Positions 1 through 64,000 of a stretch of DNA of 64,000 nt are shown one piece after another (positions within the stretch are counted from its first letter, which is position 1; each line of letters starts with the position of its first letter). The notes beneath the pieces are model-generated. The model was given only the letters and a program-made list of their open reading frames with translations. It did not search any database and was not told the origin of the DNA. A program made the position numbers and the translations under genes. Source of the stretch: Nannobrachium achirus (taxonomy: Eukaryota > Chordata > Actinopteri > Myctophiformes > Myctophidae); NCBI GenBank assembly GCA_963921795.1, contig OY997651.1:49850518-49914517 (forward strand), in the 5' to 3' direction.

Positions 1-960
1 CTATTTGCATATCATTTAAGCTGCCCTCAGAGCAGCATCTTAACATTGGTCTATGCATATCGTTTAAGCTGCCCTCAGAGAAGCATTGACAAAGTGCCCT
101 CAGCAGCATTGTAACATTGCTCTTTGCATATTATGTAAGCTGCCCTCAGAGCAGCATTGACCAACTGCCCTCAGAGCAGCATTTTAGCATTGCTATTTCC
201 ATATCATTTAAGCTGCCCTCAGACCAGCATTGACTAACTGCCCTCAGAGCAACATTTTGACATTGGTCTATGCATGTCATTTAGGCTGCCCTCAGAGCAC
301 ATTGACAAACTGCCCCTAGAGCAGCATTTTAACATTGCTCTTTGCATATTATGTAAGCTGCCTTCAGAGCAGCATTTTAACATTGGTCTATGCATGTCAT
401 TTAGGCTGCCCTCAGAGCAGCATTGACAAAGTGCCCCCAGAGCAGCATTTTAACATTGCTCTTTGAATATCATTTAAGCTGCCCTCAGAGCAGCATTGAC
501 AAAGTGCCCCCAGAGCAGCATTTTAACATTGCTCTTTGAATATCATTTAAGCTGCCCTCAGAGCAGCATTGACAAAGTGCCCCCAGAGCAGCATTGCTCT
601 TTGCATATCATTTAAGCTGCCCTCAGGGCAATATCTTAACATTGGTCTATGCATATCGTTTAAGCTGCCCTCAGAGCAGCATTGACAAAGTGCCCTCAGA
701 GCAGCATTTTAAAATTTGTCTTTGCATTTCATTTAAGCTGCCCTCAGAGCAGCATTTTAACATTGCTCCTTGCATATCATTTAAGCTGCCCTCAGAGCAG
801 CATTGACTAACTGCCCTCAGTGCAGCATTTTAACCTTGCTCCTTGGATATCATTTAAGCTGCCCTCAGAGCAGCATTTTAACATTGCTCCTTGCATATCA
901 TTTAAGCTGCCCTTGGAGCAGCATTGACAAAGTTCCCTCAGAGCAGCAATTTAACATAGG
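1..960. repeat. Left satellite array, truncated by the window edge
   Basis: Tandem array of a ~48-bp unit (CTGCCCTCAGAGCAGCATTT, then AACATTG, CTCTTTGCATATCATTTAAG) alternating with a ~25-bp short unit that keeps only the CTGCCCTCAGAGCAG core plus TTGACAAAGTG. The core is nearly its own reverse complement. The same array occurs in reverse orientation at 6121-8205, so this is the outer part of the left arm of a large inverted repeat. Open frames here are translations of the repeat, not genes. Confidence 0.9.
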
Positions 961-1698
961 TCTGTAACTTTGACAGTGTACAAATGGAACCAAATGGACC
1001 TGTTAGAGTACATTTGGTTCCATTTGTACATTGGAACATTGGAACATTGGTTCCTGAGGTCAGGTTGCAGCGGTTAACAGCAGCAGGCTGTTGCCGTTCT
1101 GGTGTGAACAGTTATTTGCACTTTTGTTTTTGTAAAAATGTTTCGTGTGAACTTAATTCCACTCTCATACATTCATAAAGGTTGACGGAGGAGGGGGTTC
1201 AAGCATCAGTCTGCTGAGGACCTTAATCACCAACAGCAGACTGCAGGGAGAGCATACAAGACCATTCTTGGGCCAAGTCCCATTGTACTGTTTACGGTGC
1301 CTGAAGAGGTTTAGGGTCCAGCTCCCATATCCTGAGGTCCCCCTACAACTGCATCCTGACGGGTGGAATCATCGTGTGGTACTGGTACAGGAGCTAGTAC
1401 TGCTCTTCAGTGCGGTCAGCTTAGCGAGTAGTTGGAGGTTAGCTTCCTTCCCTCCAGTCACTATGTGGCCATTTGTCTGTGGCTTATGTTTGAAAATACT
1501 TCATAATTCCATTGTAATGTAAATAAATAGTGTTTGCCCTGTACATGTATGAATAGTAAAAGAGAATGTTACCATGAAGCAGCAAAGAATGTTTAACATG
1601 GGAGAGAAAGACAATGTTACCAGATGCAATAAGACCAGTATCTCTCTCTCTCTCTCTGTGTCTTTCTGTCTATTTGTACACTGTCAAAGTTACAGACG
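961..1698 (+). mobile_element. TIR-bounded element, left-arm copy
   Basis: Bounded by inverted copies of GTCTGTAACTTTGACAGTGT followed by ACAAAT, at ~961-986 and ~1672-1698. Just inside the left end is a hairpin (about 982-1032) with arms ACAAATGGAACCAAATG and its complement. The centre holds a degraded LINE C-terminal remnant (~1267-1470). The mate, 5146-6131, is the same element in reverse and about 190 bp longer. Superfamily not recognised. Confidence 0.65.
1267..1470 (+). pseudogene. Degraded LINE reverse-transcriptase C-terminal remnant (left arm)
   Basis: Matches the better-preserved reverse-complement copy at 5430-5830. The recognisable region reads like the LINE C-terminal segment around a VWY..SCTA motif, but is interrupted. 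It lacks ~190 bp present in the other arm. Not a functional gene. Confidence 0.4.
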
Positions 1699-2321
1699 TG
1701 TAAGGGTCGATTTAGACCCCCATAAAGGAACATAGAGAGTCCCTGAAATACACTTTGAGAACCACTGATATAGACAAATTTAAGCAGCTTAGTTTTTTTA
1801 ACCTTGAACCTTGGAAGAGTAAAGAAGACAGCTTGACAATGACAATGTTGTGATATGAGACTATTGTCCGTACTGTAACAAAATGGAATGTTTGAGAACA
1901 ACTGCTCCAGTGAAGTAAGTGAGGTTTGAGTGTTAATAGATGTTTTAAAACTATAATTGATTTAAAATTGTAATTCTGGTATGACAGTTGATTCTGATGT
2001 ATTTCTGTGAACACTGTAAATGACCACAATGTTTACAATAAAAAATTGATTTCTATCATTTGCATGCTTTATTGGGTAATTGGGTAAACACTATAACTTT
2101 AATATAACTGACTCCTCCTCACACGCATGAGAAACATTGCTACACAAAGCACAAAAAGAGTACTGTAAACCTTCATTATACCGATAATTATTGATAATGG
2201 CTTCATATTTATACTATTGGCTAGAATACTGATGTTTTAACTATAACATACTGGTCATGCTACTGATTTATCTCTTTGTTATTATCTTCCACGATAATAG
2301 GCATTACAACAATGAGTATAT

Positions 2322-2445
2322 GAGATACTTCAATGGTTTCCTGTGTAAATAAGCCAAGTGCTTTTCTATGATCTCCTTTTAGTTGACCTTGTACCAGTGA
2401 ACTGTACCTTCATGAAACTGTACCTTTTCCTATGCAAACCTCTAA
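2322..2445 (+). mobile_element. Truncated retroposon 3' end inserted in the left arm
   Basis: The segment from GAGATACTTCAATGGTTTCC to CAAACCTCTAATAATCA is absent from the matching place in the right arm (near 3825-3840, where GAATGAGTCCACTAGG is uninterrupted). The same ~120-bp sequence recurs at 9847-9998 with a (TCAA)n tail, and in reverse at 21870-21965 and 35603-35715 with (TTGA)n. This is the signature of a retroposon 3' end with a tetranucleotide tail. Confidence 0.65.
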
Positions 2446-2540
2446 TAATCAGTCCAATAGGACCCCCATAACTCTGAGGAAGATATTATATTATGGTCTG
2501 TCTGTCATTCTGTCTGTCTGTAACACTTCATGTTCCATAT

Positions 2541-3700
2541 ACTGTATGGGCAATAATAACGTCAATGACAGCCCAACAATATTGGACACTGTCACGGTCC
2601 TCAATGCTGTCCTAGTTTAAAACTTTATAAGGACATTAAAGCATTGATCAACCCAATTATGGAAGAGGGGTTAAAACTGGGTAGGGTTTAAGGGGTTGGC
2701 CAGTTTTGTTCAATATATAGTATTGATGTTTGCTTTATTGACATGAGAAAACATACATTTACATTGCCAAAACTGTTGACAATGGGGAACATACTGTATA
2801 TACAGTTGGAGGGGGTACAGCAGTGTGTAAACAGAGCATTACAGCATTGTGTCCTTTAAAGGTAGCAGCTCTATTTCATATTGTGCAGCAGGTCTAGTAA
2901 TCCATGGTTTGTAGTCCTTAGGGTGGTTGTGTTCCAGTCTCTAGCCTTCTTTTATCGTCATTGCTAACATGATGGTCGTCTTCAATCTGGTTTAGCCTCC
3001 ATCATTCTATATACTCATACTGTCAGTCAGACAGCTAACAGTCTGACTTTCTAAAGTGTTTAGAAACAAAAAATAACCACATTATCTCTATATAATATGG
3101 GCCTGTACAGAAGCATAGGGATGAAGCGGGTCATCCATAGAAAATCTAAATATTTGGCACAGAGAAGGACAGGTCTTTGCCATGGACACATTTATCCAGG
3201 TACGGACATATTGATGACCTGGATGAACTCTTTTGGGTTGTTTCACTCCCAGGCCAGCGCATAATCGAGCTTGGTACCCATAAGAACATGACTCACTCAT
3301 CTGGTCTCAGATAACATACTGTATATCAGTCTTTGTTAGAACGTATTATGACCTTAGGAGACTACAGTCATTGTTGACTACACTTGCTTTGCATCCCATC
3401 TATAAAGCTTCACAAATATACTTACAATGCATCTATTTATAATAGTGTATAATTTGAGTAACTAAAATCCAAAACATACTCATGATACTTTATAAGGTAA
3501 AGTATCATAATACCTTACTAGTAAGATGCCCTAAGGGCGAGGGCGCGTGCAAATGGTCGTGTGCACGCACCCGCCTGGGTGACTGCAGACTGCTGGGCAC
3601 TGGAGCTTTGGCATAGGATCAACTTTGACCGTCTGACATCATAGAGAGATAGAGATTGACACAATATGGGCATTCCCAGATATGGGCTCATGTGGTCTAT
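2541..3700. other. Spacer of the large inverted repeat, no gene seen
   Basis: This region between the arms has no match on the other side that I can see. It is AT-rich with a few short open frames (for example 3088-3300 on the minus strand) that show no recognisable domain. No RNA gene or element ends recognised. Confidence 0.5.
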
Positions 3701-3744
3701 TTGCAAGTGTCTTGCAGTGTGGCCATATATGAAGCATGAAGTGT

Positions 3745-3745
<1 letters not shown>

Positions 3746-3790
<45 letters not shown>
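3746..3790. repeat. (CAGA)n microsatellite
   Basis: About 11 tandem CAGA units. The left arm has the complementary, shorter and interrupted (GTCT)n near 2490-2520, so the array changed length after the arms separated. Confidence 0.9.
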
Positions 3791-4307
3791 CATAATATCT
3801 TCCTCAGAGTTATGGGGGTCCTAGTGGACTCATTCTTGTAATACCTATTATAGTGGAAGATAATAACAAAGAGATAAATGAGTATCATGACCAGTATGCT
3901 ATAGTTAAAACATCAGTATTCTAGCAAAATAGTATGAATATAAAGCCATTATCAATAATTCTCGGTATAATGAGGGTTTACAGTACATTACTTTTTGTGC
4001 TTTGTGTAGCAATGTTTCCCGTGTTTGTGAGGAGTCAGTTATATTATAATTATAGTGTTATAAGCAGATTATAGAGATTACCCAATAAAGCATGCAGAAT
4101 CATTATTTAATGTTTTCAACACTAACTTTAATACAAATTATAGAAATTATTCTTTATTGTAAACATCATTTACAGTACCAGAATTCCAATTTTAAATCAA
4201 TTATAGTTTTAAAACAATTATTAACACTGAAAACCTCACTTACTTCACTGGAGCAGTGGTTCTTAAACATTCCATTTTGTTACAGTACAGATAATGGTCT
4301 CATATCA

Positions 4308-5005
4308 CCAGTAAGGCTCCCTAATCGGGAGATAAGCGACCGTAGGTCACTTATCTCAACAAATCGGGCAAAAATGTGTTTTGCCAAAATCTTCCTGATC
4401 CATGTTGATGACATGAGTGTAGACATACTGTGTAGTGATTTTCGTGATTTTAGGGCCAAATCTGTAGGAGCAGTGTCCAAAAATGTGTTTTGCAAGAATC
4501 GGCCTCATGGTGGCGCTAGAAGAGGGCCATGTGAGAAATGAGGGGTGGGGTCTCCGCGTTGCCTTGGCGGACGAATAGGTACCGGCCCCGGCTCTCCCGG
4601 ACGCTCCTAGCCCGAGTTACGGCATTTTATGTGAGCTGCAGTGGAGGGGGTCCTCCACTGGGGGCGCCACCACTTTGGCATCCGTTCTGGAGCACCAGGA
4701 GTCGGTGGTCCCCGGGAATTCCCCGTGAGCAGCCATGTTGGAGTGGTGATTTGGTCATTTTTGCACATTTGGTTTTTTTTTTACATCTGGGGGTCCCCCA
4801 GGGACCTGGGGGTCCCTGGAGCTCTTTGGCAGCCAAGGAGCGTGTGTGCAAAATTTGGCATGGATCGGGGCAACGGTTGCGGAGATATGAGCAGGGCAAG
4901 AGTGTGACATGTGAGGTGTGACAGACTGACGGACTGACTGACTGACTGACGGACTCACTCACAGTTTGTGCAGGGTTTGATAGTAAATGCGACCTACGGT
5001 CGCAA
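4308..5005 (+). mobile_element. GCGACC-ended element, copy 1
   Basis: Starts CCAGTAAGGCTCCCTAATCG and ends GCGACCTACGGTCGCAA. The left arm of the inverted repeat (around 1840-1870) preserves the empty site, so both ends are defined. Near the left end is GCGACCGTAGGTCAC and at the right end its near-complement, each self-complementary and able to form a hairpin. A 127-codon open frame (4538-4921) is also open in copy 3 (46241-46621, minus) but has no recognised domain. A variable (GACT)n lies at ~4930-4955. Related copies: 40959-41510 and 46151-46836. The superfamily is uncertain; the 3' terminal hairpin recalls Helitrons, but the termini are not canonical. Confidence 0.8.
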
Positions 5006-5145
5006 CAACATCATTGTCAAGCTGTCTTCTTTCCTCTTCCGAGGTTAAAGGTTAAAAAGCTGCTTAAATAGTCTATATCAGTGGTTCTCAAAGTGTATTT
5101 CAGGGACTCTCTAGGTTCCTTTATGGGGGTCTAAATTGACCTACA

Positions 5146-6131
5146 AGTCTGTAACTTTGACTGTGTACAAATAGACAGAAAGACAGACAGAGAGAGAGAC
5201 TTGTCTTATTGCATCTGGTAACATTCTGTCTTTCTCTCCCATGTTAAACTTTCATTGCTGCTTCATGGTAACATTCTCTTTTACTATTCATACATGTACA
5301 GGGCAAACACTATTTATTTACATTACAATGGAATTATGAAGTATTTTCAACCTTCAATCAACAGGTTTCCTGTAAGGCTGGAGAGACATTCATTCTTTCA
5401 TACTTTATTACTAACAAGGTTTAATTAATCTGGCCAAACATAAGCCACAGACAAAAGGCCACATAGCCACCTAGTCCAGGGCATGTAGTGTTCAATGTTT
5501 GTCCATTTGGCTGATGGCAGCCAAGAAGAATGTACTTTTGGAGCGGATGGAAAGGCTAAGGTACCGCTTGCCTGAACAGAAGTCCCCCACAATCCGTTCA
5601 GCCTTGGCCATGCATCGCCTCTGATATATTCCATGGAAGAAAGGAAGCTAATCTCCAACTGCCCGCTGAGCTGACCGCACTGAAGAGCAGTACAGCTCCC
5701 GTACCAGTACCACACGATGATTCCACCTGTCAGGAAGGATGCAGTTGTAGGAGGACCTCAGGATATGGGAGCTGGACCCTAAACCTCGTCAGGCACCAAC
5801 AATGGGACTTGGCCCAAGAATGGTCTTGTATGCTCTCCCTGCAGTCTGCTGTTGGTGTTAAGGTCCCCAGAAGACTGATGCTTGAACCCCCTCCTCCGTC
5901 AACCTATATGAATGTATGAGAGTGGAATTAAGTTCACACGAAACATTTTTACAAAAACAAAAGTGCAAAGAACTGTTCACACCAGAACGGCAACAGCCTG
6001 CTGCTGTTAACCGCTGCAACCTGACCTCAGAAACCATTTGGAACCATTTGGTTCCAATGTACAAATGGAACCAAATGGACCCTAACAGGTCCATTTGGTT
6101 CCATTTGTACACTGTCAAAGTTACAGACCTA
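5146..6131 (-). mobile_element. TIR-bounded element, right-arm copy
   Basis: Mate of 961-1698 with the same terminal inverted repeat GTCTGTAACTTTGACWGTGT at both ends. It retains about 190 bp (~5440-5630) that the left-arm copy has lost, and a hairpin of ACAAATGGAACCAAATGG arms at ~6058-6112. Confidence 0.65.
5430..5830 (-). pseudogene. LINE reverse-transcriptase C-terminal remnant
   Basis: Read on the minus strand, the pieces IIVWYWYGSCTALQ, SSMEYI, then in another frame RRCMAKAERIVGD and YLSLSIRSKSTFF follow the order of the C-terminal segment of many fish non-LTR retrotransposons (VWYG.CTA.., RRC..KA..I..D, R.L..RT.R..SFF). Frameshifts and stops break it. The call rests on family resemblance seen by eye. 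Confidence 0.45.
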
Positions 6132-6973
6132 TGTTAAATTGCTGCTCTGAAGGAAGTTTGTCAATGCTGCTCTGAGGGCAGCTTAAATGATATGCAAGGA
6201 GCAATGTTAAAATGCTGCTTTGAGGGCAGCTTAAATGATATTCATAGACCAATGTTAAGATATTGCTCTGAGGGCAGCTTAAATGATATGCAAAGAGCAA
6301 TGTTAAAATGCTGCTCTGAGGGCAGTTAGTCAATGCTGCTCTGAGGGCAGCTTAAATGATATGCAAATAGCAATGCTGAAATGCTGTTCTGAGGGCAGTT
6401 GGTCAATGCTGCTCTGAGGGCAGCTTACATAATATGCAAAGAGCAATGTTAAAATGCTGCTCTGAGGGCACTTTGTCAATGCTGCTCTGAGGGCAGCTTA
6501 AACGATATGCATAGACCAATGTTAAGATGCTGCTCTGAGGGCAGTTTAAATGATATTCAATGAGCAATGCTGCTCTGGGGGCACTTTGTCAATGCTGCTC
6601 TGAGGGCAGCCTAAATGATAAGCAAATAGCAATGCTAAAATGCTGCTCTGAGGGCAGTTAGTCAATGCTGCTCTGAGGGCAGCTTAAATGAGATGCATAG
6701 ACCAATCTAAAATGCTGCTCTGAGGGCAGTTAGTCAATGCTGGTCTGAGGGCAGCTTAAATGATATGCAAATAGCATTGCTGAAATGCTGCTCTGAGGGC
6801 AGTTGGTCAATGCTGCTCTGAGGGCAGCATACATAATATGCAAAGACAAATGTTAAAATGCTGCTCTGGGGGCACTTTGTCAATGCTGCTCTGAGGGCAG
6901 CCTAAATGATTTGCATAGACCAATGTTAAAATGCTGCTCTGAGGGCAGCCTAAATGATATGCATAGACCAATG

Positions 6974-7606
6974 TTAACTCATTGAATGCCCTTTTCAAGA
7001 TGGCCGCCAAGTACCAGGATGCCACGTTCTTAAATTTCTAGTGCACTGATCATTTTTTAGTGCACGGATCGTGCATGCCCATGCACCATATATGCACCAT
7101 ATGTGTAGTACTTTTTAACAGCTTTCAAACAAAAAAATACGCTTGGAAATCCGTTCAGGCATTCATGAGATAGAAGCCTTCAAAGTCAGACAAAACAAAC
7201 ACTGCCACCTTCCTAAATTTCTAGTGCATGGATCAATTTTTAGTGCACGGATCGTGCACGCCCATGCCTAGATCATGCACCATATGTGTAGTACTTTTTA
7301 ACAGCTTTCAAACAAAAACATCCGCTTGGAAATCCGTTCAGGCACTCATGAGATACAAGCCTTCAAAGTCAGACAAAACAGCCATTTTTGACATTTTGAA
7401 AGATGTGTTTGTTATGGGGCTAAACATGCAATTTCGCAATTGCGATCATGCCTAATACATTTGAGGCATTTTTAGAATTTTTTTTATAATTTCTTTTTTT
7501 TTTTTTTTTTTTCAAAATGGCTTCCAACTCGGGAAACTCGGGCTGTGGCAGCCTGGGACTACTGTAATAACTCGGGAAACTCGGGCCTTGGCAGTCAATG
7601 AGTTAA
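6974..7606. mobile_element. TTAA-target MITE in the satellite
   Basis: TTAA at 6974-6977 and at 7603-7606 flank ends that are inverted repeats (CTCATTGAATGCC on the left; GGCAGTCAATGAG on the right). The uninterrupted satellite unit reads CAATGTTAAGATG, which gives the empty site and a TTAA target duplication. That target size fits piggyBac- or Kolobok-type transposition. Similar ends occur at 42179-42878. Confidence 0.8.
7031..7380 (+). repeat. ~180-bp direct duplication inside the TTAA MITE
   Basis: Two head-to-tail copies (about 7031-7195 and 7213-7380), each running from TAAATTTCTAGTGCAYKGAT through CGGATCGTGCAYGCCCATGC and GTAGTACTTTTTAACAGC to CCTTCAAAGTCAGACAAAAC. Differences are a handful of substitutions and a short indel. 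Confidence 0.8.
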
Positions 7607-8202
7607 GATGCTGCTCTGAGGGCACTTTGTTAATGCTGCTCTGAGGGCAGCTTACATAATATGCAAAGACTGAGCAATGTTAAAATGCTGCTCTGAGGGC
7701 ACTTTGTCAATGCTGCTCTGAGGGCAGCTTAAACGATATGCATAGACCAATGTTAAGATGCTGCTCTGAGGGCAGCTTATGTGATATACAAAGAGCAAGA
7801 GCAATGCTGCTCTGGGGTCACTTTGTCAATGCTGCTCTGAGGGCAGCCTAAATGACATGCATAGAACAATGTTAAAATGCTGCTCTGAGGGCAGTTGGTC
7901 AATGCTGCTCTGAGGGCAGCTTACATAATATGCAAAGAGCAATGTTAAAATGCTGCTCCGAGGGCACTTTGTCAATGCTGCTCTGAGGGCAGCTTAAACG
8001 ATATGCATAGACCAATGTTAAGATGCTGCTCTGAGGGCAGCTTAAATGATATGCAAAGAGCAATGCTGCTCTGGGGGCAGCCTAAATGACATGCATAGAC
8101 CAATGTTAAAATGTTGCTCTGAGGGCAGTTAGTCAATGCTGGTCTGAGGGCAGCTTAAATTATATGCATAGACCAATGTTAAAATGCTGCCCTGAGGGCA
8201 AT

Positions 8203-8237
8203 GAGATAGAGACACTAGTTTCTAGTGTCTCTATCTC
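8203..8237. repeat. Perfect hairpin at the edge of the inverted repeat
   Basis: 16-bp perfectly paired arms GAGATAGAGACACTAG with a 3-nt loop. It sits exactly where the satellite array ends. Confidence 0.85.
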
Positions 8238-8800
8238 TCTCTGGAAGAGGTTGCACATGAACTCTGCAGCAGCACTGAGGCGCCTCAACAAAACAAAATG
8301 ATTTAAATAACATTGCAATTCAAGGCAGTTTGAACAGCTAATTTTAACAGAGTCGCTATGTAACAAGGTCAAGCTGCATTAGCTAACAACAGTAGCTTGC
8401 TAGCTATGTTTGAAAATGTTAACATTAGCAACCTGCTAGGTTGCTACATTTGAAAATGATTTAATTACATTACAATTCAAGGCAGAGTTGGAACAGCTAG
8501 TTTCAACATAGCAGACTATCTATAGTAACAAGGCTAAGCTACAGTGGCTAACATTAGCTAAATGAAATCAACACCTTGCTAAGTTAGTCAGCTAGCAAAC
8601 CTTAGCTTAATGAAAGTTTCTAAATGTAGTTCTAGCAAACATCAACAAATTCATATTTAAAAGTCTTACCTTGCAGATGAAGCAATATGCTTAGGCAGTG
8701 TAGCGAGTAGTGAAGATTTTAATAGTTTAGTGTAGTAGTAGGCTTGCACTGAAGCAGTAGCAGGCTTTCACTAACCTCGCCTCACCAGGCTTTCCTGAGA
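8238..8800. other. AT-rich intergenic DNA, no gene seen
   Basis: Contains repeated GCTAGC/AACATTAGC words and two similar ATGATTTAAATAACATTGCA and ATGATTTAATTACATTACAA passages (~8300 and ~8455), suggesting an old local duplication. No coding or RNA feature recognised. Confidence 0.5.
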
Positions 8801-9090
8801 GAAAGCCTGGTATTCGTTTACTAAACAGGTCGTCTGATCCGGTCTAGACCGGATGATATCTTACGTCATTTTGTATTCAAAACGGACTACACTTTGGCCG
8901 GAACTACCGACCGGAATTAGTTTTATCCCAGTTTGCGCATGCGCAAAACCAGGTTAAAACTGATTCCGGTCGGTAGTTCCGGCCAAATTGTAGTCCGTCT
9001 TGAATACAAAATGACGTAAGACGTCATCCGCTTCCGACCGGATCAAAAGCCCGAAATTGGAAGCGATCCCAGGCTAGGCTTTCACTGAAG
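8785..9090. mobile_element. Palindromic (foldback) MITE, copy 1
   Basis: About 100-bp inverted arms, roughly 8835-8935 and 8945-9045, share GTATTCAAAACGGACTACAC and CCGGAACTACCGACCGGAAT and centre on GCGCATGCGC. Outer CCAGGCT/AGCCTGG words lie beyond the arms. A diverged second copy is at 61424-61755 in the opposite orientation, and a fragment with CCGGTCTGGACCGGATCC lies at ~29615-29645. Confidence 0.8.
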
Positions 9091-10500
9091 GCAGCAGGAG
9101 CAGACTAACTGACTGACTGACTGTGATACAAAGATGGCTGCCGCTGAACAATTCAAAATTGCATTGAACCCGCCTCCCGCCCCGCCTCCAACTGTTACTG
9201 ATTGGCCAGGCGCGAGGACCAATGAAATTGAATGCTGCCCTCAGGTCACATTCCAATCCTTATAAGTCAGATCTGCGCGGTGCACAGCCAATGGTTCTTT
9301 GGTCTGGCGAGTGGGAGCCCCGGGCCGGGTTCAATCCCCGCTTCTGCGCATCACTACATGTGCATTCACGCACGCACACGAGGTTTTCACCAGTAGGCCT
9401 ACATCACTATTATTTATTTTTGCAGTCGGCCAGAATACCAGCTATCTCCATAAGCCAGGACACCTCCAAGTAGGCTATCTGACAATACTGTAGGAGTCAC
9501 CTTAATACCAACTCTGATAGGTCTGATATTGTGTGTATTGTTGTGTAACATGTTTTTCCCCCCTTTCTTTTTTTCTTTTCTTCTTTTTCTAAAGGTTCAT
9601 ATTTTGGCATAGCTACTGCAGACTGCAGAGATGTAGGCTATTTAAACTACCACACTGTCACATCATTATATGTTATATATCGAATACCGTGGCTTGCCAA
9701 GTGAAGTTGTTGCCAACTATTGTTCCTTTAATTTGTTGCTGCTGCTGCTGTTGTTGTTGTTGTTGTTGTGAATGTGTCGAATGTTCAGTTTAACTGCCAT
9801 AAAACATATTTTGTCATTATTTGATTTGTTTCATGTTAGTGTTATATGAGATACTTTAATGGTTTCCTGTGGAAATAAGCTTAGTCTTTTCATGGATCTC
9901 CTTTTAGTAGACCTTGTACCAGTGAACTGTACCGTCATGAAACTGTACCTTTTCCTATGCAAACTTCTAATAAAGTCTTCAATCAATCAATCAATCAAGT
10001 TTTATTCTTGTCACCACTGTGTACGTGCAAGAAGTGCACGGAACTGCTTCTGTAGTGTGTGTTGTAAGGGGGACACGTTAGTGGTTACACACGATAAAGC
10101 TCCGACCGGACGCGGAAGAAGTTTGTTTTTTCCTATGTTTTTTTCTATGGTTTTTTTCCGCACAGAGAAACGAGGTATGTAACTCTATGGGTATGTTTTG
10201 CATTCTGTCTGTGTTAATGTTGTGCGCTGTACTTGTTTGTTTCTAAATGTATGGTGGTTGTACAAGTGCATTTTACAGTTTTTGTACTTCGTATTGTGTC
10301 ACACGCACGCCCACATGTTTTATCGTGTAGGCTATATCGTTGTGCACTGCACACGTCACGTGTTTATGAAATGTATGGAGGTTTTCTGAAATAAACCTGG
10401 GCTAATATTATAATATGGCTTTAGTAGTCCTCCCAACCACGTTAGCCAGTATTGAGTGTGTGACGCAGATACACACACACACACACACACGCATGCGAGG
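9091..10500. other. Intergenic DNA with a retroposon tail and short repeats
   Basis: Holds a GGGTTCAATCCCC box-B-like word (~9327), a (TGC/TGT)n stretch at 9736-9769, a retroposon 3' end at 9847-9998 and a short (CA)n at 10471-10490. The 107-codon frame at 9859-10182 begins inside the retroposon tail and shows no domain. No gene supported. Confidence 0.5.
9847..9998 (+). mobile_element. Retroposon 3' end with (TCAA)n tail
   Basis: Second copy of the family seen at 2322-2445, ending ACTTCTAATAAAGTCTTCAA then (TCAA)n. An AATAAA word precedes the tail. Only the 3' ~150 bp is present, as expected for 5'-truncated retroposons. Confidence 0.65.
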
Positions 10501-10627
10501 GACCAAGACTACAAATACCATTGTATAAGTAAACAAACAATAGCCAGATTGTCAAATAATATAAGAAAGAGGCAGAAATATAACTGATCTACAAGCTCCC
10601 ATATCTGCTTGCTTGTAGATCTGCTAG

Positions 10628-11913
10628 CAGGGCTGCCAACTTTCAGGAAAACCTAAGAGTGAGATTTTTCTTTTTTGCGAGGGGGGGGGGGGGGGGGGGG
10701 GGGCTTTGGTGCCTCAAAATAAATATAAAAAATCATATATAGGCCTATATGTTCAACAAATATAACAATAATTTAGGTTATTATTATAATTTTATCGACC
10801 CTTGGAGTCACTATTACACCAACCAGGTACAGTACAGGTATGTTGCACTGGGTGGGTGTTATTTAATTCTCCAAATCTAACCCTCATTAATGAATATGTA
10901 ATTTTGAGTCAGAAACGTAGTTAATAGCTAGAGATGTTAAAGATCAATCGGCAATGGATCGGGCCGATCAAAGCGTGATCGGCGATAATCGGTGGTTTAG
11001 ATCAAAAGGTAAATTCACCGATCCGATCCGATCGGTGCATCCGATCAATTGATTTCCACAGTGCTGAAGGAATAATTAGTTACTGCTATGATAATAAATA
11101 CATAGTAATGCTGGTAAATAACTATAAGGCAAATATATAAATGAATTCATGAGTGAATTAATTAATTAAAGTTAAAACATTAACAATTAGAAAATATAAA
11201 TAATATATAAATAATAACTTGATCGGATCGGTGATTGATCGGTATCGGGTGATCAAACTTTTGTGATCGGTGCTCGGTGATCGGTTCCAAAAAACCTGAT
11301 CGGACCATCCCTATTAATAGCCTATACTGTGGATTATTTTGGTGGGGGGTCTGGGGTCCTCCCCCAGAAAAAAATTAAAAGAGTAGATGTTATTTCCTGT
11401 ATTCTGTTGCATTTTACAGGGAGTTTGATACTTTTATCTGGCTTTACTAGGATGAGAAAATTATGGATAAATGTTTACATTAAGCTGCAAGTAACACGTC
11501 TTTTGCTTGAAGATCTGTTCTTTTTGCACACGCATCCATCCAAAAGTCCCTCCTCATTTAAGCTGCCTGCTAGTAAGCAATGGGCATTTTGGACGTGTTG
11601 AATTAATGTTGTAGATCCTCCTGTCGCCTGTCGATCTTACTGTAGAGAATGATGAGTTCCTCACACCAGACGCTCACGCACACACAGCGACGCATCTAAT
11701 CATTACTTCAGAATCAGATACAGTATTTTAAGCCCTTTGTTGCTCAAATCGCGGCCGAAGTGGATGTCTCAGTGACACTGAGTTGACGCAGTTTTCCACT
11801 TTGTGACGGCTGGTGATATGGCGGCGTGAGAAATACGATGTGTGGCGTGAGAGCGTGAGAAGAGGGTCATTTGCGTGAGTCTCACGCTCATTGCGTGAGG
11901 GTTGGCAGCTCTG
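10628..11913. mobile_element. hAT-type element with perfect 8-bp TSD TCTGCTAG
   Basis: TIRs CAGGGCTGCCAAC and GTTGGCAGCTCTG are flanked by TCTGCTAG at 10620-10627 and 11914-11921. No transposase frame remains. It contains a 23-nt G run (10681-10703) and a nested hAT (10929-11313). The right end carries repeated GCGTGAG words. The TSD sequence is itself part of the hairpin stem (GATCTGCTA), so the hAT landed in a hairpin. Confidence 0.9.
10929..11313. mobile_element. Nested hAT-type MITE with 8-bp TSD TTAATAGC
   Basis: TIR TAGAGATG at the left and CATCCCTA at the right, flanked by TTAATAGC at 10921-10928 and 11314-11321. Rich in GATCGG/CCGATC words, matching the common fish TAGGGATG-type hAT MITEs. 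Inserted in the element at 10628-11913. Confidence 0.88.
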
Positions 11914-12287
11914 TCTGCTAGTACTGTAGCTTGTAGATCTGGTAGCTCAAGCTTGTAGACTAACTTGTAGATCTGCTTATCTGTTATCTGTGGAACCGAG
12001 TCTATCAAAATGGAACGCCTCATCTCCTACATTCAGTGCTTGTCATGGTGTGGGGTCCCTATAGTTCAAATATAATTAATTGGGGGGGGGCTGCCTTATT
12101 TAGACTCTAATCTGGAAAACAACCACCTTACCTTAGTCTACTAATCATTATGTGGATGCCTACACTGTCTGCACAGAGTGATATCTGTACATATAAACAG
12201 AGCAACTTTTTAATCACATTTGGGAATTAAATAAAAGTGTCTATTGCGGTCAGACACGTCACTTCCCAGACTGATAGACGGAGCGGC

Positions 12288-12373
12288 GTCAAATTGAAGT
12301 AACTGTGAGTTACTTCAATTTGACCTTTCCATAACCTGGTCCATAGCGTTAGTGGATTCTCCCTAACGCTATG
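12288..12373. repeat. Pair of perfect hairpins
   Basis: First: 17-bp arms GTCAAATTGAAGTAACT with loop GTG (12288-12324). Second: 11-bp arms CATAGCGTTAG with a 10-nt loop (12342-12373). Both are mismatch-free. Confidence 0.85.
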
Positions 12374-12553
12374 TTCCTCTACCTCCGTATTCCTTAGCAA
12401 AACCGGAAAACCCCGCTGTCTGGTCCGAAAATAACAAAAACTGTTTCGCCCCTCACCAAACCAAAGGTATCAGTGGACAGTTGAAAGCTTACTCTACTTA
12501 GTGGACGATATTAGGCCTGCCAATGTTTGGGGAGAATTCACTTTCAGTTTAGC

Positions 12554-12554
<1 letters not shown>

Positions 12555-12602
<48 letters not shown>
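12555..12602. repeat. (CA)n microsatellite
   Basis: About 24 uninterrupted CA units. The His/Thr open frames over it are artefacts. Confidence 0.95.
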
Positions 12603-12604
<2 letters not shown>

Positions 12605-12869
12605 CTGGTGTAAGTATCTTACACCAGCATCCCAGGTCCTCTCTAGTTGCTTTGCACATAATAACAATACAGGGCTGTGTCCAAGCTCGTCATAGTCTTC
12701 CGGTCAGGGCCCTTGGCTGCAGTTCTTCAAGAGTGTTATTAGTGTTTGCCATGCATGAGATAGTGCTGCAATCAAAGGCAAAGCACACAGACCTTTGTCA
12801 ACTTCTCAGATACTAGGATCAAGGTATATGCTGACCTCGTTGGTACATCGTGATGTCTAACCCTGGTTC

Positions 12870-13690
12870 CACCTGATAGGTATGGTGAAGCTTGGACTGC
12901 TGCCTAGATGACGTAAACTTTTTAAATTTAAATCAAAACAAGACAGAAGTCATATTCTTCGGTACTGCTCCATCCACCAATACTAACCTGGGTTCCCTTA
13001 GCACAAACATCTGTCCCTCCGTAAAAAATCTGGGTGTCACCTTTAACAGTAATTTCACATTTACCAAACACATTAGTTCTATTGTCAAAAACAGCTTCTT
13101 TCAACTACGCCTAATAGCCAAAGTCAAACCATACCTCCCACCAAAACAACTGGAAATGGCAATACATGCATTCATATCCTCTAGATTGGACTATTGTAAC
13201 ACTCTCCTCTCTGGCATTGATCAGTCTTCACTCCGGCGTCTGCAGCTAGTACAGAACGCGTCTGCCCCCTTATACTTGTCTGAACTGGTGGATCTATACG
13301 TCCCAAATAGAGCACTGAGGTCAGCCAACCAGCTGCTCTTAGAAGTTCCAAATAGGCCCAACGGGCTGAGAAGTAGGGGCGACCGCGCCTTTGCATCAGG
13401 CGCCCCTAGGCTCTGGAACAGCCTGCCCCTCTCTATTAGAAGTGCAAACTCCATTGAGTCTTTTAAATCCCGGCTTAAAACTTACTTTTATTCTCTAGCT
13501 TTTCCTCACACTTAAACTCATGTTGGAGTTGCTTATTGTTTCTGATGTGTACATTTTGTCTCTATTGTTTTTAACATTATTTTTGTTTACACTAATTTAA
13601 TGTTGGTGATGGTTTTGTGTTCTGTTGTACAGCACTTTGGTCAATTTCGTATGTGTAAATGTGCTTTATAAATAAAGTTTGATTTGACCT
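12870..13690 (+). mobile_element. 5'-truncated CR1/L2-like LINE with internally deleted RT
   Basis: The frame to 13515 shows the usual C-terminal reverse-transcriptase segment of fish CR1/L2-type LINEs: NKTEVIFFG, VKNLGVTF, HAFISSRLDYCNTLLSG, RRLQLVQNASA, then APRLWNSLPLSIR and FKSRLKTYFYSLAF. Between QNASA and APLYLSELV the family normally has about 45-50 residues including an LHWLPV motif; here that block is missing in frame. A ~170-bp 3' UTR ends in GCTTTATAAATAAAGTTTGA. Non-functional relic; clade by resemblance only. Confidence 0.8.
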
Positions 13691-13998
13691 CTGATCTTTC
13701 AGAGGGCACCTGCTCAATTCCAGAAGTAGTGTCCATAACTGGAACTTCATCCTTTTCAGTGGCCTGTGATGGAGGTCTGCTAAACCCTCTAGGAACCCCA
13801 TGAGGGTGGCAGGTCATCTGTCTGCATGGTGTCCATGACACCACTTCCTCCACTTCAGTTATGCACATGATGACATTTCAAAGTAGCCGGACAACTGAGC
13901 CTATTTCTGTTACTTATCTCCCCCACTATAGTGTCTGTTATTGTTGGAGTTGACTTATTACATCCTGAATTAACGTGAGTTAAATTCCTTCATTCCAG
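13691..13998. other. Sequence upstream of the zinc-finger gene
   Basis: Ends in a splice-acceptor-like TTCATTCCAG directly before the first recognised coding exon, so an upstream non-coding exon probably exists. No TATA box or TSS is evident. A minus-strand 75-codon frame here has no domain. Confidence 0.4.
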
Positions 13999-14006
13999 AT
14001 CAGTCT

Positions 14007-17000
14007 ATGTTGTCCAGACTGCAGGTGAAGATGAACTCTCCAGACACAGCCAAGTCTGTTTCCATTAAAAAGAAGGAACCTGGAGACCACCAGGACCGCG
14101 GTTAGTTTCGTGCTCTCTCTCTCTGTGTCTCAGGTTGTCGAATGTTCTAATCATGCATCAGTGCTGTGTTCTACCTGTAACGCACGCATACAGCGTCTGC
14201 TGTCTGGATTAAAAATATGAATAGCGTCTGCCCTTGTGAACCTTTCGAAGTAGCGTATTTGATAGGCAGTATGCACTGGGTCTGCCCTGACCACACGAAT
14301 AGCCACGGAGCGTATGCCCTCAAAGACATTCTAGAATTCTTTAGTTAAAACTATTTATAAATATATTATTAACATGTTGAATGAAATTGCCAATTCTATG
14401 GCAATGTCCAGATGTCCCTAGTGCCCACTTGGCGTGTTACCAAAAAAACAAAAAACATTTGTCAAGGATACAGAGACATTGCGGGGGTTCGAGCATTATA
14501 CAAAGCAGGGTTTATGGTTGTATATACTCATGTTTTTGTACCACAAATCATTTTGGATTATATATCCACTTTACCTTCAAACATGTATATTTTGATATAA
14601 CGACAGTACAGACCTGTTAAGCTCTCTGGAGCTGTAAAGATTTTGCCAAAGTAAAACTGACTTTTGTTGTAATGACAGCTCTGAATATAAAGGCTGATTA
14701 ATGTATAAAGCTGGCTCTTATCATCTTCTTTTTTTATCTCAGATACGTCTTCTGCCCTGTCCTCAGTTAAACCCAGGAAGAAAAACAAAAAGATAAAACA
14801 AGAGTTCTGCTGTGACCAGTGTGGACAAAGCTTCACTTCATATTATTATCTCCAAGTACACCAGCGAATTCACACATCAGAAACCTCCCTGTTGTGAACA
14901 ATGCGGCAAAGTCTTCACTATGAAATCTGGCCTGTTGGCACACAAGAGAATGCACGATGGAGTGAAGCCATTCAGCTGTGAAACGTGTGGGAAGTGTTTT
15001 ACTCAGTCTGGAGGCTTGAGAAAACATGTGCTTATCCATACTGGGGAGAAGCCTTACTGCTGTGACCAGTGTGGGCTGAGTTTAGTTGACAAGTACAGAT
15101 TAAAAACGCACCTGAAAACTCACAGTGGAGAGAGGCGTTTTTCCTGTGACCAATGTGGGAAAAGGTTTCCTAGATCGGCGCATCTCAAAAATCACCAGCG
15201 AGTACACACTGGAGAGAAGCCTTACAGTTGTGACCAATGTGGTGAAAGGTTTACACAAAAGTCTACTCTCTCAATACACCAGAGAATGCACACTGGAGAA
15301 AAACCTTTCTGTTGTGACCAATGTGGTAAAAGCTTCAGACAAAGGACACACCTTAGGACACATAGGAGAATTCACACTGGAGAGAAACGTTTCACCTGTG
15401 ATCATTGTGGAAAAGAGTTCTGGGACACACGCTCTTTCCAAGAACACCAGAGAGTTCACACTGGGGAGAAGCCTTACGGCTGTGTCACGTGTTGGAAGAT
15501 GTTCAGAACAGCATCTGATCTTAAAGTACACCAGAGATTTCACACTGGAGAGCGGCCATACAGCTGTGACCAGTGTGAAAAATCCTTCCATACACACAGT
15601 GGTCTAAAGGTTCACCAAAGACGTCACGCGGGAGAGAAGCCTCACTGCTGCGACCTTTGTGGGAAAAGGTTCGGTGAAAAGACTTCTCTCAAAGCACACA
15701 AAAAAGCTCACAGTGCCAGTGGCGAGAAGCCTTACTCATGTGACCTGTGCGAGAAAATTTTCGCTCAAAAGTGTCATCTAAACGTACACCGGAAACGTCA
15801 CACTGGAGAATTGAAGAAGCCTTACTCCTGTGACCAGTGTGAGAAAAGGTTCACTGCAAATAAGGATCTCCAAAAACACTACAGAGTTCACACCGGAGAG
15901 AAACCTTACTGCTGCGTCCAGTGTGGGAAAAGGTTCACTACACAGTCTTCTCACATAGTACACCAGAGAATCCACACTGGAGAGAAACCCTACTACTGTG
16001 ACAAGTGTGGGAAAATGTTCCGCAGAGCTGAACACCTTAAATCCCACCAGTTGACTCACACTAGAGTGAAGGAATTCAGCTGTGACCGGTGTGAAAAAAC
16101 CTTCATTCACAAATCTGGCCTGAACTACCACAAGAGAGTTCACACCAGAGAGACGCCTTACAGCAGTGACCCACCCAGGACCATCTCCATTAAACAGGAG
16201 GAACCTGAAGACCTCGAAGACCTCGGTAAGTTTCATTGGCTCTCATTTATCATCCTTCTGCAGACCAAGAAAAGGTGTGTCCACTGATCTAACTGCAATC
16301 TATCGTCACTTTGACAAGGGCATACTGTACCCAACACTCAAATCTCACGTCGGGCCTCGAGGTCGTGTATCTGTAAACCAGGGGTCTTCAACAGGGGGTC
16401 CGCGACCCCTAGGGGGTCCGCGGAGGTACTGCAGGGGGTCCTCGAAATTATTGCTTAAAAAAAAAGATTTCAAAAAATGTTTTCTTTTTGTATCATTTTT
16501 CACATTTGTTCAAAAATAAATCATGATTCTATCCATTTTGAATAGCTTGAATACATGATTACTATGGAATTGACAGATTGTTGATATTATTGACATTGGT
16601 TCTCAGTTAATAAGTTGTATGTTTAGAAATGGTAGTGGTACGGCCCACCCTGCTCGCTGTAACTTGTACATGTAAAAATAAAAAATATGTCGTAGCCCCG
16701 ACCCCCCCACCCTACGAGGTGGTAGGGGGTCCCTACTCCATCTCCCCATCAGTTTGGGGGTCCCCGGCCTGAAAAAGTTGAATACCCCTGCTGTAAACCG
16801 TTGTCATCGTAGACATGCAGTGAGTGCAGCATTGTCTTGAAAAGAGTATTAATTAAAGGGATATTTCACTTTCAAAAAAACTTTTGGACATTTTACCGTC
16901 TAATCAGGCTTTTGTGAACACCCAGGACAGATTAAATTGCTTGATAAAGTATTTAGATTTTTATTATTAATTGTTATCAGACACACCCCCTTCCTTTACA

Positions 17001-18508
17001 AACCCATTGTAACTTCTAAATCCATTTTTACCATGATGGACTCATTGAAAACACCCGTTCTTTTTTCTAATACTCCTAATACGTGAGCTGGGCGTGTTTG
17101 TTTTTTTCTTTTTTTAATTGTTTTCTTTTTCTTTTTTAATTACCCAAAAATGTTTGCATATAAATGATAAAAAGTTATCGAGAAAAAAAAGAAGAAAAAA
17201 ACACGGCCATCTCACGTATTAGAGGGTAAGTATGGGTCACCAGAAAAAAAGAACGGGTGTTTTCAATTAATCTATCATGGTTAAAATGGAGTTTGAAGTA
17301 GAGAGAGAGAGGCAGACACTCCGGAGAGAAGGATAGGAGTCCTGCAGGCGCATTCACGTTGGCTTTGAGTATAACGATAGCATTGCATCATAATTAGTTC
17401 ATAACGTAGCAGTTTGAAGAAGCTAGCGTCCCGTGGACGCAGCGATGGTTGGTTTAATGCGTCCTTAAAGAGGTGGTGCCATGATTTTCCCCCCTCTAAA
17501 ACATGATTATCAGGTATTATGATTATACTAGGAGGAAGATTTTTTTCCAAAAAAGTATACAGAAAGAGTTAAAATTGGGTTTTTATGTGTATGCATGTAT
17601 GCATGGATGTCATGGTGGGTGGTGACCCAGCTGAAGTTAGCCACACCCCACAGGGTGAATGGTAATTAGGGGAGGAGTTGATACTGTGACATACTTAGTA
17701 TCTGTGTTTTTTAACTGACACTTTTGACCACAAGGTGGCAGCCTCCAAGAGAAAACAAACAAATACCAAGAGAATACATCATTTCTCATAAAAACCACAC
17801 CAGGGGGTCTAATGAAGTACTTTCAACCTCCTAGACACATGAAAAACAGAAAAAGTACAAAACTATGGCACCACCTCTTTAAAACATAATCCAGAGACGC
17901 AGGAAATGGTCCGTTCAGCACTTGTGCGCATACTTTTAACTAAGTGGTCTAAAATTGTCATTGTTTGTTTTTGCCTCTCTCACACTCTGTACAGAGAAAC
18001 CAGGTCCGGAGCTGAAGGACATCGAAAAGGAGCCTTCCAACACCCGGAAGACAGGGATCCGGGCCGGGTATTACCCTCTCTCTGAGCGGCAGCAGGTGGC
18101 CTTACTCATGAAAATGACAGCTGAAGAGCCTGTCAACAGTCCAGGTAGGTGCTTGTAATGGAGGCCACGTTTCCATTATATCCATTGTCTTCTATGGTTT
18201 TATTGATTGATATTGTGAAGCTGCTATCTTCTATTTGATTGTTGTATTTTTATTCCTGTATCTGAGTAAGGACACCATTTATACTGTTTCTTTTCTTTTC
18301 TTTTTTTTTTAAAACAGTATAAATGGTGTAACGCACAGTTCATTACCACATTCTAAACAGACTTAACAAAACATTAACAAAACATGTCCTGTCTTTGCCA
18401 TTACATTTGTTCAACTCTCTCACAGGCTCTGAAGAGCAGCTTGTCATCGGATGTGTGATGTCCAACTACCAGTGTCCTCCGGACATCAAGGAGGAAGAAC
18501 CTGTGTGA
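14007..18508 (+). CDS. Poly-C2H2 zinc-finger protein gene, four coding exons, frameshifted
   Basis: Probable nuclear sequence-specific DNA-binding protein; target unknown. Exons: 13999-14100 (ATG at 14007, alternative in-frame ATG at 14031), 14743-16225, 17995-18144 and 18426-18508 (TGA 18506-18508). All introns have GT/AG ends and phase 1, which supports the model. Exon 1 encodes SVSIKKKEPGDHQDR; the finger exon carries 16 C2H2 fingers and ends with ISIKQEEPEDLEDL; exon 3 encodes a non-finger segment with GYYPLSERQQVALLMKM; the last exon ends DIKEEEPV. IKQE and IKEE fit the SUMO-acceptor consensus (hydrophobic-K-x-E). Odd point: the frame entering from exon 1 reads finger 1 and then stops at 14895-14897, because the linker after finger 1 lacks two bases (or has one extra). 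Fingers 2-16 are then open in the next frame. So it is a recent pseudogene, an allele or assembly error, or it uses an internal start. Orthologue not recognised. Confidence 0.8.
14743..16225 (+). CDS. Zinc-finger exon: 16 C2H2 fingers
   Basis: Acceptor ATCTCAG at 14736-14742 and donor GGTAAG at 16225/16226. Fingers have the C-x2-C-x12-H-x3-H spacing with mostly HTGEKPY/F-type linkers. Finger 1 (CCDQCGQSF, about 14808-14873) lies in the frame joined to exon 1; fingers 2-16 (from CCEQCGKVF at about 14890) lie one base over. Finger 4 (CCDQCGLSL) has Leu for the usual core Phe. The linkers before fingers 12 and 13 are lengthened (SASGEKP and TGELKKP). Helix residues differ from finger to finger, as in diversified DNA-binding arrays. 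A lysine-rich KPRKKNKKIKQ segment before finger 1 could act in nuclear import. Confidence 0.92.
16379..16790. mobile_element. hAT MITE in zinc-finger intron, TSD CTGTAAAC
   Basis: Ends CAGGGGTCTTCAAC and GTTGAATACCCCTG are flanked by CTGTAAAC at 16371-16378 and 16791-16798. Subterminal GGGGTCC blocks repeat inside. It belongs to the family at 19091-19548 but lacks the dispersed hairpin module. Confidence 0.88.
17020..17296. repeat. Imperfect palindrome in intron
   Basis: Arms about 17020-17100 and 17190-17296 share CCATGATGGACTCATTGAAA / CCATGATAGATTAATTGAAA, AACACCCGTTCTTTTTT and ACGTGAG/CTCACGT. Likely a foldback MITE remnant in the intron before exon 3. Confidence 0.65.
17465..17882. mobile_element. 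TTAA-flanked MITE in zinc-finger intron
   Basis: Inverted ends TTAAAGAGGTGGTGCCATGA and ATGGCACCACCTCTTTAA, with TTAA at both borders. No coding capacity. Confidence 0.75.
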
Positions 18509-18905
18509 AGTTGTTACTTAGTTACTTATACCATAGTTTTAAGTTTTATTCGGAGCTGCTAAGTTTTGAGTTTGAGAATGATCCTATTAGTTGAACTGAA
18601 AATGTTAAATCATGAAAATGCCACAGCTTTTGGACAGTCCATAATAGGCATTTTATGCCATTGTGACTGGTTCCTCATTAATAATAGTTTGGAAAGGTTA
18701 TAATATTATTAATTAGGTGAATCATGTTATAATTTTACGTTGTATTTAAGCTAAGTTGGTAAGACATTCGACGCGTATTCCGCACATAATTTAATTTCAC
18801 TCTACAAATTATATTATATACTTCATTTATCAGTTGTGGTGTATACTGCAGTGGAGAAACCCACATGTATTTCATGTTAAAATAAAGTGAAAACATTGGA
18901 CCAAG
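18509..18905 (+). other. 3' UTR of the zinc-finger gene with poly(A) signal
   Basis: AT-rich, frame-free sequence after the TGA. A canonical AATAAA lies at 18881-18886, so cleavage near 18900-18905 is expected. Confidence 0.6.
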
Positions 18906-19090
18906 GTAACTGCAACTGGCAGTGCTACACCCATCTATTCTGTCTGTGTCAAAGACAGAGGTGTTTGTCCATGAGACTTGATCGTGAAATTGTCCTTCGT
19001 CATACACTACGATGCAAATTCAGTACTCTGTGCTTGATAAAAATGGACCTGCATAGATTGCATTTGGTACGCTCTTATTCCACTCTACAC

Positions 19091-19548
19091 CAGTGGTCTT
19101 CAACGTTTTCAGGCCAAGCAAGGACCCCTTAGTTGAGAGAGATGAATCAGGGACTCCCACAACCTTTTCATAGATTCCATAGTTTCATCGTTTGACAGCA
19201 CGATCATCAGTGTTTTGGATTCATGTCAATTTGTGTTTTCAGATATTTAACCACTTGAACCGTCAATACTTATAAAACTTGTCCTTTCACTCTGCACTTT
19301 GTCTGCTCTTTTTCCCTTCTACACCAAAGCTCTTTGCCAAAAAAATAGCTGATCTAGCGAGGTGGTGTGAGCTTGTAGATCTGCTATTTTTGGCTAAAGT
19401 TTAGTTCTCAGAATATGGACGCTAGGGTTCAAGTGGTTAATATAAAAAAAGGAGAAAAAAGGTTTCTATCGCTCAAAGATTTGGAGGACCCCCTGTAGTA
19501 ACTCGGAGGACCCCCTGGGAGTCCCGAACCCCCTGTTGAAGACCCATG
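19091..19548. mobile_element. hAT MITE with perfect 8-bp TSD CTCTACAC
   Basis: CAGTGGTCTTCAACGTTTTC at the left and TTGAAGACCCATG at the right, flanked by CTCTACAC at 19083-19090 and 19549-19556. Its middle (19337-19394) holds a shortened copy of the dispersed hairpin. Partial copies of the family: 26926-27289 (minus), 55913-56380, 57254-57660 (minus). Confidence 0.9.
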
Positions 19549-21869
19549 CTCTACACAAATGGATTAACCAAAGAATAGGAGCTGTACGTACAACACGTTG
19601 CAACGCAAACCAAGCTTGTAGATTGGCTCAAGTGGTTAACAAAAGTGGCTTCTCATGTTTTAAGCATATTTTGATTATTCCTTTACAATTATTTTTGCCA
19701 TAATAATCTAGACATGTAATTTTCATGTCGTCCCATCTCCACCATCCAATGGTACCCAGTGTGAGAGGTCAACCCAGAGGCATTGCATGCAGGGGTTGAG
19801 CCTCCAGTGATGGAGGTAGAAAAGGTAGAAAATGGGAATATGTATTTTAGTGTTATGGTCAATGATAAAACATTGACAGACTTTGTGTGAAGCTGCTCAT
19901 TTGTAAATTGTTAAACCAAGTTATATCAATACCTTGATTAGTGCAACTGTTATTGGATAGAAAGCAATGTTTATTTGCCATTATGCTGTTTTATTTGGAA
20001 CATATTGGCATTGGAACTGAACTTATGCTGTACATTTTTCTAAGCAAAATGCTGTAGTCAGGGGAAGGGGGTACTCTGCTTCAGAAATCAATATAAGGGG
20101 TAGCCTACTGCAGCCAAAAAGTTTGAGAACCACACAGGATGCATGCATGGACACTCAATTCTTGTATTGTGTCAAGGTATGTTGTTGAACCACCATCGTG
20201 TGAACCCTGGTTTAGGGGTTAGTTTAGAGATGGTTAAGGTCTTTGGTTGAAATGGGTATCTCGTTCATTCTCATCACTATTTTTTAATAGCAAGTATAGT
20301 TATTAACCACCAAATTAACTCTGTTGACTTTGACAACCAACTCATGGCGGATTCACAAAGGCTATCTGGCACCACCTTCTGGCAGAACTGAAAACGGAAT
20401 GGGCGGTTTACAGCACACATACAATGTGCTATTATACAAATGTATGAAAATGCCATTCTATAATAAGCCTTAATCACGTTTGAACGAAAAATAATTAGCA
20501 TATGCATACCTTAGTATGCTTATCATTATTGCAGAACCCAAACAACTTTGGTTTCATGATGCAGTTTGTGATAGCCTATTAAGGTTTTCTTCAGAAACTA
20601 TTTTCAATATTAGCTATTGTAGGCCTACTTCACAAGTGGCAGTGATGTCAGTGTCATTTCTCCTGTTGACTGTTAAGCCCCAATTTACTGTTATACACTG
20701 AAAGATTCGGCTATGTAAATTAACCAAGCTTGCAACATGTTGAGATACTATAATAACCTACTATTAATAGTTATTTTACAAAATGTTACACATTTTCGCT
20801 TATACTGACCAAACAGGGACGCCAGGATGAAGTTGTTAACCTCTTTTTCCCTCTACATATATTATCATCATTTAACAACACAAAGCCCAGAAGGGAGTCT
20901 GGAGGAGACCCTGGCCTGGTGTGAAGTGTGCCCATTTCCAAGATAAAGACGTGAATGCAGGGGGATCTTGAGGAGAGGAAGGGGGCAGGGAGGAAGATGC
21001 ACGGAGATAATGCCTCGTGGATGGAACCCTGCCGTGATAGTGAAAGGGGGAAATGTCTCTGGATTCTCTTCTAGCCATTGTTGAACCTCTTTGGGCTGTC
21101 TTTTCCCCCGATGCTGATGCCCCCTCTCTTTTGTGTTGAGCCGGGGAGAGGGTCCGGTGGGAGTGGTCACTTTTATTTAGGGCCTGAACTGCAACAAGGC
21201 ATTAACTTTAGCCCGCGTCAAACAGCCCCACGCCCCCATCACCATCCACTTTCCACAGCACACAGCCTAAACTAGCACTTTGTATCCGCTAATATTAGGC
21301 GTTTTCATGAAGTGGTTGCACGACTGAACAAACACCCTCTTTGCTTGGCAGAATTACAATTATTATGAGCTGCATATAGTAGTAGTTGTTATTATTAGGA
21401 TATAGCCTAGACAATTAAGACGGTTATTAAGTTCGCTAGTATGGGAGTCCCTTTTCCTTGACAACTGTCTTAGTGGGAGACTCCAACTAAGAAATTAGAT
21501 TTAGAGTGCCACTCCACCAGGACTAAATGATTGTAATCGTATATATATATTATTCATAATATTTAGTAGTTTAGGGGTATTTTTTTATTGTAAAGTATCA
21601 GTAAATCACTTATATTAACATAATATAAATAAATAGCCTAATTTATGCTAAAGCATGAGAGGGCCCTCTATCTAGTATTGGTCAATGCCACCCGAAGCTG
21701 GAAGGCCCTATCATTAAACAGATTACCGATTTAATGTGTTACACCTTGATGAAGAAGTCTATCAAATGGTCACTAAGCACTTGACAACCTTGGCAACTGG
21801 TGGGGGGGAGAGCCCAGTGTTGCCAGATTTTGCGAGAGAAATAAGCAGTCAGGTCCATGGAAAAAAAAT
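19549..21869. other. Intergenic DNA between the two genes, no gene seen
   Basis: Mostly unique AT-rich DNA with several AGGCCTAC words. A GC-richer block at ~20870-21270 has two overlapping minus-strand frames (100 and 68 codons) without a recognisable domain. No element ends recognised. Confidence 0.45.
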
Positions 21870-21965
21870 TGATTGATTGAAGAACTTATTAGAAGTTTGC
21901 ATAGGGAGGGTACAGTTTCATGACAGTACAGTTCACTGGTAGGCCTACAAGGTCAACGCTCAGGT
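21870..21965 (-). mobile_element. Retroposon 3' end with (TTGA)n tail
   Basis: Reverse-complement copy of the family at 9847-9998: TTGATTGATTGAAGAACTTA, then GTACAGTTTCATGACAGTAC and GTTCACTGG. Confidence 0.6.
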
Positions 21966-22143
21966 AAGCACATGCATGGCTTATTTACATTGAGAGCCTT
22001 TTTTTGTTTGTATTAACTTATATAGGCCTACCGGTAATATTGAATGACATGTAGAACACAGTGCTATGCAGAAAAAAGGAGAAGAACAGTTGTAAAAACA
22101 CACACACACACAATGCAAAAACAAATGAATTAGGGGTATGCTA

Positions 22144-22219
22144 TTTGAAAATAGCAGATCTACAAGCTCACTGCAGGTTGTGATGTGAAGCGTTGTGAGC
22201 TGATCTGCTATTTTCAAAA
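22144..22219. repeat. Dispersed hairpin module
   Basis: Left arm TTTGAAAATAGCAGATCTAC, right arm GATCTGCTATTTTCAAA. The right arm has lost TTGTA, so pairing is interrupted. About 620 bp upstream of the her start codon. Confidence 0.8.
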
Positions 22220-22770
22220 ACAGAGTGGAAAAAAATCTTGTGCTATTAAAATGGGTATAATTTTAGAACATATTTGAAACACAAATCTTGTATGGAACGG
22301 GGACCCTGCATGCTAAAACATATGTTCAGATATGCCAGTTCTGCAGACAAATATTAAAGGAATAGTTCACCCCCAAAATGATTGTTTTCCTATTTATTAT
22401 GCCTACTCACGCTATGAGACGTTAATAATAGCCCCCCAAAAAACGCAACTATCACATTTTACAAATTACAACAATAACTATAGGGCCTAGCCTTTTTTTG
22501 TTTGTTTCTTCTTCCTTTTTTAACAAAGGAACAAACCCCAAAGTCGCTTAAAATAAATGCAGACATGGCAACACTGGGAGAGCCGGCCGGGGTCAGAGCA
22601 TCAACATATTGTCATGGTAATAATGTCACTATGAATGATCTGTGCTGTGGGGGCAAGGCTTCGATCGGTGCGTAAAAAGCAATGCACTCATTGCATTTGC
22701 AGCAATGCAGCATGCCACTTCTTGACCACGGCAACTAAAGTTCCCTGAATATAGCCTACGATCTGGAGTC

Positions 22771-22807
22771 AAAGACTGCCGAAAAGCAGAGGATTAAGGC
22801 AGTCTTT
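22771..22807 (+). promoter_or_regulatory. Stem-loop just upstream of the her start codon
   Basis: 10-bp perfect stem AAAGACTGCC / GGCAGTCTTT with a 17-nt loop, 32 nt before the ATG and so probably in the 5' UTR. An AACTAAAGTT word occurs upstream (~22734) and again between hairpin and ATG (~22816). Function unknown. Confidence 0.4.
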
Positions 22808-22839
22808 TTGAGGGGAACTAAAGTTTTGCTGGCTGAAAC

Positions 22840-24206
22840 ATGACGGCTTCCAGCAGCAACAACAACTGTCCAGAGAAAAATGCCAAGCACGACAGAAAGG
22901 TAGGATAATACTGATTTATTTAAGACTCATTTTTACGACGGTTTTGCTTTTCAAAGATCTACAAGTGACCAATTAATTGCTCGCCCTGTTGGGTTCTGAA
23001 TCATTTCGAAATAAATGTACGATTAGTAGCCTAATAGTTGAGCCATTAAACACATTTGTTTCTTGTGCATGGCGTTTCGTTTAAACGTGGAGGCATGCGA
23101 CAGGTGGGGGGTGCACAGCTCTGGTCCATTTGATGATTTGGGGTCTGTTATTCCATGGATTGGAAACTAGATTCTTGAGGAAACTTCCAGGGTTTGCACT
23201 GTATGCCAAGTAGGCCTACAGTGACAAATAGAAGATTCTAAAACTGTCCATAATAGCCTATTGTTAATGACAGCCCAATAGTTCTTCACACAGTGATGTT
23301 AAGTAATTACTCGTTTACTACTATTCGTTTATTACTCAAGTAGCCTACTGTCTACATGCAGTTTAGAGGTCTACTTAATGGTCTTCTATTTTAGCTCCAC
23401 AAATGTGTTATATGCCAGTATAACCTTTAAAATAGGTGCTATAGGCTATATGTTTTAGCTGTGGTGTTCTTTTCTTTTTTTGTTGATTAATTGTCTGTGT
23501 TGTTTTGTCAACTTTTGTGTCTTTGTAGTGTAACTCTAGAAAACTGAGCTATGAACTAACTTGTGACATATTTTTTAAATCATTTTCTAGACCTAAATCA
23601 TAAAAAATATAGAGGTTCTCCTATGATTCACAAGCCAAAGAAAAACGTAATGTGTAGGCTGTTATAGTGTGTCGGCCTACTGTATTGTGATTGTGATACT
23701 TGACTGTCATATTGACTTAAACACTACTGTATTTGGCTATTCAAATTGTAACTCAATACTTTTACTTGTGTTTGGTAAGACTTTATGCGTTATAACCACA
23801 TTTATAAGACATTATATAATGCATCATAATGCAATATGCACTTAACTCATACATAACACTTGTTATAAATGGTTGTAATTATGCATAACAACTTCCAACA
23901 ATGACACTTTATAACGAAATAAGTTACTGTATAGGCCTACTTAAAATGTGCTGTTCCACTCGGCTTAGGCTACAACGCATTATGACCAGCTCTTATAATA
24001 CGTTATAAACCTTGCTTTTGTCATACACGATTATTAAAAAGTAACTTCTTTCACCACTGAGATGGAAGATGAGCGTCAGACATTAATGTGCGTGTGATTG
24101 ACAGCTGCGGAAGCCACTCATAGAGAAGAGGAGGCGGGAGCGCATCAACTGCAGCCTGGAGCAGCTGAAGGGCATCATGGTGGACGCATACAACCTGGAT
24201 GTGAGT

Positions 24207-24247
<41 letters not shown>

Positions 24248-24288
24248 CACGCTCATACTCAAGCAGCGCACACACACACGCACGCACG

Positions 24289-24344
<56 letters not shown>

Positions 24345-27300
24345 TATACTCACAGGCACACACATGCAGTGTTTCTAAAACGTTTTTATGTCAAGAACCC
24401 CCAAATGGATAATGTATATGGCAACGGACCGCCACCTGTAAAACATTTTGTGCCAGAGACCCCCCCAGAAGAGAAGATTTGTGTAAAAAATACAAATCGG
24501 GTGGAAACCTTGTATGTCCAAAACCGTTTGTTTTGTATTTATCATTTTTAAAATGATTTAAACTAGAGAAAACAGCCGATCAGCTGTTTTCACTACTTTT
24601 GTGCGATGGCCTTGTGTGATGAAGCAGTGCTTTACTTTGCGAAAAAAATTACAAATTTGAATCTTGGAGATACAAGGTTTAAATTCTGCCCGACAGTGAC
24701 GATATATATTATATATTCAAAAATAGCAAATGTCTGTGCCACGCTGCAAGATGGGATCTTTGAATAGCTGTTCAAATGATTGTAATGCTATGGTAACTAC
24801 CTTTGCTGAGGTCCCCCTGGTACCCCCCATGACCCCTGACCCCACCAACTCAAATAATTAGCACAGTACTCGTAAATCATCAGTCGGTAATAAATTGCTA
24901 ACGCCGGGCGGACGGACATGTTGCATTGCCCTAAAGTTCTGTCTGCTGTCCACCTAAACAGTCGTGTTGTGTGTGTGTTGATGTTTGCAGCAATCTAAAC
25001 TGGAGAAGGCCGATGTGTTGGAGGTGACCGTTCAACACATGGAGGGCCTGCAGAAGGGCATCGGTGCAGGTCAGTTTGCACTCTTTATGGTCCTTTGCTT
25101 GGGTAAATGGTAAATTTATATAGCGCTTTTATCCAAAGAGCTTTACATAGATTGTGCATTACATTCACCCATTCACACACACATTCATACAGCGATGGCG
25201 GAGGTGCACCTGCTTCTAATGATATCAACGCACTTAATGCGAAATATTCACGTGCTTTCTGACTCTTCAATGCAGAAAGTATCCAGGATACTTGGATATT
25301 CAGTATCCAATAACTCACCAATGCAGAGATATTAGTAGTAAAATGTCGACATCTAGTGGTCAACCTCAGAGGAGCGCAAAAATAAAACCTGAGGTGACTC
25401 CCAGCCTCGAACCAGATGCCAAGTGTGCTCTGTTCCCCAGTGTAATGCTCCACGCCACTGACCCCGACGGAGCGGCGCGGTATTGGGCGCCGATGAGCCC
25501 CGTGAGTCGCCACCGAGGCGAGCGCTAGCGAGCCGAGTTGCCGCGACGAGCGGTGCGAACGGCGCCCAATCCCACTCAGCCGCGTTACCGAGTTATGTGC
25601 CGTTATGGACAGAATAGTAAATATTCAGTCCCTCACTATCAACATCTACCCCACTATCCACGTCATAGATATCCACGTCATAGATAAATGCACAAAAAAG
25701 GAGTCACTTCATCCGTTCATTAGCTCAGTCAGTAGAGCACGGATGCAACAAACCCACGGTTTGGGTTCGATTCCCCTGAGGGGACTAATATTCAAGGCGA
25801 GAGATATCGGCGCATGCGTACTTCAAAGTATCCACGGAGGATACTCCTCCGTGGATACCCAGTGCATATTCTCTGCATTCAAACGTCTGAGAAATGGTGA
25901 AAAAGTCGGATTGAATGCGAAGAGAGCAGTCGAAGCCGGTGCGAGGAAACCATGCAAGGCACCAACCTGCTCACCGGGAGCAACTAGGGGTTCAGAGTCT
26001 TGCTCAAGTACTCTTTGACATTAACTCAGGGGGAGCTCGGATTTGAACTGGGAACCCTTCGGGAACCCTTTGTGGTCTAATGACGGTTTCTCTACCCCTG
26101 AGCCACCCCCACACTTGGGTCTTGAGGGCCATGCATCCCTGTTCTGGAGGGGGAAACTTGCCAAATATAGCTGATCTAACAGCTTGTAGATCGGCTATTT
26201 TGGCCAAAGAGATTTAGTAGACAGAGAAAGTACAGTTGCAACTCTCAGGTCCATTTCACTAAGACTAGAGCATGGGCATTTAAAGTTTTTTCAGGCCAAG
26301 GACCACATTTAGCTGAGAGAGAGATGAAGCAGGGACCCCCGCTACATGTGAGAAACGATGTTGTAATGTAGCCTAGATCAACATTTTCATAGATTTAGAA
26401 AGTGTTGTGTCAATGTGCATTTTCAGTCAGACAGTTAACCACTTAAACCCTCAATACTTAGAAACCCAAACCTCAATGCTGAAAATAGCCGTCCTCCAAG
26501 CTCACAGTGAGCTTGTAGATCTGCTATTTTTGGCTAATGGTCCCGTCAAACTTAAATGTCACACACTGAACATATAGCAGATCTACAAGCTCACATGCTC
26601 ATTATTCCTCATTGCCATGGTCTGGATCAGGTGCTCGCAAACCGTTTCATGTTACGGACCACCAAATTGACTTTCAATCCATGGACCCCCCATGAATACT
26701 TTTTTTTACATATATTGTAATCATTTCAATTCAGTTGAGGCTTAGTGAAATGTAACTCCTCCTCCTATGGTTGCGGACCCCTAGGGGTCCCCAGATGCCA
26801 CTTTGAAAACCTCTGGTATAGATGAAATAAGATTAGATATATGATCAAATGAAAATAAAGGAATGGAAGGTAGGGGAGTACATGAGAACATGTCCTCATT
26901 GTTGTCAATATATATGGAAAAAAAGTTACTACAGGGGTTCCTCCAAATCTTTGTGTGTTAGAAACTTTTTTCTTGTTTTTTATATCAAACACTTGAAGCG
27001 CGAGGCGTTGTGAGCTTGTAGATCGGCTATGTTCAGCAATGAGGTCTGGTGTAGAGGGGGAAAAGAGCACAACAAGTACAGAGTGAAAGTGAAGCTTATT
27101 AAGTATTGACGGTTCAAGTGGTTAAATATCTGAAAATACAAATTGACATGAATCCAAAATACACAGATGATTGTGCTGTCAAACGATTAAACTATATAGA
27201 ATCTATGAAAACATTTGTGGCGGTCCCTGCTTCATCTCTCTCTCAACTAAGGGGTCCTTGGCCTGAAAACGTTGAAGACCCCTGGTCTAGTCAAAATAAT

Positions 27301-29136
27301 ATGTATCGTTTTGGAGAATTCTACATAAGGTAGTGCCTAACTTTACTGCTTTTAAATTCTCATGTCTTTGGGAGGGAGAGCTATAAGTCGCTCCTACGGC
27401 ATCTCACCCCTGAACTCAAGTCTCCATGGCGTGAGTAATCAATAGAAAAAAAATCATTTTGGGGGTGAACTACTCTATTTTTTCCTCCACTGTGTGTTGC
27501 TAATGATTGACTCACGACAGGCCTGGTATGGGGTCCATTAATGGCTGAGTCATGACAGGCCCGGTAGGGGTCCATTAATGACTGAGTCATGACAGGCCTG
27601 GTAGGGGCTCCACACTCTGCATCTCAAAAAGACCCAGTGCAACTTGCCATCCTTAAGGGGACCATAATACTCTCTAATAGAAAGCACATTTGTGTTTGTA
27701 AAGCGCCCACTGGAGCGCTTATATTGTGCCTTTCCATTGTGGTGCTATGGATTCAATTCATCAACATACTGTAGCATGCAAAATGCACACAATAGCACAT
27801 GTCATCAACAAATGCTAACACTATGTGTACTAAAGAGATGGGGAAAATTGCATTTACCTCCCCTTGTTTTTTTCATGGGAAATTTGAAAGGAACCATTGA
27901 TGCACATCCTTTAATGCAGTGGTTCCCAAACCTTTTAGCTCATGACCCAAAAGAGATAGATTAGTTTGCCCGGGATCCAAACTAGTGAAAACAGCAGATC
28001 TACAAGCTCACAATGTGGCACGAATTGTTGTGAGCGTTCTGACCGGCTTGTAGATCGGCTATTTTATTTAGTATGTATTTTTTATTTATGGAATTTCTTA
28101 GATTGTTTGTTTTGTTTGTTTTACAAATGTCTAAAAGTATAATTTTTTTCCAAATATAAAAAAATACGAATATATATATATTTTTAAATGTAGGAAAATA
28201 AAATTGAAATTGTACTCGTCGCCATAAAAATAGCTGTTTCCCAAACAGCGTTCTACGCGTGTAATAACATGATCATCTTGTGCATCTCCCTCCCCACACA
28301 CAGGCGGCGTCGACAGCACCGCCAGCAACAACAACAACAACAGCAGCACCAACGGCGTCGCCGGCTTAGGGTTGGAGTCCCGCCAGCGCTACAGCACCGG
28401 CTACATCCAGTGCATGCACGAGGTGCACAACCTGCTGCTCAGCTGCCCCGGCATGGACAAGACCCTGGGGGCGGGGCTCCTCAACCACCTGCTCCAGTCG
28501 CTGCCTCACGTCAGCGCCGCGGACGCCGCCGCGGCCGTCGCCGGCGGATGCGGGAGCCCCGGCAGCAGCCCGGAGCGCGGAGGCTGCGGCGCCGGGTATC
28601 CGAGAAGCGACTGGAGCCCGCCAAACGGACACTACGGCGGCGCGGTTGACGCGATGGGCGCTAACAACAGCAACAACAACCGCCGTCACCACCACAGCGG
28701 GAGCTCCCAGCTCTCCTCCTCCTACTCCTCCTCGCCGCCCACCTCTCCCCTCTCCCCCTCCCCGCGGACCCCCTTCTCCCGCAGCCCCTTCAGGCCCCGG
28801 CGCTTGGAGATGCACGAGCCCCCCGCGATGATGACGATGATGCCGCCGCAAGCCGCCGCCGTGGCCCGACATCACCACCAGCGCCGCTGCCCCCCGCAAA
28901 GCCCGGCGTCTTTGCTGCTGCCGCCCGAAGTGACGACGGAGGGGTCGTCGCCGCCGCCCAGCGGGGAGGCGTGCGCTGGAGTCCGAGACGGGAGCGTGCT
29001 CATCGTCAGGCCTCCTGTCTCCTCCTCCTCCTACGGCCCCTGTTTCACGCCTCCCCGCCACGTCTCCACACCTGCCTCTCCTGTAGCGCCGGCGCCGTCC
29101 CAAGTCGAAGACCCGTCCATGTGGAGGCCGTGGTGA
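22840..29136 (+). CDS. her8-like: Hairy/E(spl) bHLH-Orange repressor, her8/hes6-like
   Basis: Probable nuclear transcriptional repressor of the Notch/neurogenesis class. Exons: 22840-22899, 24105-24200, 24991-25069 and 28304-29136, joined by GT/AG introns of phases 0, 0 and 1, giving 355 residues. The basic region (about 21-34, [14 protein letters not shown]) has the proline typical of Hairy proteins; the helix-loop-helix runs to about residue 74 with a short loop ([12 protein letters not shown]). The Orange domain is about 105-150 ([17 protein letters not shown] ... [11 protein letters not shown]), and the last four residues are WRPW, the Groucho/TLE-binding motif. Between lie a five-Asn run and a Ser/Pro/His-rich region encoded by very GC-rich DNA, unlike the AT-rich surroundings. 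The start is the first ATG of exon 1 and opens MTASS, as in related fish proteins. Subgroup assignment (her8 versus her13/hes6) is from memory of the family and less certain than the family call. Confidence 0.9.
24207..24342. repeat. (CA)n arrays in her intron 2
   Basis: Two CA tracts (24207-24243 and ~24268-24342, the second with CGCA interruptions) begin 7 bp after the exon 2 donor. Long His/Thr and Cys/Val frames here are artefacts. Confidence 0.95.
24490..24705. mobile_element. AAACCTTGTAT-family palindromic repeat in her intron 2
   Basis: Inverted ends GGGTGGAAACCTTGTATGTC and TACAAGGTTTAAATTCTGCC. The centre has a collapsed hairpin GAAAACAGCCGATCAGCTGT (24567-24593), which is the dispersed module with its tip removed symmetrically. 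Related copies: ~44545-44720 and 50048-50285. Confidence 0.7.
25090..26110. mobile_element. Composite repeat in her intron 3
   Basis: Starts TAAATTTATATAGCGCTTTT and ends with GGGGTTCAGAGTCTTGCTCA and CCCCTGAGCCACC, the two ends of a common fish repeat. Between them (about 25250-25880) lies another insertion with GTATCCAGGATACTTGGATA, a GC-rich block around GGTATTGGGCGCCGATGAGC, and a tRNA-like segment. A related end occurs at ~38690-38800. Confidence 0.55.
25713..25785 (+). pseudogene. tRNA-like sequence (pol III A and B boxes), not an intact tRNA
   Basis: TAGCTCAGTCAGTAGAGCAC fits a tRNA D-arm/A box and GGTTCGATTCCCC a T-arm/B box, at tRNA spacing. The acceptor ends do not pair and the anticodon stem is not intact, so this is a tRNA-derived SINE head or pseudogene. 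Confidence 0.6.
26158..26595. repeat. Cluster of three degraded hairpin modules in her intron 3
   Basis: 26158-26208 (GCCAAATATAGCTGATCTAA with a shortened tip), 26478-26534 (left arm has GTCCTCCAAGCTCAC, right GTGAGCTTGTAGATC) and a single arm at 26573-26595. They lie inside hAT-like CTTTGAAAAC/GGACCCC repeats. Confidence 0.7.
26926..27289 (-). mobile_element. Truncated CAGGGGTCTTCAACG hAT MITE
   Basis: Right border CGTTGAAGACCCCTG at 27289. The interior matches 19091-19548 in reverse, including a single hairpin arm at 26998-27034 (GCGAGGCGTTGTGAGCTTGT). The left end is lost. Confidence 0.7.
27360..27475. mobile_element. Fragment of the AAAGGAGTAGTTCACCC MITE
   Basis: Contains CTCAAGTCTCCATGGCGTGA and ends ATCATTTTGGGGGTGAACTA. 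This is one arm of the palindromic MITE found complete at 40325-40654. Confidence 0.7.
27505..27608. repeat. Minisatellite, ~37-bp unit, about three copies
   Basis: Units read TGAGTCATGACAGGCCTGGT then AGGGGTCCATTAATGGC, with small differences. Located in her intron 3. Confidence 0.8.
27987..28066. repeat. Dispersed hairpin module with enlarged loop
   Basis: Left arm GAAAACAGCAGATCTACAAG, right arm CTTGTAGATCGGCTATTTT. The tip contains an extra GTTCTGACCGG, so the two arms no longer close. About 240 bp before the last her exon. Confidence 0.75.
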
Positions 29137-29177
29137 GGAAGCCAGAGAGAATGAACGGGAGACAAAGAGAGATGGAC

Positions 29178-30210
29178 TGTCACGATTATGACATTTTACA
29201 TGAATTGTCACTCAAATAATTCCGATTAACGATTTAATTGTGTTTTTGTCGTTGACAATTACACTTCTGTTTGGCTTTTAGGCTTTGAAGTTGCACATGG
29301 TAGATATGACACATGACCTAAATATACAAAGAAACTACAACATAATAGCGACATGTTTGACAACTTTATACTTAAAAAAGAACATTGATAGTGGAAATAG
29401 CCGATCTACAAGCTCACAACGCGTCACTTCACATTTGTTTTACTTTAACTCATACCTCGCGATCCCCGTAGAGACCGTAGATTTCCCGCTGTACCGCGCT
29501 GCCATGCCCGTAGAGCCCGTAAAGTTTAATTAGCTTTAATCATTATGAAAGGATTAAAAGTATTAGCGCAGATTTTCGCTGATTCTGGCTCTTTAGGCCC
29601 GCCCCCCTAACTGTATCCGGTCATTTCCGGTCTGGACCGGATCCAGCTTTCCGTATCCAGTCTGAGCCTGGGCCATAGTCCCGCCTCCATTGGTTTACAG
29701 TGTAACAGAAAAGAAAGCTACTCGGAGACGGAACGCTCGTTTTTCAATCGGATTTTTGCGTTTGGAAACTTTGATCCAGTCTCTACACGCCTGGATTATG
29801 ATCCCCGCACATATCGTGCGTTTTGTGCGCGAACGTGTCCACGTGTTACCATAGCGCACAGTTGGCTTTTTTCAATGCTTTTTCATGTAAACACTGGCTG
29901 ATAAGCAGAGATACAGCGTGGCAACGGATATGTCTTTTTCAATGGGGTTTTTTGTATTCGAAAGCTTGTCACCGAGTCTACACGTCTACTAGATGAGTCG
30001 CGCACAGATTGTGCACGATGCGTGCGCGTGCCCACGCTAAAAGGTAAGGACAATTTGGCAGCTGCTTACTACAGCTATGTTTAAAATGGCAGAGAAAAAG
30101 TTAAAAGAAAAATATCAAAATTTTTCAACATGTAAAACGATTATGAAAAATGATCGCGATTATGTCAAATAATTGCGATTTGACGATTATGTAATAATTG
30201 TGACAGCTCT
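29178..30210. mobile_element. hAT-type element in the her 3' region, TSD AGATGGAC
   Basis: Starts TGTCACGATTATGACATTTT and ends ATAATTGTGACAGCTCT, flanked by AGATGGAC at 29170-29177 and 30211-30218. It lies 41 bp after the her stop codon. The interior at 29430-30080 is unrelated to the copy at 37587-37973, so something else is nested here, including a fragment of the 8785-9090 MITE. A single hairpin arm remains at 29394-29428. No clear AATAAA is seen between the stop codon and the element. Confidence 0.8.
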
Positions 30211-30352
30211 AGATGGACTGATCAACATGTGCCACAAAGTCCATCTTATTTTGTCCCTCGAGACCGGTGCTTTTCAAACTGTTGAACACCAAAGGGCAAG
30301 AGGAAAATCTCAAGTCACAACCTGTATTCGTACCTGTGCCAAAATTGCCTCT

Positions 30353-30797
30353 TTAAAGGACAACGTTTTACAACAAGGATTGATATTTTAGATTGTAATT
30401 AGAGAAAAGAAAAGATGAATGTTAAAATGTTTTCATTTACTGCTTTCTATTGTTTTAGTGGTTTTAGTAGTTTGATTTCAGTGGGTGGGGGCATGCGTAC
30501 AAGTGGCTAAATATTTAGACACAATAAGCTGGTGATTTCTTTGTTACTATTTACACCAGCCCCCATAAGTCACATCTGCCTATGAAAGTTTGCGGTGCAT
30601 CTTGGGAATAGGCCTATTGTTTCTAAAAAGACATATTTAGCCACTCGCATGCATGCATGCATGTAAATCAACATCGTTAAAATCACTAAAACGATAGAAA
30701 GAAGTAAATGAAAACATTTTAACACTCATCTTTTCTTTTCTTTAATGACTATCTAAAATATGAACCCTTGTTGTAAAAAAACAAAGTTGTCCTTTAA
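30353..30797. mobile_element. Palindromic TTAA MITE
   Basis: About 110-bp arms from TTAAAGGACAACGTTTTACA on the left and GTAAAAAAACAAAGTTGTCC TTTAA on the right, with GAAAAGAAAAGATGAATGTT and its complement further in. TTAA at both borders. One arm recurs at 40651-40733. Confidence 0.8.
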
Positions 30798-32400
30798 CAC
30801 GTTTCATCACTGTGATCACTCTGTAAATGTTTTACGAATAAAGGATACAAATTTAACCAGCTAAGCCCACTTATTTCCGACTTTTGCTAATTAAAAAAAA
30901 AGAAAAGAAAATTGCTGATCTACAAGCTCACAACGAGTTTCATTGTAAAAAAACCATGCCCAAAATAGGGCTGCCAGGGTTGAATATATACATGTTTATT
31001 GGGTATAGAATGTGCCTCTGTTTTGGGAAATGAAAGTACAGATAGTACAGATCTTTAGTTTTATGTTATTCAACTTTATCAATAACTTTCTGTATAGTTT
31101 TCTCCCAGCCCACCATTTTGTGAACTGATGGAATATTGGTTCTCATCACAGACATAAAAAGGTAGACGCCTCTTCCGGCTCTCTGGTACCCGTCTCGCCG
31201 GTGGGCATTTTTGATTGACAGGCTTGGAATTCTTCTGTGCGTAACAGACAACACGGTCGGTAGGCAAATCAGAGGCAGGTTTGAATGGAAAAGTCCGGGA
31301 AAAGACGCGTTGTGATTGGCCAGTAGTGTTTTGAGTGGCAGCCTGCCCTTGACACTTCCTCTTTTGTGCCCACCAAGTTGGACGGGTCGCTCCAATCAAC
31401 TGCAGCGGGTGGACGAGGTATCTAGCTTTTTATATCTGTGGTTCTCATCCCTCCACTTGTTTTGCTTAAAGGAGTAGTTCACCCTCAAAATGACTTCCCA
31501 TCCAAAATCAAAGTGGGTAAATTTACTATGATCACATTTTTGTCTTAGGAATGCGACAAAAAACGGGAAAAAAATACTATTACTGAACTCCAGTCTCCAT
31601 GACATGAGCAATCAATAACATTTTCATTTTGAGGGTTAAGTACATTTTCACAAGGGCTACTCAATGACCAGAATTGAAACATTTGTTAGGGTTATTCTAA
31701 GTCTTTTCAAGGTTTGCTAAAATGATTTTAGTTTGTCTTTATTGTTTTCTGTTTTAACAAAGGGGTATGCCAAGGTTTAAAGACATCCTTATAAAAATAG
31801 TATTTGTTTTACAAAACTTATTCAAATCAATGTAAAATCTAGTTCTATCCAGACATTCTAAAAGGAAAACCACTCTACATGTCAGTCTACTGTGGCTTTT
31901 TTTTTTTTTTTTTTTTTTATGTGATTATTTGCATGTTAAAGGTGAAAATGTAGTGATGAGAATTCAACACAAGATGGCACCACTGTGCCATAAATTAGAT
32001 GAAGCTGTGACAGCAGCATCAGTAGAGAGTTCTTGTTATGGATATCTGTATGCCTTTAAAGGTCTTGTAAACGTGCTTGTCAGGGTGGGGGGGATGAAAA
32101 GTTTGGGAACCCTTGACTATTATATGCAGATATAAAAGTACTGTAGGTTATCTTGCAGGCAATAAAATTTAACAAGTAGCCTAGTTTCCCCCCCCCCCCC
32201 TTTTTTTCTTTTTTTTTACCAACAATAGACAGTAGACACATGGAAGGAACAAAAACCATGAAGGTCAAACTTAAATAGTGTAAGCATGTGGCTGTCACAT
32301 GTCAACAGCATGCACAGCAGAATTCAATAATACTGGTCGGTTTACAGTAGCCTATAGGTTATTCAAAGTTTGGTGAGGTTGAATAAAGATTTTTCAGATG
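30798..32400. other. Intergenic DNA, no gene seen
   Basis: Holds a single hairpin arm (30910-30936), a one-armed copy of the AAAGGAGTAGTTCACCC MITE (31469-31650), a T run (31899-31918) and a C run near 32191. The stretch ~31130-31400 is apparently unique and GC-richer, with a GATTGGCC (CCAAT-type) word, but no exon could be supported. Confidence 0.45.
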
Positions 32401-32410
32401 CTTGGAATGG

Positions 32411-32501
<91 letters not shown>

Positions 32502-32525
32502 CGAGCGTGCGTGCGTGCGTGCGTA
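32411..32525. repeat. (GT)n microsatellite with (GTGC)n end
   Basis: About 40 GT units followed by short CG-containing GTGC units. Confidence 0.95.
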
Positions 32526-32672
32526 AATAAATGGAGGAATCCAAACAAAACGGAGCAGGGATCCAGGCAAAACCGCAACTAGATGAAACTGAAAAACCAC
32601 TACACTGGGGTTGTAAAGTAGCCAACAGTAAAGTACAAATACGTCCAAGTTGTACTTACGTATGCAATACTT

Positions 32673-33242
32673 AAAGGAGTAGTTCACCCCCAAAATGACT
32701 TTTTTCTATTGATTAGTCACACCATGGAGACTTGAGTTCAATAATATTTTGTATTTGTCGCATTCCTAAGACAAACAAAATGATTATAGTAAATGTACCC
32801 CCATTGATTCTGGATGGGGAGCCAAATAAGGCCCTGAATGGGGACCCAATGCATTTGGGTCAGAATCAACAGGGGTACATTTAGGGTCAAGGATCAAGTA
32901 AATTTACCCCCATTGATTCTCACACAAATGCATTTGGGTCCCCATCCAGGCCCATTCATTTGGGTCCCCATCCAGGCCCATTCATTTGGGTCCCCATCCA
33001 GGCCCATTCATTTGGGTCCCCATTCAGGCCCATTCATTTGGGTCCCCATTCAGGCCCATTCATTTGGGTCCCCATTCAGGCCCATTCATTTGGGTCCCCA
33101 TGCAGAATCAATGGGATACATTTACTAATACATTCTTTGTCTTAGTAATGTGACAAATACAAAACATATTATTGAACTCAAGTCTCCATGGTGGGACTAA
33201 GCAATAGAAAACAAGTCATTTTGGGAGTGAACTACTCCTTTG
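32673..33242. mobile_element. Palindromic AAAGGAGTAGTTCACC MITE with internal minisatellite
   Basis: Arms share AAAGGAGTAGTTCACCCCCA, GACTTGAGTTCAATAATAT and CATTCCTAAGACAAA. The centre is expanded into about six copies of a 26-bp unit containing GTCCCCATYCAGGCCCATTC (about 32938-33105), itself derived from the MITE's own GGTCCCCAT core (compare 40484-40510). Confidence 0.85.
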
Positions 33243-34072
33243 GGATATTTCAGCTTTTTTAAGTTGCTCGATTCAGTATTTAGATATTTGATATTCATTT
33301 TTATCAGACATGCCCCTTCTGGGACATTTTCCTTCTAGGGGGTCCATGTTTTTTCAATTACTCTTTTCATTTATTCTTTATAATTTCCTATTTATTTATT
33401 TTGCATTTATTCATTGATTTTTTTCTCCAAGGGAGACCTTGGAAGCGTGAACGCTTGAGAACCCCTGCTTTGGCAGTTTGCAGTCCCATACATAATTCGA
33501 TAGGGCAACACATGTCCGTGTAACACCAGCAGCAGGCAGGCAGCTATAACATTCTGTTTGATTCCTGCAGGCCAGGCAGGCAGCAGCTCCCTGGAGTCCC
33601 AGAGAATGGAGCGTTCATTCTTCACATGCTGCTGACTGTCCGCTAGCGAGGGGCTCAGATGGAGGGGAGAGGGGGGGGGGGGGGGGGGGGACTAGCATGA
33701 ATAAAGCGTTTGTTCCAAGTCCCCCCATGTGGCTGCAGGAATATTGTACCACTGCACACAACAGATGGACGGAGGAAGGGAGGAGTGGATGGGGGAGGAG
33801 AGACCCTTGCATGATCTGAGAAAGAAATCAATTCAGCTCCTGATCGAGTATTATTAAAATTATTAGTAGGCCTATTATTAGACATTTGGAACTGAAATTC
33901 TCCACTCCTCCTGACCAAAGATGGTTATTAGCCTATATATTTATCTTCCTTAACATTTTATGACTAGGCCTACTAAGTAGTCTATTAATATTGCTAAGAG
34001 GTTACATCTTTAGTGCAAACATCAACATATGGACCCAACTTGGTCTGGCTGGCGTCAGGCGTGTTTGACAGA
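33243..34072. other. Intergenic DNA, no gene seen
   Basis: Contains a fragment of a GGGATATTTCA repeat also present at ~16855, a GGCAGGCAG-rich stretch (~33530-33590) and a G run at 33671-33690. Nothing coding recognised. Confidence 0.4.

Positions 34073-34075
<3 letters not shown>

Positions 34076-34138
<63 letters not shown>
34076..34138. repeat. (GA)n microsatellite
   Basis: About 30 GA units. The Arg/Glu and Ser/Leu frames are artefacts. Confidence 0.95.
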
Positions 34139-34142
<4 letters not shown>

Positions 34143-34472
34143 AGGGATTGTTCCAAGCAGATAGAGAGAGATCTGAGACAGTTCCAGCGTGCAGGCAGAC
34201 TGAGCCACACTGCACCGCTACCTCATCATCACAGTAATACAAATGTAATAGCGAGCTGTCAAAGTAGAGCTAACTGTCAAAGTAGAACCGAGGAATCGGG
34301 CTTTTCTTTCGTCTGGATGTACAAACTTTTCACCGACTTCTCCGGCCGGGTCGGACCCTTTTCTAGCTTCTGGCAAAACAGGACCTTGTTATCTGCATCG
34401 AGAGAGGGGGGGAAACCACGAGATGATGGATGGATGAACATTTAGAAAAACGCTTGTTGGCTCCTTTATTTC

Positions 34473-34541
34473 TATAAAGCCAGCCAATAACAACTCTCGA
34501 GTAGAAGCTCTCTTCAAAGGATCTCTGCACTAAAACAGGAG
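34473..34541 (+). promoter_or_regulatory. Candidate TATA box and short non-coding first exon
   Basis: TATAAAG at 34473-34479 is followed 63 bp later by a strong splice donor, ACAGGAG|GTGAGT (exon end 34541). The stretch from ~34190 to 34541 is free of known repeats in this window. With a start about 30 bp after the TATA box the exon would be ~35-40 nt and untranslated. Inference only; no downstream acceptor could be matched. Confidence 0.3.
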
Positions 34542-34600
34542 GTGAGTCCGATCTGATTCTGTCTAGCTTTTAAAGAAGGGTCTTCTCTTTCTCTTTGGGG

Positions 34601-35077
34601 CAGTGGTGGATAATAACAATTGTGAGGTAATTGTACTTTACTTGAGTATTTCCAATTAATTTCCAATACTTCTACTCCACTCCACTACAACATCTCGGAT
34701 CCAAATATTGAACTTTTACTCCACTACATTTATTTGAAAACTTTAGTTACTAGTTACTTTGCAGATATAAATTAGCCTATAATATTATAAAACCTACATT
34801 AACCACATTGATTTAGCCCTATTCTATACCTTGGCTATTTGAAAATAGCCGATCTACAAGCTCACAACGCTTCGCATCGCCACTGTTGTGAGCTTGTAGA
34901 TCTGCTATTTTCAAACATTTTGTAGGCCTACTTTTATACCAATACTTTGGTACTTTTACTCAAGTAGGCCTAAATGTACTAGGCCTATTCAAGATTTAGC
35001 CTACTTCAACATTGTAGTATTGATCATTTTACAACATTTACAACATTACAACATTTGAGTGCATGCTTCCACCACTG
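34601..35077. mobile_element. CAGTGGTGGA-ended MITE with hairpin module
   Basis: Begins CAGTGGTGGATAATAACAAT and ends GCTTCCACCACTG. Interior is rich in GTACTTTTACTCAAGTA words. The middle (34838-34915) is a hairpin with 31-bp arms (one mismatch) from TTTGAAAATAGCMGATCTAC. Other members: 42084-43245, ~54360-54795 and ~59690-60115 (no hairpin). Confidence 0.8.
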
Positions 35078-35387
35078 CTCTGCCAGCTCTGGGGGTTGTT
35101 TATGAAGAGCGGTGGTGTGGCTGGTCAGAAGGAACGCTGCTGCTGCTGGTGCCGTGCAGTGAAGCCGTGCTGCCCGCGGCTGCACGCACTGTCTGGGACG
35201 CACGTCAGATTCCTAACAGAGTCGTAATTCATCATGGATGGCTCCGCCATGGCAGGCCAAAGCCACCGGCTAATAATAAACTTGGTCAGAAAGAACGAAG
35301 GGGGGGAAGAAAACGTAGTAGTTTTAGGAAAACAGACCTGATAGTCAGTCCTCTCTAATCAATGTAAAAAACTGCTCCGTTAATTGC

Positions 35388-35391
<4 letters not shown>

Positions 35392-35472
<81 letters not shown>
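35392..35472. repeat. (GT)n microsatellite
   Basis: About 40 uninterrupted GT units. Confidence 0.95.
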
Positions 35473-35476
<4 letters not shown>

Positions 35477-35602
35477 CATTTGTGCACAACACACACAGTC
35501 TGCAGATCATCTTGGGGTTAGCACACTATATTTTGTCACAATTTTGTTGCATTGTTGTCCTAATAAGGTTTTTGTCCATGCATGTATTATGGTTATGGAT
35601 AG

Positions 35603-35640
<38 letters not shown>

Positions 35641-35715
35641 AGAAGGTTGCATATAAGGTACAGTTTCATGACAGTAGGCTACAGTTCACTGGTACAAGGT
35701 CTACTAAAAGGATAC
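35603..35715 (-). mobile_element. Retroposon 3' end with (TTGA)n tail
   Basis: (ATTG)n at 35603-35640, then GGTACAGTTTCATGACAGTA and GTTCACTGGTACAAGGTCTA. Same family as 2322-2445, 9847-9998 and 21870-21965. Confidence 0.65.
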
Positions 35716-36247
35716 ACCCCCAAAAAGCAATTGAGGTCCTTAGAGCACCCCTATTCTGGGGGATTAAATAGCAGATCTACAAGCTGGGGGGGCTTGTACA
35801 TCTGCCATTTTTAAGCCATTTATATGTTGGCTATTCCAACATACCAGATCTACAAGCTCGCAAATACGTCACTTTGTGCTTTTTTTGGTGGTGAAAATAT
35901 TCTAATTTTGATTTTGGGTTCCATTTTGCAGATGAAAATATTTGGTGTAAAATAGGTGTGGCGGGGACTCATCTCAGGTCAATGTTTTTAAGTCAGTGGT
36001 TTTCAACCTTTTCATGCCGTGACCTCCCAAAATAATCTTATTTTAACCCCACCCATGAGAGCACTGCATTGTAGGAGGTTTAGTTTCACAGATAAACATT
36101 GTGAAAAAAGCTGATCTACAAGCTCACTATGCCTCACAACTTGTCTCTTTCTTAGGTCATGTTTGACCACTACAGGCTAGTAGCCAGTAGAGTTGTATCG
36201 ATATCGAAAAATCGATTTTAATTTGCAAGATCTAGGCCTACTGTATC

Positions 36248-36656
36248 CAGTGGCGTCAGTTCAGAAAAAGCTAAGGTATGGCAACATGACTGGTGTCTTG
36301 CACGCACGCCTTCGCGCACGTGCAAGACACCAGTCATGTTGCCATACCTTAGCAACAGGCATGGTACATTTATTTTAAGAAGTACATTTTATTTTTTCCC
36401 CCCGTTTCTACGGTTTCTTGGGCTGGATATGGCAGCCTGGAATGGTTGTTCAAGTGCAGCTAAACTTGGCATGTTAGTAAACGTGCCACAATTAACAATA
36501 ATGCATTGCACCTGTGCAATATACCATTTTGTCAAGATGGGGAGAATAAAAGTGTGGAGACATTCATGGATTTATATTCATAAGTAACTTTTATTTTCCC
36601 CCTGGACCCAGGGTATGGCAGCTGCATACCCCTGCCATACCCAATTGACGCCCCTG
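36248..36656. mobile_element. hAT-type element, TSD ACTGTATC, with its own palindrome
   Basis: CAGTGGCGTCAGTTCAG at the left and TTGACGCCCCTG at the right, flanked by ACTGTATC at 36240-36247 and 36657-36664. Shares TTTCTACGGTTTCTTGGGCT and GGGTATGGCAGCTGCA with 60159-60661. Instead of the dispersed hairpin it carries a perfect palindrome at 36271-36352. Confidence 0.9.
36271..36352. repeat. Perfect 34-bp-arm palindrome inside a hAT MITE
   Basis: Left arm starts CTAAGGTATGGCAACATGAC; right arm ends with its exact complement at 36352. The loop is 14 nt. The outer part is the element's own sequence, inverted. Confidence 0.95.
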
Positions 36657-36901
36657 ACTGTATCGTTATGCAAACAGCAAACTATGGTATTGTTTGACTT
36701 TGTTTCTTATTGAAATGTTTTGCAATGCAAATAATCGCATTGAATCGTTTTGCAATGCAAATAATCGATTAAATCTTGAGTTGTATTTAGCAATTTGAGA
36801 AGAAAAGGAGTATTGAGAGTTTTAGTTACTTTTCCATTACATGTCGCTACATTTGTGTGGTTTACTGGGTTTGTCCATTATTTTATGCTTTAACGATAAA
36901 T

Positions 36902-36948
36902 AAATAGCAGATATACAAGCTCACAGCACGGTAGATCTGCTATTATTG
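36902..36948. repeat. Shortened hairpin module
   Basis: AAATAGCAGATATACAAGCT on the left and GTAGATCTGCTATT on the right, with a collapsed tip. Confidence 0.7.
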
Positions 36949-37009
36949 AAAAGTCTTTGAATATTCTTGACCCGATTCTATAAATGGCTTCTAAATCCTT
37001 CTTCTAAAT

Positions 37010-37366
37010 CAGTGGTTCTCAAACTTTTTCATGTCAAGGACCCTCAAAATTACATTTATTTGGCCGCGGACCCCCATCTCAAAATATGTTGTTCCAGGGG
37101 ACCCTCAGAAGCAGAGATTGGAGTTACAAAAGTTTGCTTTGAAAAAATATATATATTCAAAGACTTGCACACATTTTCACAAATTTCCAAAAAAATAGCA
37201 GATCTACAAGCTTGCAGCGCTGTGAGCTTGTATATTATCTGCAATTTTTCAATAGCTAAAGTATAACATCATTCCGGGTCTTAAATTAAGCAAATTACCT
37301 GGGTACCCCGGCAACATCATTTGGGGACCCCACAGGAGATCCCAAGTCACAGATTGAGAACCACTG
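37010..37366. mobile_element. Charlie-like hAT MITE with hairpin module
   Basis: CAGTGGTTCTCAAACTTTTT at the left and GATTGAGAACCACTG at the right are typical hAT-Charlie-type ends. The interior has GGACCCCCATCTC blocks and the hairpin at 37190-37249. No perfect TSD (TTCTAAAT versus GTTTAAGT). The same family appears partly or wholly at 43768-44050, 51356-51487 (minus), 52640-52785 (minus) and 62755-63000. Confidence 0.75.
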
Positions 37367-37586
37367 GTTTAAGTGACTGTTGCTGTGCTCCTATAGGCCC
37401 TCTCCGCTCCAGACAGACAGTGCAGCTTATGGTACACGGCATTGTACAGTAGGCCTACGGTCACAGGGACGTATAGGCCGCTAATCTAATCTTGTTTGCT
37501 TGATCCTCATTTGCATTAGCGCACTGAACATAGATGACCCATTAACACCCATTGAACCGACGGGGCCAAGTTAGCCTGCGTGTAAT
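37367..37586. other. Apparently unique intergenic block
   Basis: GC-richer, free of the window's repeats, with CTTGATCCTCATTTGCATTA and AACACCCATTGAACCGACGG. No exon recognised. Could be a conserved non-coding element; this needs comparison with other species. Confidence 0.3.
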
Positions 37587-37973
37587 AGGGCTGTCACAAT
37601 TATTACATAACCGCCTAATCACAGTTATTTGACATAATCACGATTCTTTTTCATAATCGGCATAATCGTGTCCATGTTGAAAAATTTTCATATATATTTT
37701 TCTAAAGTAAAAAAATAGTGGAAATGGCAGATCTACAAGCTCACAACGTTGTGAGCTTGTAGATCGGCTATTTCCACTATCCATGTTCTTTTTTTAAGTA
37801 TAAAGTTGTCAAATATGTCAGTAATTTCTTTATATAGTTAGTGTCATATCTAGCAACTTCAAAGCCTAAAAGCCAAACAGAAATGTAATTGTCAACAACA
37901 AAAATACAATTAAATCGTTAATCGCAATTATTATTATATTATCATGTAAAATGTCATAATAATGACAGCCCTA
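37587..37973. mobile_element. TAGGGCTGTCAC-ended hAT-type MITE with hairpin
   Basis: Ends TAGGGCTGTCACAATTATTA and AATGACAGCCCTA. Hairpin at 37715-37780 with ~33-bp arms from ATAGTGGAAATGGCAGATCT and no separate tip. Related to 29178-30210. Confidence 0.8.
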
Positions 37974-38221
37974 CCTGTGTGAGCACAGTGGCCAACGACA
38001 ATGTAAATGTGTGTAGCACACTCAGAGTAGATCATAACTACACATGCTATGTGGAGTTATATTGCATTTGTAGATGTTTATTGCAGTGTTATTTGCATTG
38101 GAGCCATGGTATCAACTCACTTTATGTGTTTTATAGTGGCATGTTTTTCATACTGAACCAGCCTTATCTACCAGCCTGTTGCTACTATTTTATAGAAGTT
38201 TTATTTGAATAGACACTTACA

Positions 38222-38387
<166 letters not shown>

Positions 38388-38689
38388 GCACACACACACG
38401 CACGCACACACACAAATAGCCTTTATATCCTCCTCATTGTTCTATACATTTACATCCTCGCATGGACATGAAAATCTATATTTCTTTCAAAAAAAGGAAA
38501 ATCTTTCAGGATAATACTGCATATAATTCCACAGTAATGCTGCGATCATGTGGGTTGCCCTGTGCTGTTGTGAGCTCGTACGTTGCAGCTTGTGTGGGAA
38601 GGTGGGTGCCATGGCCAGTGTGTGCTCAGGGCCTCTGGTCATTATAATCCGCCCATGCGTGTCAGGCCTGTCATGATTATGACATTACT

Positions 38690-38852
38690 CATAGAGTTCC
38701 TGGTTCAATCCCCTGTGGCTCCTCATGGGTTATGGTTGAAGTGTCCTTGAGCAAGACACTGAACCCCCCAACTGCTCCTAATGAGCAGGGTGCCTTGCAT
38801 GGTTTCCTCTGTCATCTGTGTGTGCGTGCGTGTGTGCCAGTGTGCGTGCGTG

Positions 38853-38896
<44 letters not shown>

Positions 38897-38930
38897 CCCG
38901 CATTCGAGTGTGCGAGTGTACTGCACTAAA
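38690..38930. mobile_element. Repeat end plus (TGCC)n tetranucleotide array
   Basis: GAAGTGTCCTTGAGCAAGAC and ACTGAACCCCCCAA match a common fish repeat, also seen in reverse sense near 25980-26010. (TGCC)n occupies 38850-38898. Confidence 0.6.
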
Positions 38931-39464
38931 AATCACGAAAACAATAGAACACTTTTTAAAGGTCCATGAAACACAAAATCACTTTTTCTATAAATATATA
39001 TTATATCAATGAGTCACTTGTGATAGGGAGCAGTGATATGGTTCAGTTTGCCTATAGCCTTGTGGATTCAGAGCTTTCTGCTGGTCTCTGCAGCTATTTC
39101 TGTTTATTTCCGGTTTCTAGAAGAAAAGAAAACTTTGGCGCCACTCATTAAATATTAGCTATCATTGTTCTAGAGTGCAATGTGACGTAGGCATATCTAA
39201 TTAATATTAACGTTTGTTTAATATAGAGTTGTATCAAGGGGGGGCGTGGTTTCATTCTGCCCTTGTTGTGGCGTCTCGTTGTGTTGTTCAGAGCATAGAC
39301 TGTAGGGCTGTCGCAGTGGGGCACTTGTTGATTAGATTCGGCAACTCCATGTGCTATAACCAGTTAAAATGGGCAAGTATTTTACAAACAAGCTGTCTGA
39401 GCTTTTTTCCATGGACACACTTTCTCCAGCTTTGGACTGTTTACCACGGAACCGAAGAAGAAGG

Positions 39465-39466
<2 letters not shown>

Positions 39467-39534
<68 letters not shown>
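39467..39534. repeat. (GT)n in the left foldback arm
   Basis: About 34 GT units. The complementary tract in the right arm is 39817-39921 and longer. Confidence 0.95.
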
Positions 39535-39543
<9 letters not shown>

Positions 39544-39588
39544 CGTCGTGACAGCGCGCACACACACACACACAACGTCCACACACGA

Positions 39589-39774
39589 AAAATAGCAGAT
39601 CTACAAGCTCACAACGCGTCGCGAAAGTGACTCGTTGTGAGCTTGTATGTCAGCTACGTAGCTATGTAGCCGAGCTAAATAACCGTACGGCTATTAGCTC
39701 GGCTACATAGCTGATATACAAGCTCACAACGTGTCACTTTCGCGATGCATTGTGAGCTTGTAGATCTGCTATTT
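39589..39774. repeat. Two hairpin modules flanking the foldback centre
   Basis: AAAATAGCAGATCTACAAGC at 39589 pairs with GCTTGTAGATCTGCTATTTT ending 39774. Each side also has an internal CGCGTCGCGAAAGTGACTCG-type tip, so the whole is a hairpin of hairpins. Confidence 0.85.
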
Positions 39775-39813
39775 TTCGTGTGTGGACGTTGTGTGTGCGT
39801 GCGCACTGTCACG

Positions 39814-39929
<116 letters not shown>

Positions 39930-40324
39930 CACCGAAAATAGCTATCGGCGATAGCTTAGCGTCCCTTCTTCTTCGGTTCCGTGGTAAACAGTCCAAAGCT
40001 GGAGAAAGTGTGTCCATGGATAAATGCTCAGCCAGCTTCTTTGTAAAATACTTGCCCATTTTAAATGTTTATAGAACATGGAGTTGCCGAATCTTTATAC
40101 TTTTTACACCTCCAATGGCTGGTTTTAAAAATTGTTTCCGAAATGGAAACAGCAACAAGTGCGACAGCTTCGCTCTGTCTCTCTGATAGTTCTAACACAA
40201 TGATGTGCACGCATTACTCCGCCCCTCCCCCCACAACAGCAGATAACCACGCCTACATTTCAGATTTCTTTTCATGTTCTGAAATCCCATAAAACAAAAT
40301 AAAGAGGCGGGGTTTCTTATCCCT

Positions 40325-40654
40325 TTAAAGGAGTTGTTCACCCCCAAAATGACTTTTTTCCTATTGATTAGTCACGCCATGGAGACTATAGAGTTCAATA
40401 ATATATATATACATTTTTTTTTGTCGCATTCCTAAGACAAAAATATGATAACAATAAATGTACCCCCATTTGTTCCGGATGGGGACCCGTTTTGAAACGG
40501 GTCCCCATCCGGAATCAATGGGGGTAAATTTACTCGAATCAAATTTTTGTCTTAGGAATGTGACAAAAACCACAAAATATTATTGAACTCTACTCTCCAT
40601 GGCATGAGTAATCAATAGAAAAAAAGTCATTTTGGGGGTGAACTACTCCTTTAA
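40325..40654. mobile_element. Complete palindromic TTAA MITE (AAAGGAGTTGTTCACC)
   Basis: TTAA at both ends (40325-40328 and 40651-40654). ~160-bp arms with ACCCCCAAAATGACTTTTTT, CCATGGAGACT and TTTTTGTCGCATTCCTAAGA centre on an 18-bp-arm hairpin at 40475-40512 (CCGGATGGGGACCCGTTT). Best-preserved member; others at 22357-22390 (end only), 27360-27475, 31469-31650 and 32673-33242. Confidence 0.9.
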
Positions 40655-40733
40655 CACTTATCTTTTCTTTTCTTTAACGACTATCTGAAATATGAAGTGA
40701 ACCCTTGTAAAAAAAAACAAAGTTGTCCTTTAA
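40651..40733. mobile_element. Single arm of the 30353-30797 TTAA MITE
   Basis: TTAACACTTATCTTTTCTTT to GTTGTCCTTTAA, abutting the previous MITE and sharing its TTAA. Confidence 0.75.
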
Positions 40734-40958
40734 GGTTAGCATTCATCAGTCGGCAGGTTATCCTCGGACTACTGGGACCTCGAAACAGCGGGACCCCGGA
40801 AAAATCGATAGGCGCCCATGTCCAGGGGCTGTGCTTGTTCATCAAACTGCCTCACGCTACAGAAATAGGATATAGGCTCCTGCCCTATGGGCCTCATGGC
40901 TCGGCGAGGCTTACTTACATTTACTCGAACCATACACGAGAAAATTATATTTTATTTA

Positions 40959-41510
40959 CCAGTAAGACTCACTAAATCGGGAGATAAGCGACCGTCAGGT
41001 CGCATACACAAACTTTAGAAGGCAATGGTATAGCCAATCAGGAGGGAATATGGGAAATGGGACAGATCCATGCAATTACATGACTTTAGAGATACTTATA
41101 CCGCTTTGCGGGATTTTAGGGCAAAATCTGTAGGAGCAGTGTCCAAAAATGTGTTTTTCAAAAATCGGCCAGATGGTGGCGATAGATGGGACAGATGCAT
41201 TTTGATGACATGACTGTAGAGATACTGTGTACTGATTTGCATGATTTTAGGGCAAAATCTGTAGGAGCAGAGTCCAAAAATATGTCTTGCAAGAATCGGC
41301 CTCATGGTGGCGCTAGAAGAGGGCCATGTGAGAAATTAGGGGTGGAGGTTGTGGTTTGGTAAGTGTGTGTGTGCAAAGTTTGGCATGGATCGGGGCAACG
41401 GTGGCGGAGATATGAGTAGGGTAAAAGTGTGACGTGACGGACAGACTGACAGACGGACGGACGGACGGCCGGTGGAGGTTTTGATAGTAACTGCGACCTG
41501 ACGGTCGCAA
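40959..41510 (+). mobile_element. GCGACC-ended element, copy 2 (internally deleted)
   Basis: CCAGTAAGACTCACTAAATC at the left and GCGACCTGACGGTCGCAA at the right. The subterminal repeats read GCGACCGTCAGGTCGC and its exact complement, where copies 1 and 3 have GTAG/CTAC in the core. Interior differs: GGCAAAATCTGTAGGAGCAG is present twice and the conserved long frame is lost. Confidence 0.82.
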
Positions 41511-42083
41511 TTAAAAAAAAGGTTACTTAGTGCCGCTTTGACTCATTTTGTCCCATTGGAACCCCCTCAAGGACCCCTGAGGGGGTCCCCGGACCCCACT
41601 TTGAGAACCAGCGACTAAAGGGGCGACGGCCAGGCTGAAAGTGGTTTTTAATGCACCCTTGTTTGTTGCCACCAACGACAGCAAAATACTGTATATGAGA
41701 GTGTGTGTCTGTTGTTCTGTGTTCCGTGCCGTTATGAAACAAACATGACTTCAGGGAGGCATAAAGTTTTATCAGATGCTATGAAGATGCATCTAAACAG
41801 CACACCGCCTCCGTAATAACCGCGTTATGAGGTATTATCCGTCGCGCATGCAAGGCAGCGCTTTAATGTCCTCGTAAAGATATTGCCTTTGTTTAATGAG
41901 CTAGTCGGGCATATCACTGCTGACAGCGCTGCACCGCGGCCCATGAATCAAACCTCTTTAGATTTGTTATGTGGCTGAGGGGGGAATCGCGTCCGGGAGG
42001 TTATTAACCACCGAGGGCAGACAAATTTCAGGTGGGTAACAGTCACCGATGATTCTGTTCTACAGGGCTTTCATAGTGTCTGT
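41511..42083. other. Intergenic; includes an apparently unique GC-balanced block
   Basis: 41540-41622 is a Charlie-like hAT end (GGGGTCCCCGGACCCCACTT, TTGAGAACCAG). From ~41750 to 42060 no repeat is recognised (for example TGTTTAATGAGCTAGTCGGG and AAACCTCTTTAGATTTGTTA). Could be a conserved non-coding element; no exon supported. Confidence 0.35.
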
Positions 42084-42178
42084 CAGTGTTAGGAAAAGTA
42101 CTCACATTTTGTAAAAGTATCAATACTGCAATGTAGATGTGCTCCGTTACAAGTAAAAGTCCAGAATTCACGATGTAC

Positions 42179-42878
42179 TTAACTCATTCTGTGCCTATCC
42201 CGAACATGTTCGGCTTTATTTCAATCCAATACAATTTTTTTTTTATTAATTGACTTACCCTGAGCTGCTTGTAGAGTCGTGGGTGGTCCTGGCTCGTCCT
42301 ACGCTAGCCAGCTAGCCATTTTACATGGTCCGACGATATATTCCATTAAAAATGGTTTACATTTTTACATACAAATACATTTTTGAGCCCCCCAATGTTC
42401 ACCAAATGTTCAGCGCCACTTCCGGAACGACGTCCAGTGTGCCTATCCCGAACATGTTCGGCTTTTTTAATGAAATGAATAAAATGATCCGAGGCCTTCT
42501 GAAGCCTGAGCCTAAATTTAAAATCCAGTGTTCCAAATCCGGGGGCCGCCATGCCGGCCGTTAGCCGCGAACGGCGCCGCGAATCGCCGCCGAATCCAAT
42601 GAAAAACCACATCTTTGGAGGCCCATATCTCTGGATTGTGTTTTTAGGGATGTGGCGCGAGGTTTATTTACGGCGAAATCGCCGAAAAATGATCTTTAAA
42701 ATGACAAAATGGGAATAGCTATTCTGTTAGCATTATCATCCGGGACCTTTCCATGACGTGCACGAACGTGAGCACGCGCGTCACTGCAACGTGAGTCCCC
42801 GGATGCTAATGCAGTCCCCTATGGGAGAAAGTCTGGCATTCTTTGGTGCCCTCTAGGGGCTGGCACTGGAAGCGTTAA
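42179..42878. mobile_element. TTAA-target element nested in a hAT MITE
   Basis: TTAACTCATTCTGTGCC at the left and GGCACTGGAAGCGTTAA at the right, with TTAA at 42179-42182 and 42875-42878. Ends resemble 6974-7606. Contains two copies of TGCCTATCCCGAACATGTTC GG (about 42191 and 42439) around a 10-bp palindrome GAACATGTTC. A 79-codon frame has no domain. Confidence 0.8.
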
Positions 42879-42940
42879 GTAAAAGTATTAAAGTGTTGGC
42901 ATCAAAATTTACTTAAAATACCAAAAGTAAAAGTACAAAA

Positions 42941-43023
42941 TGTTTGAAAATAGCAGATCTATAAGCTCACAACGCGTCGCGATGCGACGCGTTGTGAGCC
43001 TGTAGATCAGCTATTTTCAAACA
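42941..43023. repeat. Dispersed hairpin module, ~41-bp arms
   Basis: TGTTTGAAAATAGCAGATCT to the tip GCGTCGCGATGCGACGC and back, few mismatches. Confidence 0.9.
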
Positions 43024-43767
43024 GCCTAGGTATGAAATAGGGCTAAAGTGGTTTGTGTATGTTTTAAAATATTATAATTTATACCTGCAAAGTAACTAGT
43101 AACTAAAGTTTTCAAATAATTGTAGTGGAGTAAAAGTACAATAATTGGATCTGAGATGTAGTGGAGTAGAAGTAAAAGCAATGGACATTGGAAATACTCA
43201 AGTAAAGTACAAATAAATGTAAAGTAAATGTACTTTACACCACTGGCGTCTGTTATTTCCTTTGCTGTCAAGGTGTATGGAAACCTTGGGCGCTTGAAAA
43301 ATGCCCTTAACGGTGTAGTGTGAGGGGGGGCTAGCAAGATTGCGGAGGTATACAATCCCGCTGTCTGAGTCATATAATATGACGAGCAGGTGCTGAAGAA
43401 AGCACCATCTATTAGAGCAGACAGCTCTCATAAATCCTGTATATGAATGTTTGCCTCCCGGGGCCAACGGTTAGAGGCCCCTGCAACAAAAAATAATAAT
43501 AGGTACAAATTCTCGTTTATCCCATTCAGAACGGGTACACATTTTGTGTATCATTATTTTATGCTTTAACTAGCTAGATCTGCTATTTTTGAAAAATCGT
43601 GAAAATTAGAATTTTGAACCCGATTCTATAAGTGTCTTTTGAATCCTTCTAAGATTTTTTGAAAAACCTATGTTTCTATGTCAGCAATCTGGCCAGCCAT
43701 CGTCAAAGAAAAGGTCCTTTTCACTTAACTGGAGCTCAGTTAGTCTGTTCTTGAGAGACTACTATGT

Positions 43768-44050
43768 CAGTGGTTCTCAAACCTTTTCATTTGAAGGTCC
43801 CCCAAAATGATATGTATTTGGCCACGGACCCCTATCTCAAAATATCTAGTTCCAGGGAGACCACCAAGAAGCAAAATTTGAGTTACAAACGTTCGCTTTG
43901 AAAATACATGTATTCAAAGATTTGCACACATGTTCACGACTTTTTCAAAAATAGCAGATCTACAAGCTCGCAGCGCGGCACTCTCCGCGCTGTGAGCTTG
44001 TATATCTGCTATTTTTCACTGGATAAAACATTCAATAATTCTAGACCTAA
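43768..44050. mobile_element. Charlie-like hAT MITE with hairpin module
   Basis: CAGTGGTTCTCAAACCTTTT at the left. Hairpin at 43946-44018 with GCAGCGCGGCACTC / CCGCGCTG tip. The right end has decayed. Confidence 0.7.
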
Positions 44051-44239
44051 ATGGGGTTATACATACTTCCATTCGTGCCATGAATAATGGAAGCAGGCAC
44101 AGGAGGAGGTAGCTGTTGTTTAGTTTCAGGGGACAGTTGACAGGCCCATCTCCATCTGGTAACGATGTACTGATGTGTTTTTCATCTATTCTTTCTTTTG
44201 TTTCCTGCGGCGCAATATGGTCGCGGTCTGCCGGCCACA

Positions 44240-44420
44240 ATTATGGAGGTGGGTGGGAGGATGGTTGTTGTTACAGGCATGTGCACACACATAGACACCA
44301 AAGAGGGCGTGAGCCCCTGCCCTTTTATATGTCTGTAAAAAGTGCCCGATCCAGACCCTGAATGTAGTTTTTACTATGGTGAAAGAGATGCAAATGCCCG
44401 CTGAAGGCAGCATTCAAGAG
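44240..44420 (-). mobile_element. Fragment of CAGGGACGTGC family
   Basis: GGCATGTGCACACACATAGA, CCAAAGAGGGCGTGAGCCCC and GGTGAAAGAGATGCAAATGC match the right half of 54868-55255 in reverse. Confidence 0.65.
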
Positions 44421-44544
44421 AATAAATAGCCTTGTCCAAACTGTCCTTCTTTTCCCTCTCTATTTCTCAAACATTTTTCTGCGGGCACACTTTTCATGTC
44501 CCAAAAATCCATGGGCACACCAACATAATAAGGGGGTGTAAATA

Positions 44545-44797
44545 TTGTCACTGTCGGGAAGAAACCTTGTATCTCCAATTTTCAAATGTGTACGTCTCTT
44601 CGCAAAGTAAAGCCCTGCTTCATCATACAAGGCTGTCGCACAACAGTAGTGAAAACAGCAGATCTACAAGCACACAACGCCTCGCACCGCGAGGCGTTGT
44701 GTGCTTGTAGATCGGCCAAATGTTCATGATTTAAACTAGCTCGCAGCGCGGCACTCGGACTCGGTGCAGCGCTGCGAGCTTGTATATCTGCTATTCT
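44545..44797. mobile_element. AAACCTTGTAT-family repeat with hairpin, followed by a second hairpin
   Basis: Hairpin 44647-44717 has GCACACAAC on the left and GTTGTGTGC on the right, where most copies have GCTCACAAC/GTTGTGAGC. A second module (44736-44797) with a GCGGCACTCGGACTCGGTGC tip follows. Confidence 0.75.
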
Positions 44798-45140
44798 TCA
44801 ATAGATAAAGCACAAAATGTGAGTTATGCGGGCCCTTGAATTCTTAAAAAAAAAAAGTAAAACCCATCCTTCCCCTCCCCTCAGCTATGTTTTTCTAAGT
44901 GTGGAACCATGTAATCAACGCCTCGCGAACTTTCTTTCTGGCCCAGCGCCAACTGCCTGAGAAATGCTTGCGTGCGGTTGGTATGTGTGCCCTAGAAATC
45001 TCTGGAGATTAGGATGGAATGTAATCTGTGTATGAAACCAATAGACGACCTGGGGAACAACGTTAATACAGCTAATATAAACGCTCAGGATCAGGTTGTT
45101 GGTCAAGGGCTCCCAACGCCCCGGTTCCACAGATAAATAT

Positions 45141-45208
45141 TGTGAAAATAGCAGATCTACATGCTCACAACCCCTCGCAACGCGAGGCGTTGTGAGCGTT
45201 GTGAGCAT
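45141..45208. repeat. Dispersed hairpin module
   Basis: TGTGAAAATAGCAGATCTAC at the left; tip CCTCGCAACGCGAGG; right arm truncated after GTTGTGAGC. Confidence 0.75.
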
Positions 45209-46150
<942 letters not shown>

Positions 46151-46836
46151 TTGCGACCGTAGGTCGCACTTACTATCAAAACCTGCACAAACTGTGAGTG
46201 AGTCAGTCAGTCTGTCCGTCTGTCTGTCACACCTCACACGTCACACTATTGCCCTGCTCATATCTCCGCAACCGTTGCCCCGATCCATGCCAAATTTTGC
46301 ACACACACTCCTTGCCTGCCAAACTACAAACCCCGGAGCTCCAGGGACCCCCAGGTCCCTGAGGGACCCCCAGATGTAAAAAATGACCAAATGTGCAAAA
46401 ATGACCAAATGACCACCCCAACGGGGCTGCTCACGGGGAATTCCCGGGGACCACCGACTCCTGGTGCTCCAGAACGGATGCCAAAGTGGTGGCGCCCCCA
46501 GTGGAGGACCCCCTCCACTGCAGCTCACATAAAATGCCGTAACTCGGGCTAGGAGCGTCCGGGAGAGCCGGGGCCGGTACCTATTCGTCCGCCAAGGCAA
46601 CGCGGAGACCCCACCCCTCATTTCTCACATGGCCCTCTTCTAGCGCCACCATGAGGCCGATTCTTGCAAAACACATTTTTGGACACTGCTCGTACAGATT
46701 GTGCCCTAAAATCATGCACATCGGTACACAGTATGTCTACACATTGCCCACACAACTAGGAAATGGCAGTTACAGCCCTCTTTGTGTATACATGTGACCT
46801 ACGGTCGCTTATCTCCCGATTAGGGAGTCTTACTGG
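46151..46836 (-). mobile_element. GCGACC-ended element, copy 3
   Basis: Reverse orientation: TTGCGACCGTAGGTCGC at 46151 and AGGGAGTCTTACTGG ending 46836. Very similar to copy 1, including the 126-codon open frame (46241-46621, minus), which aligns almost throughout with the 127-codon frame at 4538-4921. Both contain ALPWRTNRYRPRLSRTLLAR. No known domain. Confidence 0.82.
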
Positions 46837-47369
46837 TATTTGTACGTTTCAGTTAATGTTTTATTTTTTTGTTTTATTCATGAATCAATTCTCAAAACTT
46901 CATTTCCGAAGGAGATGGTCCCTGGACCCCCACTTTGTGAACCACTGTCCTAGATTTGTTTAAATTACATGCTACTGGTATCAAATCTGTACTCTGTACC
47001 GGCTGATATCGGAACCATAATCGTGAAGGATTTCTTCAGGATTACATCACTATTAAAAAAAAAAAAAAAAAATCCTCTCCCTGCAAAAGACCAGGGTTCG
47101 AATCCCGACATATAGGAGGTAAAGTTTACAGGTTTGTCCTCCTCATGATGTAACCAGGACACGTAATTCCACGTAAAAAGCCTGGATGAGGGACACATCA
47201 TCCTTCAAACTACAAAGATACACTTAGCGGAAGGACTTCACACGTCCGCATCAAATTAAACATTTAGCGAGAAAAACACTCCTCCGCAGTTAAACTCTCG
47301 TTGAACCTGTTCACACAACTCCTTTTCCAAGCGGTTTTCCGTGTCAAACTTCACAAACATAGGGCCCTG

Positions 47370-47756
47370 CAGGGACGTGCAGAGAATGTTAGAGAGGCAG
47401 GGGCTGACATTTCTAAAAGGGCCTTTTGGTGAAAATATTGAAATAGCAGACGGTCGGCTATTTTCAGTACTTGATACCACAATAAACTAAGCATAAAAAA
47501 GGCAATACTGGAGAGGTGATGTACAGCATGGGTTTCTACACAGAGAGGGCAATTCGTTCAACATAATTCAAGTTCAGGAGAGTTTGGACAAGGCAATTCT
47601 CTTGAATGCTGCCTTCAGGTATGGCATGGACAGAGGGCATTTGCATTTCTTTCATCATAGTAAAAACTGCATTTATGGTCTGGGGAGGGCACTTTTTACA
47701 GACAGGTAAAAGGGCAGGGGCTCAAGCCCCCTTTGATGTCTATGTGTGCACGTGCC
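47370..47756 (+). mobile_element. CAGGGACGTGC-family MITE with collapsed hairpin
   Basis: CAGGGACGTGCAGAGAATGT at the left, GTGTGCACGTGCCAG at the right. The hairpin at 47439-47466 is reduced to TGAAATAGCAGACGGTCGGC plus TATTTTCA. Confidence 0.75.
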
Positions 47757-48154
47757 AGGGGGCCAGTAGTGCCGGTTATGTTCATCAAAAAGAAAGTTCA
47801 TCGGAAACAGAGAGTTCATCATCAAACAAGTAGAAAAAAAAAAACTAAAAACAAAACATGCCTACATGTACATGTTTGGGCCTCAAGTGGCCCTCCTCAC
47901 TTCAGGCCAAACAGGAAACCTCTCACTTTCTCTCCCTCCCTTCTCTTTCCCCCTCTCATCTTACTTTCTCTCATTTTCTCTCTTGCTTCTCTACACCCGT
48001 GGTTCTCAACCTGTGGGTCGGGAACCCCAGGGCGTCTTTTAAGACCCTTTTAATACCTGGTAAAAGCTTTAAAAGTAAAAGTCATCAACAAACTTATTAC
48101 AAACCGGTCAAACATTGGTCACATTGTCAAATATAAGAAAGAGGCAAAACATCG

Positions 48155-48214
48155 TGAAAATAGCTGATTTACAAGCTCCCAACTCGTGTCGGGAGCTTGT
48201 AAATTGTCTATTGT
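48155..48214. repeat. Hairpin module with paired substitutions
   Basis: Left TAGCTGATTTACAAGCTCCC, right GGGAGCTTGTAAATTGTCTA. The changes CTA to TTA and CAC to CCC are matched in the other arm. Confidence 0.85.
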
Positions 48215-48359
48215 ACGTGACACGACGCAGCACTCAGCCGAGCATAAAAATCTGGCGTTTAAGCTCGCTAAACACGTGCCCCCTACTCTGCTTTCACCCA
48301 GACAGCCATACCGCCGTCGCTGAATAATACACATACCCGCGTGTGTGGCCTTAACACAA

Positions 48360-48521
48360 TGAAATATTCATGAAGAGAGAGAGAGAGTATAAGAGGGAGA
48401 GGGAGGGGGAGAGAAGTGCGCTGTAATCTTGTTATCCAGGACAGAAAGTTGAGCTGCAGCTTTCCTCCACTACGAGTTGACTTCAGCGACTGATTGATAT
48501 CCGTTCATTCAAATCTACAGG
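48360..48521 (+). promoter_or_regulatory. Candidate core promoter and non-coding first exon
   Basis: TATAAG at 48388-48393 in a GAGAG context is followed by ~100 bp without an ATG, ending in a strong donor CTACAGG|GTAAGAT (exon end 48521). A CACGTG E-box lies ~115 bp upstream (near 48271). The block ~48220-48540 is free of the window's repeats. Inference; the gene would continue past the window or through unrecognised exons. Confidence 0.35.
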
Positions 48522-48609
48522 GTAAGATATAGCTTTCCGTGCTGCAGAATGGACAATAGCATCTGTTGTCAGAGCTATATCTGTTGAATAGGTAGTTCTG
48601 ATATTTGAT

Positions 48610-48664
<55 letters not shown>
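48610..48664. repeat. (GT)n microsatellite
   Basis: About 27 GT units, inside the putative first intron. Confidence 0.95.
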
Positions 48665-48669
<5 letters not shown>

Positions 48670-48829
48670 TGTGTGCTGTGGTGGACAATGGCCCGGTCAC
48701 TTCCACCCACCTTTGTGTGCTTTAAACGTAATGAGGAAGTATTTGTTAGCTGTGTTGTGTTGTGTGACATTTTGATCATCAAGTGAGATATCTGATGTTA
48801 TAGGAACTTATAGATGTTTAGAGGCAGGG

Positions 48830-49250
48830 AGTGAAATTACTGAATTTCCTCCTTGGGATAATAAAGGTATCTATCTATCTATTTCTAAAAGGGCCTTTTG
48901 GTGGAAATATCGAAAATGGCAGACCTCCAAGCTCACATCAGGTGTATTCAATTAGCTCAGATGGCATGCTCAGATGCGACGCGTTGTGAGCTTGGAGGTC
49001 GGCTATTTTCGGTGTGTGATACCACACGGAGAGGACAATTCTTTCAACATGAGACGCTGTATTCAAGTTCAGGAGAGTTTGGACAACGCAATCCTCTTGA
49101 ACGCTGCCTTCAGGGTTGACATGGAAAGAGGGCATTTGCATTTCTTTCACCATAGTAAAAAACTTCATTCATGGTCTGGAGAGGGCACTTTTTACAGACA
49201 GATAAAAGGGCAGGGGCTCAAGCCGCCTTTGATGTCTATGCATGCCTGTT
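48830..49250 (+). mobile_element. LINE tail plus CAGGGACGTGC-family MITE with loop-expanded hairpin
   Basis: 48845-48885 (TCCTTGGGATAATAAAGGTA then (TATC)n) resembles a LINE 3' tail. From ~48890 the MITE interior follows, with the hairpin at 48908-49014. The left arm GGCAGACCTCCAAGCTCACA and right arm GACGCGTTGTGAGCTTGGAG are separated by ~50 bp of extra loop. Confidence 0.7.
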
Positions 49251-50047
49251 TGGGGGCGAAATGCAGCATAGAGAAAACACAAATGACTGGCTATTTAGAT
49301 CCCCCCAAAAATGTTATACTATGAAAATGAGAAAAATATGAATATCATTTAGTTATTAACTGTACTGATAATGGCCAATGCTATTCAGCATACTGTATGT
49401 GAGACTTTTGTGAAGAATGGAATCAGGCTTCATTCTTTTACACTTTCTGGGTTGAATTATCCGTCCGGATTTGACTGTGTTTGGTTTTCTACGCAAACAC
49501 ATGCTTGTCAGTACAGTAACCAGTGATAATATCCTCAGCATCAATTGTGCTAAGTGGACCTTTATAACCACCATTTGTTTCATTAAATGCATGCCATCTG
49601 AGCTAATTGAAAACACCTGATAACCAATCTGGCTTGAGGAAAGACTTGGACCCGAGCCAGATCAGCTCCATGCATGAACAAACAACTTTCAGGTAAACGG
49701 CGGCTCAGTCAAGACAATTCTTTGCAACCGATGACGGTGGGAAATTTGACACACGCTTGGCCACTGGGGAGTGGAGTCAACCTGTCACGACCTGTCCCTG
49801 ACCCCCACCAAAAAAGAATACTATCTGAACACACCTGACAAGCACTTGGTATTGTCGGAGTTGAGGCATTACATTCAGGGACGTGCTGGGCCCCTGATTC
49901 AGCCCGGGAAAAAGAGTTGGAGAGGCCCTCATTGCGTGCTATAGAGAGAGATCGCTCTCTATAGCGCTGCTGCTACTCAAAGATTTGCCATTTCAGATCA
50001 TGACAAGTGACAAGCCAGTGGGCCAATTACATGAGTTAAATTTTGTT
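49251..50047. other. Intergenic DNA, no gene seen
   Basis: AT-rich unique sequence. Contains ATGCCATCTGAGCTAATTGA (~49588), the inverse of the loop insertion at ~48940-48970, and a short hairpin-like ATAGAGAGAGATCGCTCTCTAT at ~49939-49962. The 86-codon minus frame (49356-49616) has no domain. Confidence 0.45.
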
Positions 50048-50285
50048 GTTGTCGGGTGGAAACCTTGTATGTCCAAAACCGTTTGTTATGTATTTATCAT
50101 TTTAAAAATGATTTAAACTAGTGAAAACAGCCGATCTACAAGCACACAACGCCTCGCACCACGAGGCGTTGTGTGCTTATAGATCGGCTGTTTTCACTAC
50201 TTTTGTGTATGATGAAGCAGGGCTTTGCTTTGCGAAAAAATTTACAAATTTGAAACTTGGAGATACGAGGTTTCTGCCCTACAAG
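50048..50285. mobile_element. AAACCTTGTAT-family repeat with hairpin
   Basis: GTCGGGTGGAAACCTTGTAT at the left and its near-complement at ~50265-50285. Hairpin 50119-50199 from TAGTGAAAACAGCCGATCTA with a GCACACAAC/GTTGTGTGC pair. Confidence 0.8.
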
Positions 50286-50654
50286 TGACGATTTACTTTG
50301 TCTGGACCGGCCGGGAATGAACCGGACGTTCGGGAGTTGTCCCACTTTTCCCAATGGCCAGCACGTCCCTGATCACATTTAGTCTGACTCGGTTCCACAG
50401 ATGAATATTGTGAACATTTTCAATATGTTCGTCCCGTTCTTATAATATTTCACAGGGAGAGGGAGGGGGATTTGGCCAATGTTAGACCATTCTTCATATA
50501 GTATAGGACAGCTTGTTGATTGCTTTTGCCACTGTAATGGTCTTATTTTTCTGTTTTTGTTTCTTGAAGGGTACAGTATTAATGTTAAAACCAGGATAGC
50601 ATCTGTGTCATTTTAGATTTCTGCATTGGCTATGAATAAATAGACGATCTACAA

Positions 50655-51149
50655 CAGTCGTTCTCAACCTGTGGGTCAGGACCCCCAGGGGGGTCACCAA
50701 ATTATTTTAGATGATCAACCTAATGCGCAACATTGTTTTCTCACATAACGGTAAACAAACCAACATAAAGTTTAAGTGTATAGAGGGTATCTGCAATTTT
50801 TTTTTCCCAGGAGCAAAGATTTGAGTTACAAATGTTCGCCTTAAAAATAAGATTTTTCAAAAATAGCAGATCTATACAAGCTCATAGCGCGGCACTCGGT
50901 GGAGAAACAGTATCCAACTCAATCAACTTTAACGTCATTATACATTTCTAAAGTGACAATTTGAGGACTTTTTAGATTTTTGCATTCCAGACATGCTCAC
51001 AACGCCTCGCGTTGTGAGCATGTAGATCTGCTATTTTCACAATAGAACCGTGTTATACAAAAAACTCTTAGTGTTCGTCAGGGTGGGGGGTCCCCAGTTA
51101 AAATATGATTATTTTGGGGGTTGCAGCCTGAAAAGGTTGAGAACCACTG
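50655..51149. mobile_element. hAT element inserted in a hairpin stem, TSD ATCTACAA
   Basis: CAGTCGTTCTCAACCTGTGG at the left and AGGTTGAGAACCACTG at the right, flanked by ATCTACAA at 50647-50654 and 51150-51157. The TSD is part of the hairpin stem word GATCTACAAGCTC, and the host hairpin resumes after it (GCTCACATGCCACGCTGC; right arm 51280-51312). The hAT itself carries a second, split hairpin (50856-50900 and 50990-51040). Confidence 0.85.
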
Positions 51150-51355
51150 ATCTACAAGCTCACATGCCACGCTGCAAGGTTGTAGGCCTAAATATGATAT
51201 TATCACAAAAGTGTTTGAAAAAGCTTGAAAGTGTGAGAAATACTGACTACTTTAGAAGACATTTGCAGAATTGGCCAGAGGCGCTGCGAGCTTGTAGATC
51301 TGCTATTTTTGAAAAACCATGACATTTCTTTGCAAGTCTTTGAATATATCTATTT

Positions 51356-51487
51356 AAAAGCGAACATTTGTAACTCAAATATTTGCTTCTGGGGGGTCCC
51401 TGGAACAACATATTTTGAGATGGGGGTCCGCGGCCAAATACCTGTAATTTTGGGGGTCCTTGACATGAAAAAGTTTGAGAACCACTG
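51356..51487 (-). mobile_element. Charlie-like hAT end
   Basis: GGGGGTCCCTGGAACAACAT to TTTGAGAACCACTG; reverse-oriented left end of the family at 37010-37366. Confidence 0.7.
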
Positions 51488-51565
51488 ATTTAGAGGCAGG
51501 ATTTAGAAGTCGGGTCAAAGATCGGGTCAAAGATATTCAAAGACTTGCACACATTTTCACGATTT

Positions 51566-51643
51566 TTCAAAAATAGCAGATCTACAAGCTCGCAGCGCGG
51601 CACTCGGTGCCGCGCTGTGAGCTTGTATATCTGCTATTTTTCA
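51566..51643. repeat. Hairpin module with GCGGCACTCGGTGCCGC tip
   Basis: 39-bp arms from TTCAAAAATAGCAGATCTAC with three mismatches. Nearly identical, in reverse orientation, to 62115-62192. Confidence 0.92.
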
Positions 51644-51934
51644 ATGGTTAAAGCATAAAAATAATGGTTAAAGTGTTTAAAATCTAACGCGACTCGGGCG
51701 CGTTCCAGGTATTTGAGAGTTAAGTGGTTAACCTCTACATTGCTGCCAATGAAGCAGAAAGTAAGCCTCAGTAAATGGTCTCTCTCCAAAACAAAGTGAA
51801 AGCAGAATTCCCCTCGGCCACATCACACACTGTCCTCGCTGTGCTCCTGAACACATGTTGAGAGGAGCGGCCGGTCGGTCAAAGCAACAAGAGCTGGAAA
51901 CCATCGGACACACTAAAAGCCCTTCTCCTCACAC

Positions 51935-52382
51935 TGGACCAAGCACGTGCACACATAGACATAAAAGGGGGCTTGAGCCCTTGCCCTTTTATCCGTCTGT
52001 AAAAAAAGTGCCCTCTCCAGACCATGAATGCAGTTTTTACTGCATTGCTGAGTGCTGGACCAATCTGGGAACTAAATCCTTACCAATAGCTTTCTTCACA
52101 AATGTGTTCATAAAGGTGTCTACTATAGACGGCAGCATTCAAGAGAATTGCCTTGTCCAAACTCTCCTGAACTTGAGTCCAAACTCTCCTGAATTTGAGA
52201 CCAAACTCTACTGAGTGTAGCATCTTATATTGAAAGAATTGCCCTCTCTGTGTAGAAATCAAGCATTGAAAATAGCCGACCAGCGCGACGAGCTTGGTGG
52301 TCAGCTATTTTCGATATTTTTCACCAAAGGGCCCTTTTAGAAATTTCAGCCCCTGCTCTGACATTCTCTGCACGTCCCTGCC
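51935..52382 (-). mobile_element. CAGGGACGTGC-family MITE, reverse
   Basis: AGCACGTGCACACATAGACA at the left and CATTCTCTGCACGTCCCTG at the right. Shortened hairpin at 52267-52313. An internal GAACTTGAGTCCAAACTCTC segment is tandemly repeated. Confidence 0.75.
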
Positions 52383-52566
52383 CTGGACGACATAACACTG
52401 TTCCACCCGAGAGAGAGAGTGAGAGAGAAAACAGAGACAGACAGAGGTTGAGGAGATGAAAGGTGCAGGAAAGGGAGTGATAGGAATCTAACAGGGCCTT
52501 CAGATCTTTACACAGCCTTTGACTCCCCTCAGGGGCGTCACAAGGGGGAGAAAAGTGGGACTGAGG

Positions 52567-52785
52567 ACTCACAGCGCGGCACAGAGTGCTTGTAGATCTG
52601 CTATTTTTGAAAAGTCGTGAAAATGTGTGCACATCTTTGAATATAGTATTTGTTAATCGAACATTTGTAACTCAAACTTTGCTTCTGGGGGGGTCCCTGG
52701 AACTAAATATTTTGAGATGGGTGTCCGTGGCCAAATACATATAATTTTGGGGGTCGTTCACAAGAAAAAGTTTGAGCACCACTGA
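52567..52785 (-). mobile_element. Charlie-like hAT fragment with truncated hairpin
   Basis: ACTCACAGCGCGGCACAGAG, then GCTTGTAGATCTGCTATTTT, then GGGGGGGTCCCTGGAACTAA and AAGTTTGAGCACCACTG. Confidence 0.65.
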
Positions 52786-53269
52786 CAAAAAAAACAAAAA
52801 GCATTTTTTTCTTTTTTAGCTTGTAGATTTGCTATTTTAAAGCACAAAATAATGCGTAATAATGCGTTCCCAGTCTAAATGGGTTAAACCCCCTCCCCCT
52901 ATATGAAGAACATTCATGGGGGCCCGCAGTGAATCCTTGTACCCAGGGCCCAGAATTTGGTGTGACACCCCTGACTCCCCTCCCTAGTATTTAACCACTT
53001 TCAACCCCTGTTTTGGGCATGTCATTATAGGCAGACATGTCCCAAAACACATCTGCACTGGGTCTGACTGAGTTAACATATCGTTGTTGTCGGGCAGAAA
53101 CCTTGTATCTCCATATTCAATCTTTTCCCCCGTAAATGACCGGCCCTACTTGATCAGACTACAGCGTCAAAGTAAGCGAGCTCAAAACGCATCGCAAAGC
53201 TACGTGTCATAATGTCGAGATTCGATGTATCCCCTGAGCAAGCAAGCAGGGTCCAGCCCAATGGTAAAA

Positions 53270-53665
53270 AACAGCACTTGCGCACAGGCACGTGCACACA
53301 TAGACATCAAAGGGGGATTGAGCCCCTGCCCTTTCATCCATGTGTAAAAAGTACCCTCCAGACGATGAATGCAGTTTTCACTATGTGAAAGAAATGCAAA
53401 AGCCCTCTTTCCATGCAATAACTAAATGCAGCATTCAAGAGAATTGCCTTGTCCAAACTCTCCTGAACTTGAATGCAGCATCTTAGATTTGCCCTCTCTA
53501 TGTAGAAATCCATGTCATTACGCCTCATCTCTAGCATTGACTTGATAATGCGTAATTCAGTGTGGTATCAAGTACTGAAAATAGACGACCTCCAAGCTCA
53601 CAACGCGTTGCAGCAAGGTCTACTATTTTCGACATTTCCACCAACATTCTCTGCACGTCCCTGCT
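53270..53665 (-). mobile_element. CAGGGACGTGC-family MITE, reverse
   Basis: CAGGCACGTGCACACATAGA at the left and TTCTCTGCACGTCCCTG at the right. Degraded hairpin 53577-53631 (GACGACCTCCAAGCTCACAA, AAGGTCTACTATTTTC). Confidence 0.75.
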
Positions 53666-54360
53666 TGCGCAGGAAACCCGGTTCAAATCCGGCGTAGAAT
53701 TGGAAAGGAGCGGCTTTAAGCTCACAACATGTTGTGGTGACCCTGTGTAGATATACTCTCACTATTCTTTAGAAAATAGGGCTTTAGTCAAGTGGTTGGA
53801 GCAACAGAACGTTCAGAACTAGGCCAGATCACAGCCCATATGGGGATGATCTTGACGTCATTACCAGGACGTCATATGGACTTATGAATTATTGTTATTG
53901 TTTGTAATGTTACCCCCGGCTCCAAAGGGGCGCGTCGAGCGTCGCGTCAACGTCACCGCTGGGAACGCTCCCGTTTTAATTAATGAAGGGTGCTCCACTG
54001 CCGACGTCAACGTCAGCGTCGGACGCTCAAATCCGCGCCGGTTCATTTTTTGACGCCGTCCGACGCCGGCACAGCGCCGTCATTTTGGTGGAGCCCTAGC
54101 CTTAGTTGAAATATGAGCATGTAAGGTTATATTCTGGGACATATCTGACTAGTTATGATATTTATCTGGCCTCGATCAGACCCTCTCTGATTAATCTACG
54201 ACTGTTTTCGTGGGCAGGATTTATGTTGGTTGAAATCAGGTGGTATTCTAGGCCAGATCTGACGAGTCATGGTTTGAATTGATCTGGCCCCAATCGAGAC
54301 GTCACTGATTGGTCCAGGTCCTGACCGTGCTTGCTTGTTACGAGTACAATCACACTTATT
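53666..54360. other. Intergenic DNA, no gene seen
   Basis: Includes a GC-rich block (53915-54105) with repeated GACGTCAACGTC / GCGTCGGACG words, bounded by GGCTCCAAAGG and GGTGGAGCC (possibly a small MITE). Beyond it lies unique DNA with the twice-used word AGGCCAGATC. No exon recognised. Confidence 0.4.
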
Positions 54361-54795
54361 CCATGTACTTAAATGTATGAGTAAATGTACAAAAGTATTG
54401 GCATCAAAATATACTTAAAGTGCCAAAAGTAAAAGCACTCGTTGTCCACAATGTCCACAAAGTTCAAAATGGATACAAATCTTTGGGGAACAGCAGATCT
54501 ACCAGCTTGTAGATCAGCTATTTTCAAACGCCCAAAATGCATGTATAGGCCTGAAGTGGTTAGTGTATATGATCTGTGATAATAATCTAAATCTGAGTAA
54601 CTATAGTAACTAAAGCTGTCAAATAATCGTAGTGTAAATTGTAGAGTTAAAAAGTGCAATATTTGCCTCTGCGACGTAGCGGAGTGGAAGCATTAAAGCA
54701 TTGGAAATTGGAAACACAGAAGAAAGTAAAAGAAAATACCTCCAAAATAGGACATATAGCAACAGTACTTGAGTAAATGTACTTAGTTACTTTCC
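54360..54795. mobile_element. GTAAAAGTA-family MITE with shortened hairpin
   Basis: Shares AAAAGTATTGGCATCAAAAT and CTTGAGTAAATGTACTTAGT with 42084-43245. Hairpin 54488-54528 lacks the tip (CAGCAGATCTACCAGCTTGT). Confidence 0.7.
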
Positions 54796-54867
54796 ACCTA
54801 GCGGAGGACAGGGCATGGGGCAGGAGGGTGGCCCAGTTCTTAGAGTGTCCGACCGTGCGCTTGGTGT

Positions 54868-55255
54868 CAGGGACGTGCAGAGAATGTTAGAGAGGCAGGG
54901 GCTGACATTTTGGCAGGGACTTTTGGCCGAAATATCGAAAATAGCCGACCTTCAAGCTCACAACGCGTCGCGCTGCGACGCGTTGTGAGCTTGGAGGTCG
55001 GCTGTTTTCGGTGCTTGATTTCTTCACAGAGAGGGCAATTCCTTCAACATGAGATGCTGCATTCAAGTTCAGGAGAGTTTAGACAAGTCATTTCTCTTGA
55101 ATGCTGCCTTCGGGTGTGGCATGGAAAGAGGGGCATTTGCATTTCTTTCACCATAGTGAAAACTGCATTCATGGTCTGGAGAGGGCACTTTTTTTTACAG
55201 CCATACAAGGGCAGGGGCTCAAGCCCCCTTTGATGTCTATGTGTGCACGTGCCTG
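54868..55255 (+). mobile_element. CAGGGACGTGC-family MITE, complete, near-perfect TSD
   Basis: CAGGGACGTGCAGAGAATGT at the left and GTGTGCACGTGCCTG at the right, flanked by CTTGGTGT (54860-54867) and CTTAGTGT (55256-55263), which fits an 8-bp hAT-type duplication. Hairpin 54936-55011 has the GACCTYCAAGCTC stem and GCGTCGCGCTGCGACGC tip. Confidence 0.85.
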
Positions 55256-55369
55256 CTTAGTGTAAAGTTCCGAGCTCAACATGTTTCTTCACTATACTGT
55301 CCATGCCTAACAGAAACAAACTTTACAGTATTACTTGCGTCCAAGATCATTGGACTTCCCACACCCACA

Positions 55370-55720
55370 CTTGCTTAGATGAATGATAAAGCCATCACAC
55401 GCTTAGCACTCTCAATAACAAATGACACTGATCATCCTCTGTATCGCTACTTCGACCTCTTGCCATCAGGGCGTAGATACAGAACCTTGACGTGGCACAA
55501 GGTACGGTTTAGCAGGAGTTTTGTCCCCTCAGCCATCGCTGCACTAAACAATCTGCTAAGCAAGCGCCCCCGTCGCTAGGATGGTTTTTCTGTGAATAGT
55601 GGGGACCTGATCTGTCTTGTGATGTTTTTTGTTATTTGGTTTTGTATTGTTTTTTGTGTTGAACAGACTTGTGAAGAGAAATTTCCCCCCGGGGACAATA
55701 AAGATTATTATTATCCCTGG
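55370..55720 (+). mobile_element. LINE 3' end
   Basis: The frame at 55379-55579 reads HPLYRYFDLLPSGRRYRTLT and RSFVPSAIAALNNL, the characteristic C-terminus of many fish non-LTR retrotransposons. It is followed by a 3' UTR ending GGGGACAATAAAGATTATTA (ATT)n. Strongly 5'-truncated. Confidence 0.75.
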
Positions 55721-55912
55721 CTGGCCGCTCCCCCTTCCTATCCTGGACGTCGAAGTGTCCTTGAGCCGCAGTCAGTGTCCCAAATAGCAAACTTTCTTTT
55801 TTTAATATAGTGTGAGTCAGGGTTAAGAAACAGGAGAGAATTGGGTGAAGAGACAGAGACAGAGGAGGAGGAGGTTGATAATGAAGAGGAGGCTGGATAT
55901 AGGCTAGACCAG

Positions 55913-56380
55913 GGGTCTTCAACGTTTTCAGGCCAAGGGCCGTTAGTTGAGAGAGAGATGAAGCAGGGAGCCCGCAAAACCTGTTCATAGATTCCATATA
56001 GTTTCATTGTTTGACAGCACAATGGTTAGTGTATTTTGGATTCGTGTCAATTTTGTTTTCAGATACGTATTTAACCACTTGAATCGTCAATTCATAACTT
56101 CACATTTCACTCTGTACTTATTCTGTTCTTTTCCCCCTCTACACCAAACGTCTTTGCCGAAAATAGCCGATCTACAAGCTCACAACGCCTCGCACTGCAA
56201 GGCGTTGTGAGCTTGTAGATCGGCTATTTTTGGCTAAAGTTCTCAGAATATGGACGCTAGGATTCAAGTGGTTAATATAAAAAAGGAGAAAAAGGTTTTT
56301 ATCACACAAATATTTGGAGGACCCCTGTAGTAACTCTGAGGACCCCCTACCGTACCCCTAGGGGGGTTGGTGGAAGAGAG
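55913..56380 (+). mobile_element. CAGGGGTCTTCAACG hAT MITE with hairpin
   Basis: CAGGGGTCTTCAACGTTTTC at 55913; interior as at 19091-19548. Hairpin 56156-56234 has two mismatches in 38-bp arms and a CCTCGC tip. The right border is degraded. Confidence 0.78.
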
Positions 56381-57253
56381 ATGACAGTGAAGTGACAATT
56401 TAAGAACTTTTAAGACATTTTTCATACTTTAATAAAAATAAAAATAAACATTACTGCATCAAAAGTAATCAACAAACTATGCTTTAAAAAACTGTTCAAG
56501 CGTTGGCCAAATTGTCAAATGATATGAGAAAGAGGCAAAACATTTGCGAGGCGTTGTGAGTTTGTAGATCGGCTATTTTCCCACAATATTTATCTGTGGA
56601 ACCGAGTCAGACTAAATGTAGTACCTCAACACCTACAATTCCATGTGCCCCACTTCAAATGATTGATGACGATTATTTTTGGAGGTTGAGGCCTGAAAAG
56701 GTTGAGAACCATTGGGCTATTAGACCACTGTTTCCCAAAACAAGAAAAATCTGGGCACCACAAGACGACATACTGTAATCACCAAAGTGTGGAAAGCAAT
56801 GTAGAAACATTAATGGAAAGATGACATTTCTGTTGTATCGAGCAGTTTTCATATTGTTGAATGGAAACGACTATGCAAAAAAAAAAAAAAGAGTTGCAAT
56901 TAGCTTGTATAATTGCAAGCGGGCAATTATGTAATAATTATGACAGGATAATATAGCTCGCTGATTTGCTAGGCTACACATCTGGCTTCATAATTTGCAC
57001 TTATTTTATTCCATTTTAGATACTGCGGTTCTCTTTCTCTTTTCTATTCTTTGTGTTATCTACGTCTTAATGCTGTAATGGACTTGGCTCCCTTATCTTA
57101 TCGATCAAAAGTATCAGTTTTATCTCCATAATGAAAAAGTCGCCTTTGTGGTCGGATCATCTAAGGGCCGATGCTTACTCCACTTTTAGAGCCGAATTTG
57201 TTTCGGTTCGGGGAGTCACAACATTAATGACCGTACCCCCACGCCATGTTGTA
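56381..57253. other. Intergenic repeats, no gene seen
   Basis: 56480-56620 is half of the ATTGTCAAAT..CTGTGGAACCGAG hairpin repeat with one arm (56546-56581). An A run at 56877-56892 and a GTAATAATTATGACAG hAT-like end near 56930-56945 follow. The rest appears unique. Confidence 0.4.
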
Positions 57254-57660
57254 GTTTAGACCAGGGGTCTTCAATAGGGGGTCCTCAGAGTTACTACAGG
57301 GGGTCCTTCAAATTTTTGTGTGATAGAAACCTTTTTTTCTCCTTTTTTTATATTAACCACTTGAACCCTAACATCCATATTCTGAGAACTTTGGACATAA
57401 ATAGCAGATCTACAAGCTCACAACGCCTCGTGCTGCGAGGCGTTGTGAGCGTGTAGATCAGCTATTTAGGGGGAAAAGAGCAGACTATGTACAGAGTGAA
57501 ATGTCAAGTTTATTAAGTATTGACGGTTCAAGTGGTTAAATATCTGATAACAATCCAAAATACACTGATGATTGTGCTGTCAAACAATGAAACTATATGG
57601 AATCTATGAACAGGTTGTGGAGATCCCTGCTTCATCTCTCTCTCAACTAAGACAGAGCCA
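57254..57660 (-). mobile_element. hAT MITE of the CAGGGGTCTTCAA family with hairpin
   Basis: CAGGGGTCTTCAATAGGGGG at the left. Hairpin 57399-57468 (AAATAGCAGATCTACAAGCT, tip CCTCGTGCTGCGAGG). The interior runs reverse to 19091-19548. The right end is lost near CTCTCTCTCAACTAAG. Confidence 0.75.
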
Positions 57661-58309
57661 AAGAGCTAGAGAGGAAAGTAGCAGATCCACAAGCTTGAAA
57701 CGCATAGCTTCACACTGTGTTTCATGCTAGAATTGATGCTTTTGTCTGACACTATGATCAAATAGGGCGTTAATTAACAAAAACAACAAAAAAAGTTAAA
57801 ATATAGAGGTAATTAACCACGTAGACAAATCCCGGCGTTTGCATCATTAGCTCTAGCCTTTGATTTCATTTGAATAGTACAATATCTGATCGTCCACATG
57901 TTACTGATTACAGAAAATGGTAATCCGCTCATGATTTCCTGCACAATGGATTAATCAAACTCATGGGGGATTTGGAGCAAAATGTTATGGCCGTCTGCCA
58001 TTGGTGCAGGCACGGAGCAAGTTAGGCCTATTGTTTTAATTAACAATAAATACAAAAACAGCTAACCTTGTGCCCATGCCCTAAGCACCCTTCAGTGCAG
58101 TTATGTTTGTAATTTCTCAAACGATTGAAGCATTTATGTGTTCATGTGTTTGTTGTTGATTTTTTTTAGCACCATAGTCTATCAGTGTTGGCACACCTTC
58201 CAACCGACTGATCTCCAGAGTCGCCCGACTTCATTCGACTGCCAGTCTGTATGTAATAGTCTGTTTGGTGGAGAGCCACCTTAAAACAAGGTTTCTGGCC
58301 TCATCCATG
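57661..58309. other. Intergenic; one apparently unique AT-rich block
   Basis: 57840-58010 has several TAAT/ATTA words (for example CACAATGGATTAATCAAACT) and no recognised repeat; a possible regulatory element. A single hairpin arm lies at 57676-57703. Confidence 0.3.
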
Positions 58310-59215
58310 CCCATACAGTTTACAGTTACAGTTTACAGTTTAGGCATTTAGCAGACGCTTTTAATCCAAAGCGACTTACAATAAGCAGATAAAGACATCA
58401 CAATAATAAACAAGATAATATGTCAGTACATCAACAGCAATATAACAAATGCAAATGAATATCTATCTAGAAAACAAAAATAATCAGTCAAGAAAAAAAG
58501 GTTCTAAAAAACCTAAAAACAATTGCTAACTAGCTTCATGTATGGTCATTGAGTGTTTCAGTAGTGCTAAGGGTTTAGGTGGGGTCTGAAAAGGTGAGTC
58601 TTCAGTCCACGACGAAAGCTAGCGAGTGAGTCCGTTGTTTTAAGTAGGACAGGGAGTTTATTCCACAGCTTGGGGGCCAGGAGGGCAAACTGTCTCGGAC
58701 AAGTGGATTTTTGTCCTGGGGCTTTTAGCGAGGGTTCTGTCAGCATCCCTGTGTTGGCTGATCTAAGTGAACAGGTGGGGGTGTAGGTGTTGATCAGGTT
58801 TTGGAGGTATGGAGGAGCCATACCTTTGGCTGCTTTGAAGGTCAGCATCAGTGTTTTGTATTCAGTGTGGGCCGCAACCGGGAGCCAGTGGAGGCTGCGG
58901 AGAAGGGGAGAGACATGTGAGAACTTAGGCTGGTTGAAGACCAGTCGTGCCGCAGCATTTTGGATCAGTTGGAGAGGTTTAAGTGCACATGCTGGGAGAC
59001 CAGTAAGGAGAGAGTTACATACCCTAGGTGGGGTTGGCAAAAGGTTGGTTTCTGTGTGGAGTTTGCATGTTCTCCCCATGCCCGCCTGATGGAGGGTAAA
59101 GGAACAGTTTGGAATAACATGTTCCTGTCCAACCGGGGAATCTCCCCTTCTGTCAGGTGAACATTGAAGGATGCATGAGGCCAGTCCGCCCAGGATTACA
59201 TTAGACAATTGGCAC
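58310..59215 (-). mobile_element. 5'-truncated CR1/L2-like LINE end
   Basis: The minus-strand frame ending at 58567 reads NSLLTGLPACALKPLQLIQN, LLRSLHWLPVAAHTEYKTL, APPYLQNLINTYTPTCSLRS and LAPKLWNKLPVLLKTTDSLA, a typical C-terminal RT segment. The 3' region contains GCATTTAGCAGACGCTTTTA / AAGCGACTTACA, a common fish repeat. The N-terminal end of the frame (after ~59020) is fused to an unrelated repeat (GTGTGGAGTTTGCATGTTCT). Confidence 0.8.
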
Positions 59216-59319
59216 TGGGTGAAAAAATGGGTTCCCTAATCTCTTCAAATGTAAGAGGAAAAGCTTTTTTGGTTTCTGCCCGGCAGCAGCGATAGGTTTT
59301 GCATGGCTGTGTCGGAGCC

Positions 59320-59515
59320 ATGGCATTGGTCCGAAGGTTTATTAGTCAGAAGGTTCATTATTCCGAAGGTTCTTCAGTCCGAATTTGTTAAGAATACTAT
59401 GCCTAACTCTAACCCTAACCCTAACCCTAACCTTAACCTCAGTAACCCTAACTAAATTCGGACTAATGAACCTTCGGACTAATGAACCATCGGACTTATG
59501 GGCAGTCCCCGGCTG
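59320..59515. repeat. Inverted repeat enclosing telomere-like (CCCTAA)n
   Basis: TCCGAAGGTTTATTAGTC on the left pairs with GACTAATGAACCTTCGGA on the right. Between them, 59402-59440 holds four to five CTAACC units (ACCCTAACCCTAACCCTAAC). Confidence 0.75.
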
Positions 59516-59689
59516 TGTTTACAGTCAGGTCAGACCACAGTGTCTCAGTGCTGACAGACTGGCTGCTCCAGATCGTCATTGATTCTTTGAGTCACCTTGC
59601 CAAGCTGCTTCATGTGCTTGAGTGGTGGATTACAGCTCCTAATGTAAAGAGACATTTGACCAAAAAGCTCAGATGATCATTTTATGTAC

Positions 59690-60115
59690 GGCACTTAATT
59701 GCAATGTTATGGCACTTTTACATTAAGTATGTCCATTTTCAATAATTTATACTCCTACTCTCTACTTACTACATCTCAGAGGGGAAAGTATTGTACTTCC
59801 TTACTCCACTACAATTATTAGAAAACTTCGCAGTGAAAGGCCTTTTCACTTTGCCCTATTATAGAACCACCACAAGGCCACAATAACATACCTGACCTGG
59901 TGGAGACCTGTGCTCAGAAGAGAACTGCTTCTAGTTGGCAATTATCTTGTTGTTGTTGAAAGATTCTGACACATTTTGAAAACATAATAAAGAAGAAATA
60001 GAGAAAGAAAGTGCAATGGAACATTCGGTATAATCAGTACTTTTACTTTTGGCACTTTATATATTTTGATGCTAACATTTTACACTTTTACTGAAGTAAA
60101 ATGTAATGTGAACAC
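59690..60115. mobile_element. GTAAAAGTA-family MITE without hairpin
   Basis: TACTCCACTACAATTATTAG and TACTTTTACTTTTGGCACTT match 42084-43245 and 54360-54795 in reverse, but the centre has other sequence and no hairpin. Confidence 0.6.
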
Positions 60116-60158
60116 GGGCCTTTTGCTTGTTTACAGAGTCGTTTTTGAGCGGTGCTCC

Positions 60159-60661
60159 CAGTGGCGTCAGTTCAGCAAAAGCTAGGGTATGGCAAAGTCC
60201 TCATGGAAAAGAGGCATCCTTACATTTTGTATAACACGGTTCTATTGTGAAAATAGCAGATCTACTTGCTCACAACGCCTCGCGCTGCGAGGCGTTGTGA
60301 GCATGTAGATCGGCTATTTTCACAATGTCTGAAAAAAACTAGTATTTTCAGTTTTTTACCCAGGTTTCTACGGTTTCTTGGGCTGGATATGGCAGCCTGG
60401 AACAGTTGTTCAAGTGCAGCTAAACTTAGCATGTTAGTAAACGTGCCACCATTTTGTCAAGATGAGAATAATACAAGTGTGGAGAATATAATTATTATAC
60501 CTTGTTAAAGTGACCATTTTGTTAAAATTTGCATTTGTAGTTATTTTACTGTAATTTAACAACATAATAACCAGTTTATATTTAAAAGTAACTTTTATTT
60601 TCCCTCCTGAACCCAGGGTATGGCAGCTGCAAACCCCTGCCATACCCAAATGACGCCCCTG
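60159..60661. mobile_element. hAT-type element, TSD GGTGCTCC, with hairpin
   Basis: CAGTGGCGTCAGTTCAGC at the left and AATGACGCCCCTG at the right, flanked by perfect GGTGCTCC at 60151-60158 and 60662-60669. The hairpin at 60244-60326 has 40-bp arms with two mismatches, tip CCTCGCGCTGCGAGG. Confidence 0.92.
60244..60326. repeat. Dispersed hairpin module, longest near-perfect copy
   Basis: From ATTGTGAAAATAGCAGATCT to its complement. Loop is GCT. Confidence 0.93.
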
Positions 60662-60706
60662 GGTGCTCCTGGAAGGAGCTAAGCTCCAACATCTGGCTTT
60701 GGTGGG

Positions 60707-61305
60707 AGAAATATGTAACAAAAATAGGCTAAGGTGTTCACTTCCGTCCGAAAGCGTGAAAATTTGCACCTAGGGGTATTTTTGTGTGCTGGATTCAAAA
60801 AATGACAGATCCAAGCACTTTTCCCATGGGATCTGGTGGTTCTAATTCACTTACCATACAGGGAAAAAAGACCCCCCCAAATAATCTTCTTTAAGTAGCA
60901 TGTGAGGAGTCTATCTAGGCTAGGGGTTTTTCATGATTCTGAGTCCATTGCAAGCATTTACCTGGGCTAAAAATGGACCCTACAAAACTGTGAAAAGTGA
61001 TGACTCATCACTAAACCCTCATACTTAACCATAGTTTTGTGGGGTCCATTTCTAGCCCAAGGAATGTTTTTCGTGCAAAACAAATGCTTGCAATGCATTC
61101 TTAAAGAAGCTATTTAAAGAAGATTTTTTTGGGGGATCTTTTTTTCCCTGTATGGTAAGTGAATTAGAGCCACCAGATCCCATGTGAAAAGTGCTTGGAT
61201 CCGTCCATTTTTGAATTCAGCGCACAAAAATACCTCTAGGTGCAAATCTTCGCGCTTTCTGCCGGAAGTGAACACCTTTTTCACATATTTCTCCCACTAC
61301 TTTGT
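60707..61305. mobile_element. Foldback MITE, ~290-bp arms
   Basis: Arms share GTGGGAGAAATATGT, GGTGTTCACTTCC, GGATCTGGTGG(C)TCTAATTC, ACTTACCATACAGGGAAAAA and CTAAAAATGGACCC. The centre is AGTGATGACTCATCACT near 61003. No TSD recognised. Confidence 0.85.
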
Positions 61306-61423
61306 CCGGGCTCTGAAGCATGGTCTACATCTTGGCTCAAAGTGCTCAAAGTTTGCTGTACGCCCAGGGTCACATGGGCCCAGCTTCGTGGGACACTTAA
61401 TGACATTAACTCATAAATAGGGC

Positions 61424-61755
61424 TGGCTTCCAATTTCGGGCTTTTGATCTGGTCGGGAGTGGATGGCGTCATACCTCATTCTGTAGTCAAAACGGACTAC
61501 ACTTTAGCAGAAAACACCAAACCGGAAACCGTTTTAACCCCTACTTGTGCATGCGCTAAGCCGCTAACTACTTGCGCGTGTGCTAACTGGGTTGAAACTG
61601 TTTCTGGTTTGGTGTTTCCTGCCAAAGTGTAGTCCGTTTTGAATACAAAATGACATAGGATGCCATCCGGTCCAGACTGGATCAAACCACCTGTTTAGTA
61701 AACAAAGACCAGGCTTACTCCCAGGCAGAAAGCCTTGTGACGCGAGGTTAGGAGT
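61424..61755. mobile_element. Palindromic (foldback) MITE, copy 2
   Basis: Opposite orientation to 8785-9090. CAAAACGGACTACACTTTAG and AAAGTGTAGTCCGTTTTGAA arms. The centre is diverged around ACTTGTGCATGCGC. Outer AGGCTT / AAGCCT words. Confidence 0.8.
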
Positions 61756-62114
61756 CTCCTACCAGAGAGTCCGCCGGTCATCACATTATTGACTCGGGAA
61801 TGCGACACAAACAGAAGAAGGCACACCGGGGAGACAAAAATAAAAAAGTAGAAATAAGTTAAATTCATGGTTTAGCCCCTTTCATGGGTTACGTTATTGA
61901 TAGTGCACACGGGTTCAGACACGTCCCCGGCGCTATAAAGCGTCTCGCGCCGACTCGTTGGACTGAAGAGGTAATGAAAGTTTTCATTTGAGCCGGGATG
62001 TCTTTAGGGGGGAGACTGAGCCTATTCCATTCACTGTTAAATCTCAAATACCTGGAACGCGCCCGAGTCGCGTTAGATTTTAACCACTTTAACCATTATT
62101 TTATGCTTTAACTA
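61756..62114. other. Intergenic DNA, no gene seen
   Basis: 61760-61990 is apparently unique. 62035-62090 (AAATACCTGGAACGCGCCCG, CGCGTTAGATTTTAACCACT) is the reverse of ~51665-51715, part of the repeat that surrounds both near-identical hairpins. Confidence 0.4.
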
Positions 62115-62192
62115 TTGAAAAATAGCAGATATACAAGCTCACAGCGCGGCACCGAGTGCCGCGCTTGCGAGCTTGTAGATCTGCTATTTTTG
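62115..62192. repeat. Hairpin module with GCGGCACCGAGTGCCGC tip
   Basis: TTGAAAAATAGCAGATATAC on the left. The arm mismatches fall at the same stem positions as in 51566-51643 read in reverse. Confidence 0.92.
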
Positions 62193-62262
62193 AAAAAAAC
62201 GTGAAAATGTGTGCAAGTCTTTGAATATCTTTGACACGATCTTTGACCCGACTTCTAAATCC

Positions 62263-62737
62263 TAGGGTTGTTCGATGTGGCCTAAAAATAAAATCTCGAT
62301 TTATTTCTCAGAAAAGTCGATTTTCGATTCCGATTTCGATTTTTTTTGGTAAAAGAATAATACATTGTTTCAACTATGTTGTTTTCATTTAAAAAATGCA
62401 AGGACATGATTTTTTTTTTTATTATTGTTTTATTTTCTAAATGTTTTATATAGCCAAATAGCAAAATCTAATGTGGTGAGCCCTGCCCAGTCTGACGTGC
62501 ACTGCACGTGCATCAAATAAATTACACATCAGAGATAAAGTAGTATTAATTTGGTGTCGGACCTTGTCGTCCTGCTTTAGGAGGACCGGCTGTGCACTTT
62601 TTGCCCCGTGCAAGGCTCCAATGAGTAAGAATTACCCTAATTAAAGTGAAAATCGATTTTACGATTTCTTATTTTTTAAATCGTCCAAAGGAAAAAATCC
62701 CGATTTCGATTAAAAATCGATTAATCGGAAAACCCTA
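62263..62737. mobile_element. hAT-type MITE with perfect TSD CTAAATCC
   Basis: TAGGGTTGTTCGATGTGG at the left and AATCGGAAAACCCTA at the right, flanked by CTAAATCC at 62255-62262 and 62738-62745. Interior rich in AAATCGATTTT words. Nested in Charlie-like repeat sequence. Confidence 0.9.
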
Positions 62738-62754
62738 CTAAATCCTTCTTCTAA

Positions 62755-63000
62755 ATCATGTTGTTCTCAAACTTTTTCATGTCAAGGACCCCCACAATTA
62801 CAGGTATTTGGCCGCGGACCCCCATCTCAAAATATGTTGTTCCAGGGACCACCCAGAAGCAAATATTTGAGTTACAAATGTTCGCTTTTAAATAGATATA
62901 TTCAAAGACTTGCAAAGAAATATCATGATTTTTCAAAAATAGCAGATCTACAAGCTTGCAGCGCTGTGAGCTTGTATATCTGCTATTTTTCAATTGTTAA
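62755..63000. mobile_element. Charlie-like hAT MITE with hairpin
   Basis: GTTGTTCTCAAACTTTTTCA at the left, GGACCCCCATCTC blocks, and hairpin 62931-62992 (short GCAGCGCTG tip). Confidence 0.75.
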
Positions 63001-63119
63001 AGCGGTCAATAATCCTAGGCCTAAATGGGTTAAATACAGCCCAGTCAAATGAATTTAAAAAGCCAAGCATAGCTCATAGCCCCGAGGCTTCAATTAATAA
63101 CCATAGACTATTAATAGTG

Positions 63120-63450
63120 TCGTGGTTCTCAAACGTTTTCGTGTCAAGGACCCCCAAAATTGATGTGTATTTGGCAGCCGACCCCCTATCTGAAAAGGTT
63201 TTTTACAAGGGACCCCCAAAGGTTTGTGTTCAAAATGTTTGCTTAAATTCAAAGATTTTCACCCGTTTTCAAGATTTTTCAAAACATTGCAGATGTACTA
63301 GCTCATGACCTTGTACATCTGCTATCTTTTTAATAAGTATAAAATATTGTTTAAGTGGTCAAAGTGAGTGTGATGATATATTAACTACATTTGCTTAGGA
63401 CCGCCTGGTTTGTACTGGTCCCCTGACCCCACTTTGAGAACCAATGCTCT
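63120..63450. mobile_element. Charlie-like hAT MITE with diverged hairpin
   Basis: GTGGTTCTCAAACGTTTTCG at the left and CCCCACTTTGAGAACCA at the right. Hairpin 63286-63326 reads GCAGATGTAC on the left and GTACATCTGC on the right, where the family has GATCTAC/GTAGATC. Confidence 0.75.
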
Positions 63451-63489
63451 AATCTCCTGACTAATTAGTTCCAAAATGCGTCCGCCCAG

Positions 63490-63640
63490 ACATTATAACA
63501 CCAGGCACAGCTCTTCACTGGCTGCCTATTGTATGCAGACTACATTTTAAAAATCCCTTTTTAACAACCTTAATAAAACGTTACGCACACCGGCTCCAGT
63601 TTATATCTCTGAGTTACTGCAAGCACTGCACTGGATGTGT
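63490..63640 (+). pseudogene. LINE RT fragment
   Basis: One frame reads ITPGTALHWLPIVCRLHFK, the LHWLP.. motif of LINE C-terminal segments, then RLQFISLSYCKHC. Short and degraded. Confidence 0.5.
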
Positions 63641-64000
63641 GATCTCCCGGGTCTTCTGAGAGAACCCTGATAATGCACCCTTTGTCAGCCTTCTGATTGG
63701 TCCCTGACTGGCCAACCAGAAAAATCATTCACTTTTGCTACCAGGGGCGGAGTTATGCAGTGGGACAAAGTCCTTTCATTCTTTCACCGCAGTACGGTGC
63801 TGCGCGGTCATAGAGATTTTGATCATTATAATGAATACGCTTCAACAAACTAGTTCACATGAACGATATCGATGTAACTTAAGATATTCGATTGGATACA
63901 TATATTTTAAATGGCCTCTGCCTGTTTCAGAGGATTAAACTAATTAAAACATGTATTTTCGGGGGAAAACCCCTGTTTTGCAATGTAACTACTGTACTTT
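63641..64000. other. Window end, no gene seen
   Basis: Contains GATTGGTCCCTGACTGGCCA (CCAAT-type words) and a 67-codon frame (63735-63938) without a domain. No recognised element. Confidence 0.4.

Follow-up and report, generated by a model that had tools for sequence, protein, structure and literature searches.

The window analysed here is a stretch of 64,000 nucleotides of Nannobrachium achirus DNA (GCA_963921795.1, contig OY997651.1, positions 49,850,518 to 49,914,517, forward strand). It contains many copies of a palindrome of 60–90 bases, hereafter the hairpin, which lies inside many cut-and-paste transposon families of this one fish genome (Table 1). Ten hairpins of the window are near-perfect palindromes of about 80 bp, with arms of 28–42 nt that are 92–97% complementary. 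By their 8-bp target duplications and short terminal inverted repeats (TIRs), the hosts resemble short members of the hAT superfamily.

Table 1. Hairpins and their host elements in the window (positions count from the first letter of the window; letters A to G denote host families).
Positions	Feature	Host	Strand	Target duplication	Details
19091–19548	hAT element	B		CTCTACAC	one strong arm, 19357–19391; second arm decayed
21815–22576	hAT-like element CAGTGTTGCCAG			GGAGAGCC	hairpin 22144–22218
24497–24705	host copy	E	−		inner arms of hairpin lost
26480–26595	hairpin 26480–26530 with extra arm 26572–26595				flank related to host B nearby
29391–29427	single arm	G flank	+		
34838–34915	complete hairpin in GTAAAAGTA-type element	C			
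36248–36656	host relative	F1 relative		ACTGTATC	different foldback replaces hairpin
37719–37776	complete hairpin	G (GGGCTGTCAC)			
39416–40012	foldback element			TCCATGGA	14-bp TIR CACACTTTCTCCAG; two hairpins, 39588–39656 and 39707–39776
42941–43023	complete hairpin	C			
43944–44018	complete hairpin	A			CAGTGGTTCTCAAAC end near 43770, by eye
44649–44724	complete hairpin	E			GCACAC arm type
48910–49010	hairpin with enlarged loop	D flanks			
50115–50203	complete hairpin	E flanks (AAACCTTGTAT repeats)			95% complementary
50655–51149	hAT-like element CAGTSGTTCTCA	F2		ATCTACAA, matching the hairpin arm motif	hairpin arms 50856 and 50991–51041
51566–51644	complete hairpin	A			
52530–52973	hAT-like element CAGGGGCGTCAC			ACTCCCCT	two single hairpin arms (52586, 52818)
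53285–53663	hAT-like element CAGGSACGTGCA	D		CTTGCGCA	hairpin arm 53576–53611
54935–55010	complete hairpin	D element, 54868–55255		with one mismatch	GACCT arm type
56153–56237	complete hairpin in CAGGGGTCTTCAAC hAT element	B			arms 42-nt, 93% complementary; arm scores 44/41 bits
57398–57468	complete hairpin	B			CAGGGGTCTTCAA end upstream, by eye
60159–60661	hAT-like element CAGTGGCGTCAG	F1		GGTGCTCC	hairpin 60244–60326
62115–62194	complete hairpin	A			
62932–62993	complete but shortened hairpin	A			

An earlier note on this DNA had listed 47 hairpin places, and these are real: every start position has an nhmmer arm match within about 45 bases, those at 47439 (6.6 bits), 52267 (9.8) and 63286 (6.7) being weak. 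Because 13 palindromes of the window went into the arm profile, this profile is partly trained on the DNA that it scores; the reversed window, used as a control, gives 3 matches with a top score of 4.9 bits, against 97 at E ≤ 10 in the window itself, 66 of which reach at least 12 bits. The window matches group into 43 clusters (at least 9 bits), two of which (43575 and 51148) were absent from the earlier list. Across the 1.66-Gb genome, the 20-base arm pattern AATAGCAGATCTACAAGCTC, allowing up to 2 mismatches, occurs 613,010 times (306,815 forward and 306,195 reverse; 0 and 5 for the reversed pattern), so that the hairpin, taken alone, is very abundant at about one arm match per 2.7 kb. A pattern for the palindromic core (35 bases long, at most 1 mismatch) is found 46,112 times per strand (control 0); since this pattern is itself palindromic, both strand counts refer to the same places. 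Hairpins are denser in the window than elsewhere, with 40 clusters of at least 12 bits in 64 kb versus 78 in 200 kb of comparison DNA, made up of 20 other 10-kb stretches of which three have none.

Intact hAT-like elements, defined by an exact 8-bp duplication and a 12-bp TIR with at most 2 mismatches, number 21 in a 264-kb sample, and a block-shuffled version of the sample yields no match of any kind. The hairpin is present in 12 of these and absent from nine. The carriers have nine different TIR types, in agreement with the earlier statement that the host families differ in their ends. Three relatives said to lack the hairpin do lack it, but they do not represent hairpin hosts minus the hairpin: 36248–36656, 16379–16790 and 59690–60115 have ends in common with hosts F1, B and C, respectively, and a different interior. 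Dimerisation domains of hAT transposases are plentiful in the genome (150 scored out of 1,653 candidates), and in L089, one of four loci retrieved with a hAT transposase domain, hairpins flank that domain on both sides, so that an autonomous carrier of the hairpin may exist.

Core consensus sequences of eight hosts are 0.75–0.98 identical to one another (0.86–0.98 without host A), while their flanks mostly show no relationship from one host to another. The nearest relative of a hairpin comes from the same host for 0.79 of 75 hairpins (shuffled mean 0.29, maximum 0.45), and for 0.61 of 37 when host A is left out (shuffled mean 0.17, maximum 0.43). These comparisons support the view that a single lineage of the hairpin has entered hosts whose ends differ and whose flanks can mostly not be aligned.

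Transfer between hosts is indicated by sequence shared beyond the stem. On one side of the hairpin, counted from the stem outward, three F1 copies (L030, L035 and L037) agree with an F2 copy (L046) at 38 of 39 bases, and the F1 copy of the window matches L046 there at 33/33 bases; on the opposite side only 9–14 columns match, mostly stem. The two hosts differ in their ends (CAGTGGCGTC and CAGTGGTTCTC), and the F1 element of the window is intact with its target duplication. Likewise, host L resembles F2 for about 207 bases up to the hairpin in two copies, L042 (183/225 columns) and L045 (184/226). Hosts B and J have a moderate flank match (33/43 columns; z 4.2), the tails of A, B and C are weakly similar (z 2.2–3.1), and most host pairs have no common flank past the hairpin. 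By these alignments, the hairpin moved together with ragged neighbouring sequence, clearly so for F1/F2 and F2/L and with moderate support for B/J. A copy in L026 (at 3954) reads by eye as a B half and a J half that meet at the hairpin; it would fit such transfer but could also be the product of ordinary recombination between neighbours.

The earlier note also proposed checking host copies with and without the hairpin for clean junctions. In host E, such a comparison gives 8,428 gaps of 60–90 bases between exact flanks versus 300 of 0–30. These short forms are mostly deletions inside the hairpin: in 97 of 100 listed, four or more exact bases of an arm survive at an edge, in 67 at both edges, and there are 79 distinct forms. 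Empty sites were looked for in host E and none was seen. Counted in the hairpin segment only, the many distinct deletions suggest that the hairpin breaks often.

The reading that we favour, with our confidence evenly divided, is that short hAT transposons carry the hairpin as an internal module, amplified by their transposition and rarely transferred by template-switch repair. Each host family would have been founded with one hairpin variant and then copied by hAT transposition, for which the 8-bp target duplications are observed and the enzyme is presumed. Where one element breaks, or a fork stalls in it, at its hairpin or close by, the resulting gap would be repaired by a switch of template to another hAT element; the products of this step are observed, its course and direction would be as proposed, and the new host would gain the hairpin with a ragged stretch of neighbouring sequence. 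Breakage would also leave the deletions observed within the hairpin of host E, and the hairpin itself may raise the rate of capture. Against this model stands the small number of apparent transfers, two strong and one moderate. Moreover, capture gives no explanation for two-sided stem changes in host founders alongside a persistent internal mismatch: stems vary between hosts yet remain paired, with changes on both sides in 18 of 40 stem pairs (16 hand-picked hairpins) versus 9.5 in shuffles, none of 500 being as high, while at one position of the stem 10 of 16 aligned hairpins lack pairing, with A on one arm and C on the other in 38/135, a mismatch that also speaks for one lineage. Tentatively, the hairpin could be a selfish structure in DNA that has neither ends nor an enzyme, a transposon parasite spreading as a repair hazard, in which case recurrent breaks or fork stalls in a host hAT element would lead to template-switch copying into other hAT families, whose transposases would then multiply it.

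It is rather unlikely that the hairpin has no causal role and is merely present in the winners among hAT interiors that mix constantly. Such passive hitch-hiking agrees with the three hairpin-free interior swaps and with the nine intact elements that lack the hairpin. It also agrees with the outcome for frequent recombination inside the hairpin, a claim that finds no support: the whole genome has 151 hybrids of two arm types, little more than the roughly 94 expected by mutation from control substitutions (about 1.6-fold), so that such exchange is rare. What speaks for a more active part is the recurrence of the same palindrome in nine TIR types within a small sample, the frequent breakage suggested by the host E deletions in the hairpin segment alone, and the two-sided changes that keep the stem paired.

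Human Made1 (mir-548), a near-perfect palindrome of about 80 bp with many copies, consists of two 37-bp repeats with 6 bp between them and is a MITE in its own right, bearing Hsmar terminal repeats (PMC1784062). The fish hairpin agrees with it in size and shape, and could by analogy be an independent mini-transposon, inserted by its own transposase into several hAT families and hitch-hiking thereafter. Symmetric TA bounds, seen by eye in hosts G, E and F1, fit this idea, as does the likeness of hairpins whose flanks mostly differ; TA bounds are absent, again by eye, in hosts A, B, C, J and M. Instead of the fixed ends common to all copies of a Made1-type element, the palindrome has ends that differ by host and run into host-specific sequence (46/56 matches versus a mean of 22.0 over 40,320 re-pairings), and the search for ends of its own found none. 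At least one flank is repeated in 63 of 68 two-armed hairpins of the 264-kb sample (one side only in seven of these), and among the five others only L024 2803–2863 has no recognisable host by eye, leaving one candidate solo copy in 68 and no clear solo insertion. No common interior was found beside 89 single arms in 331 kb, the largest interior group numbering 10 and holding further hairpin copies in the part examined. Together with the deletions that account for most short host E forms, these observations make an independent mini-transposon improbable. Of the tiny mobile or recombining module proposed earlier, one lineage across hosts, with two clear transfers and one moderate one, is supported, and an independent mini-element is not.

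Selection on RNA, whereby a transcribed hairpin would give rise to small RNAs or serve some other use and so be kept paired in each host, has little to recommend it. The F1 hairpin 60244–60326 folds very stably (−66.4 kcal/mol, z −15.0) and the excess of two-sided changes agrees with such selection, but copying between the arms would yield the same pattern. The loop of 3 bases would be atypical for a miRNA precursor, and an Rfam search of the hairpins gave no family at the gathering score, with assorted families as weak matches only. Least probable is a hairpin inherited from a common hAT ancestor whose remainder diverged: hosts with clear ends do look like hAT elements and hairpins flank the L089 domain, but near-identical cores (up to 98%) amid ends and flanks that mostly fail to align would call for conservation of an extreme degree, arms ascertained through their flanks exceed those flanks in conservation by a modest margin only (a comparison biased by local alignment), and no hairpin was found in loci L090–L092 or in the 2.8 kb common to L093 and L096.

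Several known systems resemble the hairpin or its proposed capture in part. Angel elements are palindromic pieces of a few hundred bases inside the fish hAT element Tol2 that are also found elsewhere; likened by description alone, both are palindromes within hAT elements, Angel being the longer. Mitochondrial hairpin elements of fungi are small palindromes scattered in many places, organellar ones, whereas the fish hairpin lies inside nuclear transposons. Inversion breakpoints of Atlantic cod have palindromic MITEs that derive from hAT elements, contain numerous internal inverted repeats and are proposed to promote rearrangement (PMC12368964); they form units of 167–169 bp in one hAT family and are set apart by that description from one hairpin across many families. 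Similar in mechanism are Pack-TIR elements, in which TIR transposons (208 hAT and 115 TcMariner in the two main superfamilies) capture fillers by template switching at breaks (FoSTeST), some of them induced by secondary structure, and in some cases transpose and multiply afterwards (PMC8277862). The foreign, multicopy piece within intact TIRs that marks such elements is found here too, F1 sharing 33–39 flank bases and the hairpin with the differently ended F2; the captures described there (PMC8277862) are non-transposon and mostly single-copy sequence, whereas here they comprise one recurrent palindrome and pieces of other hAT elements. The ingredients are already known, and what is new is their combination.

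In summary, transposon families with different ends have a hairpin in common, and one palindrome can connect repeat families that are otherwise unrelated, which could confuse repeat libraries. Should the hairpin favour its own capture, this genome would offer a natural experiment on the part that DNA structure plays in driving the origin of new non-autonomous transposons.

The recurrent hairpin described in the earlier note, a palindrome of 60–90 bases with two arms and a short loop inside many hAT-like transposons, is confirmed: a profile of its arm, trained on 13 palindromes of the window, matches at 47 of 47 listed places (three of them weakly) and yields 97 matches in the window (E ≤ 10), and the reversed window, searched alike, gives three, the best at 4.9 bits. 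Its consensus is roughly GAAAATAGCMGATCTACAAGCTCACAACGCSTCGC, then a loop of about three bases, then the reverse complement; the arms of ten window hairpins span 28–42 nt and are 92–97% complementary, with values of 78–93% for the other window hairpins. Across the genome (G000; 1,658,514,493 bases, 564 contigs; window at C14:49850518–49914517), the arm with up to two mismatches occurs 306,815 times forward and 306,195 times in reverse, and palindromic cores with at most one mismatch number 46,112 (control, 0); a chance artefact is ruled out by these 613,010 arm matches versus 0 and 5 for the reversed arm pattern in the same genome. Hairpin clusters number 40 per 64 kb in the window versus 78 per 200 kb in arbitrary stretches (20 of 10 kb, taken 5 Mb into contigs C1–C20). 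The exact 23-base arm pattern found no match in viral_contigs or genome_contigs.

The working set comprised the window and 88 loci outside it (331 kb; 237 hairpins, 147 two-armed); because 68 of the loci were chosen for holding a hairpin and only 20 arbitrarily, rates are given from the window and arbitrary stretches alone (264 kb). Intact hAT-like elements there, defined by an exact 8-bp duplication and CAG/TAG-type ends and picked by us from 44 raw matches, number 21, with the hairpin present in 12 and absent from nine; the 23 matches removed were 14 satellite-like rows in locus L027, five at L018 7421 and four (L012 6703, L019 7204, L020 587 and window 31147) lacking CAG/TAG at both ends, and a block-shuffled sample gave none. 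The 12 hairpin-bearing elements represent nine types of terminal inverted repeat (TIR), bearing out the claim that host ends differ, and other loci add, by eye, the host types J (AGGGATGGGACGATA), L (GGGCATTAACGA) and M (CAGTGTTGAATTCGTCGAC), the letters being our own labels for host families. Host E does not form a clean family, since its flanks sit in elements with different ends: CAGGGGTTCCCA in two cases and, at 50121, CAGGGACGTGC with an imperfect duplication. The hairpin-lacking relatives named in the earlier note have the same ends as hosts, but their interiors differ. Further features of the window and loci are listed below.

Coordinates of individual features in the window and in loci outside it (L handles) or elsewhere in the genome (G000)
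Feature	Location	Observation
Foldback	window 39416–40012	8-bp duplication present, CAG end absent
UnaL2 LINE element, an indication of a fish genome	window 58338–58392	
F1-type element	window 36270–36353	other foldback, from own end sequence; relative has hairpin there
hAT-like element	window 50655–51149	target duplication ATCTACAA is hairpin-arm sequence; insertion into a different hairpin is possible
Another small palindrome, unrelated to the hairpin (CAATGTACAAATGGAACCAAATGGACC + complement)	window 974–1033 and 6055–6114	two copies; Rfam mir-133 matches below threshold
Long palindrome	window 8828–9052	107-nt arms, 86% complementary; no arm-profile match
Long palindrome	window 40418–40569	75-nt arms, 88% complementary; no arm-profile match
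25-bp tandem array	L004 617–740	unit holds half of hairpin arm (AGCTTGTAGATCTGC), as if the arm had turned satellite
Tandem duplication, ~3 kb	L026 2568–3572 and 5617–6621	several hairpins sharing their flanks
Hairpin joining B and J halves	L026 3954–4023	
Two-armed hairpin, no host assigned	L024 2803–2863	
hAT-domain frames, 622–633 aa, no stops	G000:C3:7271760, C18:4830142, C13:57533457, C4:64555660, C7:17271865	

Pieces adjoining the hairpin are shared between hosts. On one side of it, F1 (CAGTGGCGTC ends) and F2 (CAGTGGTTCTC ends) agree outward at 38 of 39 bases, and the F1 copy in the window agrees with F2 at 33 of 33 on the matching side; on the other side the likeness covers 9–14 columns, mostly stem, before the two diverge. 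Two host L copies, at loci L042 and L045, match F2 over some 207 bases that end at the hairpin, in 183 of 225 and 184 of 226 columns respectively; past it they continue with sequence of their own, their two arms being of different types by consensus. Locus L031 combines L sequence with F2 sequence (154 of 183 columns) and, by eye, an M-like piece. B and J match moderately beside the hairpin (33 of 43 columns, z 4.2), and in a single case, at L026, one half of B type and one of J type meet at it. These matches indicate that the edges of the transfers are ragged and the hairpin constant; tails shared by A, B and C are weak (z 2.2–3.1). Hybrids between the two arm types, GCTC and GCAC, number 151 genome-wide versus about 94 expected from control substitutions (286 control changes, with transversions put at 33 of 100 listed by our eye tally), so that frequent exchange inside the hairpin is unsupported and such exchange is rare. 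Spread of the hairpin as a captured interior module is the best reading, which we hold with middling confidence on two strong cases and one moderate case.

The hairpins bear the stamp of their hosts. Consensus cores of eight hosts are 75–98% identical (86–98% without host A), and the alignment of hosts outside the hairpin that would make independent spread needless is mostly lacking, their flanks being mostly unrelated. For 79% of 75 copies the closest other hairpin belongs to the same host (shuffled mean 29%), as it does for 61% of 37 with A excluded (17%). Among 16 hand-picked hairpins, 92.5% of cells are paired, one internal pair being unpaired in 10, and 18 of 40 stem pairs carry two-sided changes versus 9.5 in shuffles, none of 500 being as high; moreover, the paired stem reaches into host-specific sequence, with 46 of 56 matches in the true flank pairs of eight hosts versus a mean of 22.0 over 40,320 re-pairings, one of which, the true pairing being counted among them, reaches 46. 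Of nine host groups, six show slightly higher arm identity within copies than across them and three show no difference (permutation p 0.07–0.67), leaving ongoing arm-to-arm conversion in single copies unsupported; by eye, two of 36 host E strings shown look altered on both arms. Because arm likeness within a copy does not significantly exceed that between copies, the paired changes seem to date from the founders of each host, in which selection for pairing, or patchwise copying between arms, may have altered both arms. Comparing the conservation of arms with that of flanks suffers from bias due to ascertainment and to local alignment, and a table of near and far flanks was largely uninformative, one far cluster of 115 having chained many hosts. 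Hitch-hiking, with the hairpin passively carried in hAT interiors, is a doubtful though real possibility.

A tiny mobile element moving on its own, one of the possibilities raised in the earlier note, is not supported. The 264 kb contain 68 two-armed hairpins. Repeated sequence flanks 63 of these on one side or both (seven on one side only), which does not establish the hairpin as part of the repeat; of the remaining five, four look by eye like known flanks, and the one at L024 is the sole hostless candidate. No common interior borders the 89 single arms; in 35 of them a flank known from the outward side appears on the inner side at a distance of up to 150 bases, as though the second arm had been lost by deletion. 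Exact host E flanks lie 60–90 bases apart at 8,428 places and 0–30 apart at 300, the count covering those two ranges. No empty site was seen among the 100 short forms listed: at least four exact arm bases remain at one edge or more in 97 and at both edges in 67, and of the three others one is an arm form with altered edges and two are down to three bases. These 100 comprise 79 distinct forms, the commonest (10 copies) having GATC in the middle, and some resemble templated inserts by eye; host G has 19 short forms of its own.

The analysis also took in eight loci, L089–L096, that contain a hAT domain or frame. Hairpins flank the domain on both sides in L089, none occurs in L090–L092 or L094–L096, and the single arm in L093 lies outside the 2.8 kb common to L093 and L096. 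Element ends were not found, as searched, in L089, L090 or L093–L096, and L096 was rejected as autonomous partner of host B, the B-type end being part of a truncated neighbour. The stop-free frames elsewhere in the genome suggest that hAT elements were active recently, or that host genes have arisen from such elements.

Palindromes cause breakage and replication stalling. In PMC8277862, breaks in TIR elements, some arising from secondary structures, are proposed to be filled by template switching, some of the products then being amplified by transposition, and hAT is the commonest superfamily in the set studied there. The ingredients of spread by capture, namely Pack-TIR capture and palindromic MITEs, are known; the open-licence papers searched yielded no described case of a single palindrome common to many hAT families and present in several hundred thousand arms. 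The present data fit a capture scheme in which breaks in hAT elements would be filled by template switching, hAT elements would act as donor and recipient alike, and the hairpin would be the piece that keeps recurring. Sharing of pieces between hosts, the range of hosts and the deletions are seen directly; to these the capture reading would add breaks, switching, a direction of transfer and any advantage of the hairpin.
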